This document shows positions 1 through 64,000 of a DNA stretch of 64,000 nt, piece after piece. The stretch is from Albimonas pacifica (GTDB taxonomy: Bacteria; Pseudomonadota; Alphaproteobacteria; Rhodobacterales; Rhodobacteraceae): NCBI RefSeq assembly GCF_900113695.1, contig NZ_FOQH01000001.1:496001-560000 (forward strand). Reading direction: 5' to 3'. Both the position numbers and the translations under genes were made by a program. The notes beneath the pieces were generated by a model. The model saw nothing but the letters and a program-made list of their open reading frames with translations. It was not told the origin of the DNA and ran no database searches. Each line of letters begins with the position of its first letter. Position 1 is the stretch's first letter.

Positions 1-1067
1 AGCCGTTTGACGTGGCTCAGCGGGAAGCAGAAGTACCACCACCCCGCATAGCGCCCCTGCACCCCGGTCAGGGGGCGGGCGAGCTCGAGCACGTTCTCGA
101 ACCGGCGCAGGTTCAGCCCCTGCAGGATCGGCCGGCACAGCTTGTCGAAGATCGCCGTGTTCTCCCACACCTGCCAGCGCTTGGCGGCGGGCAGCATGGT
201 GCCGGCGACGGCGGTGTTCTTCGCCCGCGCCAGCCGCAGCGTGGCGAGCGTGCGGCGCAGATTCTCGGGGAAGAACTCGGCGTCGTCGTCCATGAACAGG
301 ACATGGGTGACATCCGGGTCCTCGCGATGCTCGAGCAGGCCGCGGGTGAAGCCGCCGGCGCCGCCGAGGTTGCGGTTCTTGATCACCCGCGCGCCGGGCG
401 CCGCGTCGGTGTCGCCGCCGTTGTCGACCACGATCAGCGACAGCCGGTCGCCGATGTCGGGGTTGGTCTCCAGGTACCGCGCCAGCCGCTCGGTCGAGGC
501 CTGCACCGCGTCGTTGCGCTTGAAGGTGGTGATCACCGCGCCGATCTTGACGTGCCGCGCGCGGGGCGACTGCACCAGCCAGTCGGTGCGGGTCACGTGC
601 AGACGCGTGCGCGCGTTGAAGCGCAGGTGGATCACGCCGGCGTCGCGGATCGGGGGCAGGGCCAGGTCCAGCGGCCGCCCCGGCTTCAGCCGGATCACGG
701 TCGAGAGCAGCGTCTCGTCGCTGTGCAGCGGCCGGGCCATGTGCACCTTCAGCAGCGCCACGCCCTCGCCCTCGACGCGCAGCATCACCGAATCGCGGGG
801 GCCGATGTCCATGGCCGCCGCGTGGAAGCTGTTGAAATAGCTGTCGAACTTGAGCCGGGCCCCGGGCTTGGCGAAATAGGCCTTGCGCCCGTCGTCATGT
901 CCCGCGCCCCGCACGCCGTGGCAGAACAGGCGGATGCGCGAGTTCACCGTCGGGTCCGGGAATACCAGCCGCTGGGCCAGGATCCAGCCGGCGTCCGACG
1001 CGCTGCGCTCGGGCGTCGTGGTCTCCGTCCCGGCGGAAGCCGTCGCGGCTGTGGAGTTCGCTTCCAT
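1..1067 (-). CDS. GlfT2-like galactofuranosyl/glycosyltransferase, 3' end outside window
   Basis: The gene runs off the left edge; 355 codons are visible from the ATG at 1067. Residues 50-160 look like a beta-rich N-terminal domain. A family 2 (GT-A) transferase core follows, starting near IGAVITTFKR, then LIVVDNGG and NLGGAGGF, and the metal/sugar-nucleotide motif FMDDDAE with Asp260-262. The triple Asp and the long N-terminal domain fit bacterial GlfT2-type galactofuranosyltransferases better than ordinary GT2 enzymes, so the likely donor is UDP-galactofuranose. It is expected to act on a cell-surface polysaccharide at the cytoplasmic face. It is divergent from two sulfotransferase-like genes, consistent with a surface-glycan locus. 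The donor sugar is an inference; GT2 membership is clear. Confidence 0.82.
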   Translation of the reverse strand, partial: MEANSTAATASAGTETTTPERSASDAGWILAQRLVFPDPTVNSRIRLFCHGVRGAGHDDGRKAYFAKPGARLKFDSYFNSFHAAAMDIGPRDSVMLRVEGEGVALLKVHMARPLHSDETLLSTVIRLKPGRPLDLALPPIRDAGVIHLRFNARTRLHVTRTDWLVQSPRARHVKIGAVITTFKRNDAVQASTERLARYLETNPDIGDRLSLIVVDNGGDTDAAPGARVIKNRNLGGAGGFTRGLLEHREDPDVTHVLFMDDDAEFFPENLRRTLATLRLARAKNTAVAGTMLPAAKRWQVWENTAIFDKLCRPILQGLNLRRFENVLELARPLTGVQGRYAGWWYFCFPLSHVKR

Positions 1068-1374
1068 ATGCTCGCCTGTTTCGGGCCCGTAATGGCCGGG
1101 GAAAAGGGGGCGGGTGCTCGGGCTCGTCTGGTAGACCGCCCGCCGCGGCCCCGGCAAGCCCCCCCGTCGACCTGCGTCCGCCGCCCCTCCGCGGCATGCC
1201 GCCCCGCAGGCGGGTCCGCCGGCGCGCCTGTCCGCAGGCGCCCGCGTCGTCGCGTCCGGGGGGGCGGGCCTGCGCGCCTGCGCGCGGCGGGTTGAGCCGG
1301 CCGCGCGCATCGCTTAGCAGTCGGGCGACCCGAACGCCTCCGCGACCCTGCGCGCCCGCCATGCGAGGACGACC
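1068..1374. other. Divergent intergenic region, no gene seen
   Basis: A 307-bp gap between the minus-strand glycosyltransferase and the plus-strand sulfotransferase genes. It must hold both promoters. It is as GC-rich as the coding DNA, and I recognise no convincing palindrome, promoter box or small gene in it. Confidence 0.4.
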
Positions 1375-2472
1375 GTGACCGACAGACTGCTGATCCACCT
1401 GGGCGACTGCAAGACCGGGACGACGGCGATCCAGAACGTGCTCAAGCAGGGCGCCTGGTCGGCCGAGGGCCTGAGCTGGACCTACCCGGTCGACCCCGAC
1501 CGGCTGCACCACTGCATCCTCGCCTCGACGCTCCACAAGCCCAAGCTGAAGGCCTCGCGCGCGCCGATATGGGGGCGGGTGAACCGGCGGCTGGCGGCCT
1601 CGGACGCGGACCTCGGCATTCTCTCGGGCGAGTGGTTCGAATTCGTGGACCCCGCCCTGATGCAGCGCACGCTCGAGCGCTTCCTGCCCGACCTCGCCCC
1701 CGACGCGCGCCTGATCGCCTATGTCCGCCCCCATGCCGAACGGGTGCTGTCCAGCTTCCAGGAGCGCACCAAGCTCGGTCAGTTCAAGGGCTCGCTCGAC
1801 GAGTTCCACGACCGCGTGCTCGGCCGCGGCCGCTTCAACTATGCGCCGCGCCTGCGCCGCTGGCGCGAGGTCTTCGGCGACCGCTACGAGGTGCGCCCGA
1901 TGATCCGCGAGGTGCTCAAGGACGGCGACGTGGTGCACGACTTCCTCGACTTCGCGACCCAGGGCCGGCCCTTCACGGTCGACGACGGCGCGGGCGGGGG
2001 CATGCAGGCCAACGAGAGCGTCTCGGTCCAGGACCTCGCCTGGCTGCGCGCGCTGCACCGCACGCGCCAGCTTCCCCAGCAGGTCGGCCGCCGCGCCGCC
2101 CGCGCGCTGCAGTCCTGCGGGCGCCCGGGCGACAAGCTGCGCCTCGACGCGGGCCTGCTGGAGCGGGTGCGCGCGGCCTATCTCGAGGACGCGCGGATCC
2201 TCGACGCCGAGTTCTTCGGCGGCGGCGGCGCGCCGGGCCCGATGGAGGCCGCCTTCGACCGCGCCGCCGAGACCGCGCTCGAGACGCCCCAGGACGTCTC
2301 GCCCGAGCGCTGGTACGACGCGGGCGAGCTGCGCCGGATCGAGGCCATGGCCGAGGTCTTCGCCGCCGACGCCGCGGACCTGCGCCGGGCCAAGCGGCAG
2401 CTGCGCAAGGCCCGCGGCGGCGGCGGCGGCCGGAAAGGCGGCGGCGGCGATCCGGAGGCGGACGCGGACTGA
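1375..2472 (+). CDS. Sulfotransferase-like protein
   Basis: A 365-aa cytoplasmic protein that starts at GTG 1375. The N-terminus carries the 5'-phosphosulfate loop of PAPS sulfotransferases as HLGDCKTGTTAIQ (residues 8-20). A second block, IAYVRPHAERVLSSF (about residues 115-130), matches the 3'-phosphate loop where Arg and Ser contact the nucleotide. The tail beyond residue 335 is Lys/Arg/Gly-rich low-complexity sequence. It lies 36 bp upstream of a second gene of the same family, so the two are probably co-transcribed. With the adjacent glycosyltransferase, sulfation of a polysaccharide is plausible. The overall family is clear, the acceptor unknown. Confidence 0.75.
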   Translation: MTDRLLIHLGDCKTGTTAIQNVLKQGAWSAEGLSWTYPVDPDRLHHCILASTLHKPKLKASRAPIWGRVNRRLAASDADLGILSGEWFEFVDPALMQRTLERFLPDLAPDARLIAYVRPHAERVLSSFQERTKLGQFKGSLDEFHDRVLGRGRFNYAPRLRRWREVFGDRYEVRPMIREVLKDGDVVHDFLDFATQGRPFTVDDGAGGGMQANESVSVQDLAWLRALHRTRQLPQQVGRRAARALQSCGRPGDKLRLDAGLLERVRAAYLEDARILDAEFFGGGGAPGPMEAAFDRAAETALETPQDVSPERWYDAGELRRIEAMAEVFAADAADLRRAKRQLRKARGGGGGRKGGGGDPEADAD

Positions 2473-2508
2473 TCGACGGCGCCGGAGCGGGCCATTCGGG
2501 GGAGAAAC

Positions 2509-3618
2509 GTGGATCTCGTCATCTTCATGGGCCACCACAAGGTGGGCTCGAGCTCGCTGCAGAGCTGGCTGTCGACCAACTGGCTGGCGCTGGCGCGGGC
2601 CGGCATCCTCTATCCCGCCGTCGAGATGCAGGGGCTGGCGAGCAACCTCGCCACCGCGCTCCGCGGCGAGGCGGAGCCCGGCGCCACCAACCCGATCAAC
2701 GTGCGCGAGGCGCACAACGCCCTCGCCTTCAAGATGATGGCCGAGAGCGCCGAGCGGCGCGAGGTGCCGCCCTGGCACCAGAAGCTGCCGCCCTCGGGCC
2801 AGATGATCCGTGCGATCCGCCAGCAGGCGGAGACGATCCGCCCCCGGGCCGTGGTGCTGTGCTCGGAGGTCTTCGCGAACTTCGCGCCGATGCCGCCGCG
2901 GCTGCTCAAGCGGCTGAAGACGCTGTTCCCCAAGGCCAACGTGCGCATCGTGTGCACCCTGCGTCGGCCGGACAGCTACGTCACCTCCTGGCACGGGCAG
3001 CGGCTGAAGTTCGGCCACCACCTGCGCGCGCTGCGCGAGGACGGGCTGGAGGAGCATTTCGGCTCGATCCACTTCAACTACCGCCGGATGCTGGGCAAGT
3101 GGGTCGAGACCTTCCCCAGGGCCGAGTTCGCGCTGCGCGACTACGCGCAGGTTCTGGCCTCGGGCGGCTCGGTCCCCGACTTCATGGCGACCTCGGGGCT
3201 GGAGTGGCCCGAGGGACTGGTGGAGGTGGCGGATTCCAACCCCTCGCTGCCGCTGGCGGCGATGGAGATCGCGCGGCGCGGCAACCTCGAGCTGCCGGGC
3301 GGGGCGGCGAAGCTGCTGCGCGAGCACCTGATCGGCTCGGGCAAGCGGCTGGACTACGTCCCCAGCGCCGAGGTGGAGATGTTCGGCGAGGCCAATCGCG
3401 CGCTGATGCTGGAGCGGTTCGCGCCCATCGACGCCTGGCTCGCGCAGGTGGTGGGGCGCGAGCGGTTCTTCGCCGACCTCGAGGAGGTGGGCCGGACGCG
3501 CCCGGTTCCCGAGATGGAGGCCGCGCGCGCGGGCCTGGAGCTGGTGCGCGCCGACCCGGCCTTCGCCGACCTGCGCCGCGACGCGCGGGGCTTCGTGAAG
3601 AAGCTGGCCTTCGCCTGA
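2509..3618 (+). CDS. Sulfotransferase-like protein, paralogue of upstream gene
   Basis: A 369-aa protein starting at GTG 2509 behind a GGGGGAGA ribosome site. The 5'-phosphosulfate loop reads FMGHHKVGSSSLQSWL (residues 6-21), with Lys11 in the PAPS-binding position. The 3'-phosphate loop is VCTLRRPDSYVTSW (about residues 148-161). No membrane segment or signal peptide is visible. Size and architecture match the preceding gene but the sequence is well diverged, so this is an old duplication or two recruited family members rather than a recent copy. It probably transfers sulfate to the same or a neighbouring position of a surface glycan; that role is inferred only from context. Confidence 0.75.
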   Translation: MDLVIFMGHHKVGSSSLQSWLSTNWLALARAGILYPAVEMQGLASNLATALRGEAEPGATNPINVREAHNALAFKMMAESAERREVPPWHQKLPPSGQMIRAIRQQAETIRPRAVVLCSEVFANFAPMPPRLLKRLKTLFPKANVRIVCTLRRPDSYVTSWHGQRLKFGHHLRALREDGLEEHFGSIHFNYRRMLGKWVETFPRAEFALRDYAQVLASGGSVPDFMATSGLEWPEGLVEVADSNPSLPLAAMEIARRGNLELPGGAAKLLREHLIGSGKRLDYVPSAEVEMFGEANRALMLERFAPIDAWLAQVVGRERFFADLEEVGRTRPVPEMEAARAGLELVRADPAFADLRRDARGFVKKLAFA

Positions 3619-3687
3619 CCGCGCGCGGCCGCAGGGGCCGATGCGGGGCGGAGTGGAGCCGGGGGAGGGCGCGCCCGGCTACGCGGC

Positions 3688-3954
3688 TCAGCCGTGGCTG
3701 AAGGTCCGGCGGATGGCGGCGACCAGCAGCAGGTTGGCCAGCGGCGCGGTCATCGCGGCCCAGCGCGCCTCGGCCGGGGGCAGATCGTCGATCAGCAGGG
3801 TCCAGGGCAGGCCGAGCGGCATCAGGAACACGCCCGCCAGGGGATCGCGCTCCTGCCCGAACAGGCCGAAGGTGCCGATGGCCAGCAGCGCCAGCGCTCC
3901 GATGTAGAGCGCGGCGTAGGCCCAGACGGCGACCTGGTAGAATCTCAGACCCAT
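3688..3954 (-). CDS. Small membrane protein of unknown function
   Basis: An 88-aa protein. The ATG at 3954 is chosen because it sits just after GGGAGA and begins a clean hydrophobic protein; an in-frame upstream ATG at 4038 would add a low-complexity arginine-rich tail. Two clear membrane segments (about residues 7-30 and 65-82) and a shorter hydrophobic stretch (about 38-52) are visible. The C-terminus ends RRTFSHG. I recognise no family motif. It is convergent with the sulfotransferase genes and separated by 440 bp from the permease behind it, so it is probably transcribed alone. Confidence 0.6.
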   Translation of the reverse strand: MGLRFYQVAVWAYAALYIGALALLAIGTFGLFGQERDPLAGVFLMPLGLPWTLLIDDLPPAEARWAAMTAPLANLLLVAAIRRTFSHG

Positions 3955-4396
3955 CGGGGTCTCCCTGCTGCACGGCGCCCGTCGCCGGCGATCAGGACAT
4001 AAGGATCCGGAGCTCCCGCGTCCATGGGCGGGCGACAATCAACCATGAGTTGCGGCCCGGCGCAACCCGGCCGCGCCATCGCCGCGCTTCCCGCCCCCAT
4101 CGCTCCAAATCGTTCGCCGTGCAAGCGTTTCCGCCGCGCCCGCGCGCCCGTCCGGCCCCAAGGGCGCCAGGGACGGAGGCAGGAGGCGCCGCGTCGGGCG
4201 TCGCGCGGGCCGCGCCGGTCCGCCCGCGGCGCGGCCTGTCCGACGCGCCCCGGGCCCGGTCCGCAGGGGGCGGCCGTCCGGCCCGGCGCCCCGCCCGCCG
4301 CGCGCCGCGGGCCTTCCCGACGCCAAGGGGCGCCGCGGTCGTCGCGGCGCCCCCTCCGCCTGCGCGGAGCGCATCCCTGGGGGGCGCTTCGCCCCC
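3955..4396. other. Intergenic region, hairpins only
   Basis: A 442-bp gap of extremely GC-rich sequence upstream of the small membrane gene and downstream of the permease. It holds the permease terminator hairpins near 4327-4396. The long open frames here on both strands are arginine/proline/alanine-rich shadows with no ribosome site or motif. I see no gene. Confidence 0.5.
4327..4396 (-). terminator. Two hairpins after the permease gene
   Basis: Directly after the permease stop, positions 4380-4396 form a GGGGCG/CGCCCC hairpin. Positions 4327-4353 form an 11-bp perfect stem with a 5-nt loop. Neither has a strong U-tract, so they are probable rather than certain transcription terminators. 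Confidence 0.5.
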
Positions 4397-5791
4397 TCAG
4401 TCGTGCGCGCGTCCGGCGAGCCCGCCCGAGATCTCCTCGGTCTGGTCCTCGGTCAGGGGCGAGGGCAGCAGCAGGTTCAGCACGATCGCCAGCCCCGCCG
4501 CCGGCAGCAGGCCCGAGGTCAGCAGGATCCGCGGCGTCTCGGGCAGGTGCTGGAGGGCGCCGGGCTCGAGCTGCAGGCCGAGGCCCACCGAGAGCGAGAC
4601 GCCGAAGATCACCATCGCCCGGCGGTCCCAGTCCACGTCCGCCAGCATGGAGACGCCGGAGGCGCAGACCATGCCGAACATCACGATGACGCCGCCGCCC
4701 AGCACCTCGATCGGCACGGTGGAGATCACCGCGCCGACCTTGGGGACCAGCCCGCACAGGATCAGGAACAGCGCGCCCAGCGTCACCACGTGGCGGCTCA
4801 TCACCCCGGTGATCGCGATCAGGCCGACGTTCTGGGAGAAGGAGGTGTTGGGCAGCGCCCCGAACACCCCCGCGATGGCCGAACCGAAGCCGTCGGCGAA
4901 GGTGGCGCCGGTGATCTCGCGCGTCTCCGCCTCGCGGCCCGCGCCGCCCTTGCAGATGCCCGAGACGTCGCCGACGGTCTCGATGGCCGAGATCACCCCC
5001 ATCAGGCAGAAGCCCAGCACCGCCGAGACGGTGAAGTCGACGCCGAAGTGGAAGGGCTCGGGGATCATGAACCAGCCCGCGCGCCCGACGTTCGCGAAGC
5101 TGACCATGCCGAAGGCGAAGGCGACGACGTAGCCCGCGACCAGCCCCGCCAGCACCGCGCCCAGCGACCAGATGCCGTGGGTGAAGAACTTCAGCCCCAG
5201 CGTGACCAGGATCACCACCAGCGCCACGAACCAGTTCTGCGCGCTGCCGTATTCCTCGGTCCCGATGGCCGGCACGCCGCCGGCGGCGTACTGGATGCCG
5301 ACCTTGACCAGCGCCAGCCCGATCATCAGCACCACCAGCCCCGTGACCAGCGGCGGCAGGGCGAAGCGCAGCCGGCCGATGAAGAGGCCGAGCACGGCGT
5401 GGAACAGCCCGCCCGCCAGCACGCCGCCGGTGACCACGGCCATCGCCTCGACGCCCTTGCCCGCCACCAGCGGGATCATCACCGGCAGGAAGGCGAAGGA
5501 GGTGCCCTGCACGATCGGCAGCCGCGCGCCCACCGGCCCGATGCCGATGGTCTGCAGCAGCGTCGCCACGCCCGCGAACAGCATCGACATCTGGATCATG
5601 TAGACCAGCTCGCCGACGCCGGGCGTGCCGAAGCCGAAGCCCGCCGCCCCCGCCACGATGATCGCCGGCGTGACGTTCGAGACGAACATCGACAGCACGT
5701 GCTGCACGCCCAGCGGCGCCGCCTTGGCCAGCGGCGGGAAATAGTCCGGATCCTTGAGCTGGGCCTCGGTGCCCAGTCCTGCCATCGCCAT
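4397..5791 (-). CDS. NCS2-family xanthine/uracil permease
   Basis: A 464-aa inner-membrane nucleobase:cation symporter with about 14 hydrophobic segments. Family marks are GVQHVLSMF near residue 28, QGTSFAFLPVM near residue 93 and the signature SQNVGLIAITG near residue 317, in which Gln/Asn precede the substrate-binding helix. The length is typical of UraA/PbuX/UacT-type carriers. The substrate (xanthine, uric acid or uracil) cannot be chosen by eye, although PALPLVxG-like and GVMS elements lean towards the xanthine/urate branch. It stands alone on the minus strand, 343 bp downstream of an ABM-domain gene. No purine-catabolism genes are seen nearby. Confidence 0.88.
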   Translation of the reverse strand: MAMAGLGTEAQLKDPDYFPPLAKAAPLGVQHVLSMFVSNVTPAIIVAGAAGFGFGTPGVGELVYMIQMSMLFAGVATLLQTIGIGPVGARLPIVQGTSFAFLPVMIPLVAGKGVEAMAVVTGGVLAGGLFHAVLGLFIGRLRFALPPLVTGLVVLMIGLALVKVGIQYAAGGVPAIGTEEYGSAQNWFVALVVILVTLGLKFFTHGIWSLGAVLAGLVAGYVVAFAFGMVSFANVGRAGWFMIPEPFHFGVDFTVSAVLGFCLMGVISAIETVGDVSGICKGGAGREAETREITGATFADGFGSAIAGVFGALPNTSFSQNVGLIAITGVMSRHVVTLGALFLILCGLVPKVGAVISTVPIEVLGGGVIVMFGMVCASGVSMLADVDWDRRAMVIFGVSLSVGLGLQLEPGALQHLPETPRILLTSGLLPAAGLAIVLNLLLPSPLTEDQTEEISGGLAGRAHD

Positions 5792-6134
5792 GGTCGCCCC
5801 TCCAATCCCTCATGTTGCAACTGCGAACATTCCGGAGGGCGGTTGACGGGCCTGTCAAGCGGGAAGGCGCCGCCCCGGGCTCCCCGGCGGCGGAGCGCCC
5901 ACGGGATGGGCGATCGAGCGGCCGGGCGCCGTCGGGACGGGCAGGGCGGAGGCGGATGCGGCCCGGACGGGGCGTGCGGACGCAGCCGGCGCGCGATGCG
6001 AGAGCGACCGGGCGTGGCGCGCGGAAGGGGCGGCGGCCGGTGCGCGAAAAGGCGTCGCGGAATGCGCAAGGGGCGGCCCGGATCGCTCCGGACCGCCCCT
6101 CGGGATGCGCCGCGCTCGGGGGCGCGGCGGCGGC
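5792..6134. other. Intergenic region with one hairpin, no gene seen
   Basis: A 343-bp gap upstream of the permease. The part next to the permease must hold its promoter, and TTGCAACTGCGAACATTC around 5815-5832 is the only less GC-rich piece. The far end holds a hairpin at 6070-6099. The rest is GC-rich filler with no supported gene. Confidence 0.45.
6070..6099 (-). terminator. Hairpin downstream of ABM-domain gene
   Basis: A GGGGCGG/CCGCCCC stem extended by a further 5 bp after one mismatch and closed by a 4-nt loop, 35 bp past the stop of the minus-strand ABM gene. There is no immediate U-run on the minus transcript, so confidence is moderate. Confidence 0.45.
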
Positions 6135-6419
6135 TCAGACCTCCTGCAGGCGCAGGATCGAGGGCGGGCCGTCCATGAAGGCGCCCATCTTGCGCCCCAG
6201 GGTCTTGAAGTGATCCGAGGCGCGGTGCGCCTCGACCGCGGCGGCGTCGCGATACTGCTCGACGAAGACGTAGGTGTCGGCCTCGTCGCCCTTGCAGAGC
6301 CGGTAGAGCGAGCAGCCCTCCTCGTTGGCGTTGACGGCGGCCTCGAGTTCCTTGGCGGCGGCCTCGAACTCGGCGCCCTGGCCGGACTTCACCTTGATGG
6401 TCGCGACGACGACGGGCAT
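6135..6419 (-). CDS. Antibiotic-biosynthesis-monooxygenase (ABM) domain protein
   Basis: A 94-aa single-domain protein that covers one ABM/dimeric alpha-beta-barrel fold: VVVATIKVKSGQ (strand 1), a Glu/Ala-rich helix, EEGCSLYRLCK, then DTYVFVEQYRDAAAVEAHRASDHFK with the conserved His of the family. Such proteins form dimers. Some are cofactor-free quinol monooxygenases (YgiN-like), others only bind small hydrophobic molecules. It is divergent from an acyl-CoA synthetase gene across a 311-bp region that contains a perfect inverted repeat, so both may answer to one regulator. The enzyme reaction is not determinable from sequence. Confidence 0.75.
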   Translation of the reverse strand: MPVVVATIKVKSGQGAEFEAAAKELEAAVNANEEGCSLYRLCKGDEADTYVFVEQYRDAAAVEAHRASDHFKTLGRKMGAFMDGPPSILRLQEV

Positions 6420-6730
6420 GGGATCTCCTCCTCGATCTTGTTTTCACCGGCCGACAGGCAGGCCGGCCGTTCGCCGCGCAGGGGACATGACCGCGGGCGG
6501 CTTGTCCAGCGGGGAATTCATCGCGCGATGAAGAGGCGGCGGAAGCGGGCGCTCCGCGCCTTGCGATTCCGTTTTGACTAATCGGCTGATTAGCGATATT
6601 CCGAGTCCCGTCGACGACCACAGAACAAAGCGGGGCGGCCGGTCGACCCGTGGGGCCCTCGATGCGCGAACCGGCGGAAGGCGGGCGGGCAGGGGCCTCG
6701 GGCGGCGCGCTCCCAAGCAGGGAAACGCCC
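6420..6730. other. Divergent promoter region with operator-like palindrome
   Basis: A 311-bp gap between the ABM gene (minus) and the acyl-CoA synthetase (plus). It contains an unusually AT-rich patch around 6568-6602 that includes the inverted repeat listed separately. No gene is supported; an open frame starting at ATG 6650 runs into the synthetase but lacks a ribosome site. Confidence 0.5.
6578..6593. promoter_or_regulatory. Operator-like inverted repeat CTAATC-N4-GATTAG
   Basis: Perfect 6-bp arms CTAATC and GATTAG with a GGCT spacer, inside the only AT-rich patch of the divergent gap. It sits 138 bp before the synthetase start and 159 bp before the ABM gene start. The geometry fits a TetR-type dimer site; the regulator is unknown. 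Confidence 0.5.
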
Positions 6731-8464
6731 ATGGCCATCGCCGCAGACGCCGGGTCCAGGACCCCGGCGGACGAGTCCGCCTATCTCGCCGCCCACCGCA
6801 AGCTGGTCGAGGCCCGCTGGCCCGCGGACCTGCCGCGCGAGCCGATCTATCCCTTCGGCGAGATCCCGCTGACCGACTACCTCCGCCGCTGGGCCGAGGC
6901 GGCGCCGGACCGCGTCGCGGTCGACTTCTACGGCCACGCGATCTCCTACGCCGCGCTCGACGCCCAGGCCGACCGCTTCGCCGCGATGCTCCAGCAGGCC
7001 GGCGCCGCGCCCGGCGCGCGGGTGGCGCTGTTCATGGGCAACTGCCCGCAGTTCATCGTCGGCTTCCTCGGCATCCTGCGCGCCGGCTGCGTGCATGTCC
7101 CCGTGAACCCGATGTTCCGCGAGCACGAGCTGGACTACGAGCTCAACGACGCGCAGGCCGAGTTCATCGTCGCCCAGGACCTGCTGGTCCCGCTGGTGGA
7201 GACGGTGCGCCCGAAGACCTCGCTGAAGAAGGTCTGGTCCACCGGCATGGCGGACCTGATCCCGGCCGCGCCCGCCTGGCCGGTCCCCGCCTCGATCGTC
7301 TCGGACCGCGCCGCGGCCGGGGGGGCGGAGGACCTGGCGGAGGCGATGGCGAAGGCGCCGGCGAAGCCCGCGCCGGTCGAGGTGGACCTCGATGCGCTGT
7401 GCAAGCTGAACTACACCGGCGGCACCACGGGGATGCCCAAGGGCTGCGTGCACACCCAGCGCGACATGATCTACACCGCCGCCACCGTGCAGGCCTGCGG
7501 CAACCGCCTGCAGCCGGGCGAGGTGATGGTCAACTTCTACCCGCTGTTCTGGATGGCGGGCGAGGACGTGGGCCTGATCTTCCCGATCTTCTCCGGCGCC
7601 ACCTGCGTCCTGCTCGGCCGCTGGGACCCGGTGTCCTTCATGGCCGCCGTCCAGGCCCGCAAGGCGACGGCGGTGAAACTGCTGGTCGACAACGCGGTGG
7701 AGCTGATGGACCACCCCCGGGTCGGCGAGTTCGACCTGACCTCGATCGAGAAGACCCAGGTCTCCAGCTTCGTGAAGAAGCTCAACGGGGAGTTCCGGGC
7801 GCGCTGGAAGGCCCTGACCGGCTCGGTGATGGCCGAAGCCGCCTGGGGGATGACCGAGACCCAGACCTGCGACACCTTCACGACCGGCTTCCAGGACGAC
7901 GACTACGACCTGAGCCTGCAGCCGATCTTCGTGGGCCTGCCGATGCCGGGGACCGAGTTCAAGATCTGCGATTTCGACACCGGCGTCCCCGTGCCCTTCG
8001 GCGAGGAGGGCGAGATCTGCATCCGCTCCCCCTCGATCCTGAAGGAATACTGGATGAAGCCCGAGGCGACGGCGGCCTCGATCAAGGGGGGCTTCCTGCA
8101 CACCGGCGACATCGGGGTGATCGACGAGCTGGGCTTCCTCCACTTCCTCGGGCGGCGGAAGGAGATGCTGAAGGTCCGCGGCATGTCCGTGTTCCCCGCC
8201 GAGATCGAGGCGATGCTGGGCCGCCACCCCGCGATCCTCGGCTCCGGCGTCATCGGGCGCGAGGACGCCGACAAGGGCCAGGTGCCGGTCGCCTTCGTGG
8301 TGCTGGATGCGGAGAAGGCGCAGGGCCTCGACGGGCCCGCCATCGAGCGCTGGTGCGGCCAGGCGATGGCCACCTACAAGCGCCCCGAGGTGCGCCTCGT
8401 GGACAGCCTGCCGATGACCGCTACCGGCAAGGTGAAGAAGGACGAGCTCGCCAAGCTGTTGTGA
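6731..8464 (+). CDS. AMP-dependent acyl-CoA synthetase/ligase
   Basis: A 577-aa adenylate-forming enzyme that converts a carboxylic acid, ATP and CoA to acyl-CoA, AMP and pyrophosphate. ATG 6731 is preferred over the in-frame ATG 6650 because it follows a GGGAA site and matches the family N-terminus. Visible motifs are the P-loop YTGGTTGMPKG, the A5 motif WGMTETQT, the hinge region HTGDIGVIDELGFLHFLGR and the C-terminal TATGKVKKDEL with the acyl-AMP-forming Lys. Residue composition resembles long-chain fatty-acid CoA ligases, but substrate range is open. It precedes the TRAP operon by 144 bp and may supply the same pathway, although a palindrome between them suggests separate control. Confidence 0.88.
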   Translation: MAIAADAGSRTPADESAYLAAHRKLVEARWPADLPREPIYPFGEIPLTDYLRRWAEAAPDRVAVDFYGHAISYAALDAQADRFAAMLQQAGAAPGARVALFMGNCPQFIVGFLGILRAGCVHVPVNPMFREHELDYELNDAQAEFIVAQDLLVPLVETVRPKTSLKKVWSTGMADLIPAAPAWPVPASIVSDRAAAGGAEDLAEAMAKAPAKPAPVEVDLDALCKLNYTGGTTGMPKGCVHTQRDMIYTAATVQACGNRLQPGEVMVNFYPLFWMAGEDVGLIFPIFSGATCVLLGRWDPVSFMAAVQARKATAVKLLVDNAVELMDHPRVGEFDLTSIEKTQVSSFVKKLNGEFRARWKALTGSVMAEAAWGMTETQTCDTFTTGFQDDDYDLSLQPIFVGLPMPGTEFKICDFDTGVPVPFGEEGEICIRSPSILKEYWMKPEATAASIKGGFLHTGDIGVIDELGFLHFLGRRKEMLKVRGMSVFPAEIEAMLGRHPAILGSGVIGREDADKGQVPVAFVVLDAEKAQGLDGPAIERWCGQAMATYKRPEVRLVDSLPMTATGKVKKDELAKLL

Positions 8465-8521
8465 GGGCTTGAAGAAATCACGGCGCGGCGGGAGCGTCCC
8501 GGCGCGCCGAAGATGCGGCGA

Positions 8522-8551
8522 AATGGGTTGGTGGTTGACCAATTACCCATT
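8522..8551. promoter_or_regulatory. Concentric 30-bp operator-like palindrome
   Basis: The outer arms AATGGGT (8522-8528) and ACCCATT (8545-8551) share exactly the same centre as the inner palindrome TGGTTGACCA (8532-8541). The inner TGGT-N2-ACCA core is typical of FadR-subfamily GntR operators. It lies 58 bp before the dctP start and is the best candidate for control of the TRAP/carboxylase operon. Confidence 0.55.
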
Positions 8552-8608
8552 ACGCTGCCGCCACGAGATCCGGCCGAATCAAGACCGGACCAGGGAGGAG
8601 ACACGATC

Positions 8609-9742
8609 ATGATCACCCGCCGTTCCGCGGGCCGCCTCTGCGCGGCCGCCGTCTGCGCGCTGGGCGCGCTGGGCGCCCTCGCCGCCGCCCCCGCCTCCGC
8701 CAAGGAGCTGCGCATCGTCATCGGCGCGCCGGGCGAAAGCTCGCTCCAGCAGGCGATGCGGATGTTCGCCGAGAAGATCGAGGAGAACACCGGGGGCGAG
8801 TACACCGGCAAGACCTACGAGGGCACGCTGCTGAGCTACGCCGAGTCCACCGCCGGCGTGCGCGACGGCATCGCCGACGTGGCCTACACGGTGCCCGCCT
8901 ACACGCGCGCCGAATTCCCCAACACCAACCTCGTCGTCGACATGGCCACCGCCTCGGACGACCCGGTGGTGATGGCCGCCGCCTCGACCGAGTTCATGTA
9001 TTCCTGCGAGCCCTGCATGAAGGAATACCGCGACCAGAACACCGTGTTCCTGGGCTTCGCGGTGATCGGGCCCTACTACCTGATGTCGGTCGACAAGATC
9101 ACCGAGATGTCCGACTTCCAGGGCAAGACCCTGCGCGGCTTCGGGCCCTTCGGGCGCTGGGTGGACGCGATGGGCGCGACTTCGGTCGTGATCGGCGCCA
9201 CCGACATCTTCGAGGCGATGAACCAGGGCCAGCTTCACGGCAACACCCACACGCTCGACACGCTCAAGTCGCTGTCGATCGGGGAGGTCGCCGACTACAT
9301 CCTCGACGCGCCGATCGGCCTCTACATCGGCAACGCCATGTTCAACACCAACCGCGACCTGTGGGAGGAGCTGACGCCCGAGCAGAAGAAGGGCTTCATC
9401 ATGGCGGCCTCGGATTCCATCGCCTGGGCGACCGTCGACTACTTCAAGGTCAACGCCAGCTACCTCGAGGACCCGGCCTCGGTCGGCGTCGAGGTGGTCC
9501 AGCCCTCGGCCGAGGTCGCGCAGGCCACCGCGACGTTCCGCAAGGCGGACCTGGAGACGGTCGCCGACCTGAACGTGCAGAAGTACGGCATCGCCGACGC
9601 CGAAGCGCAGGTCGCCCGGATGAAGGAGCTGGTCAGGAAGTGGACCGAGATCTTCGCCGGCGTCGACACCACGGACCCGGCGGCGGTGCAGGCGATCTTC
9701 GCCGAGCAGCTGTTCGGGCAGATCGACCCGTCCGCGATCTGA
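8609..9742 (+). CDS. dctP: TRAP transporter solute-binding protein DctP family
   Basis: A 377-aa periplasmic protein. ATG 8609 follows AGGGAGGAG and opens a signal peptide (MITRRSAGRL, then an Ala/Leu core ending ASA-KE near residue 31). The mature part begins ELRIVIGAPGESS and contains the DctP-fold elements GIADVAYTVPAY, LRGFGPFGRWVDAMGATSVVI and LDTLKSLSIGEVADYIL. It captures an organic acid and delivers it to the DctQ/DctM membrane subunits encoded just downstream. A Cys pair (SCEPC, around residue 134) is unusual in the family and could form a disulfide. First gene of an apparent operon that continues into CoA ligase and carboxylase genes. Confidence 0.88.
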   Translation: MITRRSAGRLCAAAVCALGALGALAAAPASAKELRIVIGAPGESSLQQAMRMFAEKIEENTGGEYTGKTYEGTLLSYAESTAGVRDGIADVAYTVPAYTRAEFPNTNLVVDMATASDDPVVMAAASTEFMYSCEPCMKEYRDQNTVFLGFAVIGPYYLMSVDKITEMSDFQGKTLRGFGPFGRWVDAMGATSVVIGATDIFEAMNQGQLHGNTHTLDTLKSLSIGEVADYILDAPIGLYIGNAMFNTNRDLWEELTPEQKKGFIMAASDSIAWATVDYFKVNASYLEDPASVGVEVVQPSAEVAQATATFRKADLETVADLNVQKYGIADAEAQVARMKELVRKWTEIFAGVDTTDPAAVQAIFAEQLFGQIDPSAI

Positions 9743-9764
9743 TCGAGCGGACAGGGAGCGAACC

Positions 9765-10319
9765 ATGCAGGCCATCGGCCGCGTGCTGAACTGGATCTCC
9801 CACGGCGCCGCCTTCGTCGGCGCCGTGGCGGTGGTCCTGATGATGTTCCAGATCGTTCTGGACGTCGTGATGCGGAACCTCTTCCAGGCGCCGGTGCCGA
9901 TGACCACGACCGTCGTCGCGAAGTGGTACATGGTCGCCTGCGCCTTCCTGCCGCTGGCGATGAGCGAGATCGTCAACCGCCATATCGCGGTGGAGGTGGT
10001 GTTCTCGACCCTGTCGAAGCATCGCAAGCGGATCGTGGGCGGCTTCGCCTGCGCGGTGGCCTTCGTGGTGGCCGCCGCCATGGTCCGGCCGTTCTGGTTC
10101 GAGGCGGTCAAGAAATACGAGGCCGGCTCCTTCATCGTCGAGAACGGCCGCCAGCTTCCGGTCTGGCAGACCTACTTCTTCCTGCCCGTCGGCTTCGCGC
10201 TGTTCGCGGCGGTGCTGCTCTACCGGGTCGTGGTGCTGTGGACCGGCGCGAAGAGCGGCCTGGGCGAGACGCCCATCGACGCGGATCCCGAGGCGGATCC
10301 CGCCTCGGAAGGGGTCTGA
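9765..10319 (+). CDS. dctQ: TRAP transporter small membrane subunit DctQ
   Basis: A 184-aa inner-membrane protein with four hydrophobic segments (about residues 12-35, 45-70, 88-108 and 134-155), the standard DctQ layout. The conserved family segment VVLMMFQIVLDVVMRNLFQAP lies in the first helix and following loop. It pairs with DctM and the binding protein in a sodium-coupled uptake system. It begins 22 bp after dctP and ends 4 bp before dctM, so the three genes are co-translated. The last 20 residues are an acidic tail. Confidence 0.87.
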   Translation: MQAIGRVLNWISHGAAFVGAVAVVLMMFQIVLDVVMRNLFQAPVPMTTTVVAKWYMVACAFLPLAMSEIVNRHIAVEVVFSTLSKHRKRIVGGFACAVAFVVAAAMVRPFWFEAVKKYEAGSFIVENGRQLPVWQTYFFLPVGFALFAAVLLYRVVVLWTGAKSGLGETPIDADPEADPASEGV

Positions 10320-10323
10320 GGGC

Positions 10324-11631
10324 ATGGCGAGCGAATACGTCGGCCTGATCGGCCTCGGCATCCTGGTGTTCCTGCTGCTGGCGCGCGTGCCCATCGGCCT
10401 GAGCCTGGTGCTGGTCTCCTTCGGCGGCATCTACGCCCTGATCGGCGCCCGCCCCGCCTGGGGGATGCTGGCGGCGATGCCCTACGACTTCACCTCCAAG
10501 TGGACGCTGTCGTCGGTCCCCATGTTCCTGCTGATGGGCTTCGTGTGCTACCACGCGGGGCTTACGCGAGGGTTGTTCGAGGCGGCGCGAAGCTGGCTCG
10601 CGCGGCTGCCCGGGGGGCTGGCGGTGGCCTCGGTCTGCGGGTCCGCCGGCTTCGCGGCGGTCACGGGATCCTCCATCGCCTGCTGCGCGGCGATGGGGCG
10701 GATCGCGATCCCCGAGATGATGCGCGCGCGCTACGACCCCGCGCTCGCCACCGGCGCCATCGCGGCGGCGGGCACGCTTGGGGCCCTGATCCCGCCCTCG
10801 ATCCTGCTCATTCTCTTCGGCGTCTTCGCCGAGGCGCCGATCTCCAAGCTCTTCATCGGGGGCATCGGGGCCGGCGTGACCACCGCGGTGCTCTACATCG
10901 CGATGATCATGATCCGGGCGAGCCTGAACCCCGCGCTGGCCCCGCGGCTCGACCACCTCCCCCCGATGGAGGAGCGGCTGCGCCACCTGCGCGAGACCTG
11001 GCCGGTGCTGGCGCTGCTGGTGGTCGTGATCGGCGGCATGTTCGTCGGTCTCTTCACCGCCACCGAGGCGGGCGCCGTGGGCGCGCTGGCGGCCATCGTC
11101 ATCGCGCTCGCCAAGCGCTCGCTGACGCTGGGCGGGGTGTGGGAGTCGCTCAAGGAGACCCTGATCACCACCTCGTCGCTGTTCCTGATCGCGATCGGCG
11201 CGAACCTGCTGACGCGGTTCCTGGCGCTGTCGGGGGCGGGGGACTTCATCGCCGACGCGATCATCTCGATCCAGGCGGATCAGCTGACCCTGCTGATCGG
11301 CGTGTCGCTGATGTACCTGGTGCTGGGCATGTTCCTCGACCCGCTGGGGGCGATGCTGCTGACCCTGCCGGTGATGCTGCCGGTGCTCGATCAGGCCAAC
11401 ATCGACATCATCTGGTTCGGCGTGTTCCTCGCCAAGTTCCTCGAGATCGGGATGATCACGCCCCCCATCGGGCTGAACGTCTTCGTCATCAAGGGCGTGG
11501 TGGGGGACAAGGTCCCGCTGACCACGATCTTCCGCGGGATCGGGTGGTTCCTCGCCGCCGACTTCGTGGCCGTGGTCCTGTTCATCGCCTTCCCGGAAAT
11601 CATCACCTGGCTGCCGCAGTTCATGGACTGA
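10324..11631 (+). CDS. dctM: TRAP transporter large membrane subunit DctM
   Basis: A 435-aa membrane protein of 11-12 helices, the usual size for the ion-coupled translocation subunit. Family motifs include LLARVPIGLSLVLVSFGG at the start, FAAVTGSSIACCAAMGRIAIPEM, GTLGALIPPSILLILFGV, FTATEAGAVGALAAI and, near the C-terminus, FLEIGMITPPIGLNVFVIKG. These include the two proline-rich half-site segments of the elevator domain. Only 4 bp separate it from dctQ. The linked CoA ligase 31 bp downstream suggests the imported substrate is a carboxylate that is activated on entry. Confidence 0.9.
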   Translation: MASEYVGLIGLGILVFLLLARVPIGLSLVLVSFGGIYALIGARPAWGMLAAMPYDFTSKWTLSSVPMFLLMGFVCYHAGLTRGLFEAARSWLARLPGGLAVASVCGSAGFAAVTGSSIACCAAMGRIAIPEMMRARYDPALATGAIAAAGTLGALIPPSILLILFGVFAEAPISKLFIGGIGAGVTTAVLYIAMIMIRASLNPALAPRLDHLPPMEERLRHLRETWPVLALLVVVIGGMFVGLFTATEAGAVGALAAIVIALAKRSLTLGGVWESLKETLITTSSLFLIAIGANLLTRFLALSGAGDFIADAIISIQADQLTLLIGVSLMYLVLGMFLDPLGAMLLTLPVMLPVLDQANIDIIWFGVFLAKFLEIGMITPPIGLNVFVIKGVVGDKVPLTTIFRGIGWFLAADFVAVVLFIAFPEIITWLPQFMD

Positions 11632-11662
11632 GCCGCGGCGGCTCCCCCCAAGGGAGACGCGC

Positions 11663-13270
11663 ATGACCTACCATCTCGATCCCCGGATGCCGGCCCCCGA
11701 AGAGATCCTCATCCGCGACCTGATCGACCGCTTCGCCGCCGAGCAGCCCGACAAGACCTACGCCGTCTTCCCCGACATGTCGGAGTGGACCTACGCGCAG
11801 ATGAAGGACCTGGTGGTGCAGACCGCCATCGGCCTCCAGCGGCTGGGGGTGAAGCAGGGCGACCACGTGCTGGTCTGGCTGCCCAACGGACCGGACATCC
11901 TGCGCATGTGGTACGCGCTGAACTACATCGGCGCGGTCAACGTGCCGATCAACACCGCCTACAAGGGCAAGCTGCTGGAGCATGTGGTCGAGAACTCGGA
12001 CGCCGAGCTGATCGTGGTGCACGCGCAGCTCGCCCCCCGGCTCGCCGACATCGACCGCGCGAAGCTCAGGCGCGCGGTGATCCTCGACGGCCCGCCCGAT
12101 CCGGTGGCGGACCTGGAGATGCACCCCGCCGACGCCGTGCTGCCCCAGGGCGGGGAACTGGCGCCGCTGGACCGCCCCATCGCGCCCTGGGACACGATGT
12201 CGATCATCTACACCTCCGGCACCACCGGGCCGTCCAAGGGGGTGCTGAGCAGCTACATGCACCTCTACGCCTCGGCGAAGGTGGCGCAGGTCGAGCCGAC
12301 CGACCGGCAGATGGTGAACCTGCCGATGTTCCACGTCGGCGGCACGTTCCCCTGCTACCGGATGCTGCAGACCGGCGCCTCGCTGTCGATGATCGAGAGC
12401 TTCAGGACCGAGGAGTTCTGGGACGTGGTCCGGCGCACCGGCACCACCTACGTGATCCTTCTGGGCGTCATGGCCCAGTTCCTCGCCAAGCAGCCGCCGC
12501 GGCCCGACGACGCCGACAACCCGCTGCGGCGCTGCCTGATCATCCCCTACGACTTCGACACCCGCCCCTTCGCCGAGCGCTTCGGCGTCGACACCTACAC
12601 CATGTTCAACATGACCGAGATCAGCTGCCCGCTGGTCTCGGAGATCAACTCCACCGTGCTCCACGCCGCCGGCCGCCCGCGCGAGGGCGTGGAGGCCCGC
12701 GTGGTCGACGAGAACGACTGCGAGGTTCCCGTGGGCGCGGTCGGCGAGCTGGTGCTGCGCGCCGACTGCCCCTGGACGATGACCCACGGCTACTACAAGA
12801 ACCCCGAGGCGACCGCGAAGTCCTGGCGCAACGGCTGGTTCCACACCGGCGACGGCTTCCGCACGGACGCGGAGGGCAACTTCTACTTCGTCGACCGCAT
12901 CAAGGACGCGATCCGAAGGCGGGGGGAGAACATCTCCTCCTACGAGGTGGAGGCCGAGGTGCTGGCCCATCCCGACGTCGCCGAGTGCGCCGTGGTCGCC
13001 GTGCGCTCGGAGGTGTCGGAGGACGAGGTGCTCGCCGTCGTCGCCCCCGTGGCCGGCAGGACGCTGAGCGCGGAGGATCTGACGCATTTCCTGCTGCCCC
13101 GCATGGCGCATTTCATGGTCCCGCGCTACGTTCGCATCGTGAACGAGCTGCCGCGCACGCCCACGGCCAAGGTCCGCAAGATCGAGCTGAGGGAGGCCGG
13201 CGTCACTCCCGACACCTGGGACCGGGAGGCCGCGGGCATCCGCGTGCGGCGGGAGAAGATCGGTGCGTGA
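11663..13270 (+). CDS. CaiC-like AMP-dependent acyl-CoA ligase
   Basis: A 535-aa adenylate-forming CoA ligase. Motifs are IIYTSGTTGPSKGV (ATP P-loop), FNMTEIS (A5), GWFHTGDGFRTDAEGNFYFVDRIKD (hinge) and PRTPTAKVRKIEL with the catalytic Lys. The overall pattern, including RRGENISSYEVEAEV, resembles crotonobetaine/carnitine-CoA ligase CaiC and related short, branched-acid ligases. It follows dctM by 31 bp. A CaiB-like CoA-transferase occurs later in the same gene run, which strengthens the Cai-type comparison, but no carnitine dehydratase is present, so carnitine itself is not implied. It probably activates the TRAP substrate. Confidence 0.87.
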   Translation: MTYHLDPRMPAPEEILIRDLIDRFAAEQPDKTYAVFPDMSEWTYAQMKDLVVQTAIGLQRLGVKQGDHVLVWLPNGPDILRMWYALNYIGAVNVPINTAYKGKLLEHVVENSDAELIVVHAQLAPRLADIDRAKLRRAVILDGPPDPVADLEMHPADAVLPQGGELAPLDRPIAPWDTMSIIYTSGTTGPSKGVLSSYMHLYASAKVAQVEPTDRQMVNLPMFHVGGTFPCYRMLQTGASLSMIESFRTEEFWDVVRRTGTTYVILLGVMAQFLAKQPPRPDDADNPLRRCLIIPYDFDTRPFAERFGVDTYTMFNMTEISCPLVSEINSTVLHAAGRPREGVEARVVDENDCEVPVGAVGELVLRADCPWTMTHGYYKNPEATAKSWRNGWFHTGDGFRTDAEGNFYFVDRIKDAIRRRGENISSYEVEAEVLAHPDVAECAVVAVRSEVSEDEVLAVVAPVAGRTLSAEDLTHFLLPRMAHFMVPRYVRIVNELPRTPTAKVRKIELREAGVTPDTWDREAAGIRVRREKIGA

Positions 13271-13308
13271 GGATGCGCGCGCCGCGGCCAAGGAGGCGGG
13301 AGCGAGAG

Positions 13309-13962
13309 ATGGACGATCACGGCCCCGCACCCGAACCGGAAGCCGGCCCGGTCGTCCTCGGCCCCAAGGAGGAGCGGCGCGAGAAATCCGACCGCCGCAT
13401 GTTGCGCGCGGCCATCGCGCTGATCTCCAAGCACGGCTCGGTGGGGGCCTCGATGGCCCAGATCGGGCTGGACGCGGGCTATTCCCGCGGCCTGCCGGCG
13501 CAGCGCTTCGGCGCCAAGCTCAAGCTGCTGGAGACGGTGGCCGACGTCACGGCGGAGCGCTTCGACCAGCTGGTGGCCGAGCGCACGGCGGGCCTGAGGG
13601 GCCTGGCGGCGCTGGACGCGCGCATCCGCGCGCAGATGGAGGCGGTGCGCGACGCGCCCGAGGCGGCGACGGCCGTCTATCACCTGATGGTCGACGCCAT
13701 CGGCTCGGTCCCCGAGCTGAAGCCCCGCATCGCCGCCCTGCACGAGGGCTACCGCCGCACCATCCGCAAGCATGTGCTGGAGGCCCGCCAGATGGGCGAG
13801 CTGCAGGAGGGCGTGGACGTCGAGGAGACGGTGCGCGCCATCCAGGGCGTGATCTCGGGCCTGTGCCTTCAGGCGCTGATCGCGGGCGACACGGCGCGCC
13901 TGGGCCGCGACGGAGAGGTTGCGGCGAATCTGCTGATCGCGAGCATTCGAAAGACGAGCTGA
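13309..13962 (+). CDS. TetR-family transcriptional regulator
   Basis: A 217-aa regulator. ATG 13309 is chosen because it follows AAGGAGGCGGGAG; an in-frame ATG at 13273 would add 12 basic residues. After a Pro/Glu-rich N-terminal arm of about 25 residues, the helix-turn-helix is MLRAAIALISKHGSVGASMAQIGLDAGYSRG. The ligand domain that follows has no recognised subfamily motif. It lies inside the transporter-ligase-carboxylase run, 38 bp after the ligase and 55 bp before the biotin carrier, so it is the likely local repressor and would be autoregulated if the run is one transcript. Its effector may be the acyl-CoA. Confidence 0.85.
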   Translation: MDDHGPAPEPEAGPVVLGPKEERREKSDRRMLRAAIALISKHGSVGASMAQIGLDAGYSRGLPAQRFGAKLKLLETVADVTAERFDQLVAERTAGLRGLAALDARIRAQMEAVRDAPEAATAVYHLMVDAIGSVPELKPRIAALHEGYRRTIRKHVLEARQMGELQEGVDVEETVRAIQGVISGLCLQALIAGDTARLGRDGEVAANLLIASIRKTS

Positions 13963-14017
13963 CCGCCGCCCCCCGGATTCCCCGGGCGCGGACGGGCGCC
14001 ATGGGAGGAGACCGGGA

Positions 14018-14239
14018 ATGAGCGAAATCGAGCTGGAGTCCGAGGTGGCCGGCGTGGTCCTGAGCCTGACCGCCGCCGCGGGGGCCACCGTCGCCGAGGG
14101 CGACGAGATCATGGTCATCGAGTCCATGAAGATGGAGATCCCGGTGCTCGCCACCGGCCCCGGCGTGCTGGCCTCGCTGGCGGTCGAGGAGGGCGAGGCC
14201 GTCTCCGAGGGCCAGGTCCTGGCGAGGATCCGCCCGTGA
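14018..14239 (+). CDS. Stand-alone biotin carrier (biotinyl/lipoyl) domain protein
   Basis: A 73-aa protein that is a single biotinyl domain: GVVLSLTAAAGATVAEGDEIMVIESMKMEIPV, then a mirror-image second half ending GQVLARIRP. The biotinylation site is the Lys of ESMKME (Lys34 or so). Its stop codon overlaps the GTG start of the carboxyltransferase gene, so it is presumably the carrier for that subunit. It is shorter than AccB because it lacks the thumb and N-terminal Ala/Pro extension. A glycine-cleavage or lipoyl role is less likely since the lipoyl motif would be DKA rather than SMKM. Confidence 0.87.
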   Translation: MSEIELESEVAGVVLSLTAAAGATVAEGDEIMVIESMKMEIPVLATGPGVLASLAVEEGEAVSEGQVLARIRP

Positions 14240-15825
14240 GCGACCGCAAGCCCCCCGACGCGGCCGCCGAGATGGACGGACTGCTGGAGGCGCTCGCCTC
14301 CGACCGGGCCGCCACGCTGGACGCCGCCCGCCCCGCGGCCGTCGCGAAACAGCGCAAGCGCGCGGGAATGACCGCGCGTGAGCGCATCGCCCACCTGGTC
14401 GACCCCGGATCGTTCCGCGAGGTCGGCCAGCTCGCCCGCGAGGCCGACGCCGCGCCGGGCGAGCGCCCCGCCGACGGCATCGTCACCGGCGGCGCGATGA
14501 TAGAGGGCCGCCCGGCGGTGGTCCTCGCCCAGGATTTCATGACCATGGGCGGCTCCTCGGGCGAGCTTGGCGGCAAGAAGCTGCACATGGCCGTGCGCCG
14601 CTCGATCCGCGAGGGCGCGCCGCTGGTGATGCTGCTCGACGGCGGCGGCCACCGCATCCAGATCGGCCAGAGCTCGCGCCGCTACGCGCCCTCGACGACC
14701 ACCTTCCAGGAGTTCGCGCGCCTCTCCGGCTGGGCCCCGATGGCGGCCGCCATGCTGGGGGCGGGCTTCGCGGCGCCGACCAACTTCGCGGGGCTCGCCG
14801 ACTTCATCGCCATGGTCCGCGGCCAGTCCACGATGGGCCTCGCCGGCCCGGCGCTGGTGAAAGCCGGAACCGGGGAGGACGTCGACAAATTTGAACTCGG
14901 CGGCGCCCAGGCGCAGGTCGACCGCAACGGCATCGCCGACCTCGGGGTCGAGGACGAGGCCGCCGCCCTCGACAGCCTCAAGCGCTTCCTCAGCTACCTG
15001 CCGAGCAACGCCCGCGCGCCGATGCCGATCACCGCGGCCCCTGCGGAAGACCGGTCTCGCGCGGAAGCCCTGCGCGGCCTGGTCCCGGCCAACACCCGAA
15101 AAGCCTACGACGTGCGCCGGGTGATCGACCTGGTGATGGACGAGGGCTCGGTCTTCGAGGTGAAGCCGACCTATGCGAAGAACGCCGTCACCTCGCTGGC
15201 CCGGCTCGCTGGCCGGCCCGTGGGGGTGATCGCGAACCAGGCGATGAGCCTGGGCGGCATGCTCACCGGGCCGGCTTGCGACAAGGTCGCCCATTTCGTG
15301 GCGCTGTGCGACGCCTTCGGCCTGCCGCTGGTCTATTTCATCGACGTCCCCGGCTTCTCGATCGGCTCGCCGGCGGAGAAGGCGCAGCTCGGCCGGCGCT
15401 CCGCCAAACTGATCTACGAGCTGGGCCACGCCACCGTCCCGCGGGTCTCGGTGGTCCTGCGCAAGGGCTATGGCCTGGGCTACGTCGCCATGGCCGGCGG
15501 CCGCAGCTTCGAGGCGGACGCGGCGCTCGCCTGGCCCACGGCCGAGATCTGCGCGATGTCCATCGAGGGCGCCGTCGACGTCGTCAACGCCCGCCGCTTC
15601 GCCGAGATGAAAGCGGCCGGAGAGGACCCCGCGCCCGAGCGCGCCCGCCTGATCGCCCAGATGCGGGCCGAGGTGACCCCCTTCGGCGGCGCCGAGTCCT
15701 TCGGCCTCGACGACATGATCGACCCCGCCGACACCCGCCCCCGCATCATCGAGGCGCTGGAGCGGGCGCCGGCCCGCCGCGACCTCGCCATGCCGCCCAA
15801 GATCCGCTCGATCTGCCCGATCTGA
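14236..15825 (+). CDS. Acyl-CoA carboxylase carboxyltransferase subunit
   Basis: A 529-aa carboxyltransferase of the PccB/MccB type with an N-terminal and a C-terminal crotonase-like half. It moves carboxylate from carboxybiotin to an acyl-CoA. Motifs include RKRAGMTARERIAHLVDPGSFREVG, DGIVTGGAMIEGRPAVV, MLLDGGGHRIQ, DVRRVIDLVMDEGSVFEV, FIDVPGFSIG and VVLRKGYGLGYVAMAGG. The GTG start overlaps the biotin carrier stop by 4 bp. No separate biotin carboxylase gene accompanies the pair, so the carrier must be charged by the biotin carboxylase domain of the large fusion encoded 1.1 kb downstream or by a housekeeping AccC. The N-terminal catalytic half reads DGGGHRIQ rather than the usual SGGARxQE, hinting at an unusual substrate. 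Confidence 0.86.
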   Translation: MSDRKPPDAAAEMDGLLEALASDRAATLDAARPAAVAKQRKRAGMTARERIAHLVDPGSFREVGQLAREADAAPGERPADGIVTGGAMIEGRPAVVLAQDFMTMGGSSGELGGKKLHMAVRRSIREGAPLVMLLDGGGHRIQIGQSSRRYAPSTTTFQEFARLSGWAPMAAAMLGAGFAAPTNFAGLADFIAMVRGQSTMGLAGPALVKAGTGEDVDKFELGGAQAQVDRNGIADLGVEDEAAALDSLKRFLSYLPSNARAPMPITAAPAEDRSRAEALRGLVPANTRKAYDVRRVIDLVMDEGSVFEVKPTYAKNAVTSLARLAGRPVGVIANQAMSLGGMLTGPACDKVAHFVALCDAFGLPLVYFIDVPGFSIGSPAEKAQLGRRSAKLIYELGHATVPRVSVVLRKGYGLGYVAMAGGRSFEADAALAWPTAEICAMSIEGAVDVVNARRFAEMKAAGEDPAPERARLIAQMRAEVTPFGGAESFGLDDMIDPADTRPRIIEALERAPARRDLAMPPKIRSICPI

Positions 15826-15843
15826 CGCGCCGGAGACGTCCCC

Positions 15844-16944
15844 ATGACCCAAGCCCGCCCCGGGCCCCTCGCCGGCCTGCGCGTCGTCGAGATGGCCGCC
15901 ATCGGTCCCGTGCCCTTCGCCGGAACCATGCTCGCCTCGATGGGCGCCGAGATCCTGCGCATCGAGCGCCCCGGCAAGCAGTTCGCGCCCACCGACGTCA
16001 CCGCCCAGGGCCGCGAGTTCGTGACCCTCGACCTCAAGGACCCCGCCGACCAGGCCCGCGCGCTGGACCTGATCGCCGCCGCCGACCTGCTGCTGGAAGG
16101 CTTCCGGCCGGGGGTGATGGAGCGTCTGGGCCTCGGCCCCGACAAGGCCCTCGCCCGCAACCCCGCGCTGGTCTACGGCCGGATGACCGGCTGGGGGCAG
16201 GAGGGGCCGCTGGCCTCGGCCCCCGGTCACGACATCAACTACATCGCCATCACCGGCGCCCTGCATGCCATCGGCACGGCCGAGCGCCCCACCCAGCCGC
16301 TGAACCTGGTGGGCGACTACGGCGGCGGCGCGCTCTACCTCGTGGTCGGCGCGCTGGCGGCGCTGCGCGAGGCCGCCGCCACCGGCCGCGGGCAGGTCGT
16401 CGACGCCGCCATGTGCGACGGCGCGCTGAACCTGCTGCTCCCCTACTCGATGGGCCGCAACACCGGCGGATGGGTGGGAGAGCGGGAGAAGAACCTGCTC
16501 GACGGCGGCGCCCATTTCTACGGGTCGTTCGAGTGCAAGGACGGCAAATTCTTCTCGCTGGGCGCGATCGAGCCGCAGTTCTACGCCGAGTTCCGCCGTC
16601 TCTGCGGGCTGGAGGGTCCGGAGTGGGACGCCCAGCTCGACAAATCCGCCTGGCCCGCGCTGCGCGAGAAGGTGCGGGCGGTGATGAAGACGAAGACGCG
16701 GGACGAGTGGACCGCGATCCTCGAGGGTTCGGACGTCTGCGCGGCGCCGATCCTGGACTACGAGGAGGCGCAGCAGCACCCGCACCTGAAGGCCCGCGGC
16801 GCCTTCGTGGACGGGCCCGCCGGGCCGCAGCCGGCCGCGGCGCCGCGCTTCTCGGGTCACCCGCGGCCTGCGCCTGCGCGACCGCCCGCCGCGCCGCTCG
16901 CCGTTGACGAAGCGCTCGCGCGCTGGACGGATGCGGCGAAATAA
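15844..16944 (+). CDS. CaiB/BaiF family CoA-transferase or 2-methylacyl-CoA epimerase
   Basis: A 366-aa class III CoA-transferase-fold protein. It begins with PLAGLRVVEMAAIGPVPFAGTMLASMGAEILRIERP, in which GPVPFAG matches the alpha-methylacyl-CoA racemase branch (frequently GPxPFC/AxxLADLGAD) more than formyl-CoA transferase. Later motifs are DLKDPADQARALDLIAAADLLLEGFRPGVMERLGLGP and MTGWGQEGP. The gene is 18 bp after the carboxyltransferase. An epimerase would fit a pathway that makes or uses 2-methyl-branched CoA esters, which carboxylases often feed; a CoA-transferase for activation is the alternative. I favour the racemase branch at moderate confidence. Confidence 0.8.
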   Translation: MTQARPGPLAGLRVVEMAAIGPVPFAGTMLASMGAEILRIERPGKQFAPTDVTAQGREFVTLDLKDPADQARALDLIAAADLLLEGFRPGVMERLGLGPDKALARNPALVYGRMTGWGQEGPLASAPGHDINYIAITGALHAIGTAERPTQPLNLVGDYGGGALYLVVGALAALREAAATGRGQVVDAAMCDGALNLLLPYSMGRNTGGWVGEREKNLLDGGAHFYGSFECKDGKFFSLGAIEPQFYAEFRRLCGLEGPEWDAQLDKSAWPALREKVRAVMKTKTRDEWTAILEGSDVCAAPILDYEEAQQHPHLKARGAFVDGPAGPQPAAAPRFSGHPRPAPARPPAAPLAVDEALARWTDAAK

Positions 16945-16975
16945 CCAAAGCGAAATGACCAAGGGAGGTCTCTGA

Positions 16976-19900
16976 ATGACGATCCGCCGCCTGCTGATCG
17001 CGAACCGTGGCGAGATCGCCGTCCGCATCGCCCGCACCGCCGCCGAGATGCGCATCGAGACGGTCGCCGTCTTCCCCGAGGATGACGCCAAGACCCTGCA
17101 CGTGCGCGCCTGCGACCATGCCGAGCCCATCCCCGGCCGCGGCGCCCGCGCCTACCTGGACGCGCAGGCCCTCGTCGCCGCCGCCCAGCGGGCCGGCGCC
17201 GACGCGGTGCACCCGGGCTACGGGTTCCTCTCCGAAAGCGTCGCTTTCGCCAGGGCCTGCGAACATGCCGGGCTGACCTGGGTCGGGCCGACGCCGGCGT
17301 CGCTGGCGCTGTTCGGCGACAAGGTCGAGGCGCGGGCGCACGCCGCGCGCCACGACGTGCCCACCATCCCCGGCTCTTCCGGCCCGGTGGACGCGGCGGG
17401 GGCCGAGGCGGTGTTCGACCAGCTCCCCGAGGGCGCAGCCCTGGTCATCAAGGCCGTCGCCGGCGGCGGCGGGCGGGGGATGCGCGTGGTCCATGCCCGC
17501 GAGGAAATCGCCGAGGCCCACGCCCGCTGCACCTCCGAAGCCGCGGCCGCCTTCGGCGACGGCGCGGTCTACGCCGAACGGTTCCTCCCCGCCGCCCGCC
17601 ACATCGAGGTCCAGGTGCTGGGCGACGGAACCGGCGAGTGCCTGCATCTGCTCGAGCGCGACTGCACCCTGCAGCGCCGCCACCAGAAGGTGCTGGAGAT
17701 CGCGCCCGCCCCGGGCCTCGACGCCGCCGCGCGGGAGGCGCTGGTCTCCCACGCGCTGAAGCTGGCGCGGGCGGGGGACTATCGCAGCCTCGGCACCTTC
17801 GAGTTCCTCGCGCTGCCCGACGCTTCGGAGGTCTTCTTCATCGAGGCCAACCCCCGCATCCAGGTCGAGCACACCGTGACCGAGGAGATCCTCGGCCTCG
17901 ACCTCGTGCGCCTGCAGCTGGAGATCGCCTCGGGCCGCACGCTGGCGGAGCTGGGGCTGGCGCAGAAGATGGTGCCGCAGCCCTCGGGCTACGCGATCCA
18001 GGCGCGGGTGAACGCCGAGCGGATGGACGCCAGGGGGCAGGCGCGGCCCTCGGTCGGCAAGCTGACCAAGTGGGAGCCGCCCTTCGGCCCCGGCGTGCGC
18101 ATCGACACGCTGGCCTATTCGGGGTGGGGCAACTCGCCGGCCTATGACAGTCTGATCGCCAAGGTGATCGTGCACTCCCGCTCGCCCGACTTCGGCGATG
18201 CGCTGCGCAAGATCGACCGGGCGCTGGGCGAGCTGAAGGCCGTCGGCATCGAGACCAACGCCCGCTGGCTGCGCGCGCTGGCCCGGCGGCCGGAGGTCGA
18301 GGGCTACGCCGTCACCACCCGCTTCATCGAAAGCGTGGCCGGGGAGCTCGCCGAGGCCGCCGCCGCCCTCCCCGACCCAGCCGCGGAGGAGGAGACCGCG
18401 GAAACCGCCCAGGCCGCGAAGGCCGAGGCGCTGCCCGAGGGCGCGATCCCGCTCGCCGCCCCCACCATCGGCACGGTCACCCAGGTCCCCGAGCCCGGCG
18501 CCCGCCTGCGCCGGGGCGAGGTGGCGGCCCTGATGGAATCCATGAAGATGGAGCATGCGGTGACCTCGCCCGTCTCCGGCGAGGTGCTGAAGGTGCTGGC
18601 GGCGGCCGGCGACACGCTCGACGAGGGCGCCCCGATCCTCGCCCTGATGCCCGACGCCGAGCAGGACGAGACCGAGGACGCCGCCGCCGCCGTCGACCTC
18701 GACCACATCCGCGCCGACCTGCAGGAAGTGCGCGACCGCCTCTACGCCGGCATGGACGAGAGCAAGCCCGACAAGGTCGCCAAGCGCCACGGCCGCGGCC
18801 AGCGCACGGCGCGCGAAAACCTGGCGAGCCTCGCCGATCCGGGGTCGTTCCAGGAATACGGCGGGCTGGTCATTGCAGCGCAGGCGGCGCGGCGGTCGGA
18901 GGACGATCTCGTCAAGAACACCACCGGCGACGGGGTGGTGACCGGGATCGGCACCATAAACGCGGAAAAATTCGGGACCGAGAAGGGGCGCTGCGCCTTC
19001 ACCATCTACGACTACATGGTGCTCGCCGGCACCCAGGGGCAGCGGCACCACCGCAAGCTCGACCGCATCTTCACGATGGCCGGCGAATACCGGATGCCGA
19101 TGATCGTGCTGGCCGAGGGCGGCGGCGGCCGGCCCGGCGAGACCGAGCGCAGGTCCGTCGCGGGGCTCGACGGGCCGTCCTTCGCGCGCTTCGCGGCGCT
19201 GTCGGGCAAGGCGCCGCTGGTGGGCGTGGTCTCGGGCCGCTGTTTCGCGGGCAACGCGGCGCTGCTGGGGTGCTGCGACATCATCATCGCCGACGAGAGC
19301 TCCAACATCGGCATGGCGGGGCCGGCGATGATCGAGGGCGGGGGCCTGGGGGTCTACGCCCCCGAGGACATCGGCCCCATCGACGTGCAGTCCAGGAACG
19401 GCGTCGTCGACATCCGGGTGAAGGACGAGGTGGAGGCCTGCGCGGCCGCCAAGAAATACATCTCCTACTTCCAGGGCGACGAGGCCGAGTGGACCGCCCC
19501 CGACCAGCGCCTCCTGCGCCACGCGATCCCCGAGAACCGCCTGCGCGCCCATGACGTGCGCCACGTGATCGAGACCATGTCCGACGACGGCTCGGTGCTG
19601 GAGCTGCGGCGCGAGTTCGGCCTCGGCATCGTCACGGCGCTGGTCAGGATCGAGGGCAAGCCCTTCGGCCTGATCGCCAACGACAGCCGCTACCTGGGCG
19701 GCGCCATCGACGCGCCGGCGGCGGACAAGGCGGCGCGGTTCCTGCAGATCTGCGACACCTTCGGGCTGCCGGTGATCTCGCTGGTCGACACGCCCGGCTT
19801 CATGGTGGGGCCGGAGGCGGAGAAGACCGCGCTGGTGCGCCATGTCTCGCGCATGTTCGTGGCGGCCGCCGGCATCACCGTGCCGATCTTCGCGGTGGTC

Positions 19901-20263
19901 CTGCGCAAGGGCTACGGGCTGGGCGCCATGGCGATGACCGGCGGCGGCTTCCACGAGAGCCTGTTCACCATCTCCTGGCCCACCGGCGAGTTCGGCGGCA
20001 TGGGGCTGGAGGGCGCCGTGCACCTCGGCTTCCGCAAGGAGCTGGAGGCCAAGACCGACCCCAAGGAGAAGCAGGCGCTGTTCGACGAGCTGCTGGCGAA
20101 GATGTACGCCTCCGGCAAGGCGATCCAGGCGGCGATCACCGCCGAGCTCGATGCGGTCATCGACCCGGTGGAGACGCGCCAGTGGATCCTCGCGGGCCTG
20201 CGCTCGGTCCCCGCCGAGCGGCTGACGGGCGGCAAGGGCCGGACCTACATCGACGCCTGGTGA
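16976..20263 (+). CDS. Single-chain acyl-CoA carboxylase (BC-BCCP-CT fusion)
   Basis: A 1095-aa biotin enzyme with all activities on one chain. Residues 1-450 are biotin carboxylase (IANRGEIAVRIART at the start, ATP-grasp loop KAVAGGGGRGMR, EANPRIQVEHTVTEE near residue 290). Residues about 485-560 are the biotinyl domain with ESMKME and target Lys524. Residues about 590-1095 are the two-part carboxyltransferase (RTARENLASLADPGSF, LAEGGGGRPGE, FGLPVISLVDTPGFMVGPEAE, VVLRKGYGLGAMAMTGGGFH). The order and size match the single-chain long-chain acyl-CoA carboxylases known from mycobacteria and Rhodopseudomonas, which form homohexamers. The substrate is uncertain. Last gene of module 1; a second copy lies at 56065-59328. 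Confidence 0.92.
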   Translation: MTIRRLLIANRGEIAVRIARTAAEMRIETVAVFPEDDAKTLHVRACDHAEPIPGRGARAYLDAQALVAAAQRAGADAVHPGYGFLSESVAFARACEHAGLTWVGPTPASLALFGDKVEARAHAARHDVPTIPGSSGPVDAAGAEAVFDQLPEGAALVIKAVAGGGGRGMRVVHAREEIAEAHARCTSEAAAAFGDGAVYAERFLPAARHIEVQVLGDGTGECLHLLERDCTLQRRHQKVLEIAPAPGLDAAAREALVSHALKLARAGDYRSLGTFEFLALPDASEVFFIEANPRIQVEHTVTEEILGLDLVRLQLEIASGRTLAELGLAQKMVPQPSGYAIQARVNAERMDARGQARPSVGKLTKWEPPFGPGVRIDTLAYSGWGNSPAYDSLIAKVIVHSRSPDFGDALRKIDRALGELKAVGIETNARWLRALARRPEVEGYAVTTRFIESVAGELAEAAAALPDPAAEEETAETAQAAKAEALPEGAIPLAAPTIGTVTQVPEPGARLRRGEVAALMESMKMEHAVTSPVSGEVLKVLAAAGDTLDEGAPILALMPDAEQDETEDAAAAVDLDHIRADLQEVRDRLYAGMDESKPDKVAKRHGRGQRTARENLASLADPGSFQEYGGLVIAAQAARRSEDDLVKNTTGDGVVTGIGTINAEKFGTEKGRCAFTIYDYMVLAGTQGQRHHRKLDRIFTMAGEYRMPMIVLAEGGGGRPGETERRSVAGLDGPSFARFAALSGKAPLVGVVSGRCFAGNAALLGCCDIIIADESSNIGMAGPAMIEGGGLGVYAPEDIGPIDVQSRNGVVDIRVKDEVEACAAAKKYISYFQGDEAEWTAPDQRLLRHAIPENRLRAHDVRHVIETMSDDGSVLELRREFGLGIVTALVRIEGKPFGLIANDSRYLGGAIDAPAADKAARFLQICDTFGLPVISLVDTPGFMVGPEAEKTALVRHVSRMFVAAAGITVPIFAVVLRKGYGLGAMAMTGGGFHESLFTISWPTGEFGGMGLEGAVHLGFRKELEAKTDPKEKQALFDELLAKMYASGKAIQAAITAELDAVIDPVETRQWILAGLRSVPAERLTGGKGRTYIDAW

Positions 20264-20269
20264 TCGGCC

Positions 20270-20361
20270 GGGGCCGGCGGCGCGCCGCCGGCCCCGCAGG
20301 GCGCGCCCCGGGCCTGACCCGGGGCCTCCCGCCGCCCGCCCCGCACGCGCCGGGCGGGCGG
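20270..20361. terminator. Three consecutive hairpins between convergent genes
   Basis: Positions 20270-20295 are a perfect 26-bp palindrome starting 7 bp after the carboxylase stop. Positions 20306-20324 form CCCCGGG/CCCGGGG. Positions 20332-20361 form CCGCCCGCCC/GGGCGGGCGG. No U-tract follows. The placement between convergent genes suggests a bidirectional terminator for the module 1 operon and the alkylsulfatase. Confidence 0.55.
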
Positions 20362-20390
20362 CGGCGCGTCGGGCGGGAGCGGCGGCGCCC

Positions 20391-22325
20391 TCAGGGCGTC
20401 ACGACGTCGAACTGCATGTCGAACCGGTCGAGCATCGCGAAGAGGCCCGTGACGGCGGAGGCGTCGCCCTCCACGCGCATCAGCCCCTGCGCCACGGCGT
20501 CCTCGGGCGTCAGACGCGCGAGCGTCAGCTCGACCAGCGTGGCGCGGGTCAGGCGGGCGCAGGCGTCGGGGGAGGGCGCGGCCTTTCCGACGATCTGGCT
20601 CAGGGTCTCGTTGGACAGGGTCTGGGCCACGCGCGCCCCCTCGGGGCCGGCGTCGGTCACGTGCCAGTCGATCGTCCAGCGCATGCCAACGGCCTTCGAG
20701 GCGTCCAGCCGCACCGCGATGAAGTCGAAGAGGATGTCGAGCGACACCGCGTTCAGCAGATCCGGGCTCAGCATCGGCGTGGGGGGCAGGCGGATGACGC
20801 CGCGGCGCAGCTCCTGCGCGCCGTAGAGGTAGGCGTTGCGCCAGGTGGCGGACTCGGCCTGGTAGCCGAGCTGCTCGAACGCGTCCGCGGCCAGGGCGCG
20901 GGCGGCCGCGTTCTCGGGGTCCGCGAACAGCACGTGGTAGAGCACCTGCGCCACCCAGCGGTATTCGCCGCGGTCGAAGTCCGCCTGCGCCTTGGCGATC
21001 ACCGAGCCGGCGCCGCCCATGTAGTCGAGGTATTTCCTCGCGGCCTCCCTGGGGGGCAGCGGCTCGAGGTTGGCCGGGTTGCCGTCGTACCAGCTCAGGT
21101 AGCGCTGGAAGACCGCCTTCACGTTGTGGCTGACCGTGCCGTAATAGCCCCGCATGCGGAAATCGCTTTCCAGAGAAGGGGGCAGGGTCACCGCCTCGGC
21201 GATCTCGGCCGGGCGCCAGCCGAGGTTCATCAGCCGCACCGTCTGGTCGTGGATGTGCTTGTAGAGGTCGCGCTGCCGCTCGAGGAAGTCGCGGATCTCG
21301 GCCGAGCCCCAGGTGGGCCAGTGGTGCTGGCAGATCAGCGCCTCGGTCCGGTCGGCGAAGCGGTCGACGGCGTCGGCGAGGTAGTGGGACCAGATCCGCG
21401 GGTCGCGCACCTCGGAGCCGCGCAGCGGGCAGAAGTTGTGCAGGAGCGGCGTCGCGTTCTCCGCCATGTTCAGGACCTTCAGGCCCGGAAAGAACATGTG
21501 CATCTCCGCCGGCGCCTCGGTGCCGGGGGCGAGGTGGAAGACCACCTCGACGCCGTCGATCACGTGCGTCTCCACCGGCTCGACGATCAGCCGGGTGGGG
21601 GCGATCAGGGTGGCCGGCCCGCGACCGGGACCTTTGCCGAGGCCCGCGTCCACCTGGCCTTTCGGGCCGGGGCGCACCAGCGCGCCCATCTGGAACTGCG
21701 CGCGCCGGGTCATGGCGACGCCGGCGAGCACGTTCTCGCCCCCCAGCGCCTCCATGAACCCGTCGGGCGCGATCACCGCGGCGCGGCCTTCGGCGGCGTC
21801 GGCGGGGTCGAGCACGCCATGGGCGCCGCCGTAGTGGTCGACGTGGCTGTGGGTGTAGATCAGCGCCTTCACCGGCCGGCGGCCGCGGTGGGCGTAGTAG
21901 AGCTCCAGCGCCGCCGTCGCGGTGGCGGGCGTCTGCAGGCAGTCGATCAGGATCACGCCCGTCTCGCCCTCGACCACCGTCATGTTGGCGAGGTCCATGC
22001 CGCGCAGCTGGTAGACCCCGTCCACCACCTTGAAGAGGCCGTTGTTCATGTTCAGCCGCGCCAGACGCAGCAGGCTGGGGTGGACGGTGTCGATCTCCGC
22101 GTCGCCGTCGAGGAAGGCGTAGGCCGAGAGATCCCAGGCCAGGCGCCCGTCCTCGCGCGCGATGCGCCCGCCGTCGGGGACGGGGGCGACGAGGCCGCGG
22201 GCGGCGTTCTGCGCGTCGCGGGTCTGCGCGAAATCCAGCTTCTCGCGCACCGCGGCGTGGATGGCGCGGGTCAGCGGCTCGGCCGCGCGCCGGGGGTCCT
22301 CGGGGGGGACGGCTTGGGTGGTCAT
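20391..22325 (-). CDS. SdsA1-type alkyl/aryl sulfatase (metallo-beta-lactamase fold)
   Basis: A 644-aa class III sulfatase that hydrolyses primary alkyl sulfates such as dodecyl sulfate to the alcohol and sulfate. The metallo-beta-lactamase motif THSHVDH is at residues 158-164 with GG following. GAPGTEAP-type and MAENATPLLHN segments carry further zinc ligands. The middle part is the alkylsulfatase dimerisation domain, and the last 130 residues resemble the SCP2-like lipid-binding domain. I see no signal peptide, unlike secreted SdsA1, so it may be cytoplasmic. It is divergent from a TetR gene across 249 bp, a common arrangement for a repressor and its target. Released alcohols could feed the acyl-CoA enzymes around it. 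Confidence 0.87.
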   Translation of the reverse strand: MTTQAVPPEDPRRAAEPLTRAIHAAVREKLDFAQTRDAQNAARGLVAPVPDGGRIAREDGRLAWDLSAYAFLDGDAEIDTVHPSLLRLARLNMNNGLFKVVDGVYQLRGMDLANMTVVEGETGVILIDCLQTPATATAALELYYAHRGRRPVKALIYTHSHVDHYGGAHGVLDPADAAEGRAAVIAPDGFMEALGGENVLAGVAMTRRAQFQMGALVRPGPKGQVDAGLGKGPGRGPATLIAPTRLIVEPVETHVIDGVEVVFHLAPGTEAPAEMHMFFPGLKVLNMAENATPLLHNFCPLRGSEVRDPRIWSHYLADAVDRFADRTEALICQHHWPTWGSAEIRDFLERQRDLYKHIHDQTVRLMNLGWRPAEIAEAVTLPPSLESDFRMRGYYGTVSHNVKAVFQRYLSWYDGNPANLEPLPPREAARKYLDYMGGAGSVIAKAQADFDRGEYRWVAQVLYHVLFADPENAAARALAADAFEQLGYQAESATWRNAYLYGAQELRRGVIRLPPTPMLSPDLLNAVSLDILFDFIAVRLDASKAVGMRWTIDWHVTDAGPEGARVAQTLSNETLSQIVGKAAPSPDACARLTRATLVELTLARLTPEDAVAQGLMRVEGDASAVTGLFAMLDRFDMQFDVVTP

Positions 22326-22574
22326 GGGCGCTCTCCCTGGCGGTTCGGGCGCGGGGTCGCCGCGCGAGGTTGGCGCAAGATTGAATGCAGAGGCATTAAG
22401 TTTCAGCCGGACCTCCCGTGCCGCCGGCCTTGCTCCATGCCCTCCGGCGCCGCGTAATCACCTCCCATGGAGAATGAATCGCCGCACCCGCTCGCGCCTG
22501 TCCGAGATACGCGTTGCCGCTGAAATAATGAAGAGATATTAGTCGGGCGGCGACAATCGGAGGCGCAGCCGCTC

Positions 22575-23312
22575 ATGTCCGACCTCGATCCCGCGCAGGA
22601 CGGGCCGCCGCCCGCGGGCGAGGGCAAGGTCGGCGCGCGCGACCGGCGGGGGCGGGACACGCGCATGGCGCTGATCCTCGCGGCGGAGCGGGTGTTCGCG
22701 GCCGAGGGCATCGCCAACACCCCCCTGCGCCAGGTGGCCAAGGCCGCGAAGCAGCGCAACGCCTCGGTGGTGCAGTACTATTTCGACTCGCGCGAGGCGC
22801 TGGTGGCGGCGATCCTCGCCCTGCGCGCCCGCCCCGCCGACCGGGTGCGCGCGGGGATGCTGGCGGCGATGCGCGCCGCCGCGGGCGAACGCCCCCTCGC
22901 GCCCGAGGAGATCGCGCGCGCGATGGTCGAGCCGATGGCCGACCACCTGCGGGGCGAGCGGCCGGGGCATTTCATCCGCCTGTGCTCGCAGATCTGGCAC
23001 GACCGGCCGGTCTGGCGCCATGTGGACGCCGGCCCCGACGCCCGCGCCCTGGCGCTCTGCCGCGAGGCATTGGCCGAGGCGCGCCCCGACCTGCCGCCGC
23101 CGCTGCTGCGCCAGCGCTACGGGCTGGCCTTCCAGACCCAGGTCGCAGGGCTCGGCCGGCTGGAGCAGGTGCGCGAGGCGACGGGGGAGGGCTGGGACGC
23201 AGGCCTCGCCGAGGTGCAGATCGCGGCCGTGGTCGACGCGGTGACCGCGGTGCTGGCGGCCCCGGTCTCGGTCCGCACGCTGGCGGCGATGCGCAAGGCG
23301 GGGATGGGCTGA
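22575..23312 (+). CDS. TetR-family transcriptional regulator
   Basis: A 245-aa regulator that starts at ATG 22575 after a GGAGG-like stretch. The helix-turn-helix region is TRMALILAAERVFAAEGIANTPLRQVAKAAKQRNASVVQYYFDSREALVAAIL, where QYYF replaces the more common YYHF of the recognition helix end. The C-terminal domain is unassigned, with no strong subfamily resemblance. It is divergent from the alkylsulfatase gene, and the intergenic region has similar AT-rich elements in opposite orientation near 22390 and 22520, so control of the sulfatase and itself is likely. It ends 22 bp before the convergent oxidoreductase gene. Confidence 0.85.
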   Translation: MSDLDPAQDGPPPAGEGKVGARDRRGRDTRMALILAAERVFAAEGIANTPLRQVAKAAKQRNASVVQYYFDSREALVAAILALRARPADRVRAGMLAAMRAAAGERPLAPEEIARAMVEPMADHLRGERPGHFIRLCSQIWHDRPVWRHVDAGPDARALALCREALAEARPDLPPPLLRQRYGLAFQTQVAGLGRLEQVREATGEGWDAGLAEVQIAAVVDAVTAVLAAPVSVRTLAAMRKAGMG

Positions 23313-23334
23313 GCGCCCGCCCCCGCCCCGCCGC

Positions 23335-24342
23335 TCAGATCGAGACGCAGATCTTGCCGAAATGGGCGCCGCTCTCCTCGTAGCGGAAGGCCTCGGCGAG
23401 CGCGTCCAGCGGGAAGCTGCGGTCCACCACCGGGCGCAGCTTCATCGCGTCCAGCGCCCGCACGAAGTCCCGCTGGTGGGTGCGCGAGCCCACGATCAGG
23501 CCCTGCAGGCGCTGCTGGCGGGCCATCAGCAGGGCGGTCGGGATCTCGCCCGAGCGCCCGGTCAGCACGCCGATCAGCGCCAGATGCGCGCCGGGCCGGC
23601 CGGCGACGATCGACTGCGCGAGCGTGCCCGGGCCCCCGACTTCGACCACCAGGTCGACGCCGCGCCCGCCCGTCAGGCGGCGCATCTCCGCGCCCCACTC
23701 GGGCGTGGTCCGGTAGTTGACGACGTGATCGGCGCCCAGCGCGGTCAGCCGCTCCAGCTTCGCGTCGGACGAGGAGGTGGCGATCACGCGCGCCCCCATC
23801 GCCTTGGCGAGCTGCAGCGCGTAGATCGAGACGCCCCCCGTCCCCAGCACCGCCACCGTGTCGCCGGCCTTCAGCCCGCCGTCCACCACCAGCGCGCGCC
23901 AGGCGGTCAGCCCCGCGGTGGTGATGGTGGCGGCCTCCTCGTGGGTCCAGCCCTTCGGCGCAGGGGTGAACCAGGTCGCGGGCAGCACGACCTGCTCGCG
24001 CGCGAAGCCGTCGCGCCCGTCGCCTGGGACGGTCGAGAAGTCGAAGGGCCGCTCGTCGCCCGCCTGCCACTCGGGGAAGAAGCAGGAGACGACGGCGTCG
24101 CCCCTCGCGAACTCGCTCACGCCCTCGCCCACCGCCTCGACCACGCCGGCGCCGTCGGCCATGGGGATGCGCCCGTCGGGCAGGGCGCCCGGCAGCGAGC
24201 AGACGCGGTAGTCGTGGTAGTTCAGCGAGCTCGCCTTCACCCGCACCAGGATCTCGCCCGGGCCGGGGGCGGCGGGGGCGTCGACCTCGGCCATCGTCAG
24301 GTTGTCGAGCCCGCCCGGCGCCTTGAGGGTCACCTGTTTCAT
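23335..24342 (-). CDS. Medium-chain (MDR) NAD(P)-dependent alcohol dehydrogenase/quinone oxidoreductase-like
   Basis: A 335-aa MDR-superfamily oxidoreductase that starts at ATG 24342 after GGAAAGGCG. The N-terminal GroES-like domain contains VRVKASSLNYHDYRV and ADGAGVVEAVGEGVSEF. The nucleotide-binding domain has VLGTGGVSIYALQLAKAMGARVIATS. The catalytic-zinc Cys and the four-Cys structural-zinc lobe are absent, so it is probably a zinc-independent quinone oxidoreductase or enoyl reductase-like member rather than a true zinc alcohol dehydrogenase. It is convergent with the TetR gene and downstream, on the same strand, of the cyclase gene (125 bp apart), so it could be read through from that operon. 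Confidence 0.8.
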   Translation of the reverse strand: MKQVTLKAPGGLDNLTMAEVDAPAAPGPGEILVRVKASSLNYHDYRVCSLPGALPDGRIPMADGAGVVEAVGEGVSEFARGDAVVSCFFPEWQAGDERPFDFSTVPGDGRDGFAREQVVLPATWFTPAPKGWTHEEAATITTAGLTAWRALVVDGGLKAGDTVAVLGTGGVSIYALQLAKAMGARVIATSSSDAKLERLTALGADHVVNYRTTPEWGAEMRRLTGGRGVDLVVEVGGPGTLAQSIVAGRPGAHLALIGVLTGRSGEIPTALLMARQQRLQGLIVGSRTHQRDFVRALDAMKLRPVVDRSFPLDALAEAFRYEESGAHFGKICVSI

Positions 24343-24467
24343 GCGATCGCCTTTCCTGTTCGCGCGTCCTTCGGGGGCCGCCGTGCGGACCCCCGGGGAG
24401 AAGCTAGTCCCCGGACCAGCCCGCCAAGGCAAGCCCGGGCCGCGAGGCGCGCGCGCAGGCCCGGCTC

Positions 24468-25508
24468 TCAGGCCACCGCGGCGGCCGGGGGGCGGGGGGC
24501 GAGGGTCGCGACCGAGACCGCGCCGAAGCCCTTCATCCGCGAGGTGCGGGGGCGCAGGAGGGCGAACTCCTCCGACAGGTCGGCGGCCGCGCTCTCGCAC
24601 ACCGTGATCTCCATCGGGTCCGACAGCGCCTGCAGGCGCGCGGCGAGGTTCACCGCCGGGCCGAACACGTCGTAGACGTATTTCTGCACCCCCACGACCG
24701 AGCCCACCACCGGCCCCGAGGCCAGCCCGATCCGCGCCCGCCAGCGGTGCGGGTGGGTCTGGTTGCGCCGGTGCAGGTAGCGGATCATCTTGCTCGCGCA
24801 GCGCGCGGCCGAGAGCGTGTGCTCGGGGTTCGCGTGCGGCAGGCCGGCGACGGCCATGTAGCAGTCGCCGATGGTCTTGATCCGCTCGCAGCCATGCATC
24901 TCGCCGATCCGGTCGAAGGCGGTGAACAGGTCGTTGAGCTCCGCCACCGTGGTGGTCGGATCGGCCGAGGCCGCCATCTCGGTGAAGCCCACGAAGTCGA
25001 GCATGATCACCGACACCGGCTCGAACAGGCGCGGGGCGACGGAGCCGAAGGTCTTGTACTCGTCGTAGACCGTGCGGGGCATGATGTTCAGCAGCAGCTT
25101 CTCCACCTGCACCTTCTCGCGCTCCAGCTCGCGGTTGCGGCGCTCGGTCAGGGCCACGTAGCTGTCGATCATCGCCTCCGTCTCCTTGAGGCGGGAGACG
25201 TTCTGGCACTCCAGCACCAGGATCGGGCGGTCGTCGTGCATCGCCCGGCGGACCCGGGTCTCGAGGATCAGCTCGCGACGCTTCGGGCGCGCGCGCAGCT
25301 CCAGCGCGGGGCCGTCGACGGCGGCGAGCAGGGTCTCGGGCGGCAGCGCCTCGACCGCCGCGGCGACGGGGACGCCGGGCTCCGCCGCGGGGTAGAGCGC
25401 GGCGAAGGCGGGGTTGCGGAACAGGATCGTCAGCGACGGCGCGTCGACCAGGCACAGCCCGACGCCCATCGCGTCGAGCAGCTTCGCGGAGATGTTCGGG
25501 GGCGGCAT
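24468..25508 (-). CDS. PAS-linked class III adenylate cyclase
   Basis: A 346-aa soluble cyclase. Residues 1-108 look like a PAS-type sensor domain, residues 109-145 are a coiled coil ending in LLLNIMP, the signalling linker seen in soluble guanylate-cyclase-like proteins, and residues 160-330 are the catalytic domain. Metal ligands are Asp171 and Asp215; Lys211 and Asp280 are the adenine-selecting pair, and Asn287 and Arg291 stabilise the transition state, so all canonical residues for ATP to cAMP are present. It starts 10 bp after a truncated globin gene behind GAGGAG, so the two are translationally coupled. A gas- or redox-responsive cAMP switch is the natural reading, but physical pairing with the globin is an inference. 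Confidence 0.88.
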   Translation of the reverse strand: MPPPNISAKLLDAMGVGLCLVDAPSLTILFRNPAFAALYPAAEPGVPVAAAVEALPPETLLAAVDGPALELRARPKRRELILETRVRRAMHDDRPILVLECQNVSRLKETEAMIDSYVALTERRNRELEREKVQVEKLLLNIMPRTVYDEYKTFGSVAPRLFEPVSVIMLDFVGFTEMAASADPTTTVAELNDLFTAFDRIGEMHGCERIKTIGDCYMAVAGLPHANPEHTLSAARCASKMIRYLHRRNQTHPHRWRARIGLASGPVVGSVVGVQKYVYDVFGPAVNLAARLQALSDPMEITVCESAAADLSEEFALLRPRTSRMKGFGAVSVATLAPRPPAAAVA

Positions 25509-25518
25509 GGCGGTCTCC

Positions 25519-25902
25519 TCATCCCACGATCAGCGGGCGGCGCGCCTCGACGGCGGCCAGCACCGCGCGCCGGTCCTCGTCCGAGAAGCCGGAGTCGGCG
25601 AGCGTGGCCGAGATCAGCGCGGCGATCTCGTCGAAATGCGCATGGGTCACGCCCAGGTGGGCGTGGGCGCGCGCCAGACGCTCCTCGGCGAAGCTGGCGG
25701 GGCCGCCCAGCAGCATGGCCATGAACTTGGTCTGGTGGTCGATCAGGCGGGCCATGTCGACCTGCTCGAAGAACGGCCCGACCAGGTCGCTGTCGAGCGC
25801 GCGGTCGTAGAAGTCCATGATCACGCCGCGCAGGACGGACATGCCGCCATATTTCTCGAACAGCGGCAGGGAGCGGGAGGCGGCGACGCGGGCGGCGGAC
25901 AT
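25519..25902 (-). CDS. Truncated hemoglobin, group I-like
   Basis: A 127-aa haem protein with the 2-on-2 globin fold. It opens SLPLFEKYGG with FYDRALDSDLVGPFF following; Tyr32 is the likely B10 ligand-stabilising residue and Phe44/45 the CD corner. HQTKFMAMLLGGPASF follows, and LARAHAHLGVTHAHF places the proximal haem His at about His80. Group I members bind O2, NO or CO. The gene is directly upstream of the PAS-cyclase (10 bp gap) and 63 bp downstream of a methyltransferase, all on the minus strand. Detoxification of NO is the usual role of free globins; the cyclase link suggests sensing instead. Confidence 0.87.
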   Translation of the reverse strand: MSAARVAASRSLPLFEKYGGMSVLRGVIMDFYDRALDSDLVGPFFEQVDMARLIDHQTKFMAMLLGGPASFAEERLARAHAHLGVTHAHFDEIAALISATLADSGFSDEDRRAVLAAVEARRPLIVG

Positions 25903-25965
25903 GGCAGGGACCTCGCAACTGGGGGAGGGGCGCGGGGCCGAAGGGGGCGGCCCCGCGCGACAGGC

Positions 25966-26787
25966 TCAGGCGCGGTAGACGATGATCTCGGCGTATTCGG
26001 CCGGCACGATCATCGCGGTCTCGTCGACGGAGGCCTCGCGGGCCAGCGCCGCGAGATCCGCCTCCAGGGCCGCGGCGCCCTCGGGGCCGACGGCGAGGAA
26101 GGCCTTGTTCATCGGCCCGTAGACCCGGCGCCACAGCTCGATCCAGTGGGCGGGGGAGCGGAAGCGGAACACGAACTCGCGCCGGTTGAACTCGATGGCG
26201 CGGGCGCCCGGACGGAGCAGCGCGTCGATGCGCGCCTCCGCGCCCCACTCGAGCGGCGAGCGCACGCCGGGCGGCGGGGGGACGTGGCGGCCGATGGTGC
26301 GGAACAGCTGGCCGATGAAGCCCTCGGGCGTCCAGTTGGCCAGTCCGATGCGCCCGCCGGGGCGGCAGACGCGGGCCAGCTCGCCCGCCGCGGCCTCCTG
26401 GTCGGCGGTGAACATCACCCCGAAGGTCGACAGCACGGCGTCGAAGGAGCCGTCGTCGAAGGGCAGGTCCTCGGCGTCGGCCACGCGGAAGGCGACGGGC
26501 AGGCGCTCGGCCTCGGCGCGGGCCATGCCGGCCTTCAGCCAGCTCTCCACATAGTCGGTCGAGACCACGTTGCAGAACCGCCGGGCGGCGGCGAGCGTGG
26601 CGTTGCCGTTGCCTGCGGCCACGTCCAGCACCCGGTCGTCGGGCCGCAGGTCCATGGCCTCGGCCAGGCGCTCGCCGACGATCTGCAGGGTGGCGCCGAC
26701 GGCGGGATAGTCGCCGGCGGCCCAGGTCGCCTGCTGCTTCGCCTTCACCGCGGTCAGGTCCGCCGTGGCGGGGGTTTCGATGTTCAT
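25966..26787 (-). CDS. Class I SAM-dependent methyltransferase
   Basis: A 273-aa enzyme with a Rossmann methyltransferase core: VLDVAAGNGNATLAAA (SAM-binding motif I, about residues 53-68), FRVADAEDLPFDDGSFDAVLSTFGVMF (motifs II-III) and VCRPGGRIGLANWTPEGFIG (post-III). This is the Methyltransf_11/UbiE-like group acting on small molecules, so DNA or protein targets are unlikely. Start ATG 26787 follows AAGGAGACGG. It is the first gene of the minus-strand run that continues into the globin and cyclase, and it is divergent from the winged-helix regulator. The substrate is unknown. Confidence 0.83.
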   Translation of the reverse strand: MNIETPATADLTAVKAKQQATWAAGDYPAVGATLQIVGERLAEAMDLRPDDRVLDVAAGNGNATLAAARRFCNVVSTDYVESWLKAGMARAEAERLPVAFRVADAEDLPFDDGSFDAVLSTFGVMFTADQEAAAGELARVCRPGGRIGLANWTPEGFIGQLFRTIGRHVPPPPGVRSPLEWGAEARIDALLRPGARAIEFNRREFVFRFRSPAHWIELWRRVYGPMNKAFLAVGPEGAAALEADLAALAREASVDETAMIVPAEYAEIIVYRA

Positions 26788-26837
26788 GGGCCGTCTCCTT
26801 GCGGTCCGGGTCGACGTTCAACGAGGCGGACCATGCC

Positions 26838-26880
26838 GCAGGCGGCCCGTCCGGGCTTGCAGGCGGTCTGCAGGCGGTCT
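26838..26880. promoter_or_regulatory. GCAGGCGG direct repeats in divergent promoter
   Basis: GCAGGCGGTCT occurs twice in perfect tandem (26859-26869 and 26870-26880), and the related GCAGGCGGCCC lies at 26838-26848. Same-face direct repeats with an 11-bp period are the usual target geometry of OmpR/PhoB-type winged-helix proteins, and the downstream gene encodes one. Confidence 0.5.
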
Positions 26881-26973
26881 GGAGAAACCTGCAGATCCCC
26901 GGGAAAACCCTGCGCAGCGCTGCGTCATTGGTTCGGCGCCGGTTTCGGGTTACCGTTGCGGAAAGGATCCGCC

Positions 26974-28581
26974 ATGCGCTTCGCCTTCGAGAGCTTCGAA
27001 CTGGACGTGGACCGCGCCGAGCTCCGGCGCGACGGCGAGCCCGTGCCGATCGAGCCGCAGGTCTTCGACCTGCTGCACCTGCTCGTCTCCGCCGGCGACC
27101 GCATGGTCACGCGCGAGGAGATCTTCGAGCGGATCTGGGGCGACCGCATCGTCTCGGACGCCGCCCTGTCGAGCCGGGTGCGCGACGTGCGCCGCGCCAT
27201 CGGCGACGACGGCCGGGCGCAGCGCCTGATCCGCACCGTCCACAGCCGCGGCCTGCGCTTCGTGGGCCAGGCCGCGGTGCTGGACGACGCGCCCGAGGCG
27301 CCGCCGCTCCCGCCGGCCGGGGCGGCCCCGCCCGAAGAGGCGCCCTGCGCCGCCCACGACCCGCTCGACCGTCCGGCGGTGGCGGTGCTGCCGTTCGAGG
27401 ATCTCTCGGACGCGCCCTCGCCGATGCTGGCCGACGCGGTCGCCGACGAGGTGGCCGCCGCGCTGGCGGCCTGGCGCTCGTTCCCGGTGATCTCGCGCAA
27501 CTCCGCCTTCCGCTTCCGCGCGAGCCCGCTGGGCGCGCCGGAGATCGGGGCGGCGCTGCGGGCGCGCTACCTGGTCTCGGGCTCGATCCGCCGCACGGGC
27601 GGGCGCATCAAGGTGCAGGCGGCGCTGGTCGACGCGCAGAGCGACCGGAGGCTGTGGGACGAGCGCTTCGCCCGCGACCTCGACGAGCTGCGCGACGTCG
27701 AGGAGGAGATCGCCGCCCAGGTCGCCGCCGCCATCGTCCCCGAGCTGGAGGGCGCCGAGGCCCGCCGCGCCCACCGCCGCCCGCCCGGCGACCTGGGCGC
27801 GTGGGAGCTGGCGATGCGCGCCTCCTGGCTGATCGCCTCGGGCCTGGAGCACCACCCCGAGGCCGAGCGCCTGGCGCTGCGCGCCGCCGAGCTCGCCCCC
27901 GGCTGGGCGCTGCCGCTGACCCTGATCGCCACGGCCCGTTTCCAGCAGGCGATGTCGGGGTTCTCCGCCGCCGACAGCCGCGGCGCCTTCTCCTCGACGC
28001 TCGAGGCCGCCCGGCAGGCGCTGGACATCGACCGCGGGTCGTGGGTGGCGCATGCGCTGGCCGCGGTGGGGGAGCTGTGGACCAACCGCAACCACGAGCG
28101 GGCGCTGCTGCATGTGACCCGGGCGATCGAGCTGAACCCTTCGGCCGCGGTGAACTACCATTTCGGCGGCTGCATCACCGGCTTCTCCGGCGACCCCGGG
28201 GCCGCGCGGGCGCATCAGGAGCGTCTGTTCCGCCTCGACCCCGTCTATCCCTACCGCGCGGTGATCGAGGCCGACCTCGGCCTGTGGCATCTGCTGGAGA
28301 AGTCCTGGGACGCCGCCGACGAGCGGCTGACCCGCGCGCGGAGCTGGGATCCCGCCTACGGGCGCGCCCACCAGCGGCGCATCGCCCTCGCGGGCCTGAC
28401 CGGCGATCGCGACGCGGCGCTGGAGGCGGCGCGGCGGCTCTCGGATCTCGGGCTGCCGCTGGAGTTCGAGGGGATCATGGCCACCTACCCGTTCCGCAAC
28501 CCCGACCATGCGGAGATGTTCGGGGAGGGTCTGCGCCGCTCCGGCGTCAACTTCCGGCCGGGTCCGCGCGCCGGGCTCTAG
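26974..28581 (+). CDS. Winged-helix (OmpR-type) regulator with TolB-like and TPR domains
   Basis: A 535-aa protein, ATG 26974 after GGAAAGGA. Residues 1-100 are an OmpR/CadC-type DNA-binding domain (FELDVDRAELRRDGEPVPIEPQVFDLLHLLV, then VSDAALSSRVRDVRRAIGDDG). After a Pro/Ala-rich linker, residues about 122-255 are the TolB-like module seen in such regulators (VAVLPFEDLSD, YLVSGSIRRTGGRIKVQAALVDA, LWDERFARDLDEL). Residues about 270-515 are a TPR-rich helical array. No membrane helix is visible, so unlike CadC it is cytoplasmic. Proteins of this plan are often misnamed adenylate cyclases. It is divergent from the methyltransferase-globin-cyclase operon and may control it through the 11-bp direct repeats between them. 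Confidence 0.82.
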   Translation: MRFAFESFELDVDRAELRRDGEPVPIEPQVFDLLHLLVSAGDRMVTREEIFERIWGDRIVSDAALSSRVRDVRRAIGDDGRAQRLIRTVHSRGLRFVGQAAVLDDAPEAPPLPPAGAAPPEEAPCAAHDPLDRPAVAVLPFEDLSDAPSPMLADAVADEVAAALAAWRSFPVISRNSAFRFRASPLGAPEIGAALRARYLVSGSIRRTGGRIKVQAALVDAQSDRRLWDERFARDLDELRDVEEEIAAQVAAAIVPELEGAEARRAHRRPPGDLGAWELAMRASWLIASGLEHHPEAERLALRAAELAPGWALPLTLIATARFQQAMSGFSAADSRGAFSSTLEAARQALDIDRGSWVAHALAAVGELWTNRNHERALLHVTRAIELNPSAAVNYHFGGCITGFSGDPGAARAHQERLFRLDPVYPYRAVIEADLGLWHLLEKSWDAADERLTRARSWDPAYGRAHQRRIALAGLTGDRDAALEAARRLSDLGLPLEFEGIMATYPFRNPDHAEMFGEGLRRSGVNFRPGPRAGL

Positions 28582-30545
<1,964 letters not shown>

Positions 30546-30552
30546 GCGCGAC

Positions 30553-30570
30553 GGCCCCGCCGGCGGGGCC
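30553..30570 (+). terminator. Hairpin after esterase gene
   Basis: GGCCCCGC/GCGGGGCC, perfect 8-bp arms, 7 bp past the esterase stop. It has no long U-run but precedes the AT-rich promoter region of the next gene. Confidence 0.45.
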
Positions 30571-30576
30571 TCGCCT

Positions 30577-30609
30577 TGCGCCCAGAAATCGAATCATCTT
30601 TAGAATATC
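30577..30609. promoter_or_regulatory. Operator-like site D upstream of acyl-CoA synthetase
   Basis: TGCGCCC, two bases, then AAATCGAA (30577-30593) matches 35124-35140 at 15 of 17 positions. Its continuation GAATC...TTTAG (30591-30609) also resembles 33892-33908. It lies 55-87 bp before the synthetase start. Confidence 0.4.
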
Positions 30610-30663
30610 GCCATCGGAGCGTGGGCGCAGGATCCGCGGGGGGGGCGAGGGGAGGAGACGGCC

Positions 30664-32295
30664 ATGGTGATGATCGAGGGCCCCACCTGGGAGGACGTCG
30701 CCGCGCGCTTCGCCTGGCGTGTGCCCGAGCGCTACAACGCCGCCCGCGACGCCTGCGACCGGCACGCGGGGCGCGCCAATCCCGCGCTGGCGGTCGAGAC
30801 TCCTGCCGGCGTGATCCGCCACGGCTACGACGAGCTCGCCGACATGGCCGCCCGCTTCGCCCATCTGGTGCAGGGGCAGGGGCTGGGGCGCGGCGACTTC
30901 GTGGGGGTGCTGGCGCAGCCGGGCCTCGCCACGCCCGCGGCGACGCTCGGGGCCTGGAAGGCCGGCGCCGCGATCTGCCCGATGTCCACCCACTTCGCCC
31001 CCGAGGCGCTTGCCTTCCGCCTGCGCGCCGCCGGCATCGGCCTGCTGGTCGCGGACCGCGAGAACGAGGCCCGCGCGCGGGAGGCCGTCCGCCTCGCCGG
31101 GCGCCCGGTGCGGATCCTGGTCTCGGACGCGGGCGGGAGCGAGGCGGATTCGCTTCCCGCCGCGCTCGCCGGCCTGCCCTCGCGCTTCGAGACGGCGGAC
31201 ACCCGCGCCGACGACCCGCTGTCGCTGAACTTCACCTCCGGCACCACCGGCCAGCCCAAGGGGGTGGTGGCCCCGCATTCGCACCTGCTGGGGCAGGTGG
31301 CGGCGATGGAATGGCTCTACGACTACCCTCAGGCCGGCGAGGTGATCTGGTCGCCCGCCGAATGGGCCTGGCTGGCGGGGCACATGTGCACGCTGATGAC
31401 CGGCCTGTTCCTGGGCATGACCGTGGTTGCCCGGCCCCGCGCCGGCGCCTTCGATCCGGCCGAGACCTTCCGCACCCTCGCCGAGCACGGGGTGAACCGG
31501 GTGTTCCTGGTGCCCACGATGCTGAAGATGATGCGCCAGGTCCCGCCCGCGCTGCAGCGCCGCGGCGAGCTGCAGGTGCGCGCCGTGATCACCGGCGGCG
31601 AGCCCTGCGGCGCCGAGCTCTACCGCTGGGTCGAGGAGGTCTTCGGCGCCCCGCTCAACGAGACCTTCGGGCAGACCGAATGCTCGACCCTGCTGGTCAA
31701 CAACCAGCGCCGGATGACGGCGCCCCACGGCTGCCTCGGCCGCCCGGTTCCGGGCCACGTGGCGGCGATCGTGGACGACGCGGGGGCGCCGGCGCCCGCC
31801 GGCGAGATCGGGCAGATCGCGGTGCGCGGGCCGCATCCGATCCTGTTCCGCGAGTACCTCGGCGACCCGCAGGCCACCGCGGAGAAGTGGGCGGGCGAGT
31901 GGATGCTGACCGGCGATCTCGGGCGGCAGGATGCGCAGGGGTTCTTCTGGTACGTGGGGCGCGCGGACGACGTGATCACCTCCTCGGGCTACCGCATCGG
32001 GCCCTCGGAGGTGGAGGACGCGCTGATCGCTCACCCCGCCGTGGCGCTCGCCGCCGTCATCGGCCTGCCGGACCCCGAACGCACCGAGATCGTGGCGGCC
32101 TTCGTGCGGCTCGCCGAGGGCGCGGCCCCCTCCGACGCGCTGAAGGAGGAGCTGCGGCTCTTCGTGCGCGGCCGGCTCGCCCGGCACGAGGCGCCGCGGC
32201 GGATCGAGTTTGTGGACGACCTGCCCACCACCCCCACCGGCAAGCTGATGCGCAAGGCCCTGCGCGAGCGGATGCTGGCGGCGGAGCGGGCCTGA
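30664..32295 (+). CDS. AMP-dependent acyl-CoA synthetase, acetyl-/medium-chain type
   Basis: A 543-aa adenylate-forming CoA ligase. Motifs are LNFTSGTTGQPKGVV (P-loop), TFGQTECSTLLVNN (A5), MLTGDLGRQDAQGFFWYVGRADDVITSSGYRIGPSEVE (hinge and A8) and DDLPTTPTGKLMRKALRE with the C-terminal catalytic Lys. The A8 form GRADDVITSSGYRIGP is typical of the medium-chain acyl-CoA synthetase branch (AcsM/benzoate-CoA-ligase-like). A strong GGGGAGGAGACGGCC ribosome site precedes the ATG. It is separated from the esterase by a hairpin and a candidate operator, so it has its own promoter. It probably activates an acid made by the neighbouring oxidative enzymes. Confidence 0.88.
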   Translation: MVMIEGPTWEDVAARFAWRVPERYNAARDACDRHAGRANPALAVETPAGVIRHGYDELADMAARFAHLVQGQGLGRGDFVGVLAQPGLATPAATLGAWKAGAAICPMSTHFAPEALAFRLRAAGIGLLVADRENEARAREAVRLAGRPVRILVSDAGGSEADSLPAALAGLPSRFETADTRADDPLSLNFTSGTTGQPKGVVAPHSHLLGQVAAMEWLYDYPQAGEVIWSPAEWAWLAGHMCTLMTGLFLGMTVVARPRAGAFDPAETFRTLAEHGVNRVFLVPTMLKMMRQVPPALQRRGELQVRAVITGGEPCGAELYRWVEEVFGAPLNETFGQTECSTLLVNNQRRMTAPHGCLGRPVPGHVAAIVDDAGAPAPAGEIGQIAVRGPHPILFREYLGDPQATAEKWAGEWMLTGDLGRQDAQGFFWYVGRADDVITSSGYRIGPSEVEDALIAHPAVALAAVIGLPDPERTEIVAAFVRLAEGAAPSDALKEELRLFVRGRLARHEAPRRIEFVDDLPTTPTGKLMRKALRERMLAAERA

Positions 32296-32371
32296 GGCGG
32301 AGCGGACGGGTCGGGGACGCGGCGGGTCCGGGCGCGCAGCGGGGGGCGCAGCCTGGCCGGCGGACGGCGGC

Positions 32372-32387
32372 CCGGGGCCGGCCCCGG
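32372..32387. terminator. Palindrome between convergent synthetase and TetR genes
   Basis: CCGGGGCC/GGCCCCGG, a perfect 16-bp palindrome in the gap between the synthetase (plus) and the TetR gene (minus), 2 bp from the TetR stop. A probable shared terminator hairpin. Confidence 0.35.
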
Positions 32388-32389
32388 CC

Positions 32390-33076
32390 TCAGTCCGGGC
32401 GGGCGCGCAGCCCGTCGACGGCCATGCGCGCGAAGTCGCGCGCGACCAGCTCGGCGGGGCCGTTCTCGGGCTTGAACCAGACGATCGACCAGCTCATCGC
32501 GCCCAGCAGCAGCATCCGGATCGCCGACATGTCCACGTCGGCGCGCAGCGCGCCCGAGGCCTGCCCCTCGCGCAGCAGCCCGCGCCACAGGGCCATGAAC
32601 TGTCGCCCGTTGGCCGAATGCTGGAGCTGCAGCCGCGGCGGCACCTGGCCCAGCAGGCGGCTGATGGCGCGGGTGTAGTCGTTCTCGTCGATCAGGGTCA
32701 GCAGGTGGCATTCCAGCAGCAGGCGCAGGCGCTCGACCTCGGGCGTGCCCTCGGGGATCGTCTCCATCCGCGCGCGCACGGCGGCGTGGACCTGTTCGAC
32801 GCCCGCGCGCATCACCTCGGCCACCAGCTCCTCGCGCGAGGCGAAGTGGTAGTAGAGGCTGCCGGTCTGCATCCGCGCGGTGCGCGCGATGTCCGAGAGG
32901 CGGGCGTCCGAATAGCCCTTGCGCGCGAAGACGAAGGCGGCGGCGTCGAGGATGCGGGCGCGGGTCTGCTCGGACTTGCTGGCGGGCGTCTCGCCGCGCT
33001 CCGCCCGCCGCGGGGGGCGGGGGGCGCCCTTGCGGGCGCGCTTCGCCGGGGATGTCTGCTGCGCGGCCTCGTCCAT
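32390..33076 (-). CDS. TetR-family transcriptional regulator
   Basis: A 228-aa repressor. After a basic N-terminal arm, the helix-turn-helix is ILDAAAFVFARKGYSDARLSDIARTARMQTGSLYYHFASREELVAEVM, a textbook TetR domain; YYHF ends the recognition helix. The C-terminal ligand domain includes LECHLLTLIDENDYTRAISRLLGQVPPRLQ, typical of FadR/AcrR-like members that respond to acyl-CoA or aromatic effectors. It is 9 bp downstream of an atypical SDR gene on the same strand, so the two are co-transcribed. Candidate targets are its own promoter (AT-rich elements near 33887-33963) and the synthetase at 30664, whose upstream sites look related. Confidence 0.88.
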   Translation of the reverse strand: MDEAAQQTSPAKRARKGAPRPPRRAERGETPASKSEQTRARILDAAAFVFARKGYSDARLSDIARTARMQTGSLYYHFASREELVAEVMRAGVEQVHAAVRARMETIPEGTPEVERLRLLLECHLLTLIDENDYTRAISRLLGQVPPRLQLQHSANGRQFMALWRGLLREGQASGALRADVDMSAIRMLLLGAMSWSIVWFKPENGPAELVARDFARMAVDGLRARPD

Positions 33077-33085
33077 GTTCCGTTT

Positions 33086-33844
33086 CTACACCGCGTATCC
33101 GCCGTCGGCCATCAGCAACTGGCCGGTCACGTAGGCGGCCTCGGGCGACATCAGGAAGGCCGCGACCGAGGCGATCTCGGCCGCGGTTCCCAGCCGCCGG
33201 AGGGCGATGTTGGCGCGCGACTTCTCGACGAAGCTCTCGGTGAAATGGCCTGCGGCCTGCAGCGCGTCGAACATCCCGTCGCTCAGCATCCCCACGCCGA
33301 CGGCGTTGGCGCGCACGCCGAAGCGCCCCTCCTCGACCGCGACGCCGCGCACCAGCGCCGCGATCGCGGCCTTGGGGGCGACCGAGAGCATGTCGGTCGC
33401 GGGATACCGCCCCAGCGCGGCGGTCGCCATCGCCACCAGCGGCCCGCGGCTGCGGCGCAGGTGGGGGAGGGCGGCGTGGATCGCGTGATAGGCGCCGAAG
33501 ACGTCGTCCTCCATCGTGCGGCGGAACTGCTCGGGCGGGATCGCGCTGACATGGGCCATGCGGATGAAGGGGCCGTGGGCGGTGACCAGCCCCGCGAGCC
33601 CGCCCTGCGCCTCGGCGAGCGCGTCGACGGCGGCCGCGGTCGCCTCCGCGTCGGAGAGATCGAGAGGCAGGGCGAGGGCCCGGGCGCCGTCGCCGCGAAG
33701 CTCGGCGGCCAGCGTCTCCGCCCGCTCGCGGCCCGAGCGCCAGGCCAGCGCCACGCCCCAGCCGTCCTGCGCCAGCCGCCGCGCCGTGGCGGCCCCGATG
33801 CCGCCGCTGCCGCCCGTGATCAGCACCACGCCGGTTCCGTCCAT
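33086..33844 (-). CDS. Atypical short-chain dehydrogenase/reductase lacking the catalytic Tyr
   Basis: A 252-aa SDR-fold protein, ATG 33844 after GGGGAGAGG. The cofactor motif TGGSGGIG is at residues 10-17 and the C-terminus ends GQLLMADGGYAV, as in classical SDRs. The active site is altered: the YxxxK motif reads SVAPK, so Tyr is replaced by Ser154 while Lys158 is kept. The usual catalytic Ser position (141) is Thr, and NAG is replaced by AHG. It may be catalytically changed, or be a nucleotide-binding scaffold or sensor. Its position as the first gene of an operon with a TetR repressor makes a regulatory role conceivable. It is divergent from a TRAP binding protein across an AT-rich promoter. 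Confidence 0.75.
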   Translation of the reverse strand: MDGTGVVLITGGSGGIGAATARRLAQDGWGVALAWRSGRERAETLAAELRGDGARALALPLDLSDAEATAAAVDALAEAQGGLAGLVTAHGPFIRMAHVSAIPPEQFRRTMEDDVFGAYHAIHAALPHLRRSRGPLVAMATAALGRYPATDMLSVAPKAAIAALVRGVAVEEGRFGVRANAVGVGMLSDGMFDALQAAGHFTESFVEKSRANIALRRLGTAAEIASVAAFLMSPEAAYVTGQLLMADGGYAV

Positions 33845-33886
33845 GCGCCTCTCCCCTGTCCGCGCCGCCGTTCGGGCGGGCGCCAT

Positions 33887-33908
33887 GATTCGAATCTTCA
33901 TTAGATTA
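33887..33908. promoter_or_regulatory. Operator-like site E, GATTCGAATC and AATCT-N5-AGATT
   Basis: A perfect 10-bp palindrome GATTCGAATC (33887-33896) overlaps the inverted repeat AATCT/AGATT (33893-33907). It lies 43 bp upstream of the SDR-TetR start and 169 bp upstream of the TRAP binding protein. It resembles site D at 30591-30609 at 14 of 17 positions. Confidence 0.5.
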
Positions 33909-33936
33909 ATGGTCTGAAGGAGCGAAGTGCAATCGG

Positions 33937-33963
33937 ATTATATAATTGATTTTGTTATATAAT
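33937..33963. promoter_or_regulatory. AT-rich inverted repeat ATTATATAA-N9-TTATATAAT
   Basis: Perfect 9-bp arms, almost pure A/T, in a genome that is otherwise very GC-rich. It is centred 127 bp before the TRAP binding-protein start and 106 bp before the SDR start. It is probably a regulator site and/or promoter element of the divergent pair. Confidence 0.55.
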
Positions 33964-34076
33964 ATGCGACATGGGCCAACTTGATCGGGGGTTGATTCAT
34001 AGTGTATGCCTTAAAGTCTACATAAGTGGCCGTGGCCGGCCGACAGAAGCCGGCGCCGCCGAAGGGGAGGTCGGGA

Positions 34077-35099
34077 ATGAAGACGATGCTTGCGGGCGCG
34101 GCGCTGGCCGCGCTGCTCGGCGCCGCGGCCCAGCCGCTGCAGGCCGAGACGGTTCTGCGCTACTCCAACTGGCTGCCCACGGGGCACCTGATCCTCGAGC
34201 ACGCGATCGACCCGTTCATCGCCGAGGTCGAGGCGAGGACCGAGGGCCGGGTGCGAATCGAGACGCCGCCCAAGGTGATCGGCTCCGTCGCCGGCCAGTA
34301 CGACGCGGCGGTGGACGGGCTGGCCGACCTCGCCTTCATCATCATGGGCTACACCCCGGGCCGCTTCCCGCTGAGCGAAGTGGTCGAGCTGCCCTTCATC
34401 GGCGACGACCCCGAGGCGGTCTCGGTCGCCTACTGGCGCGTCTACCAGGAGCGGCTGGAGCGCTATGGCGAGTTCAAGGGCGTGAAGCTGCTGGGTCTCT
34501 CGGTCGCCTCGCCCGCGCAGATCGTGACCCGCTCGGCGCCCGCGGCCTCGCTCGCGGACCTGCAGGGGCTGAAGATGCGCAACCCCATCGCCAGCTTCAT
34601 CCCCGCCGCCGAGGCGATGGGGACCGTGCCGATCAACAAGCCGATCTCCGAGCTCTACGAGCTCGCCGCCAGCGGGGTGGTCGACGGGGCCTTCGCGCCG
34701 CTCGACAGCCAGAAGAGCTTCAACCTGATGGAGGTGCTGCCCTACGTCACCCTCGTCGAGGGCGGCCTGTTCAGCCCCGGCCTCGCATTCGTGATGAACA
34801 TCGACAGCTGGAACGCGCTCGACCCTGCCGACCAGCGGATCGTGATGGAGGCGGCGGGCGAGACCTGGGCCCGCGCGGTGGGCCGGAACTACGCCCTCAA
34901 CGACCAGGTGGCCCGCCGGGAGATGGAGGCCCGCGAGGGGACCCTCGTCCAGGCCGCTTCGCCCGAGCTGATGGCCGACCTGCACCGGCGCCTGGCCTTC
35001 GTGCGCGCGGCCTGGATCGAGAAGGCGACCGCCGCGGGCGTCGAGGACGCGGCCGGGGTGGCCGATGCGCTCTCGGCCGCGGTGGCGGCGGCGAAGTAG
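34077..35099 (+). CDS. Orphan TRAP-type solute-binding protein
   Basis: A 340-aa periplasmic protein. ATG 34077 follows GGGGAGG and opens a signal peptide (MKTMLAGAALAALLGAAAQPLQA, cleavage near residue 23). The mature region begins ETVLRYSNWLPTGH and contains DctP-family blocks DGLADLAFIIMGYTPGRFPLSEVVELPF and LQGLKMRNPIASFIPAAEAMGTVPI. No DctQ or DctM gene is next to it; the next gene encodes a Baeyer-Villiger monooxygenase. It must use membrane subunits encoded elsewhere, act as a sensor partner, or be a remnant of a lost transporter. Its size and motifs are intact, so decay is not evident. Confidence 0.84.
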   Translation: MKTMLAGAALAALLGAAAQPLQAETVLRYSNWLPTGHLILEHAIDPFIAEVEARTEGRVRIETPPKVIGSVAGQYDAAVDGLADLAFIIMGYTPGRFPLSEVVELPFIGDDPEAVSVAYWRVYQERLERYGEFKGVKLLGLSVASPAQIVTRSAPAASLADLQGLKMRNPIASFIPAAEAMGTVPINKPISELYELAASGVVDGAFAPLDSQKSFNLMEVLPYVTLVEGGLFSPGLAFVMNIDSWNALDPADQRIVMEAAGETWARAVGRNYALNDQVARREMEAREGTLVQAASPELMADLHRRLAFVRAAWIEKATAAGVEDAAGVADALSAAVAAAK

Positions 35100-35123
35100 G
35101 GCGAGGCGGGCGCGGGGCCGCCC

Positions 35124-35140
35124 TGCGCCCGAAAATCGAA
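35124..35140. promoter_or_regulatory. Operator-like site F upstream of the monooxygenase gene
   Basis: TGCGCCC, two bases, AAATCGAA, nearly identical to 30577-30593. It ends 23 bp before the monooxygenase ATG, followed by AAAGGAGGGG as ribosome site. Confidence 0.35.
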
Positions 35141-35163
35141 CCGGAATTTGAAAGGAGGGGCGC

Positions 35164-36609
35164 ATGACGCTCAGGATCGCGGTGATCGGCGCCGGCGCCT
35201 CGGGCATCGCCGCGGCGGCGCGGATGCGCGCCGCGGGGCACGAGACGACGGTCTTCGAGAAGGCCGCCCGGCTGGGCGGGACCTGGCGCGAGAACCGCTA
35301 CCCGGGCGTCGCCTGCGACATCCCTTCCCATCTCTACCGCTATTCGTTCGCGCCGAACCCGGACTGGACCACGGAATACGCCGGCGGGGCGGAGATCCTG
35401 GCCTATCTCGACCGGGCCGCCGAGGCGCTGGGCGTCGCCGGCCTGATCCGCTGCGGCGAGGAGGTGCGCCGGGCCGAGCTGCAGGGCCGCCGCTGGCGGC
35501 TGACCACCACCACGGGCGACGCCGGCGCCTTCGACATGGTGATCGCGGCGATGGGCGTGCTGCACAAGCCGGTGCTGCCGGCGATCCCGGGGCGCGAGCG
35601 CTTCGCCGGCCCCGCCTTCCACAGCGCCCGCTGGCCGGAGGGGCTGGCCCTCGACGGGTTGCGCGTGGGGGTGATCGGGACCGGCTCCTCGGCCACGCAG
35701 ATCGTCTCGGCGGCGGCGGAGGGGGCGGCGCGCATCGACCTCTTCCAGCGCACGCCGCAGTGGATCTTCTCGGTCCCCAACCGCCCGATCGCGGAGGCGA
35801 AGCGCGCCGCCTTCGCCGCCGAGCCCGAGCGGATGCGCAACCTCTACGACCTGCTGGGCGAGGCGATGAACGGCCGCTTCGCCGCCGCGCTCGTCGGGCG
35901 CAACCCCGAGGCGCTGGCCGAGATCGAGGCGAACTGCCGCGCGAACCTCGCCCGCGTGCGAGACCCCGATCTGCGCGCCCGGCTGACGCCGGACTACGCC
36001 GTGGGCTGCAAGCGGCTGGTGATCTCGGACCGCTTCTACGACGCGATCCAGCGCCCGAACGCGCGGCTGGTCACGGACCCGATCGCGGGGATCGAGCCCG
36101 AGGGCGTGCGCACCGCCGGGGGCGCGCTGCACGCGCTCGACGTGCTGGTCTTCGCCACCGGCTTCGACACGTTCAACTTCCACCGGCCGACGACCGTGCT
36201 GGGCCGCGGGGGGCGGGACCTGGATGCGGAGTGGGCGGTCTCCAGCCGCGCGCTGCGCTCGGTCGCCGTGCCGGGCTTTCCCAACTTCTTCTTCGTGGGC
36301 GGGCCCAACAGCCCGATCGGCAACTTCTCGTTCCTGATGACCGCCGAGGCGCAGGTGGGTTTCATCGAGGGGCTCGCCGCGCTGATCGAGGATGGCGGGA
36401 CCCCGCGCCTCGTCGCGCCGCGCGAGGAGGCGACGCAGGCCTGGAACGCCCGGCTCGAGGCGGCGATGCCCGCGACCGTCTGGGCGGCCGGGGGCTGTTC
36501 GAGCTGGTATTTCGACCGCAGCGGCAAGGTCGCCTCCTGGCCCTGGACCTACGAGGACTTCACCGCCTCGCTCGCCCGCCCCAACCCCGCCGAATTCGAG
36601 ATCGCCTGA
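35164..36609 (+). CDS. Type I Baeyer-Villiger flavin monooxygenase
   Basis: A 481-aa FAD and NADPH-dependent enzyme. The FAD motif GAGASG is at residues 9-14, followed by LGGTWRENRYPGVACD. The type I fingerprint FxGxxxHxxxWP is met exactly by FAGPAFHSARWP at residues 147-158, and the NADPH motif is GTGSSA (172-177). It inserts oxygen next to a ketone to give an ester or lactone. It is the first gene of a run that continues with an SDR 31 bp downstream, suited to oxidise an alcohol to the ketone substrate. Length is at the short end for cyclohexanone-type members. Substrate unknown. Confidence 0.9.
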   Translation: MTLRIAVIGAGASGIAAAARMRAAGHETTVFEKAARLGGTWRENRYPGVACDIPSHLYRYSFAPNPDWTTEYAGGAEILAYLDRAAEALGVAGLIRCGEEVRRAELQGRRWRLTTTTGDAGAFDMVIAAMGVLHKPVLPAIPGRERFAGPAFHSARWPEGLALDGLRVGVIGTGSSATQIVSAAAEGAARIDLFQRTPQWIFSVPNRPIAEAKRAAFAAEPERMRNLYDLLGEAMNGRFAAALVGRNPEALAEIEANCRANLARVRDPDLRARLTPDYAVGCKRLVISDRFYDAIQRPNARLVTDPIAGIEPEGVRTAGGALHALDVLVFATGFDTFNFHRPTTVLGRGGRDLDAEWAVSSRALRSVAVPGFPNFFFVGGPNSPIGNFSFLMTAEAQVGFIEGLAALIEDGGTPRLVAPREEATQAWNARLEAAMPATVWAAGGCSSWYFDRSGKVASWPWTYEDFTASLARPNPAEFEIA

Positions 36610-36639
36610 CGCCCCGCCCCCCGCTTCCGGAGCCCTGCC

Positions 36640-37398
36640 ATGTCCCGTCCCCTGCCTGCGGCCCTCGACCTCTCCGGCCGGCCGGTGCTGGTCACCGGCG
36701 CCGCCAGCGGCATCGGCCGCGCCACGGCCGCCTGCCTGGCGGAGCTGGGGGCCGATCTGACGCTGGCCGACCTCGCCGACCTCGCGCCCGTGCGCGAGGC
36801 GCTGGCGGCGACGGGCGCGCGGGTGCGCGTCGAGCAGGGGGACCTGCGCGACGCCGCCTTCTGCGCCCGGCTGGTCGAGGCCGCGCCCTGGTTCGCCTTC
36901 GCCAACGTCGCCGGGGTCTTCCAGGGCCTGCCCGGGCAGTCGCCGGAGGAGGCCTTCGACTTCGTCATGCACGTCAATGTCCGCGCGCCCGTGCAGCTCG
37001 CCGCCGGCATCGTCGCGGGCATGGCCGCGCGGGGCGAGGGCTACGTGGCGCTGGTCGGCTCCGCCGCCGGGCGCAACGGCGGCGCCTCTCAGGAGGCGTC
37101 GCTGGCCTATGCGGCCTACGCGGCCTCCAAGGGCGGGGTGCACACCCTGGCGCGCTGGCTGTCGCGCCGCGCGGTGGGGCGGGGGGTGATGGTCAACGCC
37201 GTCGCCCCGGGCGTGGTGCGCACGCCGCTGTTCGAGGCGGTCTCGCGCTCGATCCGCTTCGATCCCGCCGCGCTGCCCGCCGGCCGCGCGGCGGAGCCCG
37301 AGGAGCTCGGCTGGCCCATCGCGCTTCTGTGCACGCGGGCGGCCTCCTACACCTCGGGCGCGGTGCTGGACGTGAACGGGGGCAGCTTCGTGGGCTGA
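36640..37398 (+). CDS. Short-chain dehydrogenase/reductase (classical)
   Basis: A 252-aa SDR with VTGAASGIGRA (cofactor loop, about residues 18-28), FANVAG, a catalytic Ser in LVGSAAGRNGG, and YAASK with the Tyr-Lys pair around residues 163-167. The C-terminal DVNGGSFVG is typical. It follows the Baeyer-Villiger enzyme by 31 bp, so the pair could act as alcohol dehydrogenase plus ketone monooxygenase. It is convergent with the next SDR, only 9 bp away. Cofactor preference, NAD or NADP, cannot be judged safely; ADLAD after strand 2 hints at NAD. Confidence 0.87.
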   Translation: MSRPLPAALDLSGRPVLVTGAASGIGRATAACLAELGADLTLADLADLAPVREALAATGARVRVEQGDLRDAAFCARLVEAAPWFAFANVAGVFQGLPGQSPEEAFDFVMHVNVRAPVQLAAGIVAGMAARGEGYVALVGSAAGRNGGASQEASLAYAAYAASKGGVHTLARWLSRRAVGRGVMVNAVAPGVVRTPLFEAVSRSIRFDPAALPAGRAAEPEELGWPIALLCTRAASYTSGAVLDVNGGSFVG

Positions 37399-37407
37399 GG
37401 CCGGGCG

Positions 37408-38148
37408 TCAGGCGAGCGGCATGCCGCCCGAGACCGCCAGCGTCTCCCCCGTCACGAAACCGGCCTCGCGCGAGGCGAGATAGGCGACGGCGGCCGCCAC
37501 CTCCTCGGGCGCGCCCAGCCGGCGCAGGAGGGTCGAGCCCTCCATCGCGCGCAGCAGCTTGTCGCCCCCCTCCGCCACCGCCTGGCGCAGCAGGGGGGTG
37601 TCGATCGGGCCGGGCAGGACGGTGTTGACGGTGATCCCGTAGCGCGCGTTCTCCATCGCCAGCGACTTGCCGAAGGCCTCCAGCCCCGCCTTGGCGGCCG
37701 CGTAGACCGCGCCCCCGCGCGAGCCGAGGCGCCCCGCCTCGGATCCGATCATCACCAGCCGCCCGAACCCCTGCGCCTGCATCGCGGGCAGCACGGCGTG
37801 GGAGACGCAGAAGGCGGCCTCGAGATTGATCGCGAGCAGGCGGCGCCAGTCGGCCTCGGTCGTCTGCGTGAAGAAGGCGTGTTGGTCGACGCCGGCGTTG
37901 TTGACCGCGATGTCGAAGGGGCCGAGGCGGGCGACCGCCGCGCGCACCGCGGCGAAGTCGGTCAGGTCCGCCGCGGCGACGGCGGCGCCGGTCTCGGCGG
38001 CGAGCGCCTGCGCCCCCGCCGCGTCGCGGTCGAGGATCGCGACCCTGGCGCCCTCGGCCGCCAGCCGGCGGACCACCGCCGCGCCGATGCCCGCCGCGCC
38101 CCCGGTGACGAGGGCGTGCAGGTCCTGGAGGCGGGTCTGGAACGCCAC
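37408..38148 (-). CDS. Short-chain dehydrogenase/reductase (classical)
   Basis: A 246-aa SDR. GTG 38148 is used because it lies 2 bp after the stop of the hydratase gene (translation coupling) and gives a normal SDR N-terminus; longer in-frame starts would run into the upstream gene. Motifs are VTGGAAGIGAAV, NNAG, MIGSEAGRLGS (catalytic Ser) and YAAAKAG (Tyr-Lys), ending GETLAVSGGMPLA. Asp after strand 2 (ILDRDAAG) predicts NAD preference. Last gene of the minus-strand Rieske, hydratase, SDR run. A 3-hydroxyacyl-CoA or diol dehydrogenase role would fit. Confidence 0.87.
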   Translation of the reverse strand: MAFQTRLQDLHALVTGGAAGIGAAVVRRLAAEGARVAILDRDAAGAQALAAETGAAVAAADLTDFAAVRAAVARLGPFDIAVNNAGVDQHAFFTQTTEADWRRLLAINLEAAFCVSHAVLPAMQAQGFGRLVMIGSEAGRLGSRGGAVYAAAKAGLEAFGKSLAMENARYGITVNTVLPGPIDTPLLRQAVAEGGDKLLRAMEGSTLLRRLGAPEEVAAAVAYLASREAGFVTGETLAVSGGMPLA

Positions 38149-38150
38149 CC

Positions 38151-38978
38151 TCAGCGGCCCTCGAACACCGGCTTGCGCTTCTCGATCACCGCCTTCAGCC
38201 CCTCGAGCGAGTCCGCGGTGCCCGAGAGCTGCGAGGTCTCGCGCGCCTCGTCGGGGAGCGAGGCGTCGAAGCCCCGCGCCAGCCCGTTCCACATCAGCCG
38301 CTTGGTGGCCGACTGCGCCCGCGGCGCCCCGTCGGCGAGCTGGCGGGCGAGCTTGCGGACCTCGGCGTCCAGGTCCTCGTCCGGAACCCTGCGGGTGACG
38401 AGGCCGATGCGCTCGGCCTCCTCGGCCTCGACGAAGCGGTTGGTGAGCACGATGTCCATCGCCCGGCGGAAGCCGACCAGCCGGGCCAGCGTCGCCGTGG
38501 CCCCGCCGTCGGGCGCCATGCCGACGCGGGTGGCGCCGGCCATGAACCGGGTCGAGGCGCCGCAGATCGCGATGTCGGCCGCGCAGGTCAGCCCCATCCC
38601 GGCCCCGCCGGTGGCGTAGCCCTGGATCTTCGCCACGACCGGAACCTCAAGGTTCGTCAGGCCGGAGACGCAGGTCTGCAGGTAGGCCGTGGCCATGCGC
38701 AGGAAGTTCGGCAGGTCCTCGCCCTTCGAGAAGAACTCCTTGATGTCGCCGCCCGCGCAGAAGATGCGGCCGCGGCCCGAGAGGATCACGGCGCGCACCC
38801 GGCGGTCGCCGTGGACGGTCATGATCGCCTCGTGCAGGCGGCGGCCCAGCTCCAGGCTGAAGCCGTTGGCGGCCTCGGGGCGGTTGAGCTCGATCTCGGC
38901 GATGCCGTCGGCGTAATGGACCAGGACCGGGCCCTCGGCGATCAGCGCCTCGGGGGCCGGGGGGGCGTGGTCTTGCAT
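38151..38978 (-). CDS. Enoyl-CoA hydratase/isomerase family protein
   Basis: A 275-aa crotonase-fold enzyme. The oxyanion-hole segments are GRIFCAGGDIKEF and GYATGGAGMGLTCAADIAI. The region RVGMAPDGGATATLARLVG has PDGG where hydratases have the second catalytic Glu, a pattern seen in isomerase/PaaG-like members, so a hydratase name is provisional. It starts 25 bp downstream of the dioxygenase beta subunit gene on the same strand and is followed directly by an SDR, as in beta-oxidation-like steps of ring-cleavage products. Confidence 0.87.
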   Translation of the reverse strand: MQDHAPPAPEALIAEGPVLVHYADGIAEIELNRPEAANGFSLELGRRLHEAIMTVHGDRRVRAVILSGRGRIFCAGGDIKEFFSKGEDLPNFLRMATAYLQTCVSGLTNLEVPVVAKIQGYATGGAGMGLTCAADIAICGASTRFMAGATRVGMAPDGGATATLARLVGFRRAMDIVLTNRFVEAEEAERIGLVTRRVPDEDLDAEVRKLARQLADGAPRAQSATKRLMWNGLARGFDASLPDEARETSQLSGTADSLEGLKAVIEKRKPVFEGR

Positions 38979-39003
38979 GGGGGTCTCCTCCCGCAGGCGC
39001 GTC

Positions 39004-39558
39004 TCAGACGAGGAAGGACAGGGTCCAGATCGCCTTGTTGTTGTTGACCAGGACGACCTTCTTGAAGGCCATCCGCAGCGCGCCGTCGATCCGGCGCAGG
39101 GTGTATTCGTTGCGCGCGCCCCAGACCGTGTCGCCGCGCAGGTTGGTCTCGAAGATCATCGCGTTGGCGGCGACGCGGATGTCCGACCCCGCGCTCTCCA
39201 GCAGCTCGATGTTGGAGATCGTGCGGGCGAGCTGGCTTGGCGGGGTCTGGGAGTGTCTGCGCCCGGTCTTCAGCTGCCGGATCCTGAGCCCGATGCGCGA
39301 GCGGTTGTCGTAGATCATCGACATCTGCCGCTCGGGGTCGATGTCGGCGCCGTTGGCGGGCGCCCAGTAGAGGGCGTCGTCGGTCCACAGCGCCTCCCAC
39401 CCGTCGTAGTCGTGGGTGTCCTGGAGGCGCGCCTCCCGGTAGAGGAACTGCGAAACCTCGAAATGCAGGGCGGGGTCGGCGCGGATCGCGGTCTTGTCGG
39501 CGCCGGTCCATTCCTTGAGGATCTCGGGGCCGGCGATGTCCTGGGCAGGGATCGACAT
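39004..39558 (-). CDS. Ring-hydroxylating dioxygenase beta subunit
   Basis: A 184-aa cone-fold (SnoaL-like) protein of the aromatic-ring-hydroxylating dioxygenase small-subunit family: HFEVSQFLYREARLQDTHDYDGWEALWTDDALYWAPA, then YDNRSRIGLRIRQLKTGRRHSQTPPSQLARTISNIEL and a C-terminal TLSFLV. It gives structural support to the catalytic alpha subunit encoded 3 bp upstream. The tight spacing implies a stable alpha-beta heteromultimer. No catalytic residues are expected in this subunit. Confidence 0.87.
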   Translation of the reverse strand: MSIPAQDIAGPEILKEWTGADKTAIRADPALHFEVSQFLYREARLQDTHDYDGWEALWTDDALYWAPANGADIDPERQMSMIYDNRSRIGLRIRQLKTGRRHSQTPPSQLARTISNIELLESAGSDIRVAANAMIFETNLRGDTVWGARNEYTLRRIDGALRMAFKKVVLVNNNKAIWTLSFLV

Positions 39559-39561
39559 GGC

Positions 39562-40833
39562 TCAGGCCTCCTTCAGCGGGCGGGACATCACGGTCTTGTA
39601 GTGGTCCCAGATGTGGCGGCTGGGCAGGTCGTCGGTGGAATGGGCGATGGTGAAGCCGTCCGCGTCCTGCCGCTCGCGATGCTCGCCGCGTTTGAGGAAC
39701 AGCCACTCGGGGTCCCGGATCTCGAGGCCGCGCTGGTTGCGCTCGTACATCTCGGTGTCGTCGGCGAGCAGGAAGCCCGCGGGCCCGACCGAGCCCATGG
39801 TCTGCTGGCGCAGCCGCCGGTTCATGTCGGGCGCGCCCTTGAACTGGATCGCGGTGACATGCTGGACGGATTCGTGGGCCGAGACCGGCTGGATCACGAA
39901 GATCTGGATCTCGGCGATGAAGAGGTTGGGGAAGATCATGACGTGGGGCATCCCGTCGATCATGATTTCGCGGGCCTTTTCCTCGCCGTAGGCCGCGTTC
40001 ATCTGCTCCACGTAGGCGGGCAGCTTGGCGGCGGTGGTCCCGAACCAGCTCAGCGGCTCGTCGCGGCGGCGGAACTCGGGGCGCACGTCGACCTCGGTAT
40101 GGCCCTGGCCCAGCGCGCGGGTCACGCAGATCGCGTCGTCGCCGTAGATCGAGCCGATCTGGCTGTCCGAGACCGAGAAGATCGAGGAGTGCACGAAGGC
40201 CGGGTGATAGCCGTCGCACTCGTTCTCGAGGATGAACTTCCAGTTGGCCCGGGTGCGGTGCTTGAGGAAGCCTGCGGTGACCTCGATCTCGCCGGTGGGG
40301 GAGTTGTCGCAGGCCTGGTCGATGGTGCGCTTGGCGCCGGCCAGGTGCTGCTCCAGCGGGATCACGTCGGGGTCCATGCAGCCGAAGACGAAGCCGCGGT
40401 AGGATTCGACCCGCGGGACCTGGCCGAGGCCGAGCTCGTTCTTCGGCGCGTCCTTGTAGCCTTCGGGGAAGGCGTAGCCGATCAGCCGGCCGTCGTTGGC
40501 GAAGGTCCAGGAGTGGTAGGGGCAGGTGAAGCGGGCGCGGTTGCCCTTCTCCTGCACGCAGACGGCGTTGCCCCGGTGGGGGCAGCGGTTCAGCAGCAGC
40601 CGGACCTCGCCCTTCATGTCGCGCACCATCAGCACCGGCATCGGCCCGAGGCTCTTGGTCACGAAGTCGTTCAGCTCCGGGATCTCGCTCTCATGGCCGA
40701 TGTAGACCCAGGTGCGGAACCAGATCTTCTCGACCTCTTCGCGGAAAATCGCCTCGTCGTAATAGAGCGAGCCGTGGACCCGACCGGGTTCGATCAGGCC
40801 GTCCCAGCGGCCGGGGTGGGGGGAACCGTCCAT
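39562..40833 (-). CDS. Rieske non-haem iron dioxygenase alpha subunit
   Basis: A 423-aa terminal oxygenase. The Rieske [2Fe-2S] ligands fit C-x-H-x17-C-x2-H exactly: Cys84, His86, Cys104, His107. The mononuclear iron site is NECDGYHPAFVH with His210 and His215, and Asp207 as the bridging residue. It catalyses dihydroxylation or monooxygenation of an aromatic or related ring with electrons from a ferredoxin and reductase, neither of which is encoded in the window. The beta subunit gene follows after 3 bp. It is divergent from an acyl-CoA dehydrogenase across a 264-bp region that carries two similar operator-like sites. Confidence 0.92.
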   Translation of the reverse strand: MDGSPHPGRWDGLIEPGRVHGSLYYDEAIFREEVEKIWFRTWVYIGHESEIPELNDFVTKSLGPMPVLMVRDMKGEVRLLLNRCPHRGNAVCVQEKGNRARFTCPYHSWTFANDGRLIGYAFPEGYKDAPKNELGLGQVPRVESYRGFVFGCMDPDVIPLEQHLAGAKRTIDQACDNSPTGEIEVTAGFLKHRTRANWKFILENECDGYHPAFVHSSIFSVSDSQIGSIYGDDAICVTRALGQGHTEVDVRPEFRRRDEPLSWFGTTAAKLPAYVEQMNAAYGEEKAREIMIDGMPHVMIFPNLFIAEIQIFVIQPVSAHESVQHVTAIQFKGAPDMNRRLRQQTMGSVGPAGFLLADDTEMYERNQRGLEIRDPEWLFLKRGEHRERQDADGFTIAHSTDDLPSRHIWDHYKTVMSRPLKEA

Positions 40834-40896
40834 GCGGGCCTCCGTTGCGGGGGTGGCGGGGCGCGGCTCGGGGCGAGGCGCGGCGGCATATGAATA

Positions 40897-40913
40897 AACC
40901 GGACAGACGTTCT
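40897..40913. promoter_or_regulatory. Operator-like site B, AACCGGACAGACGTTCT
   Basis: Lies 64-80 bp upstream of the Rieske alpha start (minus). It aligns with sites A (28588) and C (41012). The flanking ATAA and TATTAATA stretch is markedly AT-rich and may hold the promoter. Confidence 0.5.
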
Positions 40914-41011
40914 ATTAATATCGTTCGGCGCAGCGGTCAACCGTCGGCGGCGGGAGGGAGCCGGCTCAGGACGCTTGACCGCGACGGTTGCGGCGGCGTA
41001 ACCAACATATT

Positions 41012-41028
41012 AACCGGACGTCCGTCTT
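41012..41028. promoter_or_regulatory. Operator-like site C, AACCGGACGTCCGTCTT
   Basis: Contains the perfect palindrome CGGACGTCCG. It is 70-86 bp upstream of the acyl-CoA dehydrogenase start (plus) and 114 bp from site B. The closest to a symmetric consensus of the three related sites. Confidence 0.55.
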
Positions 41029-41097
41029 GAAATTCAATGGCGCCTCCGCGCCGCTCCTGCAAGGGGGCGCGGAGGGCGCTGCAGGGAGGCTCCCGCC

Positions 41098-42288
41098 GTG
41101 AACGCTTTCGCCCAGACGCCCGAGACGGGCTTCCGACTGCCCGATCCCGACTTCGTGCCCGAGGAGCTGCAGATGCTCCGCGCCCAGGTGCGCCGCTTCG
41201 TGGAGACCGAGATCCAGCCGCACGCCGAGGCGTGGGAGGAGGCCGGCGAGATCCCGCGCGACCTCTTCCGCAAGCTGGGCGCGCTGGGCCTGCTGGGGAT
41301 GCAGCACGCCGAGGACTACGGCGGCACGCAGATGGGCGCGCTGGCGTCGGTGGTGTTCGGCGAGGAGCTCAGCCGCTCCACATTCGGGGGCGTCACCGCG
41401 GCGATCACGGTGCACACCGACATGTCGGCGAGCCACCTCTCCCGCGTCGGCACGCCCGAGCAGAAGGCCGAGTGGCTGCCCCGGATCTGCGCCGGCGAGG
41501 TGGTCTGCGCCATCGCGGTGACCGAGGCCGGCGCGGGGTCGGACGTCGCGGGCCTGCGCACGAAGGCGCGGCGGGACGGGCCCGGCGAGGACGCGGACTG
41601 GATCATCGACGGCTCGAAGATGTTCATCACCAACGGCGTCTACGGCGACCTGCTGATCGTGGGCGCGCGCACCGGCGGCGAGGGCGCGCGCGGCCTGTCG
41701 CTGTTCCTCGTCCCGCGCGACACCCCCGGCGTCAGCGTGGCGCAGAAACTGAAGAAGCACGGCTGGCTGAGCTCGGACACCGCCGAGCTCTACTTCGACA
41801 ATGTCCGCGTCCCGGCCTCCGCCCTGCTGGGCGGCGAGAACCGCGGCTTCTACGCGATCATGCAGGGCTTCGAGCATGAGCGGCTGATGATCGGCGCCTT
41901 CTCGGCCGGCGAGGGCGCCAAGGCCATCGAGCTGACGCTCGACTACGTCCGCCAGCGCCGCGCCTTCGGCAAGACCATCTGGGACCAGCAGGCCACCCGC
42001 CAGCGGCTGGCGATGCTGGCGAGCCAGGTGGCGATGGTGCGCGCCATGGTCTACCAGACCGCGCTCGCCCTCGACGGCGGCCGGCCGGTCAGCCTGGAGA
42101 CGGCGATGATCAAGTCGACCGGGCCCGAGGTCCTGCACGAGGTCGTGCACGGCTGCCTCCAGCTCCACGGCGGGACCGGCTACATGCGCGGAACCCCGAT
42201 CGAGCGCATGGCCCGCGACGCGCGCATCCTGCGCATCGGCGGCGGCGCGACCGAGGTGATGCTGGAGGAGGTCGCCAAGCGGATCTGA
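41098..42288 (+). CDS. Acyl-CoA dehydrogenase
   Basis: A 396-aa FAD enzyme that introduces the 2,3-double bond in an acyl-CoA. GTG 41098 follows a GGGAGG site. Motifs are VTEAGAGSDVAGLRTKA (FAD/substrate binding), MFITNGVYGDLLIVGART, FDNVRVPASALLGGENRGF and GGTGYMRGTPIERMARDARILRIGGGATEVM. Near the C-terminus Gly replaces the Glu of medium-chain enzymes, and the Glu of QGFEHERL is placed like the catalytic base of isovaleryl/long-chain types. It is divergent from the Rieske operon and shares its operator family, so it probably belongs to the same pathway. Confidence 0.9.
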   Translation: MNAFAQTPETGFRLPDPDFVPEELQMLRAQVRRFVETEIQPHAEAWEEAGEIPRDLFRKLGALGLLGMQHAEDYGGTQMGALASVVFGEELSRSTFGGVTAAITVHTDMSASHLSRVGTPEQKAEWLPRICAGEVVCAIAVTEAGAGSDVAGLRTKARRDGPGEDADWIIDGSKMFITNGVYGDLLIVGARTGGEGARGLSLFLVPRDTPGVSVAQKLKKHGWLSSDTAELYFDNVRVPASALLGGENRGFYAIMQGFEHERLMIGAFSAGEGAKAIELTLDYVRQRRAFGKTIWDQQATRQRLAMLASQVAMVRAMVYQTALALDGGRPVSLETAMIKSTGPEVLHEVVHGCLQLHGGTGYMRGTPIERMARDARILRIGGGATEVMLEEVAKRI

Positions 42289-42341
42289 TCCGCCGGACCG
42301 CCGGGGCAGGGGGCCGGGCCGGAGGTCGGGATCGGAGGCGC

Positions 42342-43187
42342 TCAGGCCTCCGTCTCGGCCTCGTCCTTCTTCCGGCGGGCCTTGGGTTTGGCGCCGTTGG
42401 CCTTGAAGCGCACGCGCACGTGGTTGGCGTCGTCCTTCTTCATGTCGAAGGGACCCGCCCGCCGGATCAGGTCCGAGAGCTTCGAGGATCCATACGTGCG
42501 GCTGTCGAAGTCCGGCGCCAGCGCCCCGATGCGCTGGCCGATCACGCCCAGCGAGACCCAGCCGTCCTCGTCCGTCATCCCCTCCATCGCCTTGCGGATC
42601 AGGGGCACCGCGCGGGAGGGCGCCTCGGGGCGGCGGGGCTTGGAGACCTCCTCCCCGCTGGTCGCCTCGCCCGCGGGTTCGGCGCCGGCGGCGGTCTCGG
42701 GGGCTTCCTCGATCGGCTCCTCGGTCCCGCGGGAGGCGGCCTCGGCCTCGGCCATCAGGTTCTCGATGTAGAAGAACCGCAGGCAGGCCTGGCGGAAGGC
42801 CTCGGGCGTCTTGCGCTGGCCGAAGCCGTAGGCGTGCATCCCCTGCTCGCGGATGCGCGAGGCCAGCCGGGTGAAGTCGCTGTCGGAGCTCACCAGGCAG
42901 AAGCCGTCGAAGCGGCCCGAATGCAGCAGGTCCATCGCGTCGATCACCAGCGCGATGTCGGAGCTGTTCTTGCCCTGGGTGTAGGCGAACTGCTGGTGGG
43001 GGATGATCGCGTAGTTGGCCAGGATCTTCGCCCAGCCCTTCAGCCGGTCGTCGGAGAAATCCCCGTAGATCCGGCGCACCGAGGCCTCGCCCAACTTGGC
43101 GATCTCGAGGAACAGGCCTTCGGCGACCTTGGGGGAGGTGTTGTCGGCGTCGATCAGGACGGCGAGGCGGGGCAGCGGCTCGGACAT
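42342..43187 (-). CDS. NYN-domain (PIN-like) ribonuclease with LOTUS/OST-HTH domain
   Basis: A 281-aa protein, ATG 43187. Residues 8-150 are an NYN nuclease domain of the LabA/DUF88 type with acidic residues LIDADNTSP, RIYGDF, NSSDIALVIDAMDLLH and LVSSDSDFTRLASRIREQGMHAYGFG, which would bind catalytic metal. An acidic low-complexity linker (about 155-200) leads to an OST-HTH/LOTUS domain (about 205-262, ending KKDDANHVRVRFK), followed by a basic KARRKK tail for RNA contact. A role in RNA processing or turnover is likely. It is divergent from the AGCS transporter with no functional link apparent. Confidence 0.87.
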   Translation of the reverse strand: MSEPLPRLAVLIDADNTSPKVAEGLFLEIAKLGEASVRRIYGDFSDDRLKGWAKILANYAIIPHQQFAYTQGKNSSDIALVIDAMDLLHSGRFDGFCLVSSDSDFTRLASRIREQGMHAYGFGQRKTPEAFRQACLRFFYIENLMAEAEAASRGTEEPIEEAPETAAGAEPAGEATSGEEVSKPRRPEAPSRAVPLIRKAMEGMTDEDGWVSLGVIGQRIGALAPDFDSRTYGSSKLSDLIRRAGPFDMKKDDANHVRVRFKANGAKPKARRKKDEAETEA

Positions 43188-43490
43188 GGGCAGGCTCCCG
43201 GTGAGTTCGCCCCCTGTTGCAGGCGCGCCCCCCCGCTCGTCAAGCGCGCTCTGCTCCGAAAGCCCGCGATCCGCCCGGCGCGGGGTCGTGCCGCCGTCAG
43301 GCGGGATTTCCATCCGCAAGACGGCAAGTCGCTGGCCGCGCTGCGAGAATGCTGCAGAACCTTGGGGGCGGCCGGCGACGCGGCGCGCGGAAACCGTTTC
43401 CCCATGGAAACTGACGCTGGCTCAAACGGCGGGGCTGTGGCCGACTGCGCGAGGTGGCCCCTGAAGGGGCGAGGCGAGAGGGAATTGAAG
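43188..43490. other. Divergent intergenic region with triple half-site
   Basis: A 303-bp gap between the NYN gene and the AGCS transporter. The only structured element I see is the set of GGAAAC/GTTTCC half-sites at 43389-43411. Open frames that run through the gap into the transporter have no ribosome site. Confidence 0.45.
43389..43411. promoter_or_regulatory. GGAAAC-C-GTTTCC-N4-GGAAAC operator-like array
   Basis: Three alternating half-sites: a perfect 13-bp palindrome (43389-43401) whose right arm also pairs with GGAAAC at 43406-43411. The AAACCGTTT core is LacI-family-like. It lies 80-102 bp before the transporter ATG. Confidence 0.5.
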
Positions 43491-44918
43491 ATGGCGTTCC
43501 TCGAACAATTGTTCGGATATGTCGGCGATTTCACCTGGGGCTGGTCGCTGATCCCGTTCCTGGTGGTGCTGGGCGTGATGTTCACGCTGGTCTCCGGCCT
43601 GGTCCAGTTCCGCTTTTTCGGGCGCATGTTCGGGGTGCTGAAGCCCTCGACCGACCCCGGCGCGCAGGGGCACATCTCCTCGCGCGAGGCGCTGCTGGTC
43701 TCGGTCGGCGGGCGCGTGGGCGGCGGCAACATCGCGGGCGTGGCGGTGGCGATCACGCTCGGCGGCCCGGGCGCGGTGTTCTGGATGTGGATGATCGCCC
43801 TGATCGGCATGGCGACCAGCCTGTTCGAGTGCTCGCTGGCCCAGCTCTACAAGCGCAACGAGCCGGGCGGGACCTATCGCGGCGGGCCCGCGCAATACAT
43901 CATCCACGGCCTGGGGCATGAGTTCCGCTGGCTGGCGATCCTCTACGCCGTGTGCCTGATCGCGGCCTTCGCGCTGGGCTTCAACGCCTTCCAGGGCAAC
44001 ACGGTGGCCGGCGCGGCCGAGGAGAGCCTGGGCGTCGACCCGCTCTACACCGGGGCGGCGCTGGCGATCCTGACCGGCTTCGTGGTCTACGGCGGCATCC
44101 GGCGCATCGCGGCCGCGGCTGACGTGATCATCCCGATCATGGCCATCGGCTACCTGCTGATGGCGGTTGTGGTGATCGTGATCAACCTGCCCGAGCTGCC
44201 GCGCGTGCTCTGGCAGATCGTCGCCAACGCCTTCGGGATCGAGGAGGCCGTCTCGGGCGGCGTCGGCGCCGCGGTGGCCCAGGGCCTGCGCCGGGGCCTG
44301 TTCTCGAACGAGGCGGGGCTCGGCTCGGCCCCCAACGTGGCGGCGACCGCCTGGGTGCGCCACCCGGTCAGCCAGGGGATCGTGCAGAGCCTGTCGGTGT
44401 TCATCGACACCATCGTGATCTGCTCGTGCACCGCCTTCGTGATCCTGCTGGGCGACGTCTACGTGCCGGGCGACGAGGCGGTGAACGGCGTGGTCCTGAC
44501 CCAGCAGAGCCTGGCGAGCCACGTGGGCGAGTGGTCGAGCTACTACCTCACGGCCGCGATCCTGCTCTTCGCCTTCTCGTCGATCATCTACAACTACTAT
44601 CTCGGCGAGACGGCGCTGACGGTGTTCACCGACCACCCGATGGCGGGGCACGTCCTGAAGGTGCTGATCATGATCCTGGTGTTCCTCGGCGCGGCGGCGC
44701 CGGGGGCGACGTCGGTGTTCTTCTTCTCGGACCCGATGATGGGGATCCTGGCGCTGGTGAACCTGGTGGCGCTGACCATGCTGTTCCCCACCGGCATGCG
44801 CCTGCTGCGCGACTACCGCGAGCAGCTCGCCGCCGGCGTCGAGCACCCGACGTTCCACATCTACAAGTACGAGGACCTCGACATCGACAAGGAGGCCTGG
44901 GCCGACGCCTCGAAGTGA
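43491..44918 (+). CDS. Alanine/glycine:cation symporter (AGCS family)
   Basis: A 475-aa inner-membrane sodium/amino-acid symporter with about 11 helices. ATG 43491 follows GAGAGGGAA; longer in-frame starts would overlap the divergent gene. The family signature is [28 protein letters not shown] (about residues 68-95), followed by [34 protein letters not shown] and YYLGETAL. This is the AlsT/DagA/CycA-independent alanine or glycine uptake type. A strong terminator follows, so transcription ends here. The operator-like array upstream suggests repression by a LacI-type protein. Confidence 0.9.
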
Positions 44919-44943
44919 GGCCTGGCCCGCCGGCCGACCATCG

Positions 44944-44971
44944 GGGGCCCGTCGCAGGACGGGCCCCTTTT
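44944..44971 (+). terminator. Rho-independent terminator of the symporter gene
   Basis: GGGGCCCGTC/GACGGGCCCC, perfect 10-bp arms, GCAG loop, followed by TTTTCC, 25 bp after the symporter stop. The clearest plus-strand terminator in the window. Confidence 0.85.
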
Positions 44972-45042
44972 CCATGCCCGCCCCCGGGATGCTATCGAGA
45001 GGGCCCGTCCCCTTCCGTCCCCCTCCCCGCCACGAGGTCCCG

Positions 45043-46086
45043 ATGCGCTCCACCAAGGTCATCCACGTCGTCTCCGCCCATGCCGAGGGCGAGGTCGGCG
45101 ATGTCATCGTGGGCGGCGTCGCGCCGCCGCCGGGCGAGACCCTGTGGGACCAGCGCCGCTGGATCGCGCAGGACGGCGCCCTGCGCGACTTCGTCCTCAA
45201 CGAGCCCCGCGGCGGCGTGTTCCGGCACGTGAACCTCCTGGTCCCCCCGAAGCGCCCCGAGGCCGTCGCCGCCTGGATCATCATGGAGCCCGCCGACACG
45301 CCCCCCATGTCCGGCTCCAACGCCATCTGCGTCGCCACCGTCCTGCTCGACGCCGGCATCGTCGAGATGCGCGAGCCGGTCACCGAGATGATCCTCGAGG
45401 CGCCCGGCGGCCTCGTCCGCGTCCGCGCGCAATGCCGAAACGGCAAGGCCGAGCGCATCACGCTCGAGAACCTCCCCGCCTTCGCCACGCGCCTCGCCGT
45501 CCCGCTGGAGGTCGAGGGTCTGGGGACCCTGACCGTCGACACCGCCTTCGGCGGCGACAGCTTCGTGGTGGTGGACCCGCAGGCGCTGGGCGTGGCGCTG
45601 GCGCCGTCGGAGGCGCGCGACCTCGCCGAGCTCGGCGTGCGCATCACCGCCGCCGCCGACGCGGCCTTCGCCTTCGAGCACCCCGAGCGCCCCGACTGGC
45701 GCCACCACTCCTTCTGCCTCTTCGCAGGCCCGGCGACGCGCGCGGGCGCGGCGCTGTCGGCGACGTCGGTGGTCTCGATCCGCCCCGGCAAGCTCGACCG
45801 CTCCCCCACCGGCACCGCGGTGTCCGCCCGCATGGCGCTGCTGCACGCCCGCGGCGAGATGGCGGTGGGGGAGACCCTGACCGCCTCCTCGATCATCGGC
45901 TCGCGTTTCGAGGGCCGGATCCTGGGCGAGACGCAGGTCGGGGGCCTGCGCGCCATCCGTCCCGAGATCAGCGGGCGCGCCTGGGTGACCGGCATCCACC
46001 AGCACATGCTCGACCCCGACGACCCCTGGCCCCGCGGCTACCGCGTCGCGGACACCTGGCCCGGGGCCGGGCGGGCGGAGGGCTGA
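45043..46086 (+). CDS. Proline racemase-superfamily protein with Ser/Thr active-site pair
   Basis: A 347-aa protein, ATG 45043. The two active-site loops are MSGSNAIC with Ser90 and DRSPTGTA with Thr256. Proline racemase and 4-hydroxyproline epimerase have Cys at both places, and trans-3-hydroxyproline dehydratase has Cys and Thr. With Ser and Thr, two-base racemisation by thiols is not possible, so a dehydratase-type or altered reaction is more likely. Conserved flanking segments [11 protein letters not shown] and [11 protein letters not shown] are intact. It lies 75 bp past the terminator of the amino-acid symporter, so it is a separate unit, though a link to hydroxyproline or amino-acid use is plausible. 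Confidence 0.78.
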
Positions 46087-46122
46087 GCGGCCCGGCCTCG
46101 CCCCGGCCGCCGGCGCCCGGGC

Positions 46123-46152
46123 GAAAGAAAAGGGCGGCCCGAAGGCCGCCCT
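46123..46152 (-). terminator. Rho-independent terminator of the formaldehyde dehydrogenase gene
   Basis: On the minus strand AGGGCGGCC/GGCCGCCCT with a TTCG tetraloop is followed by TTTTCTTTC, 28 bp past the stop of the dehydrogenase. Textbook structure. Confidence 0.85.
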
Positions 46153-46180
46153 CTCCATCCCTGCGAAGCCGGGGTCTCGA

Positions 46181-47311
<1,131 letters not shown>

Positions 47312-47575
47312 GGCGGACCTCCTGGGGCGCTGTCGGTTCGGCGCGGAAACTGGACCGGCGGGGGCGGTCCTGTCCAGCGCCAAGCGTATCGGAGCGCGTC
47401 GCCTCCGTCCCGCGTCGCGTCGCGATCGACCGCCGGCCGGGACGGTGGGACGCGGCGACGCAGGCGGGATCCGGCCTGACGCGGGCGCAAGGGAAATCGC
47501 GGCGGCTCGAAACCCTCCCTTAACCCGGCGGGGCGCAGAAGGCGTCTCAACTCAGCGGCTGCTCCGGGGAAAGAC

Positions 47576-49513
47576 ATGGGCAACCTCCGTTCGCGCGCGG
47601 CGCTGGCCGCGGCGGCCATCGTGCTCTTCGCCATCTTCGCCATGTCCGCGTCCATCGCCGTGCAGACGATGGAGCGTCTGGCGAGCCAGGCGCAGGAGCG
47701 TCAGGGCCAGTCCCTGCGCGCCGCCGCCGCCATCGTCGCCGCCGAGGTTCCGGGGATCGAGGCCAGCTTCGGCCCCGGCGGGGAGGTCCAGTCCCTGACC
47801 TGGGACGGCGAGCCGGATCTTTCCTCCCACGCCGTCATCGACCGGGTCGCCGCCGTGACGGGGGAGACCGCGACGGTCTTCGCCCTCGACCCCGCGCAGG
47901 GGGAGTTCGTGCGCCGCTCGACCAACATCATCAAGCCCGACGGCCAGCGCGCCGTGGGCACGGTGCTGGGCGCCTCGGGCGCGGTGCACCCGGTGGTGAC
48001 CTCCGGCCGCGCCTACCGGGGCGAGGCGACGATCCTGGGCAAGGACTACTACACCGTCTACTTTCCGATCCGCGGCGCCTCGGGGGTCGAGGGCATCCTC
48101 TACGTCGGCGTCGAGAAGGCGGGCGTGGCGGGCGCGATGCTGAGCCAGATGGCCGGCGTGCTGGCCACCGCAGCGGTCACCCTGGCGCTCGCGGTGGCGC
48201 TGGCCTGGTGGCTCGCCGGGCGCGCCACCGCCCCGGTCCTGTCGCTGGAAGTCGCGGTCGGGCGGCTCGCCGCCGGCGACCGGCGGATGGAGATCCCCGC
48301 CCAGGCGCGCGGCGACGAGATCGGCGCGCTGGCCCGCGGGGTCGAGACCCTGCGCCGCGCGCTGGCCGAGGCCGAGGCCTCCGCCGGGCAGGAGCGCGAG
48401 CGCACCGAGGCCGCGCGCGCGGCCGCCACGCGCACCCTGACCGAGCTGCGCGACGGCGTGAACGCGGTGGTCGAGGCGGCCGTTCACGGCGACTTCTCGC
48501 GCCGCGTCGACGCGAATTTCGAGGCGCCGGAGCTGCGCGAGCTCGCCTCCGGCGTGAACCGCCTGGGCGAGAGCATCTCGGCCTTCCTCGCCGACCTCGA
48601 CGCCATGCTCTCGGCGATGTCGAAGGGCGACCTCTCCCGACCGCTGGAGGGGCGCTACGGCGGCGGGCTCGCCCGGCTCGCCGAGACCTCGCGCGGCTCG
48701 CTGGGCGAGCTCGCCTCGGCCATCGCCGCGATGCGCGAGGGGGCGGAGAGCCAGCGCTCCGAGCTCGACCGGGTGGCGGACGCGATGCGCGCCCTCTCCG
48801 ACCGGGCGGAGACCCAGGCCTCGACCATCGAGGAGACCGCCGCCACCATGACCGAGATGTCGGAGACGGTGGCCCAGTCCGCGCGCAACCTCACCGAGGC
48901 CGAGCGGATGACCGAGACCGCGCGCCAGCGCGCCCGCCAGGGGGCCGAATCCGCCGACAAGGCCACCGGCGCGATGGAGCGGATCGAGAAGTCCTCGGCC
49001 CAGGTCTCGGACATCATCAGCCTGATCGACTCGATCGCCTTCCAGACCAACCTGCTGGCCCTGAACGCGGCCGTCGAGGCGGCGCGGGCGGGCGAGGCGG
49101 GCAAGGGCTTCGCCGTCGTCGCCTCCGAGGTGCGGACCCTGGCGCAGCGCTCGTCGGAGGCGGCGCGCGACATCTCCGAGCTGATCAAGGGCAGCGCGGC
49201 GGAGGTGGCGGACGGCGTCAGCCTGGTCAACGCCACCGGCGCCTCGCTGGCCGAGATCGTGGAGTCGATCGACCAGCTCAACACCGCCATCGCCGACGCC
49301 GCCGCCGCGGGGCGCGAACAGGGGCAGGGCGTGCAGGAGATCAACGCCGCCGTGCAGCACATGGACGCGACGGTGCAGGAGAACACCCGCCAGACCACCG
49401 AGGCCGCCGCGGCCGCCGCCCGCGTGGCCGAGGACGTCGCCGCCCAGGTCCGCCGCCTCGAGGCCTTCGTCACCGCCCGCCACCCCCGCCGCGCCGCCTC
49501 GCACGCCGCCTGA
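47576..49513 (+). CDS. Methyl-accepting chemotaxis protein with Cache-type sensor
   Basis: A 645-aa chemoreceptor. TM1 is at about residues 8-28, TM2 at about 187-212. The periplasmic region between them has a Cache-like pattern ([21 protein letters not shown], then [11 protein letters not shown]), which would bind a small ligand. A HAMP domain follows TM2 and a second HAMP-like segment lies near 285-340. The signalling domain (about 385-635) contains the hairpin tip [43 protein letters not shown], nearly invariant for CheA/CheW contact. No chemotaxis genes are adjacent. The C-terminus ends RRAASHAA with no CheR-tethering pentapeptide. Confidence 0.92.
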
Positions 49514-49994
49514 CCCTGCCGGGGCCGCCCCCGCGCCGCCGCGCGAATGACCCGACCGCCGCGCCGCCGCGCGAATGGCCCGGCCGCCGCGCCGCCGCGC
49601 GAATGGCCCGGCCGCCGCGCCGCCGCGCGGACGAGCCGACCGCCCCGCGCGCTCGCCGCGCCGCGGTCCGAACGCTCCGGGGGCGCTCGCCACGTCTCGG
49701 CCTGGCGGTACCGGGGCGCTCGCCGCCCGCGGCCCGACCGTCCCGGCGGGGCTCTCCGCGCCGCCGTGCCGGTGGCCTGACCCGCGCCGGAATGCTCGCC
49801 GCGTCGCCGGCTGAACGTCCTGATCGTCTGGGGCTCTCCGCCGCATCGCCGCGCGCGCGGCCCGGCGGGAGCGGGATCCCGGGTGTCGCGCATCGCCTTG
49901 CAGGCCCTCGGCGCAGCGGCGCCGGGCGCGCCCTCGCCTCCACGGGGGGCGGCGCAGGTCCGTCCTGCGTCCGGCGCAGGGGGCGGGCACGACC
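49514..49994. repeat. Intergenic region with 28-bp tandem repeats
   Basis: A 481-bp gap after the chemoreceptor gene. Between about 49536 and 49640 a 28-bp unit containing GCGCGAATG is repeated in tandem: GCGCGAATG begins at 49541, 49569 and 49597, and a degenerate fourth begins at 49625. The rest (49640-49870) has looser repeats that start GCTCGCCG or GCTCTCCG every 33-43 bp. The 28-bp period breaks any reading frame, so this is noncoding. No gene is supported here. Confidence 0.7.
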
Positions 49995-51968
49995 TCAGGC
50001 GACGGCGGAGGGCGGGGCGCCCGCGGGCGGGTCGTCGGGGAGATCGCGGGTCCAGACCTCGGCGAGGGCGTCGCGGCCGCGGATGCGGGCGCTCTCCAGG
50101 AAGCGCCAGCCGGAGGCGGCGGCATCCTCGCCGGCGGCGTCCAGCGTCTCGCGCGTCGCCACCAGCCGTCGGCCGTGGCGGCGCGCGATGTCCTGCAGGC
50201 GCGCGGCCAGGTTGACCGTGTCGCCCGCCAGCGTCACCACCGCCTGCCGCTCGCCCCCCAGCGCCGCCGCCGCCGTGGGCCCGTGGTGCAGCGAGACGCG
50301 CACCCGCGGCGCAGGTCCGGGGATCCGCCCCGCCAGCCGCGCCGGCGCCCGCAGCGCCAGCGCCGCCGCGCAGGCCAGCGCCCGGGCCGCGTCGTCGGGC
50401 GCGGGCTCGGGCAGGCCGAAGGCGATCATCGCCCCGTCGCCCTGCCAGTCGACCACCATGCCGCCGTGGGCCGCGGTCTCGGCCGCGAAGACCGCGTGCA
50501 GCTCGGCGAGGAAGTCGGCGGTCTCCAGCGGCGCCATCCGCTCGGCCAGCGTCGTAAAGCCCTCCACGTCCGCGAAGAGCACCGTCGCGTCCTGGGTGCG
50601 CCGCCCGAAGCCGCCCGCCCCGCCGCGCGCCAGCAGGTCCGCCAGCGCCGGGGGCACGAAGCCCGCGAGGTTCGCCCGCTCCCGCCCCAGGGCCGCCGTC
50701 TCGCGCACCGCCCGCATCCGCCGGCGCGCCGCCCCCGCCAGCAGGCCCGCGGCGACGCCGAAGCCCAGGCTCGCCCCGTCGAGCCAGATCCCCCCCGCCA
50801 GCGGCCCGATCCCCGCGAAGGCCGCCTGCGCCGCCCCGGCGCCGGCCAGCGCCGCCGCCGCCCCCAGCGCCGGGGCGAAGCGGCCGACGGGGCGCGCATG
50901 CGCCGCCCAGACCGCGAGGCACAGCGCCAGCGCCAGCGCCGCGGCGGCGGCCTCGACGCCGGGGCCGCGGCGGATCACCCGTCCCTCTGCGAGGCCGGCG
51001 GCGAGGCCCGCCAGCACCGTGACCCCGGACATCTCCGGCGCGTAGGGCGTGACGAAGACGTCGCGCAGGCTCTCGGCGGTGGCGCCGACGAAGACCATGC
51101 GCCCGCGCAGCGCCGCGGGCGGCGCCGCGCCGGCGAGCAGGTCGGCCAGCGAATGCTCGGCGATCACGCCGGGGCCGCCGGGATGGTCGACGATCACCCG
51201 GTCGCCGGGCAGCAGATCGATGACGCGCGGGCCGAAGCGGACCTCGCGGCCGCGCACCAGCTCCAGCGGCGCGCCTTGCGCCACGGCGGCGGCGGCGAGC
51301 GCGATCGAGGGCAGCAGCCGCCCGTCGCCCACGGGAAGGGCCAGCGGCGCCTCGCGCGGGACCCGGTCCGCCCCCTGGCGCAGGTTCACGTGGGCCAGCC
51401 GCGCCGCCCGCGCCAGCCCGTCCGTCGGCGCCAGCAGCTCGACCGCCGGCGCCTCCGCCGCCTCCCCGCGCGAGATCACCACCGGGATCGCGCTGCGCTC
51501 GAGCGCGGCGGCGAGGTCTGCGGACCGCGTCCCCGCGGACGCGGCGTTCAGCGCCGCCGCCCCCAGCAGCACCCGCGGCTCCCCCGCCAGCGCCGCGGAG
51601 AGCGCGGCGTCCGAGGGCGAGGGGTCCACCAGCAGCAGGTCGACGGCGACGGCCGAGGGTCCGGCCGCGAGGATCAGGGGCAGGGCCCGGGCGAGGGCCG
51701 CGCGCAGGGCGGCGGGATGACCGACCTTCGCCAGCGTGGCCTCGTCCACCGCGATCACCGCCGCCAGCTCTCCTGCCGGCCAGCCGCCGCGGAGCTGGAA
51801 GCGCAGGTCGACGGTCCAGCGGTCGAAGGCGTCGGTCCAGGGATCGCCCGCCAGCGCCCGCCACAGGGCGAACAGGAGCGTTGCGGCCAGCGCCGCCGTC
51901 AGCGGCCAGCGCCCGCCTCGGCGGGGGGCGGCGCCCCCGCGGGCCGCGCCGCGAGGCCGCCCGGTCAT
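49995..51968 (-). CDS. CHASE2-domain class III adenylate/guanylate cyclase
   Basis: A 657-aa membrane sensor. TM1 (about 20-40) leads to an extracytoplasmic CHASE2 domain (about 45-320), then three further helices (about 330-420) and a cyclase domain (about 450-640). Metal ligands are Asp467 (LFADVEGF) and Asp511 (QGDG); TVNLAARLQ supplies the transition-state Asn and Arg. The adenine-selecting Lys, normally three residues before the GD motif, is replaced by Asp507 (VVDWQGDG), so substrate preference or activity may differ. Its ATG overlaps the stop of the FecR-domain gene by 4 bp. CHASE2 with FecR is a recurring pairing. Confidence 0.86.
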   Translation of the reverse strand: MTGRPRGAARGGAAPRRGGRWPLTAALAATLLFALWRALAGDPWTDAFDRWTVDLRFQLRGGWPAGELAAVIAVDEATLAKVGHPAALRAALARALPLILAAGPSAVAVDLLLVDPSPSDAALSAALAGEPRVLLGAAALNAASAGTRSADLAAALERSAIPVVISRGEAAEAPAVELLAPTDGLARAARLAHVNLRQGADRVPREAPLALPVGDGRLLPSIALAAAAVAQGAPLELVRGREVRFGPRVIDLLPGDRVIVDHPGGPGVIAEHSLADLLAGAAPPAALRGRMVFVGATAESLRDVFVTPYAPEMSGVTVLAGLAAGLAEGRVIRRGPGVEAAAAALALALCLAVWAAHARPVGRFAPALGAAAALAGAGAAQAAFAGIGPLAGGIWLDGASLGFGVAAGLLAGAARRRMRAVRETAALGRERANLAGFVPPALADLLARGGAGGFGRRTQDATVLFADVEGFTTLAERMAPLETADFLAELHAVFAAETAAHGGMVVDWQGDGAMIAFGLPEPAPDDAARALACAAALALRAPARLAGRIPGPAPRVRVSLHHGPTAAAALGGERQAVVTLAGDTVNLAARLQDIARRHGRRLVATRETLDAAGEDAAASGWRFLESARIRGRDALAEVWTRDLPDDPPAGAPPSAVA

Positions 51969-52606
51969 CGCCAGCCGTGGCCCAGGCGCGCGCCGAGCGC
52001 GGCGACCCGCGGCGCTCCCCAGGACCTGACCGGGCCCAGCGGCCCGGCGGGAGGCATGTCCACGCCCTCGCCGGCCGCCAGCACGGCGGCGCCCTCGCCC
52101 TGCGCCGCGCGCACCGCCACCACGCCCTCGCGCACGAAGACGGCCGAGCCCTCTGTCGGCTCGTGGATCACCGCCCATTCGGTCGAGCGCACGGCGGCGA
52201 TCACCAGGGGCGAGCGGATCTCGAACTCCGGCCAGCCGCCCCGGGCGACCGCGGCCACCGCGCCGCGCAGCAGGCGGAGCAGGACGCCGCCGTCGGGGGA
52301 GGGTTCGGTCAGGGTGGCGAGGTTGAGCTCCGAGCTCACCCCCAGCGTCACCGCCACGCCGTCGTTGCAGGTCAGCTCGAGCCTCGCGTCGGGGCCGGTG
52401 CGCAGGATCGCGGCGACCGGGGGCAGGGGCCGGGGCAGGTCGGGCGCGGCGATCGCCCGCCAGCGCCCCTCGACCCACAGTTCGGCCCCCGCGCCCTCGA
52501 TCGCCGCGATCGAGCAGGTTCGCGCCTCGGCCCCGCCGGCGGCGCAGAGAGCGGCGATCACGGCGGCCGTCGCCGCCAGGCGGCGTCGGGAAACGTGCGG
52601 CGACAT
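51965..52606 (-). CDS. FecR-domain periplasmic protein
   Basis: A 213-aa protein, ATG 52606 with GAGGGG just upstream; an in-frame ATG seven codons earlier has no ribosome site. The signal peptide is about residues 1-28 (SRRRLAATAAVIAALCAAGGAEA). The mature part has the FecR pattern of a beta-rich domain: ILRTGPDARLELTCNDGVAVTLGVSSELNL and FEIRSPLVIAAVRSTEWAVI. Proteins of this type lie next to CHASE2 cyclases and are thought to act as the extracytoplasmic input. The FecR role in iron regulation is not implied. Confidence 0.82.
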   Translation of the reverse strand: MSPHVSRRRLAATAAVIAALCAAGGAEARTCSIAAIEGAGAELWVEGRWRAIAAPDLPRPLPPVAAILRTGPDARLELTCNDGVAVTLGVSSELNLATLTEPSPDGGVLLRLLRGAVAAVARGGWPEFEIRSPLVIAAVRSTEWAVIHEPTEGSAVFVREGVVAVRAAQGEGAAVLAAGEGVDMPPAGPLGPVRSWGAPRVAALGARLGHGWR

Positions 52607-52676
52607 GGGACCCCTCGCTTCGAGCACGAGGGAAGCCTAGCGGGCGCAGGGCCCGCCGGCCAGCCGCAGGAGGGCG

Positions 52677-52696
52677 AAAGGCGCCGCAACGGCGCC
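52677..52696 (-). terminator. Terminator at the end of the liv operon
   Basis: On the minus strand GGCGCCG/CGGCGCC with a TTG loop is followed by TTTCG, 56 bp after the livM stop. It separates the operon from the FecR-cyclase pair. Confidence 0.6.
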
Positions 52697-52751
52697 CCGG
52701 GCCGCCGGATTCACGCCCCGCCGCCGCATCCTGCGGCTGCGGGGCCCCCGG

Positions 52752-53720
52752 TCAGCCCGCGCGGCGGGCGCGCCGGCGCTCCGCCGCGGCCTTGATCTCG
52801 CCCACGATCCCGCGGCGGAACACCGAGACCACCAGCACGAAGATGCAGCCCTGGATCACCAGCACCCACTCGCCGAAGGAGGCGAGGTAGTTCTGCATCA
52901 TCACGATCACCGCCGCCCCCACGGCCGGGCCCAGGATCGTGCCCATGCCGCCGACGATGGTCATCAGCACCACCTCGCCCGACATGGTCCAGTAGACGTC
53001 GGTCAGGGAGGCGAGCTGGAACACCAGCACCTTGGTCGACCCCGCCAGCCCCGCCAGCGTCGCCGACAGCACGAAGGCCACCAGCTTGTAGCGGTCGACC
53101 GAGTAGCCCAGCGAGATCGCGCGGGGCTCGTTCTCGCGGATCGCGCGCAGCACCTGGCCGAAGGGGGAGTGCACGATGCGGTGGATCAGCGCCACGCCCG
53201 CCACGAAGATCACCGCCACGACGTAGTAGAGCGTCAGGTCGTCGGTCAGGTCGATCAGGCCCAGCAGGGTCCCGCGCTCGACGCCCTGGATGCCGTCCTC
53301 GCCGTTGGTGAAGGGGGCCTGGAGGCAGAAGAAGTAGAACATCTGCGCCAGCGCCAGGGTGACCATGGCGAAGTAGATCCCCTCGCGACGGATCGCCAGC
53401 GCGCCGGCGACCAGGCCCAGCAGGGCGGCGAAGGCGGTGCCGGCGAGCAGGCCCGCCTCGGGCGGGAAGCCCATCACCTTCATCGTATGCGCGCAGATGT
53501 AGGAGGCGCCGCCGAAGAACATCGCGTGGCCGAAGCTCAGCAGCCCCGCATAGCCCGGCAGCAGGTTGAAGGCGCAGGCGAAGAGCGCGAAGCACATCAC
53601 CTTCATCAGCAGCACCGGGTAGAAGCCGAAGGGCGCCGCGACCAGCAGCGCCGCGACGACCGCGGCGACCGCCAGCTTCGCGGGGGCGGAGAGGGCGGGG
53701 GACATCGTGGCGGCGGTCAT
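52752..53720 (-). CDS. livM: Branched-chain amino-acid-type ABC permease LivM
   Basis: A 322-aa inner-membrane permease with about 8-9 helices. The family segments are NLLPGYAGLLSFGHAMFFGGASYI, the cytoplasmic contact loop SPFGQVLRAIRENEPRAISLGYSVDRYKLVAFVLSA and GEVVLMTIVGGMGTILGPAVGA. Its ATG overlaps the livH stop by 4 bp. It works with LivH, LivG and LivF. In this operon the substrate is more likely an organic or aromatic acid than a branched-chain amino acid, since CoA ligase and acyl-CoA carboxylase genes are in the same run. Confidence 0.91.
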   Translation of the reverse strand: MTAATMSPALSAPAKLAVAAVVAALLVAAPFGFYPVLLMKVMCFALFACAFNLLPGYAGLLSFGHAMFFGGASYICAHTMKVMGFPPEAGLLAGTAFAALLGLVAGALAIRREGIYFAMVTLALAQMFYFFCLQAPFTNGEDGIQGVERGTLLGLIDLTDDLTLYYVVAVIFVAGVALIHRIVHSPFGQVLRAIRENEPRAISLGYSVDRYKLVAFVLSATLAGLAGSTKVLVFQLASLTDVYWTMSGEVVLMTIVGGMGTILGPAVGAAVIVMMQNYLASFGEWVLVIQGCIFVLVVSVFRRGIVGEIKAAAERRRARRAG

Positions 53721-54598
53721 TTCGCGGCTCCGAACAGGCCGGCGGGGCGCACCATCAGCACCAGCGCCATGATGACGAAGATCACGGTGTTCGAGGCCTC
53801 GGGGTAGAACACCTTGGTCAGCCCCTCGATCACCCCCAGGCCGAAGCCGGTGACGATCGCCCCCATGATCGAGCCCATGCCCCCGATCACCACCACCGCG
53901 AACACCACGATGATGAGGTTGGAGCCCATGTTCGGGCTGACCTGGTAGGCCGGCGCCGCCAGCACGCCCGCCAGCGCCGCCAGCCCCACGCCGAAGGCGT
54001 AGGTCAGGGTGATCATGCGCGGCACGTCGATGCCGAAGCTCTGCACGATCTCCGGCCGCTCGGTCGCGGCGCGCAGGTAGGCGCCGAGCTTGGTGCGCTC
54101 GATCACGAACCAGGTGGCGAGGCAGATCGCGAGCGAGGCGACGATGATCCAGCCCCGATACCAGGGCAGGTACATGAAGCCGAGGTTGACGCCGCCCGGC
54201 AGCGGATTGCCGTAGGGCATTCCCGCCGCCCCGAACTGCGAGCGCATCACCCCCTCGAAGATCAGCGCCAGCCCGAAGGTCAGCAGCAGCCCGTAGAGGT
54301 GGTCGAGGTCGTGCAGCCGGCGCAGGAACACCCGCTCGATCACGAGGCCGGTGGCCGCCACCAGGATCGGCGCGATGACCAGCGCCCCCCAGTAGGGAAT
54401 GCCGAGCCAGTTCAGCAGCATCCACGCCACGAAGGCGCCCAGCATGTACTGCGCCCCGTGGGCGAAGTTGATGACGTTCAGCAGGCCGAAGATCACCGCG
54501 AGGCCCAAGGAGAGCATCGCGTAGAACGACCCGTTGATCAGCCCCAGCATCAGCTGGCCGAACAGGGCCTGCGGCGGGATTCCGATCAGCTCCATCAT
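53717..54598 (-). CDS. livH: Branched-chain amino-acid-type ABC permease LivH
   Basis: A 293-aa permease with about 8 helices. Family motifs are GLINGSFYAMLSLGLAVIFGLLNVINFAHGAQYMLGAF at the start and VFAVVVIGGMGSIMGAIVTGFGLGVIEGL later, with the EAA-like contact loop TKLGAYLRAATERPEIVQSFGIDVPRM. It is 16 bp downstream of livF and overlaps livM by 4 bp, so the permeases are co-translated. Forms the channel with LivM. Confidence 0.91.
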   Translation of the reverse strand: MMELIGIPPQALFGQLMLGLINGSFYAMLSLGLAVIFGLLNVINFAHGAQYMLGAFVAWMLLNWLGIPYWGALVIAPILVAATGLVIERVFLRRLHDLDHLYGLLLTFGLALIFEGVMRSQFGAAGMPYGNPLPGGVNLGFMYLPWYRGWIIVASLAICLATWFVIERTKLGAYLRAATERPEIVQSFGIDVPRMITLTYAFGVGLAALAGVLAAPAYQVSPNMGSNLIIVVFAVVVIGGMGSIMGAIVTGFGLGVIEGLTKVFYPEASNTVIFVIMALVLMVRPAGLFGAAK

Positions 54599-54614
54599 GG
54601 CGCGTCCCTCCCCT

Positions 54615-55319
54615 TCAGACGCCCAGGAACGCCTCGAGGCGCTCCGTGTTCGCCGCGATCTCGTCGCTGGTCATGTGGTCCACCACCTGGCCGTGCTCGA
54701 CGACGTAGTGGCGGTCGGCGACGGTGGAGGCGAAGCGGAAGTTCTGCTCCACCAGCAGCACAGTCAGGCCCCGGCGTTTCAGTTCCAGCAGCGCATCGCG
54801 GATCTGCTGGACGATGACGGGGGCGAGGCCCTCGGTCGGCTCGTCGAGCAGCACCAGCGTCGCCCCGGTGCGCAGGATGCGCGCGATGGCGAGCATCTGC
54901 TGCTCCCCGCCCGAGAGCTTGGCGCCGGAGTTCCCCCAGCGCTCCTTCAGCCGGGGGAAGAGCGTGTCGATCTCGGCCTCGGTCATGCCCCCTTCGCGCA
55001 GGACGGGGGGCAGGTGCAGGTTCTCGCGCACGGTCAGGGCCGAGAAGATCCCGCGTTCCTCGGGGCAGAGCGCCACGCCCAGCCGGGCGATCTTGTGCGG
55101 GGCCATCGAGATGGTCTCGGTCCCGTCGAAGGCCACCGAGCCCTTGCGCTGCCGCAGCAGCCCCATGATCGCCTTCAGCGTGGTGGTCTTGCCCGCGCCG
55201 TTGCGGCCCAGCAGGGTGACCAGCTCGCCCTTGCGGACCTCGAAATTCATGCCGTGCAGGATGTGGCTTTCGCCATACCAGCCGTGCAGGTCGCTCACTT
55301 TGAGCAGCGTCTCAGGCAT
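54615..55319 (-). CDS. livF: ABC transporter ATP-binding protein LivF
   Basis: A 234-aa ATPase that begins at ATG 55319, overlapping the livG stop by 8 bp. Walker A is GRNGAGKTT, the signature is LSGGEQQMLAIAR, Walker B LVLLDEPTEGL with the H-loop at VLLVEQN replaced by Gln-Asn as usual in LivF. Drives the LivHM permease with LivG. The order livG, livF, livH, livM is an ordinary LIV-I-type arrangement. Confidence 0.92.
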   Translation of the reverse strand: MPETLLKVSDLHGWYGESHILHGMNFEVRKGELVTLLGRNGAGKTTTLKAIMGLLRQRKGSVAFDGTETISMAPHKIARLGVALCPEERGIFSALTVRENLHLPPVLREGGMTEAEIDTLFPRLKERWGNSGAKLSGGEQQMLAIARILRTGATLVLLDEPTEGLAPVIVQQIRDALLELKRRGLTVLLVEQNFRFASTVADRHYVVEHGQVVDHMTSDEIAANTERLEAFLGV

Positions 55320-56064
55320 GGGCGTCGCTCCCCATGTAGGCCTCGACCACGGCGGGGTTCTTCGAGACCTCCGCATAGGGCCCCTCGGCCAGCACCTCGC
55401 CGCGGGCCAGCACCGTGATGCGGTCGGAGAGATCCGAGACCACCGAGAGGTTGTGCTCGACCATCAGCACGGTGCGGGACTGCGCCGCGCGGCGGATCAG
55501 GTCGGCGGTGCGGGCGATGTCCTCGCGGCCCATGCCGGAGGTCGGCTCGTCCAGCAGCAGCAGCTTGGGATCCAGCGCCAGCGTGGTCGCCAGCTCCAGC
55601 GCCCGCTTGCGGCCGTAGGGCAGTTCCACAGCCAGCCGCCGCGCGTCCCCCTCCAGCCCCACGTCGCGCAGCAGCCCCATCGCCTGGTCGTCGAGGACCG
55701 ACAGCGCGTTCTCAGGCCGCCAGAACGAGAAACTGTCCCCGCGCGGCCGCTGCAACGCGATGCGCACGTTCTCCAGCACGGTCATGTGGGCGAAGGTCGC
55801 CGAGATCTGGAAGCTGCGCACCATCCCCTTGCGGGCGACCTCGGCCGCCCCGGTCGAGGTGATGTCCTCGCCGTCATAGGTGATGGTCCCCGAGGTCGGG
55901 TCGAGGAACTTGGTGATCAGGTTGAAGCAGGTGGTCTTGCCCGCCCCGTTCGGTCCGATCAGGGCGTGGATCGTGTTGCGCTCCACCGCCAGGTCGACGC
56001 CGTTCACGGCCTTGAAGCCCTTGAAGGACTTGGTCAGCCCCTTGATGTCGAGGATCGCGTCCAT
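55312..56064 (-). CDS. livG: ABC transporter ATP-binding protein LivG
   Basis: A 250-aa ATPase. Walker A is GPNGAGKTT, the Q-loop region leads to RSFQISATFAHMTVLENV, and the Walker B block LLLLDEPTSGM is followed by VLMVEHN with the switch His. The signature region reads VELPYGRKRALELATTLA, the LivG-type variant of LSGGQ. Its ATG lies directly after the stop of the carboxylase gene (TAG-ATG, no gap), which ties the carboxylase and transporter into one transcript. Confidence 0.91.
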   Translation of the reverse strand: MDAILDIKGLTKSFKGFKAVNGVDLAVERNTIHALIGPNGAGKTTCFNLITKFLDPTSGTITYDGEDITSTGAAEVARKGMVRSFQISATFAHMTVLENVRIALQRPRGDSFSFWRPENALSVLDDQAMGLLRDVGLEGDARRLAVELPYGRKRALELATTLALDPKLLLLDEPTSGMGREDIARTADLIRRAAQSRTVLMVEHNLSVVSDLSDRITVLARGEVLAEGPYAEVSKNPAVVEAYMGSDAHA

Positions 56065-59000
56065 CTAGCCGGCCCTCCCCGGATGCCAGTGGAAGTCGCG
56101 CGCCTCGATGGCCGCGGCGCGCAGGCCGGAGGTCACCCAGGCGCGGGTCTCGGCGGGGTCGATCACCGCGTCGATCTCCAGGAAGCCCGCCATGGTCGTG
56201 GCCTTGCCGACCTCGTAGAGGTGGGCGAGCTTCTCCTGGTAGAAGGCCTCGCGCTTCTCCGGGTCCTCGATGGCCTCCATCTCGCGCCGGTAGCCGAGCC
56301 GCACGGCGCCCTCGAGGCCCATGCCGCCGAACTCGCCCGTCGGCCAGGCGACGGTGAAGACCGGCGCATGGAAGCCGCCCGCGGCCATCGACTGGGCGCC
56401 CAAGCCGTAGCCCTTGCGCAGCACCACGGTGAACAGCGGCACCGAGAGCTTCGAGGCGATGGTGAACAGCGCGGCCGAGGCGCGCATCTGCCCCGCCGCC
56501 TCCGCCTCCGGCCCCACCATGAAGCCCGGCGTGTCGCAAAGCGACAGCACCGGCAGGCCCCAGCGGTCGCAGAGCTTCAGGAACTCGCCGGACTTGCGGG
56601 CGCCCTCGGCGTCCACCGCGCCGCCCAGGTGGCGGGTGTCGTTGGCGACCAGGCCCATGGCGCGGCCCTCGATGCGGATCAGGGCGGTGACCATGCCCGG
56701 CGCGTGGTCGCGCTTCAGCTCGGTGACGCTGCCGGCGTCGGCCAGCGTCTCGATCACCTCGCGCACGTCGTAGGCGCGGCGGCGGTTCTCGGGGATCTTC
56801 CAGCGCAGGAGGCGCTGGTCGGCGGCCTCCCAATGCGCCGCGGGGCCCTGGACGTAGGAAAGGAGGCGCCGGGTCATCTCGGTCGCCGCCTCCTCGTCCT
56901 CGACCACCAGGTCGACGGCGCCGATGGGGGCGAGGGTGGAGACGGGGCCGATCTCGTTGGGCGCATAGACGCCCAGGCCCCCGCCCTCGACCATCGCGGG
57001 GCCGCCCATGCCGATGCAGGCGTTCTTCGTCGCCACGATCACGTCGCAGCAGCCGACCAGCGCCGCGTTGCCGGCGAAGCAGAAGCCGGAGACGACGGCG
57101 ATCATCGGGACCTCGCCCGAGAGGTCCGCGAAGCGGCGGAAGCTGGGCGTGTCGAGCCCGTGGACCATCAGCCCGTCGGTCTCCCCCGGCCGCCCGCCGC
57201 CGCCCTCGCCATAGAGCACCAGCGGCAGCTTCAGGCGGTGGGCGAGCTCCAGCAGCCGGTCCTTCTTCTTGTGGTTCATCCAGCCCTGCGTGCCCGCGAA
57301 GACCGTGAAGTCGTAGGCCATCGCCATCATCTGCGTGCGCTCGGGGCCGTAGAGGTCGGCGTTGACCGTGCCGATGCCCGCCACCAGGCCGTCGGCGGGG
57401 GCCATGTCGATCAGCTCGTCCATGGACCTGCGCTGGCGCTGGGCGGCCAGCGCCAGGGCGCCGTATTCGGTGAAACTGCCCGGATCGCAGAGCTGGGCGA
57501 TGTTCTCGCGCGCCGTGCGCTGGTTGCGCGAGCGGCGGCGCTCGATGGCCTTGGGGCGGTTCTCGTCCAGCCCGCGGGCGTGGCGCTCGATCACCGCGGC
57601 GAGGTCGGGACGGATGGCGTCGAGGTCGATCTCCTCGGCCTCCACCACCGCGGCGCCGGCGGCGTCGGAGGGCTCGATCCAAAGGATCGGGTCGCCCTCG
57701 ACCAGCGCCTCGCCGGCGGCGGCGGCGAGGCGGCGCACGATGCCGGCGGCGTCGGCGGTGACCACATGCTCCATCTTCATGGCTTCGAGGATGGCGACGG
57801 GCTGGCCCTCGGCCACCGCGTCGCCCTCGGCGATCTCGAGCGAGGCGAGGACGCCGGTGAGGGGGGCGGGAAGGGGCGCCGTGCCCTCCGGCCCCTCGGC
57901 GGCGGGCTTCGCGGGGCCGGGGGCGGCGGAGGCGGGCAGGGCGGGCGCGTCGGCCATCTGGGCGATGACGGCGCCCGCGATCTCCTTGACCCAAGACGTG
58001 TGGACGGCGTTGCGGGCGACCTCCGGGCGGGCGAGCAGGCCCGCGAGGAACGGCGCGTTGGTCTGCACGCCGGCGATGCGGAATTCGCCCAGGCTACGGG
58101 CGGCGCGGGCGATGGCGGCCGGGAAGCCGAGAACCGCGGAGCGCACGATCAGTTTCGCGAGCAGGCTGTCGAAGCGCGGGTTGATCTTCATCCCCGCGAA
58201 GCCCTGGCCGTCGACGCGCACGCCGGGGCCGGTCGGGGGCTCGTAGAGCGCCAGCGTCCCGCCCTGGGGGCGGCTCTCGCCGGTCGGCGTCATCGTCTCG
58301 GCGTTGACGCGAAGCTGCACGGCGTAGCCGGGGCGCAGGGCAGGGGGCTCGGTCAGCGACAGCGAGGCCAGCGTCTCGCCGCCCAGCAGCAGGATCTGCG
58401 TGGCGACGAGGTCGAGGCCGGTGACCTCCTCGGTCACCGTATGCTCGACCTGGAGGCGGGGGTTGGCCTCCATGAAGTGGAACGTCTCAGGATCGTCGAG
58501 GTCGACCAGGAACTCGAAGGTGCCGAGGCCGCGGTAGCCCACGGCGCCCGCGATCTGCAGGGCGGCCGAGAGGATCGCCTCGCGCAGACCGGGCGCCAGG
58601 TCGGGGGCGGGGGCGATCTCGACCAGCTTCTGGCCCTGGCGCTGGAGGGTGCAGTCGCGCTCCCACGCGTGGACCACGGCCGAGCCGTCGCCGATCACCT
58701 GCACCTCGATATGGCGGGCGCGCCTGACCAGTTTCTCGGCGTAGAGGGACCCGTCGCCGAAGGCGCCGAGCGCCTCGGAGGCGCAGCGGGCGTAGGCGTC
58801 GGTGACCTCGCCGGGCGCCTCCACGGCGCGCATCCCGCGCCCGCCGCCGCCGGCGACGGCCTTGATCATGGTGGGGCCGTGGGCCTCGACGAAGGCGCGC
58901 ACGGCGTCCTCGGAGGCGCCGCCCGGAAGACCCGGCAGCAGGGGCACGCCCAGCTCGGCGGCCAGCGCCCGGGCGGCCGACTTGTCGCCCAGCCGCGACA

Positions 59001-59328
59001 GGATCTCGGCCGACGGCCCGATGAAGACGATCCCGGCGTCCGCGCACATCGCGGCGAAACCGGCGTTTTCCGACAGGAACCCGTAGCCCGGGTGGATCGC
59101 GTCGCAGCCGGCCGCCTTCGCGGCCTCGATCACCGCGGCCTTGTCGAGATAGGCGGCGGGGCCCGTCCCCTCCAGCGCGCGGCAGGCGTCGCCGGCGCGG
59201 GCGTGCAGCGCCTCGGCGTCGTCGGCGGAGGCGAGCGTCACCGCCCGCAGCCCGAGGTCGGCGGCCGCCCGCGCAATGCGGATGGCGATCTCTCCACGGT
59301 TGGCGATCAGGATCGAGCGGATGGGCAT
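56065..59328 (-). CDS. Single-chain acyl-CoA carboxylase (BC-BCCP-CT fusion), second copy
   Basis: A 1087-aa paralogue of the fusion at 16976-20263. Biotin carboxylase is at about 1-445 (ILIANRGEIAIRIARAA, KAVAGGGGRGMR, MEANPRLQVEHTVTEEVTGLD). The biotinyl domain is at about 480-550 with EAMKME and target Lys518. The two-part carboxyltransferase is at about 585-1087 (RTARENIAQLCDPGSFTEYG, YGEGGGGRPGE, LPVLSLCDTPGFMVGPEAE, VVLRKGYGLGAQSMAAGGF). It makes a carboxylated acyl-CoA from an acyl-CoA, bicarbonate and ATP. It sits between the LIV binding protein and livG, an unusual place for a biotin enzyme. Substrate unknown; the acyl-CoA synthetase two genes upstream presumably makes it. Confidence 0.92.
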   Translation of the reverse strand: MPIRSILIANRGEIAIRIARAAADLGLRAVTLASADDAEALHARAGDACRALEGTGPAAYLDKAAVIEAAKAAGCDAIHPGYGFLSENAGFAAMCADAGIVFIGPSAEILSRLGDKSAARALAAELGVPLLPGLPGGASEDAVRAFVEAHGPTMIKAVAGGGGRGMRAVEAPGEVTDAYARCASEALGAFGDGSLYAEKLVRRARHIEVQVIGDGSAVVHAWERDCTLQRQGQKLVEIAPAPDLAPGLREAILSAALQIAGAVGYRGLGTFEFLVDLDDPETFHFMEANPRLQVEHTVTEEVTGLDLVATQILLLGGETLASLSLTEPPALRPGYAVQLRVNAETMTPTGESRPQGGTLALYEPPTGPGVRVDGQGFAGMKINPRFDSLLAKLIVRSAVLGFPAAIARAARSLGEFRIAGVQTNAPFLAGLLARPEVARNAVHTSWVKEIAGAVIAQMADAPALPASAAPGPAKPAAEGPEGTAPLPAPLTGVLASLEIAEGDAVAEGQPVAILEAMKMEHVVTADAAGIVRRLAAAAGEALVEGDPILWIEPSDAAGAAVVEAEEIDLDAIRPDLAAVIERHARGLDENRPKAIERRRSRNQRTARENIAQLCDPGSFTEYGALALAAQRQRRSMDELIDMAPADGLVAGIGTVNADLYGPERTQMMAMAYDFTVFAGTQGWMNHKKKDRLLELAHRLKLPLVLYGEGGGGRPGETDGLMVHGLDTPSFRRFADLSGEVPMIAVVSGFCFAGNAALVGCCDVIVATKNACIGMGGPAMVEGGGLGVYAPNEIGPVSTLAPIGAVDLVVEDEEAATEMTRRLLSYVQGPAAHWEAADQRLLRWKIPENRRRAYDVREVIETLADAGSVTELKRDHAPGMVTALIRIEGRAMGLVANDTRHLGGAVDAEGARKSGEFLKLCDRWGLPVLSLCDTPGFMVGPEAEAAGQMRASAALFTIASKLSVPLFTVVLRKGYGLGAQSMAAGGFHAPVFTVAWPTGEFGGMGLEGAVRLGYRREMEAIEDPEKREAFYQEKLAHLYEVGKATTMAGFLEIDAVIDPAETRAWVTSGLRAAAIEARDFHWHPGRAG

Positions 59329-59442
59329 GGCGTCTCGCGTCGGCGGCTCGGCCCGGCGGCGGGGGGCGCGGCCCGGGCGGAAGCGTCGTGAAAAAGGGGG
59401 GCGGAGACGGGGGCGCGCCGCGGCGCGCCCCCGGAACGGGGC

Positions 59443-60642
59443 TTACTGCACCAGCGGGCAGCCGCCCTCTTCGAGGGTCTGGAACGCCTCGCCGTCCTCG
59501 AGCGTGCCGATGCGGGTCAGCATGTCCCACTCGCCCGAGGAGTCGCCCGGCGCCTTCACCTGGTAGAGCGAGAAGTCCCGCATCACCCGGCCGTCCTCGC
59601 GGACCGTCGCGCCCTTGGTGTAGAAGTCCTCGACCGGCATCTCGCGCATCTTGGCGGCGACGGCCTCGGCCTCGGTGGTGCCGGCGGCCTCGACGGCCTT
59701 GAGGTAGTGCAGCACCGAGCCGTAGACGCCCGCCTGCATGCCGTTGGGCATCTCGCCGGTCTTGGCCTTGTAGCGCTCGGCCATCGCCCGGGTCTCGTCG
59801 TCCTGGTCCCAGTAGAAGGTCTCGGCGAGGTAGAGGCCCTGCGCCGCGGTCAGGCCCAGGGCCTTGATGTCGTTGACGAAGATGATGAAGCCGGCCATCG
59901 CCTGGCCCTGCTCGGTCACGCCGAACTCGGCCGCCTGCTTGATGAAGGTCACCAGGTCGCCGCCGGCCAGCGCCAGCCCGATGGTCTTCGCGCCCGAGGC
60001 CTGGGCCTGCAGGATGAAGGACGAGAAGTCCGCCGTGCCCAGGGGCGCGTTGACCTGGCCCAGCACGGTGCCGCCCGCGGCCTCGGTGAACTTGCGCGCG
60101 TCGTCGGCCAGCGCGTGGCCGAAGGTGTAGTCGGCGGCCACGATGAACATCGTATCCGCGCCGGACTCGACGACCGACTGGGCGATGGTCTTCGACAGGG
60201 CGAAGGTGTTGTAGACCCAGTGGAAACCGGTCTTCGAGCAGGCCTCGCCGGTCAGCGCGTTGGTGCCGGCCGAGGTCGAGATGTTGACCTTGTTCTTCTC
60301 GGTCGAGATCCCGCGCACGGCGAGCGCGACCGAGCTGTTGCCGAGCCCCGTGATCATCTCGACCCCGTCGACGTCGTACCACTTGCGCGCGATCGAGGCG
60401 CCGACGTCGGCCTTGTTCTGGTGGTCGGCCGACAGCACCTCGATCGGCCGGCCGAGCACCGTGCCGCCGAAGTCCTCGACCGCCAGCTCGGCGCCGGCGA
60501 CGGAGTTCGCGCCGGTGATGTCGGCGTAGACGCCCGACATGTCCTCGAGCACGCCGATGCGCAGCGGCTCCTGCGCGTTGGCGGCGCCCCAGCCGCCCAG
60601 CGCGAACGCGGCGAGCGCCGCGCCCATAAGGGTGCGTTTCAT
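59443..60642 (-). CDS. LivK/type I ABC periplasmic binding protein
   Basis: A 399-aa binding protein. ATG 60642 opens a signal peptide (MKRTLMGAALAAFALGGWGAANA, cut near residue 23). The mature protein begins EPLRIGVLEDMSGVYADITGANSVAGAELAVEDFGG, the classic start of type I periplasmic ligand-binding proteins, with KWYDVDGVEMITGLGNSSVALAV and DFSSFILQAQASGAKTIGLALAGGD later. Two Cys (ACSKTG and GGCPLVQ at the very end) could pair. It supplies the LivHM permease downstream. Relatives bind aromatic acids or other carboxylates as well as amino acids. Confidence 0.88.
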   Translation of the reverse strand: MKRTLMGAALAAFALGGWGAANAQEPLRIGVLEDMSGVYADITGANSVAGAELAVEDFGGTVLGRPIEVLSADHQNKADVGASIARKWYDVDGVEMITGLGNSSVALAVRGISTEKNKVNISTSAGTNALTGEACSKTGFHWVYNTFALSKTIAQSVVESGADTMFIVAADYTFGHALADDARKFTEAAGGTVLGQVNAPLGTADFSSFILQAQASGAKTIGLALAGGDLVTFIKQAAEFGVTEQGQAMAGFIIFVNDIKALGLTAAQGLYLAETFYWDQDDETRAMAERYKAKTGEMPNGMQAGVYGSVLHYLKAVEAAGTTEAEAVAAKMREMPVEDFYTKGATVREDGRVMRDFSLYQVKAPGDSSGEWDMLTRIGTLEDGEAFQTLEEGGCPLVQ

Positions 60643-60695
60643 GGTCTCTCTCCTCCCATGTTGGTTCGGGCCGGCCCTTGTCGCGGGCCTTCCTG

Positions 60696-62276
60696 TCAGC
60701 CCGCCGACGCGGTCGCGCCGGTGTGGACGGCGGTCTCCTCTCCGCCATGGACCCGGCGCAGCTCCCGCTTGAGGATCTTGCCCGACGCGTTTCGCGGCAG
60801 GTCCTCGACGAAGATGATGCGCTTGGGGATCTTGTAGTGCGCGAGGCTTTTCTTCGCGTGCGCGATCAGCTCGGCCTCCGAGGGGGCGTGACCCTCCTTC
60901 AGCACCACCATCGCGGCGATCGCCTCGAGCCATTTTTCGTCCGGCAGGCCGACCACGGCGACCTCGAAGACGGCCTCGTGGGTGAAGAGCACGTCCTCCA
61001 CCTCGCGGCTCGCCACCAGCACGCCGCCGGTGTTGATCACGTCCTTCACCCGGTCGACGACATAGAGGAAGCCTTCCTCGTCGAAGCGGCCCATGTCGCC
61101 GGTGTGGAACCAGCCGTTCTTGAACGCCTCGTCGGTGGCGTCCTCGCGGTTCCAGTATTCGGTGATCACGTGGGGGGTGCGGTGGACGATCTCGCCGGTC
61201 TCGCCGACGGGGACGTCCTCGTCGTTCTCGTCCACGACCCGGGTCTCGACGTTCAGCACCGGGCGCCCGCACGAGGTCAGGCGGCCGTCATGCTCCTCGG
61301 GCTTGAGCACGGTGGCGAGCGGCCCCGTCTCCGACTGGCCGTAGCAGTTGAAGACGCGCGCGCCGTTGAGGCGCTTGCGCAGCTCCACCAGGATCGGCTC
61401 GGGCATGATCGAGGCGCCGTAGTAGACCTTGTTGAGGCTCGAGAGGTCATGGGCGTCGAAGCCCGGGTGGCGCAGCAGGCCCACCCACACCGTCGGCGGC
61501 GCGAAGAACGAGGTGATCCGGTTCTCCTCGATGCAGCGGAACACGTCCTCGGGCTTGGGCTGCTCGAGCAGCGCGCAGGTCGAGCCCACCATGATCTGGG
61601 GGTTCGAGAAGGTGTGGATCTGGCCGGAGTGGTAGAGGGGCAGGGACCACAGGCAGCGGTCCGTTTCCACGTATTCCAGCGCGTGGATGCAGGAGTAGAA
61701 CTCCGCCATCAGCGCGCGGTGCTTCATCAGCCCGCCCTTGGGCTTTCCGGTGGTGCCCGAGGTGTAGAGGATCTGGACGTAGTCGTCCTCGGTCACGTCC
61801 CACTCGCGCTCGGGGTCCGTGGTCCCCTGGGCGGCGGCCATCACGTCGATCTCGTCGCCGCCGTCGAAGGCCGAGAGGAAGTCGAGCCCCGCGACCGGCC
61901 CCATGTCGTCGACCGAGCCCTTCAGCGCGCGGTCGTAGACCAGGGCGCGCGCGCCCGACTGCTCGACGATGTATTTCAGCTCCGGACCCGTCAGGCCGTA
62001 GTTGGCCGGCACGTGGATCAGGCCGGACTGGGCGCAGGCCAGCCACAGCAGGTAATAGGCGTCGGAGTTGCGCGCGAAGGCCGCGACCCGGTCGCCCTTG
62101 CGCAGCCCCGCGTCGCGCAGGTGGGTCGCGATGCGGAAGGCCGCCGTCTCCATCTCCGCGTAGGACCAGGTGCGGTCGCGGAAGATCAGGGCGTCCTTCC
62201 TGGGGTTGCGGGCCACGGCGCGGCGCAGGCCGTCGCCGATGCCGTTGCGACCGGCGCGGGCGCGAAGATCGATCAT
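60696..62276 (-). CDS. AMP-dependent acyl-CoA synthetase
   Basis: A 526-aa adenylate-forming ligase, ATG 62276 after GGGAGG; a longer in-frame start has no ribosome site. P-loop ILYTSGTTGKPKGGLM, A5 NCYGQSETG, hinge GWFHTGDMGRFDEEGFLYVVDRVKDVINTGGVLVASREVE and catalytic C-terminal NASGKILKRELRR. Resembles fatty-acyl or short-chain CoA ligases such as those in malonate- or methylmalonyl-type and FadD13-like groups. It is 53 bp upstream of the binding-protein gene and part of the same operon; it presumably activates the imported acid for the carboxylase. Confidence 0.88.
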   Translation of the reverse strand: MIDLRARAGRNGIGDGLRRAVARNPRKDALIFRDRTWSYAEMETAAFRIATHLRDAGLRKGDRVAAFARNSDAYYLLWLACAQSGLIHVPANYGLTGPELKYIVEQSGARALVYDRALKGSVDDMGPVAGLDFLSAFDGGDEIDVMAAAQGTTDPEREWDVTEDDYVQILYTSGTTGKPKGGLMKHRALMAEFYSCIHALEYVETDRCLWSLPLYHSGQIHTFSNPQIMVGSTCALLEQPKPEDVFRCIEENRITSFFAPPTVWVGLLRHPGFDAHDLSSLNKVYYGASIMPEPILVELRKRLNGARVFNCYGQSETGPLATVLKPEEHDGRLTSCGRPVLNVETRVVDENDEDVPVGETGEIVHRTPHVITEYWNREDATDEAFKNGWFHTGDMGRFDEEGFLYVVDRVKDVINTGGVLVASREVEDVLFTHEAVFEVAVVGLPDEKWLEAIAAMVVLKEGHAPSEAELIAHAKKSLAHYKIPKRIIFVEDLPRNASGKILKRELRRVHGGEETAVHTGATASAG

Positions 62277-62484
62277 CGATGTCCTCCCTTGGGACCGCCG
62301 TCTGCGGGCGGTTGCGGCGGGACCATGGCGCAACGCGCGGCGCGCGTCACGACCTGCCGGCCGTTCGACTGACGAGAAAAGACGCCGCAAGGCGCGGCGG
62401 GGTCGACGGTCACGTCGCTTTTCCTCCCAGGGCGCGGGGGCGTCGCGCCCGCTGCCCGGGCGTCGCGTCCTCCGTCGTTGTCGT

Positions 62485-62501
62485 CCGCGATATAGTCGCG
62501 G
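62485..62501. promoter_or_regulatory. CCGCGA-N5-TCGCGG operator-like palindrome
   Basis: Perfect 6-bp arms around TATAG, directly after the TetR stop and 209 bp before the acyl-CoA synthetase start. The AT-rich centre favours an operator for the neighbouring repressor over a terminator; a terminator remains possible. Confidence 0.4.
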
Positions 62502-63317
62502 TTAGGATTTGCTAGCGGCGAGCATATTTTGTTGCGCCGAGTCGTCAAGCGTCTCTTTCCGCGACGAACCCGCCGGGCCGCCGCCTGCGCCCGGGCGCGA
62601 GCCGGCCGAGGCCACCTCGAACGGCACGCCGAGGGCGGCCAGCACCAGGGTCTCCATCCGGGCGGCGATCGTCTCGGGGCTCTCGGGCCCGTCGGGGCTG
62701 AACCAGTTGAACGGCCAGGTGAGCATGCCGGTGACGGTCTGGTTGGCGATCGAGGCGTCCTCGAACCGGAACACCCCCGCCTGGCGCCCCTGCTCCAGCA
62801 GGTGGTGCAGGGCGCGGGCGAAGCGCTGACGGTCGGCGCGCAGCCGCTCGTAGATCTCGGGGGGGAGCTGCTTGCCCTCCACGAACAGGATCGAGAGGAA
62901 CTCGCGCTCCTCGATCACCCGCAGGCACATCTCGCGCACGAAGCGGCGGAAGCGGGTCAGCACGTCCTCGTCCGAGTGGGCGAGCGCGCTTTCCGCCAGA
63001 TCCGCCGACATCACCGAGGTCTGGGCGCAGATCGCGGTCAGCAGCTCCAGCTTCGAGGCGAAGTGGTAGTAGATGAACGGCGGCGTGACCCCGAGCTCGG
63101 CGGCGATGTCGGAGATCTTGGTGCGCGTGTAGCCGTTGCGGAAGAACAGCGTGGCGGCGGTCTTGAGCACCAGCTCCTTCTTGAACGCGTAGGCGGCCGA
63201 GCGCGCCGGCGTGCGGCCGCCGCCGCGGCGCAGGCCCGGCGGCGGGCGACCGACGGGGGCGTGCGGCCGCGGCGCGGCGCCGGCTGGGTCTTCGGTGGGG
63301 CGGGGATCGTCGGTCAT
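62502..63317 (-). CDS. TetR-family transcriptional regulator
   Basis: A 271-aa repressor. ATG 63317 gives a Pro/Arg-rich N-terminal arm of about 40 residues, then LVLKTAATLFFRNGYTRTKISDIAAELGVTPPFIYYHFASKLELLTAIC, a typical TetR helix-turn-helix. A long C-terminal tail after residue 245 is Gly/Ser-rich and likely disordered. It is first in the minus-strand gene order of module 2 and is divergent from the outer-membrane gene. Likely represses the ligase, transporter and carboxylase genes behind it. Confidence 0.87.
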   Translation of the reverse strand: MTDDPRPTEDPAGAAPRPHAPVGRPPPGLRRGGGRTPARSAAYAFKKELVLKTAATLFFRNGYTRTKISDIAAELGVTPPFIYYHFASKLELLTAICAQTSVMSADLAESALAHSDEDVLTRFRRFVREMCLRVIEEREFLSILFVEGKQLPPEIYERLRADRQRFARALHHLLEQGRQAGVFRFEDASIANQTVTGMLTWPFNWFSPDGPESPETIAARMETLVLAALGVPFEVASAGSRPGAGGGPAGSSRKETLDDSAQQNMLAASKS

Positions 63318-63533
63318 GGGCTCCGGTCGCCGAGGCGCCCGCGTGCGTGGGCGCCCGCGCATGATCCCCGATCCGCCCCGGCGGCGCCAAGAGGCGAAGC
63401 GGACCCGCCCGGGCGGGGGGGGCGCCCGGGCCGCCCCCCGGGCCGCGGCCTCCGCCGGCCCGCGAAGCCCGTGGACGCGCGCCCCGGCGCCGGCTAGCCT
63501 CGCGCCGTTCGACCCGCTTCGGAGGCGCGCCAG

Positions 63534-64000
63534 ATGGTTCCCGGTTCCGCCCGCGCCGCGCTGCTCCCGCTCTTCGGCTGGGCCTCGCCCGCCCTTGCCG
63601 GCGGGGATTTCCCGATCCCGATTCCGCTCGACCACCTGCCCAACGTGGTCGCCGTGGGGGTGGGCTTCGCGCCGACCTGGCTGGGCTCGGACGACGACTT
63701 CCTGGGCGCCGCGCCGGCCGCGATGCTCGAGACGCCGCTGGGCCGCCTGACGGTGCTGGGCAACTACGCGGCGCTGAACCTGCTCGAGACGCGCTTCGAC
63801 CGGAGCGGCTGGCGCGCCGGTCCTGCCGCGATCTACCGCTTCGGGCGCAGCGACGTGGACGACCCGGTCGTGGCGCGCCTGCCGGAGGTCGACGATTCGC
63901 TCGAGCTGGGCGTGAACCTGGGCTACGAGTTCGTCGACCCCGCCCGCCCCGCGCGCCGCCTGGCGCTGGGCGCGGACCTGACCTTCGACGTGACCGAGGG
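63534..64000 (+). CDS. MipA/OmpV-family outer-membrane protein, 3' end outside window
   Basis: Only the first 155 codons are present. ATG 63534 follows GGAGGCGC. The signal peptide ends near residue 22 (WASPALA-GG). The mature part has alternating hydrophobic strands and family features VAVGVGFAPTWLGSDDDFLGAAPAAML, TVLGNYAALNLLE and AGPAAIYRFGRSDVDDPVVARLPEVDDSLELGVNLGYEF. Such proteins form outer-membrane barrels that scaffold murein enzymes. It is divergent from the module 2 TetR gene across 216 bp. Confidence 0.82.
   Translation, partial: MVPGSARAALLPLFGWASPALAGGDFPIPIPLDHLPNVVAVGVGFAPTWLGSDDDFLGAAPAAMLETPLGRLTVLGNYAALNLLETRFDRSGWRAGPAAIYRFGRSDVDDPVVARLPEVDDSLELGVNLGYEFVDPARPARRLALGADLTFDVTE

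Follow-up and report, generated by a model that had tools for sequence, protein, structure and literature searches.

A single-chain long-chain acyl-CoA carboxylase (LCC) was reportedly described by Tran et al. in 2015 (PDB 4rcn). The locus presented here holds two gene runs (modules 1 and 2), each with one LCC, and LCC2 matches this enzyme over its whole length with the same domain order, BC-BCCP-CT. LCCs are rare, and a role in carbon and nitrogen metabolism is proposed in the accessible part of PMC6491548, which mentions no transporter or ligase. In contrast, the LCC genes here lie together with importer, ligase, and racemase genes. The Atu and Liu pathways (acyclic terpene and leucine utilization, with GCC or MCC) are likewise catabolic, and use a biotin-dependent carboxylase on a CoA ester. 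According to the accessible part of PMC4673880, GCC and MCC are built from alpha and beta subunits, and it is the gamma carbon that they carboxylate. LCC1 and LCC2 differ in being single chains, and the carboxyltransferases of this locus score with the PCC/12S lineage; in the same comparison, no hydratase or lyase is called in modules 1 and 2. The solved relatives closest to the stand-alone module-1 carboxyltransferase include propionyl-CoA carboxylase (PCC) and 12S transcarboxylase. Unlike them, the module-1 protein lacks an adjacent biotin carboxylase subunit, and its run also contains an LCC, a racemase, and a TRAP importer. The module-1 racemase is similar to MCR (E ~1e-104) and in alignment keeps H126, D156, and E241, which we take to be the catalytic residues of MCR, whereas its gene sits between those of a carboxyltransferase and an LCC. 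With these matches and residues, a CoA-transferase reading of this CaiB-family gene was set aside. A literature search, with most subscription papers outside its reach, gives no account of LCC-transporter linkage and nothing direct on the substrate.

The window is the whole analysed stretch of 64,000 nucleotides from Albimonas pacifica (Rhodobacteraceae). The initial annotation placed in it a TRAP run at 8609-20263 (dctPQM, CoA ligase, TetR, and single-chain carboxylase) and a LIV run at 52752-63317 (LIV ABC system, CoA ligase, TetR, and a paralogous carboxylase). Both are present and intact (Table 1). Genome G1018, of the same genus, has the two gene orders as well, with LCCs that are 94% and 95% identical. 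The family match of each gene and the two conserved orders indicate that the modules are not chance open reading frames. The genes listed for module 1 are correct, but the module was under-described, since the carrier, the carboxyltransferase, the racemase, and the upstream ligase at 6731-8464 were omitted; this ligase probably belongs to module 1. The occurrence of both modules within 55 kb had also been stressed. In G1018 they lie ~160 kb apart, so their closeness is not conserved and was discarded as a signal. Further genes of the window encode additional CoA ligases, a dioxygenase, an acyl-CoA dehydrogenase, and another DctP.

Table 1. Genes and candidate operator of the two LCC modules, with positions in the window.
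Feature	Module	Coordinates	Strand	Evidence
AMP-forming acyl-CoA ligase, type B	1 (probably)	6731..8464	+	Pfam AMP-binding; ends 144 bp upstream of dctP
Palindrome TTGGTGGTTGACCAA, candidate operator upstream of dctP	1	8528..8542	+	0.22 expected per window, one mismatch allowed
dctP, TRAP solute-binding protein	1	8609..9742	+	Pfam DctP E=3.5e-22 (on longer ORF 8513-9742)
dctQ, TRAP small permease	1	9765..10319	+	Pfam DctQ
dctM, TRAP large permease	1	10324..11631	+	Pfam DctM; TIGR00786 over cut-off
AMP-forming acyl-CoA ligase, type A	1	11663..13270	+	Pfam AMP-binding
TetR-family regulator	1	13309..13962	+	Pfam TetR_C_13, TetR_C_6
Stand-alone biotin carrier protein, ESMKME motif	1	14018..14239	+	Pfam Biotin_lipoyl; sequence
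Stand-alone carboxyltransferase, PCC-beta/12S lineage	1	14236..15825	+	Pfam Carboxyl_trans E=1.4e-115
Alpha-methylacyl-CoA racemase (CaiB superfamily)	1	15844..16944	+	PDB alpha-methylacyl-CoA racemases E ~1e-104
LCC1, single-chain long-chain acyl-CoA carboxylase (BC-BCCP-CT)	1	16976..20263	+	Pfam biotin carboxylase, biotinyl, carboxyltransferase domains
livH/M-type permease	2	52752..53720	-	Pfam BPD_transp_2 (longer ORF 52752-54425)
livH/M-type permease	2	53717..54598	-	Pfam BPD_transp_2
livF ATPase	2	54615..55319	-	Pfam ABC_tran (longer ORF 54615-55376)
livG ATPase	2	55312..56064	-	Pfam ABC_tran, BCA_ABC_TP_C
LCC2, single-chain long-chain acyl-CoA carboxylase	2	56065..59328	-	Pfam; PDB 4rcn, residues 4-1067, 1059.5 bits
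LIV-type binding protein	2	59443..60642	-	Pfam Peripla_BP_6 (longer ORF 59443-61272); PDB 3i09 353 bits
AMP-forming acyl-CoA ligase	2	60696..62276	-	NCBIfam NF006182 fatty acyl-CoA synthetase 718.9 bits, cut-off 663
TetR-family regulator	2	62502..63317	-	Pfam TetR_C_24, TetR_N

Module 1 comprises a complete TRAP importer set of DctP, DctQ, and DctM. Its DctP has a CxxC at 133-136 and the TRAP Arg at 176, presumably the conserved carboxylate-binding Arg of TRAP binding proteins. The core TGGTTGACCA of the palindrome upstream of dctP is also present in G1018. Against PDB, the stand-alone carboxyltransferase scores 325-343 bits with ACC/PCC-beta and 12S, compared to 192 with MCC and 178 with GCC. 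No stand-alone biotin carboxylase subunit is called in module 1, which besides LCC1 has only the carrier and this carboxyltransferase, and it is thus not a complete two-subunit acyl-CoA carboxylase.

Module 2 has a complete LIV-type ABC importer set with a binding protein, two permeases, and two ATPases, and contains neither an extra carboxyltransferase nor a racemase. The nearest solved relatives of its binding protein, 3i09 and 3n0w, bear general names only. The carboxylase gene was said to be fused start to stop with both neighbours; this is true on the livG side, where the LCC2 stop abuts the livG start (0 bp), but not toward the binding-protein gene, which is separated by a 114-bp gap. 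The carboxyltransferase part of LCC2 gives 229 bits with 12S and 202 with PCC-beta, and 131 and 127 with MCC and GCC. LCC1 and LCC2 are 52% identical, and in each a single chain of ~1,090 residues combines the biotin carboxylase, biotinyl, and carboxyltransferase domains.

With a confidence slightly above even, both runs are read as uptake-coupled catabolic entry modules built around a single-chain LCC, in which an importer, an AMP-forming ligase, an optional racemase, and alpha-carboxylation serve branched or unusual monocarboxylic acids. The periplasmic binding protein would capture an organic acid for import by its own permease, and the ligase, whose family is clear, would convert the acid to a CoA ester. 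In module 1 only, the alpha-methylacyl-CoA racemase, with its conserved residues, would set the C2 stereochemistry. The LCC would then carboxylate this ester itself, or a short acyl-CoA formed from it, and in module 1 the extra carboxyltransferase and biotin carrier may act alongside it. Carboxylation is most likely at the alpha carbon, judging by sequence, since both carboxyltransferases score with the PCC/12S lineage and not with MCC/GCC; a gamma-carboxylation of the Atu/Liu type is disfavoured by the same lineage. TRAP, LIV, and Opp systems take up small soluble molecules, and long-chain fatty acids are therefore not favoured as the physiological substrate. Probable substrates are soluble monocarboxylic acids that are branched or substituted. 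Neither module carries a next-step gene for a malonyl-type product, a point against this reading.

Carboxylation may instead come late. Enzymes from elsewhere in the genome would activate and degrade the acid, and the LCC, with the carboxyltransferase and carrier in module 1, would only carboxylate the released propionyl-CoA or another short acyl-CoA as an inducible anaplerotic step. 2-Methyl-branched acids, which the racemase suggests as substrates, release propionyl-CoA, and the carboxyltransferase in module 1 belongs to the PCC/12S lineage. LCCs also act on C2 to C16 acyl-CoAs, as stated in the accessible part of PMC6491548. However, no beta-oxidation gene is called within either run, and other biotin carboxylase and carboxyltransferase loci of the genome could supply PCC, which makes this order of steps unlikely.

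The entry-module reading also bears on gene neighbourhoods, where the survey named by the initial annotation as a refuting test gives a divided result. A TRAP, LIV, or Opp permease lies within 6 kb at 13 of 21 LCC loci from other genera of the host family (L205 and L206, of the same genus as the host, are excluded). The same is seen for 14/73 central genes of 26 random regions (p=0.0003), for 3/26 random regions (p=0.0004), and for 3/39 loci of other biotin carboxylases (p=1e-5; 24 of 63 such loci were without a usable central gene), where the random control is small, with six of its 26 regions from the host family, and the LCC loci are related to one another. A transporter in the same run occurs at 8/21 family LCC loci compared to 9/73 random genes (p=0.012). 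Four of the 13 linked loci, with general-type transporters, may be chance neighbours: L107, L110 (DctP), L112, L213 (OppA). Outside the host family there is no general enrichment (13/82 LCC loci against 14/73 random genes, p=0.78; same-run linkage 7/82 against 9/73). The modular logic is thus supported within the family, and occurs four times in this genome, but linkage is at background beyond the family. The two-transporter picture was too narrow because Opp/Dpp-type ABC systems form a third class, the commonest outside the family (Opp 8, TRAP 3, and LIV 2 of 82 loci).

The counts leave out four of the 17 named LCC loci (L031, L034, L039, L040; short, partial, or apparently duplicate records) and L177, which has no single LCC gene model; L114 and L177 are absent from the tree. 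Scoring covered no more than the two top candidates of each genome, and further LCCs may be missing. LIV systems are identified by permeases and binding proteins, as LivG/F picked up other ABC ATPases and was dropped as a marker. An earlier neighbour table, drawn from single-sequence searches, did not show the Opp systems and has been replaced.

Each of the four LCC genes in this genome lies beside or downstream of a co-directional transporter (one TRAP, one LIV, and two Opp/Dpp-type), and their runs mostly include a CoA ligase as well, with none called in the LCC3 run. From 31 DctM, ~25 LIV, and 27 Opp systems counted in the genome, a given gene has a chance of 0.24 of lying within 6 kb of a transporter, and the chance that all four LCCs do so is 0.003. 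The per-gene density, the background-level linkage outside the family, and the other ligases, dioxygenase, acyl-CoA dehydrogenase, and DctP of the window would suit a catabolic island rich in transporters and ligases, in which linkage reflects gene density and shared regulation and not a shared pathway. This explanation is quite improbable, given the linkage of all four LCCs, the gene order kept in G1018, and the subfamily-level likeness of the ligases, OppA, DctP, and DctM beside LCCs of different families.

Ligases are found in the examined regions of 36/104 LCC loci, compared to 2/26 random and 1/63 biotin-carboxylase loci. In three ligase clusters (12, 7, and 6 members), which span several families, every member is an LCC- or CT-module ligase, in a comparison that took in only four background ligases. 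The type B ligase, 53-64% identical to LCC-adjacent ligases of other genera, is in the cluster of 12, which consists of LCC-linked ligases only, and the type A ligase is in the cluster of seven, all LCC- or CT-module-linked. The module-2 ligase falls in no wider LCC-linked cluster. Among OppAs near LCCs, 17/23 belong to one subfamily, with best matches of 55-93% that are partly between members of one genus, while 10/11 background OppAs match nothing above ~32%. In the reverse test, an LCC is present in 6/6 class genomes that have the OppA subfamily (57/387 have a match) and in 3/3 genera. In G174, G283, and G364 the OppA operon is not adjacent to the LCC listed, and 6/7 inspected plasmid relatives of OppA have no annotated carboxylase within 9 kb.

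Module 1 shares 56-58% identity in DctP and 73% in DctM with the proteins encoded next to an LCC of another family (L123), compared to at most ~30% and ~43% for background proteins. The module-1 DctP signature (CxxC, RW) was considered as specific to LCC-linked DctPs, but it proved wider and is also present in two acyl-CoA catabolic clusters without a carboxylase. Racemase relatives (51-55%) occur near LCCs in L119, L124, L133, and L134. Plasmids of Pseudosulfitobacter bear a TetR-LCC-ligase-DctPQM arrangement. The module-2 binding protein has relatives in 322 plasmid records; four were examined, and the three of these that are annotated show no carboxylase. The LIV link drawn in the initial annotation is thus weak, the inspected relatives not being LCC-linked.

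A reverse direction, with imported substituted malonates or similar diacids made into CoA esters, their carboxyl removed or transferred by carboxyltransferase and carrier, and both C2 forms made usable by the racemase, is very improbable: it accords with the module-1 carrier and carboxyltransferase lacking a stand-alone biotin carboxylase, with the 12S match, and with the decarboxylating carboxyltransferases and malonate carrier mentioned in the accessible part of PMC6491548, but the full biotin carboxylase domains of both LCCs make ATP-dependent carboxylation the expected direction, and module 2 has no extra carboxyltransferase or racemase.

Under the entry-module reading, the importer would be an exchangeable part, related LCCs of the host family occurring with a TRAP, a LIV, or an Opp/Dpp system. 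On the LCC tree the transporter classes are intermingled: L207 (LIV) has L107 (TRAP) as its sister, and the TRAP-linked LCC1 groups with Opp-linked LCCs inside an 11-member clade (support 100/99). Over all linked rows, the class changes at least 13 times. A wider proposal is offered tentatively, and is itself rather doubtful: LCCs, at least in Rhodobacteraceae, could be the core of a modular assimilation with a dedicated binding protein, LCC-linked ligase subfamilies, and direct carboxylation as the first committed step, acting on mostly alpha-branched acids, where the importer was replaced many times by non-homologous systems and the ligase-LCC core was kept.

LCCs have a solved structure and no settled role, and the adjacent importers, ligases, and racemase offer testable clues to their substrates. 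With this linkage, substrates can be sought among soluble acids with identifiable binding proteins instead of among all acyl-CoAs. If true, the modules would clearly illustrate how non-homologous importers can replace one another while the enzymatic core is conserved.

Both import-activate-carboxylate runs lie where the initial annotation placed them (8609-20263 and 52752-63317), as confirmed by a codon-usage gene caller and Pfam/NCBIfam scans. Module 1, on the forward strand, consists of dctP-dctQ-dctM, a CoA ligase, TetR, a biotin carrier, a carboxyltransferase (CT), a racemase, and the single-chain long-chain acyl-CoA carboxylase (LCC) LCC1, with intergenic gaps of -4 to 55 bp. The carrier, CT, and racemase had been overlooked, while all genes originally listed are present. 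Module 2, on the reverse strand, consists of TetR, a CoA ligase, a LIV-type binding protein, LCC2, livG, livF, and two permeases. LCC2 and livG are contiguous (0 bp), and spacers of 114 and 225 bp separate binding protein from LCC2 and TetR from ligase. A same-genus genome, G1018, has both modules in unchanged order (L205, L225), about 160 kb apart, with LCCs 94% and 95% identical.

An additional ligase ends 144 bp upstream of dctP. It probably belongs to module 1, because its closest relatives among the compared ligases adjoin LCCs of other genera, and this despite a possible operator between it and dctP. The candidate operator is a palindrome whose core also occurs in G1018 and resembles, we presume, FadR/GntR-type operators, in contrast to the TetR regulator encoded in module 1.

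Locations of features in the window and at related loci (G000, source genome; other G numbers, surveyed genomes; C, contigs; L, surveyed loci; f, taxonomic families)
Feature	Location	Strand	Remark
Additional CoA ligase	6731-8464		
Palindrome TTGGTGGTTGACCAA	8528-8542		in the spacer before dctP
LCC1	16976-20263	+	
Alkyl sulfatase-type metallo-hydrolase	20391-22325	opposite to LCC1	immediately after LCC1
Window ligase used in the cluster comparison	30664-32295		
DctP-type binding protein	34077-35099		no DctQ/DctM identified beside it in the partly scanned neighbourhood
Flavin monooxygenase-like gene	35164-36609		adjoins the DctP-type gene
GC-rich stretch	48001-52000		GC up to 79%
Called gene, 657 residues	49995-51968		within the GC-rich stretch
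FecR-domain protein	51965-52606		adjoins the called gene
LCC2	56065-59328	-	
L021	G000:C35:176001-194000		DctPQM, CT, SBP_bac_5, carrier, ligase
L015	G000:C32:466001-482000		CT, SBP_bac_5, ligase, CT, carrier, TetR
Both modules in G1018	C18:181837 and C18:345144		

The match between LCC2 and 4rcn, an LCC of solved structure, extends over residues 4-1067 with 1059.5 bits. For the LCC2 CT domain, the scores are 630 bits with 5fif and 611 with 4rcn, compared to 229 with 12S transcarboxylase, 202 with a PCC-beta, 131 with MCC, and 127 with GCC. The stand-alone CT of module 1 scores highest with ACC/PCC-beta and 12S (343-325 bits), and lower with MCC (192) and GCC (178). An excerpt of PMC4673880 assigns the alpha carbon to PCC and ACC and the gamma carbon to MCC and GCC; read with the scores, this suggests that the module carboxylases would act at the alpha carbon. 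LCCs are termed rare in an excerpt of PMC6491548, which gives their substrates as C2-C16 acyl-CoAs, with a far lower Km for palmitoyl-CoA. For the CaiB-superfamily protein of module 1, alpha-methylacyl-CoA racemases give E about 1e-104, and entries of the next kind 1e-30. The protein conserves MCR residues H126, D156, and E241 (counted from the alignment), which we take to be catalytic. The module 1 DctP has R176 at the position of the conserved, carboxylate-binding TRAP Arg, and a CxxC at 133-136 that is present in 0/14 comparison DctPs. Clusters of Sulfitobacter alexandrii and Salipiger abyssi that lack an annotated carboxylase encode DctPs with this signature too. Neither module holds genes for steps after carboxylation.

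The source genome (6.02 Mb) has four LCC genes. The LCC3 run (C32) is OppD-OppF-two SBP_bac_5-OppB-OppC, LCC3, and CT, with no ligase called; the LCC4 run (C37) is SBP_bac_5-OppB-OppC-OppD-OppF, LCC4, and CoA ligase. The theme is repeated without an LCC at L021 and L015. No Opp permease is called beside their SBP_bac_5, and L021 also has a TRAP system. The genome holds 31 DctM genes, counted from 34 matches of which three are fragments of a single gene and one falls below the cut-off. It also has 29 SBP_bac_5 genes and about 25 pairs of LIV-type permeases, the latter from 52 matches that may include other permeases. A rough null with 83 systems entered, which takes no account of operon structure, gives any one gene a 0.24 chance of a transporter within 6 kb, and 4/4 LCCs a chance of 0.003.

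LCCs are uncommon among the surveyed genomes (E<=1e-150), with matches in 30/395 genomes of the Rhodobacteraceae (9 of the 30 being short frames, i.e. separate CTs), 57/387 of the class, and 48/397 of the phylum. LCC-centred regions cover a chosen subset of these, plus 13/17 named loci. A TRAP, LIV, or Opp permease lies within 6 kb of the LCC at 13/21 family loci (19 genomes), and at 8/54 further class, 3/15 further phylum, and 2/13 named loci (26/103 overall); since the loci are related to each other, these and the following counts are not independent. In the same co-directional run, the counts are 8/21, 4/54, 1/15, and 2/13. Random controls give 14/73 central genes of 26 regions within 6 kb (from 3/26 regions) and 9/73 in the same run, and other biotin-carboxylase loci 3/39. 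The enrichment of transporters beside LCCs expected in other genomes thus stands for the family (Fisher p=0.0003 against random genes, 0.0004 against random regions, 1e-5 against biotin carboxylases; same run p=0.012). Outside the family, it disappears against the gene-level control (p=0.78 within 6 kb, p=0.85 in the same run). TRAP systems alone occur at 6/21 family loci against a chance of 0.096 per locus (p=0.012), a value based on 557 DctM matches across 20 genomes that total about 91 Mb. Ligases are found in 36/104 fetched LCC regions, against 2/26 random (p=0.004) and 1/63 biotin-carboxylase regions, and CaiB-type genes in 13/104 against 0/89 controls. Large CoA-transferase family III proteins (about 750-820 residues) lie near LCCs at L025, L171, L172, L208, L250, and L011; that of L208 has two domains, and the racemase motif is absent in those tested.

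A quick tree of 110 and a careful tree of 30 LCCs were built. The LCC1 clade (11 rows, support 100/99) includes the Opp-linked L206/LCC3, L208, L212, L213, and Haematobacter, the TRAP-linked L107 as sister to the LIV-linked L207, and L211 without a transporter. With states assigned by hand, transporter class changes at least 13 times over all linked rows, and 8 times over 30 rows with subfamily-type partners. In the quick tree, LCC2 is placed with L119 (TetR-LivK-LCC-ligase; support 98), a grouping that the careful tree does not resolve. At L114 (G101) the LCC is split into two frames (298 and 818 residues); its neighbours are a TAXI-type binding protein and a TRAP permease that is long and probably fused.

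Many of the partner proteins belong to subfamilies. Among OppAs near LCCs, 17/23 belong to one subfamily (best matches 55-93%, partly intra-genus) spanning f1, f147, f78, f67, f197, f201, and a named Bradyrhizobium, and the two CT-module OppAs fall in it (46% and 64%). Of the remaining six, L112, L145, and L213 are of general type, whereas L142, L144, and L148 make up a separate group. Background OppAs, 10/11 of them taken from the source genome, reach no more than about 32% with their best match in 10/11 cases. Between module 1 and L123 (family f33), the DctPs share 56-58% identity and the LCCs only 51%; the DctPs of L108 and L210 reach 47%, and L107, L110, L129, and L183 have other DctP types. 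DctM identity is 73% with L123, 68-67% with L210 and L108, 58% with Marinobacter L035, 56% with L113 and L021, and at most 43% with all others. The module 2 binding protein is 48% identical to that of L119 and 43% to L162, against at most 28% for other linked ones outside the genus and three background ones. At L167, L175, L176, and L182, a LIV-type binding protein (the four 70-94% alike) lies on the other strand from a ligase-LCC pair; TetR is also present, and no LIV permease is called in the fetched regions. Clustering at 48% identity yields ligase groups of 12, 7, and 6 members, all of them LCC- or CT-module ligases, in a comparison limited to four background ligases plus the window's own; the module 2 ligase clusters with its G1018 ortholog alone. 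L119, L124, L133, and L134 have racemase relatives (51-55%) near their LCCs.

Searches from the binding proteins give mixed results. The LCC3-linked OppA (E<=1e-110) occurs in 6/387 genomes of the class, each of which also has a full-length LCC match; the two are co-located in G000, G318, and G396, and in G174, G283, and G364 the OppA is not next to the listed LCC. On plasmids, it has relatives in 7 records (10 places; best place per record inspected). Haematobacter pOT1-2 has CoA-transferase, LCC, GntR, OppDFABC, and ligase around it; the other six have no annotated carboxylase within 9 kb, and two have a ligase. Relatives of the module 1 DctP occur in 54 plasmid records. Of these, 46 are Pseudosulfitobacter (TetR-LCC-ligase-DctPQM in both inspected), an Acuticoccus record has ligase-LCC with an adjoining, unannotated DctP, and seven are 30-32% identical, neither of the two inspected having a carboxylase. 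For the module 2 binding protein (322 records), four were fetched, three annotated without a carboxylase and one without annotation.

All module parts are members of known families, and the arrangement of importer, ligase, and LCC is undescribed as far as the literature searches show. Our strongest inference is of a frequent functional pairing between ligase and LCC; in the Rhodobacteraceae, importers would be added to this pair, with exchange of their class.
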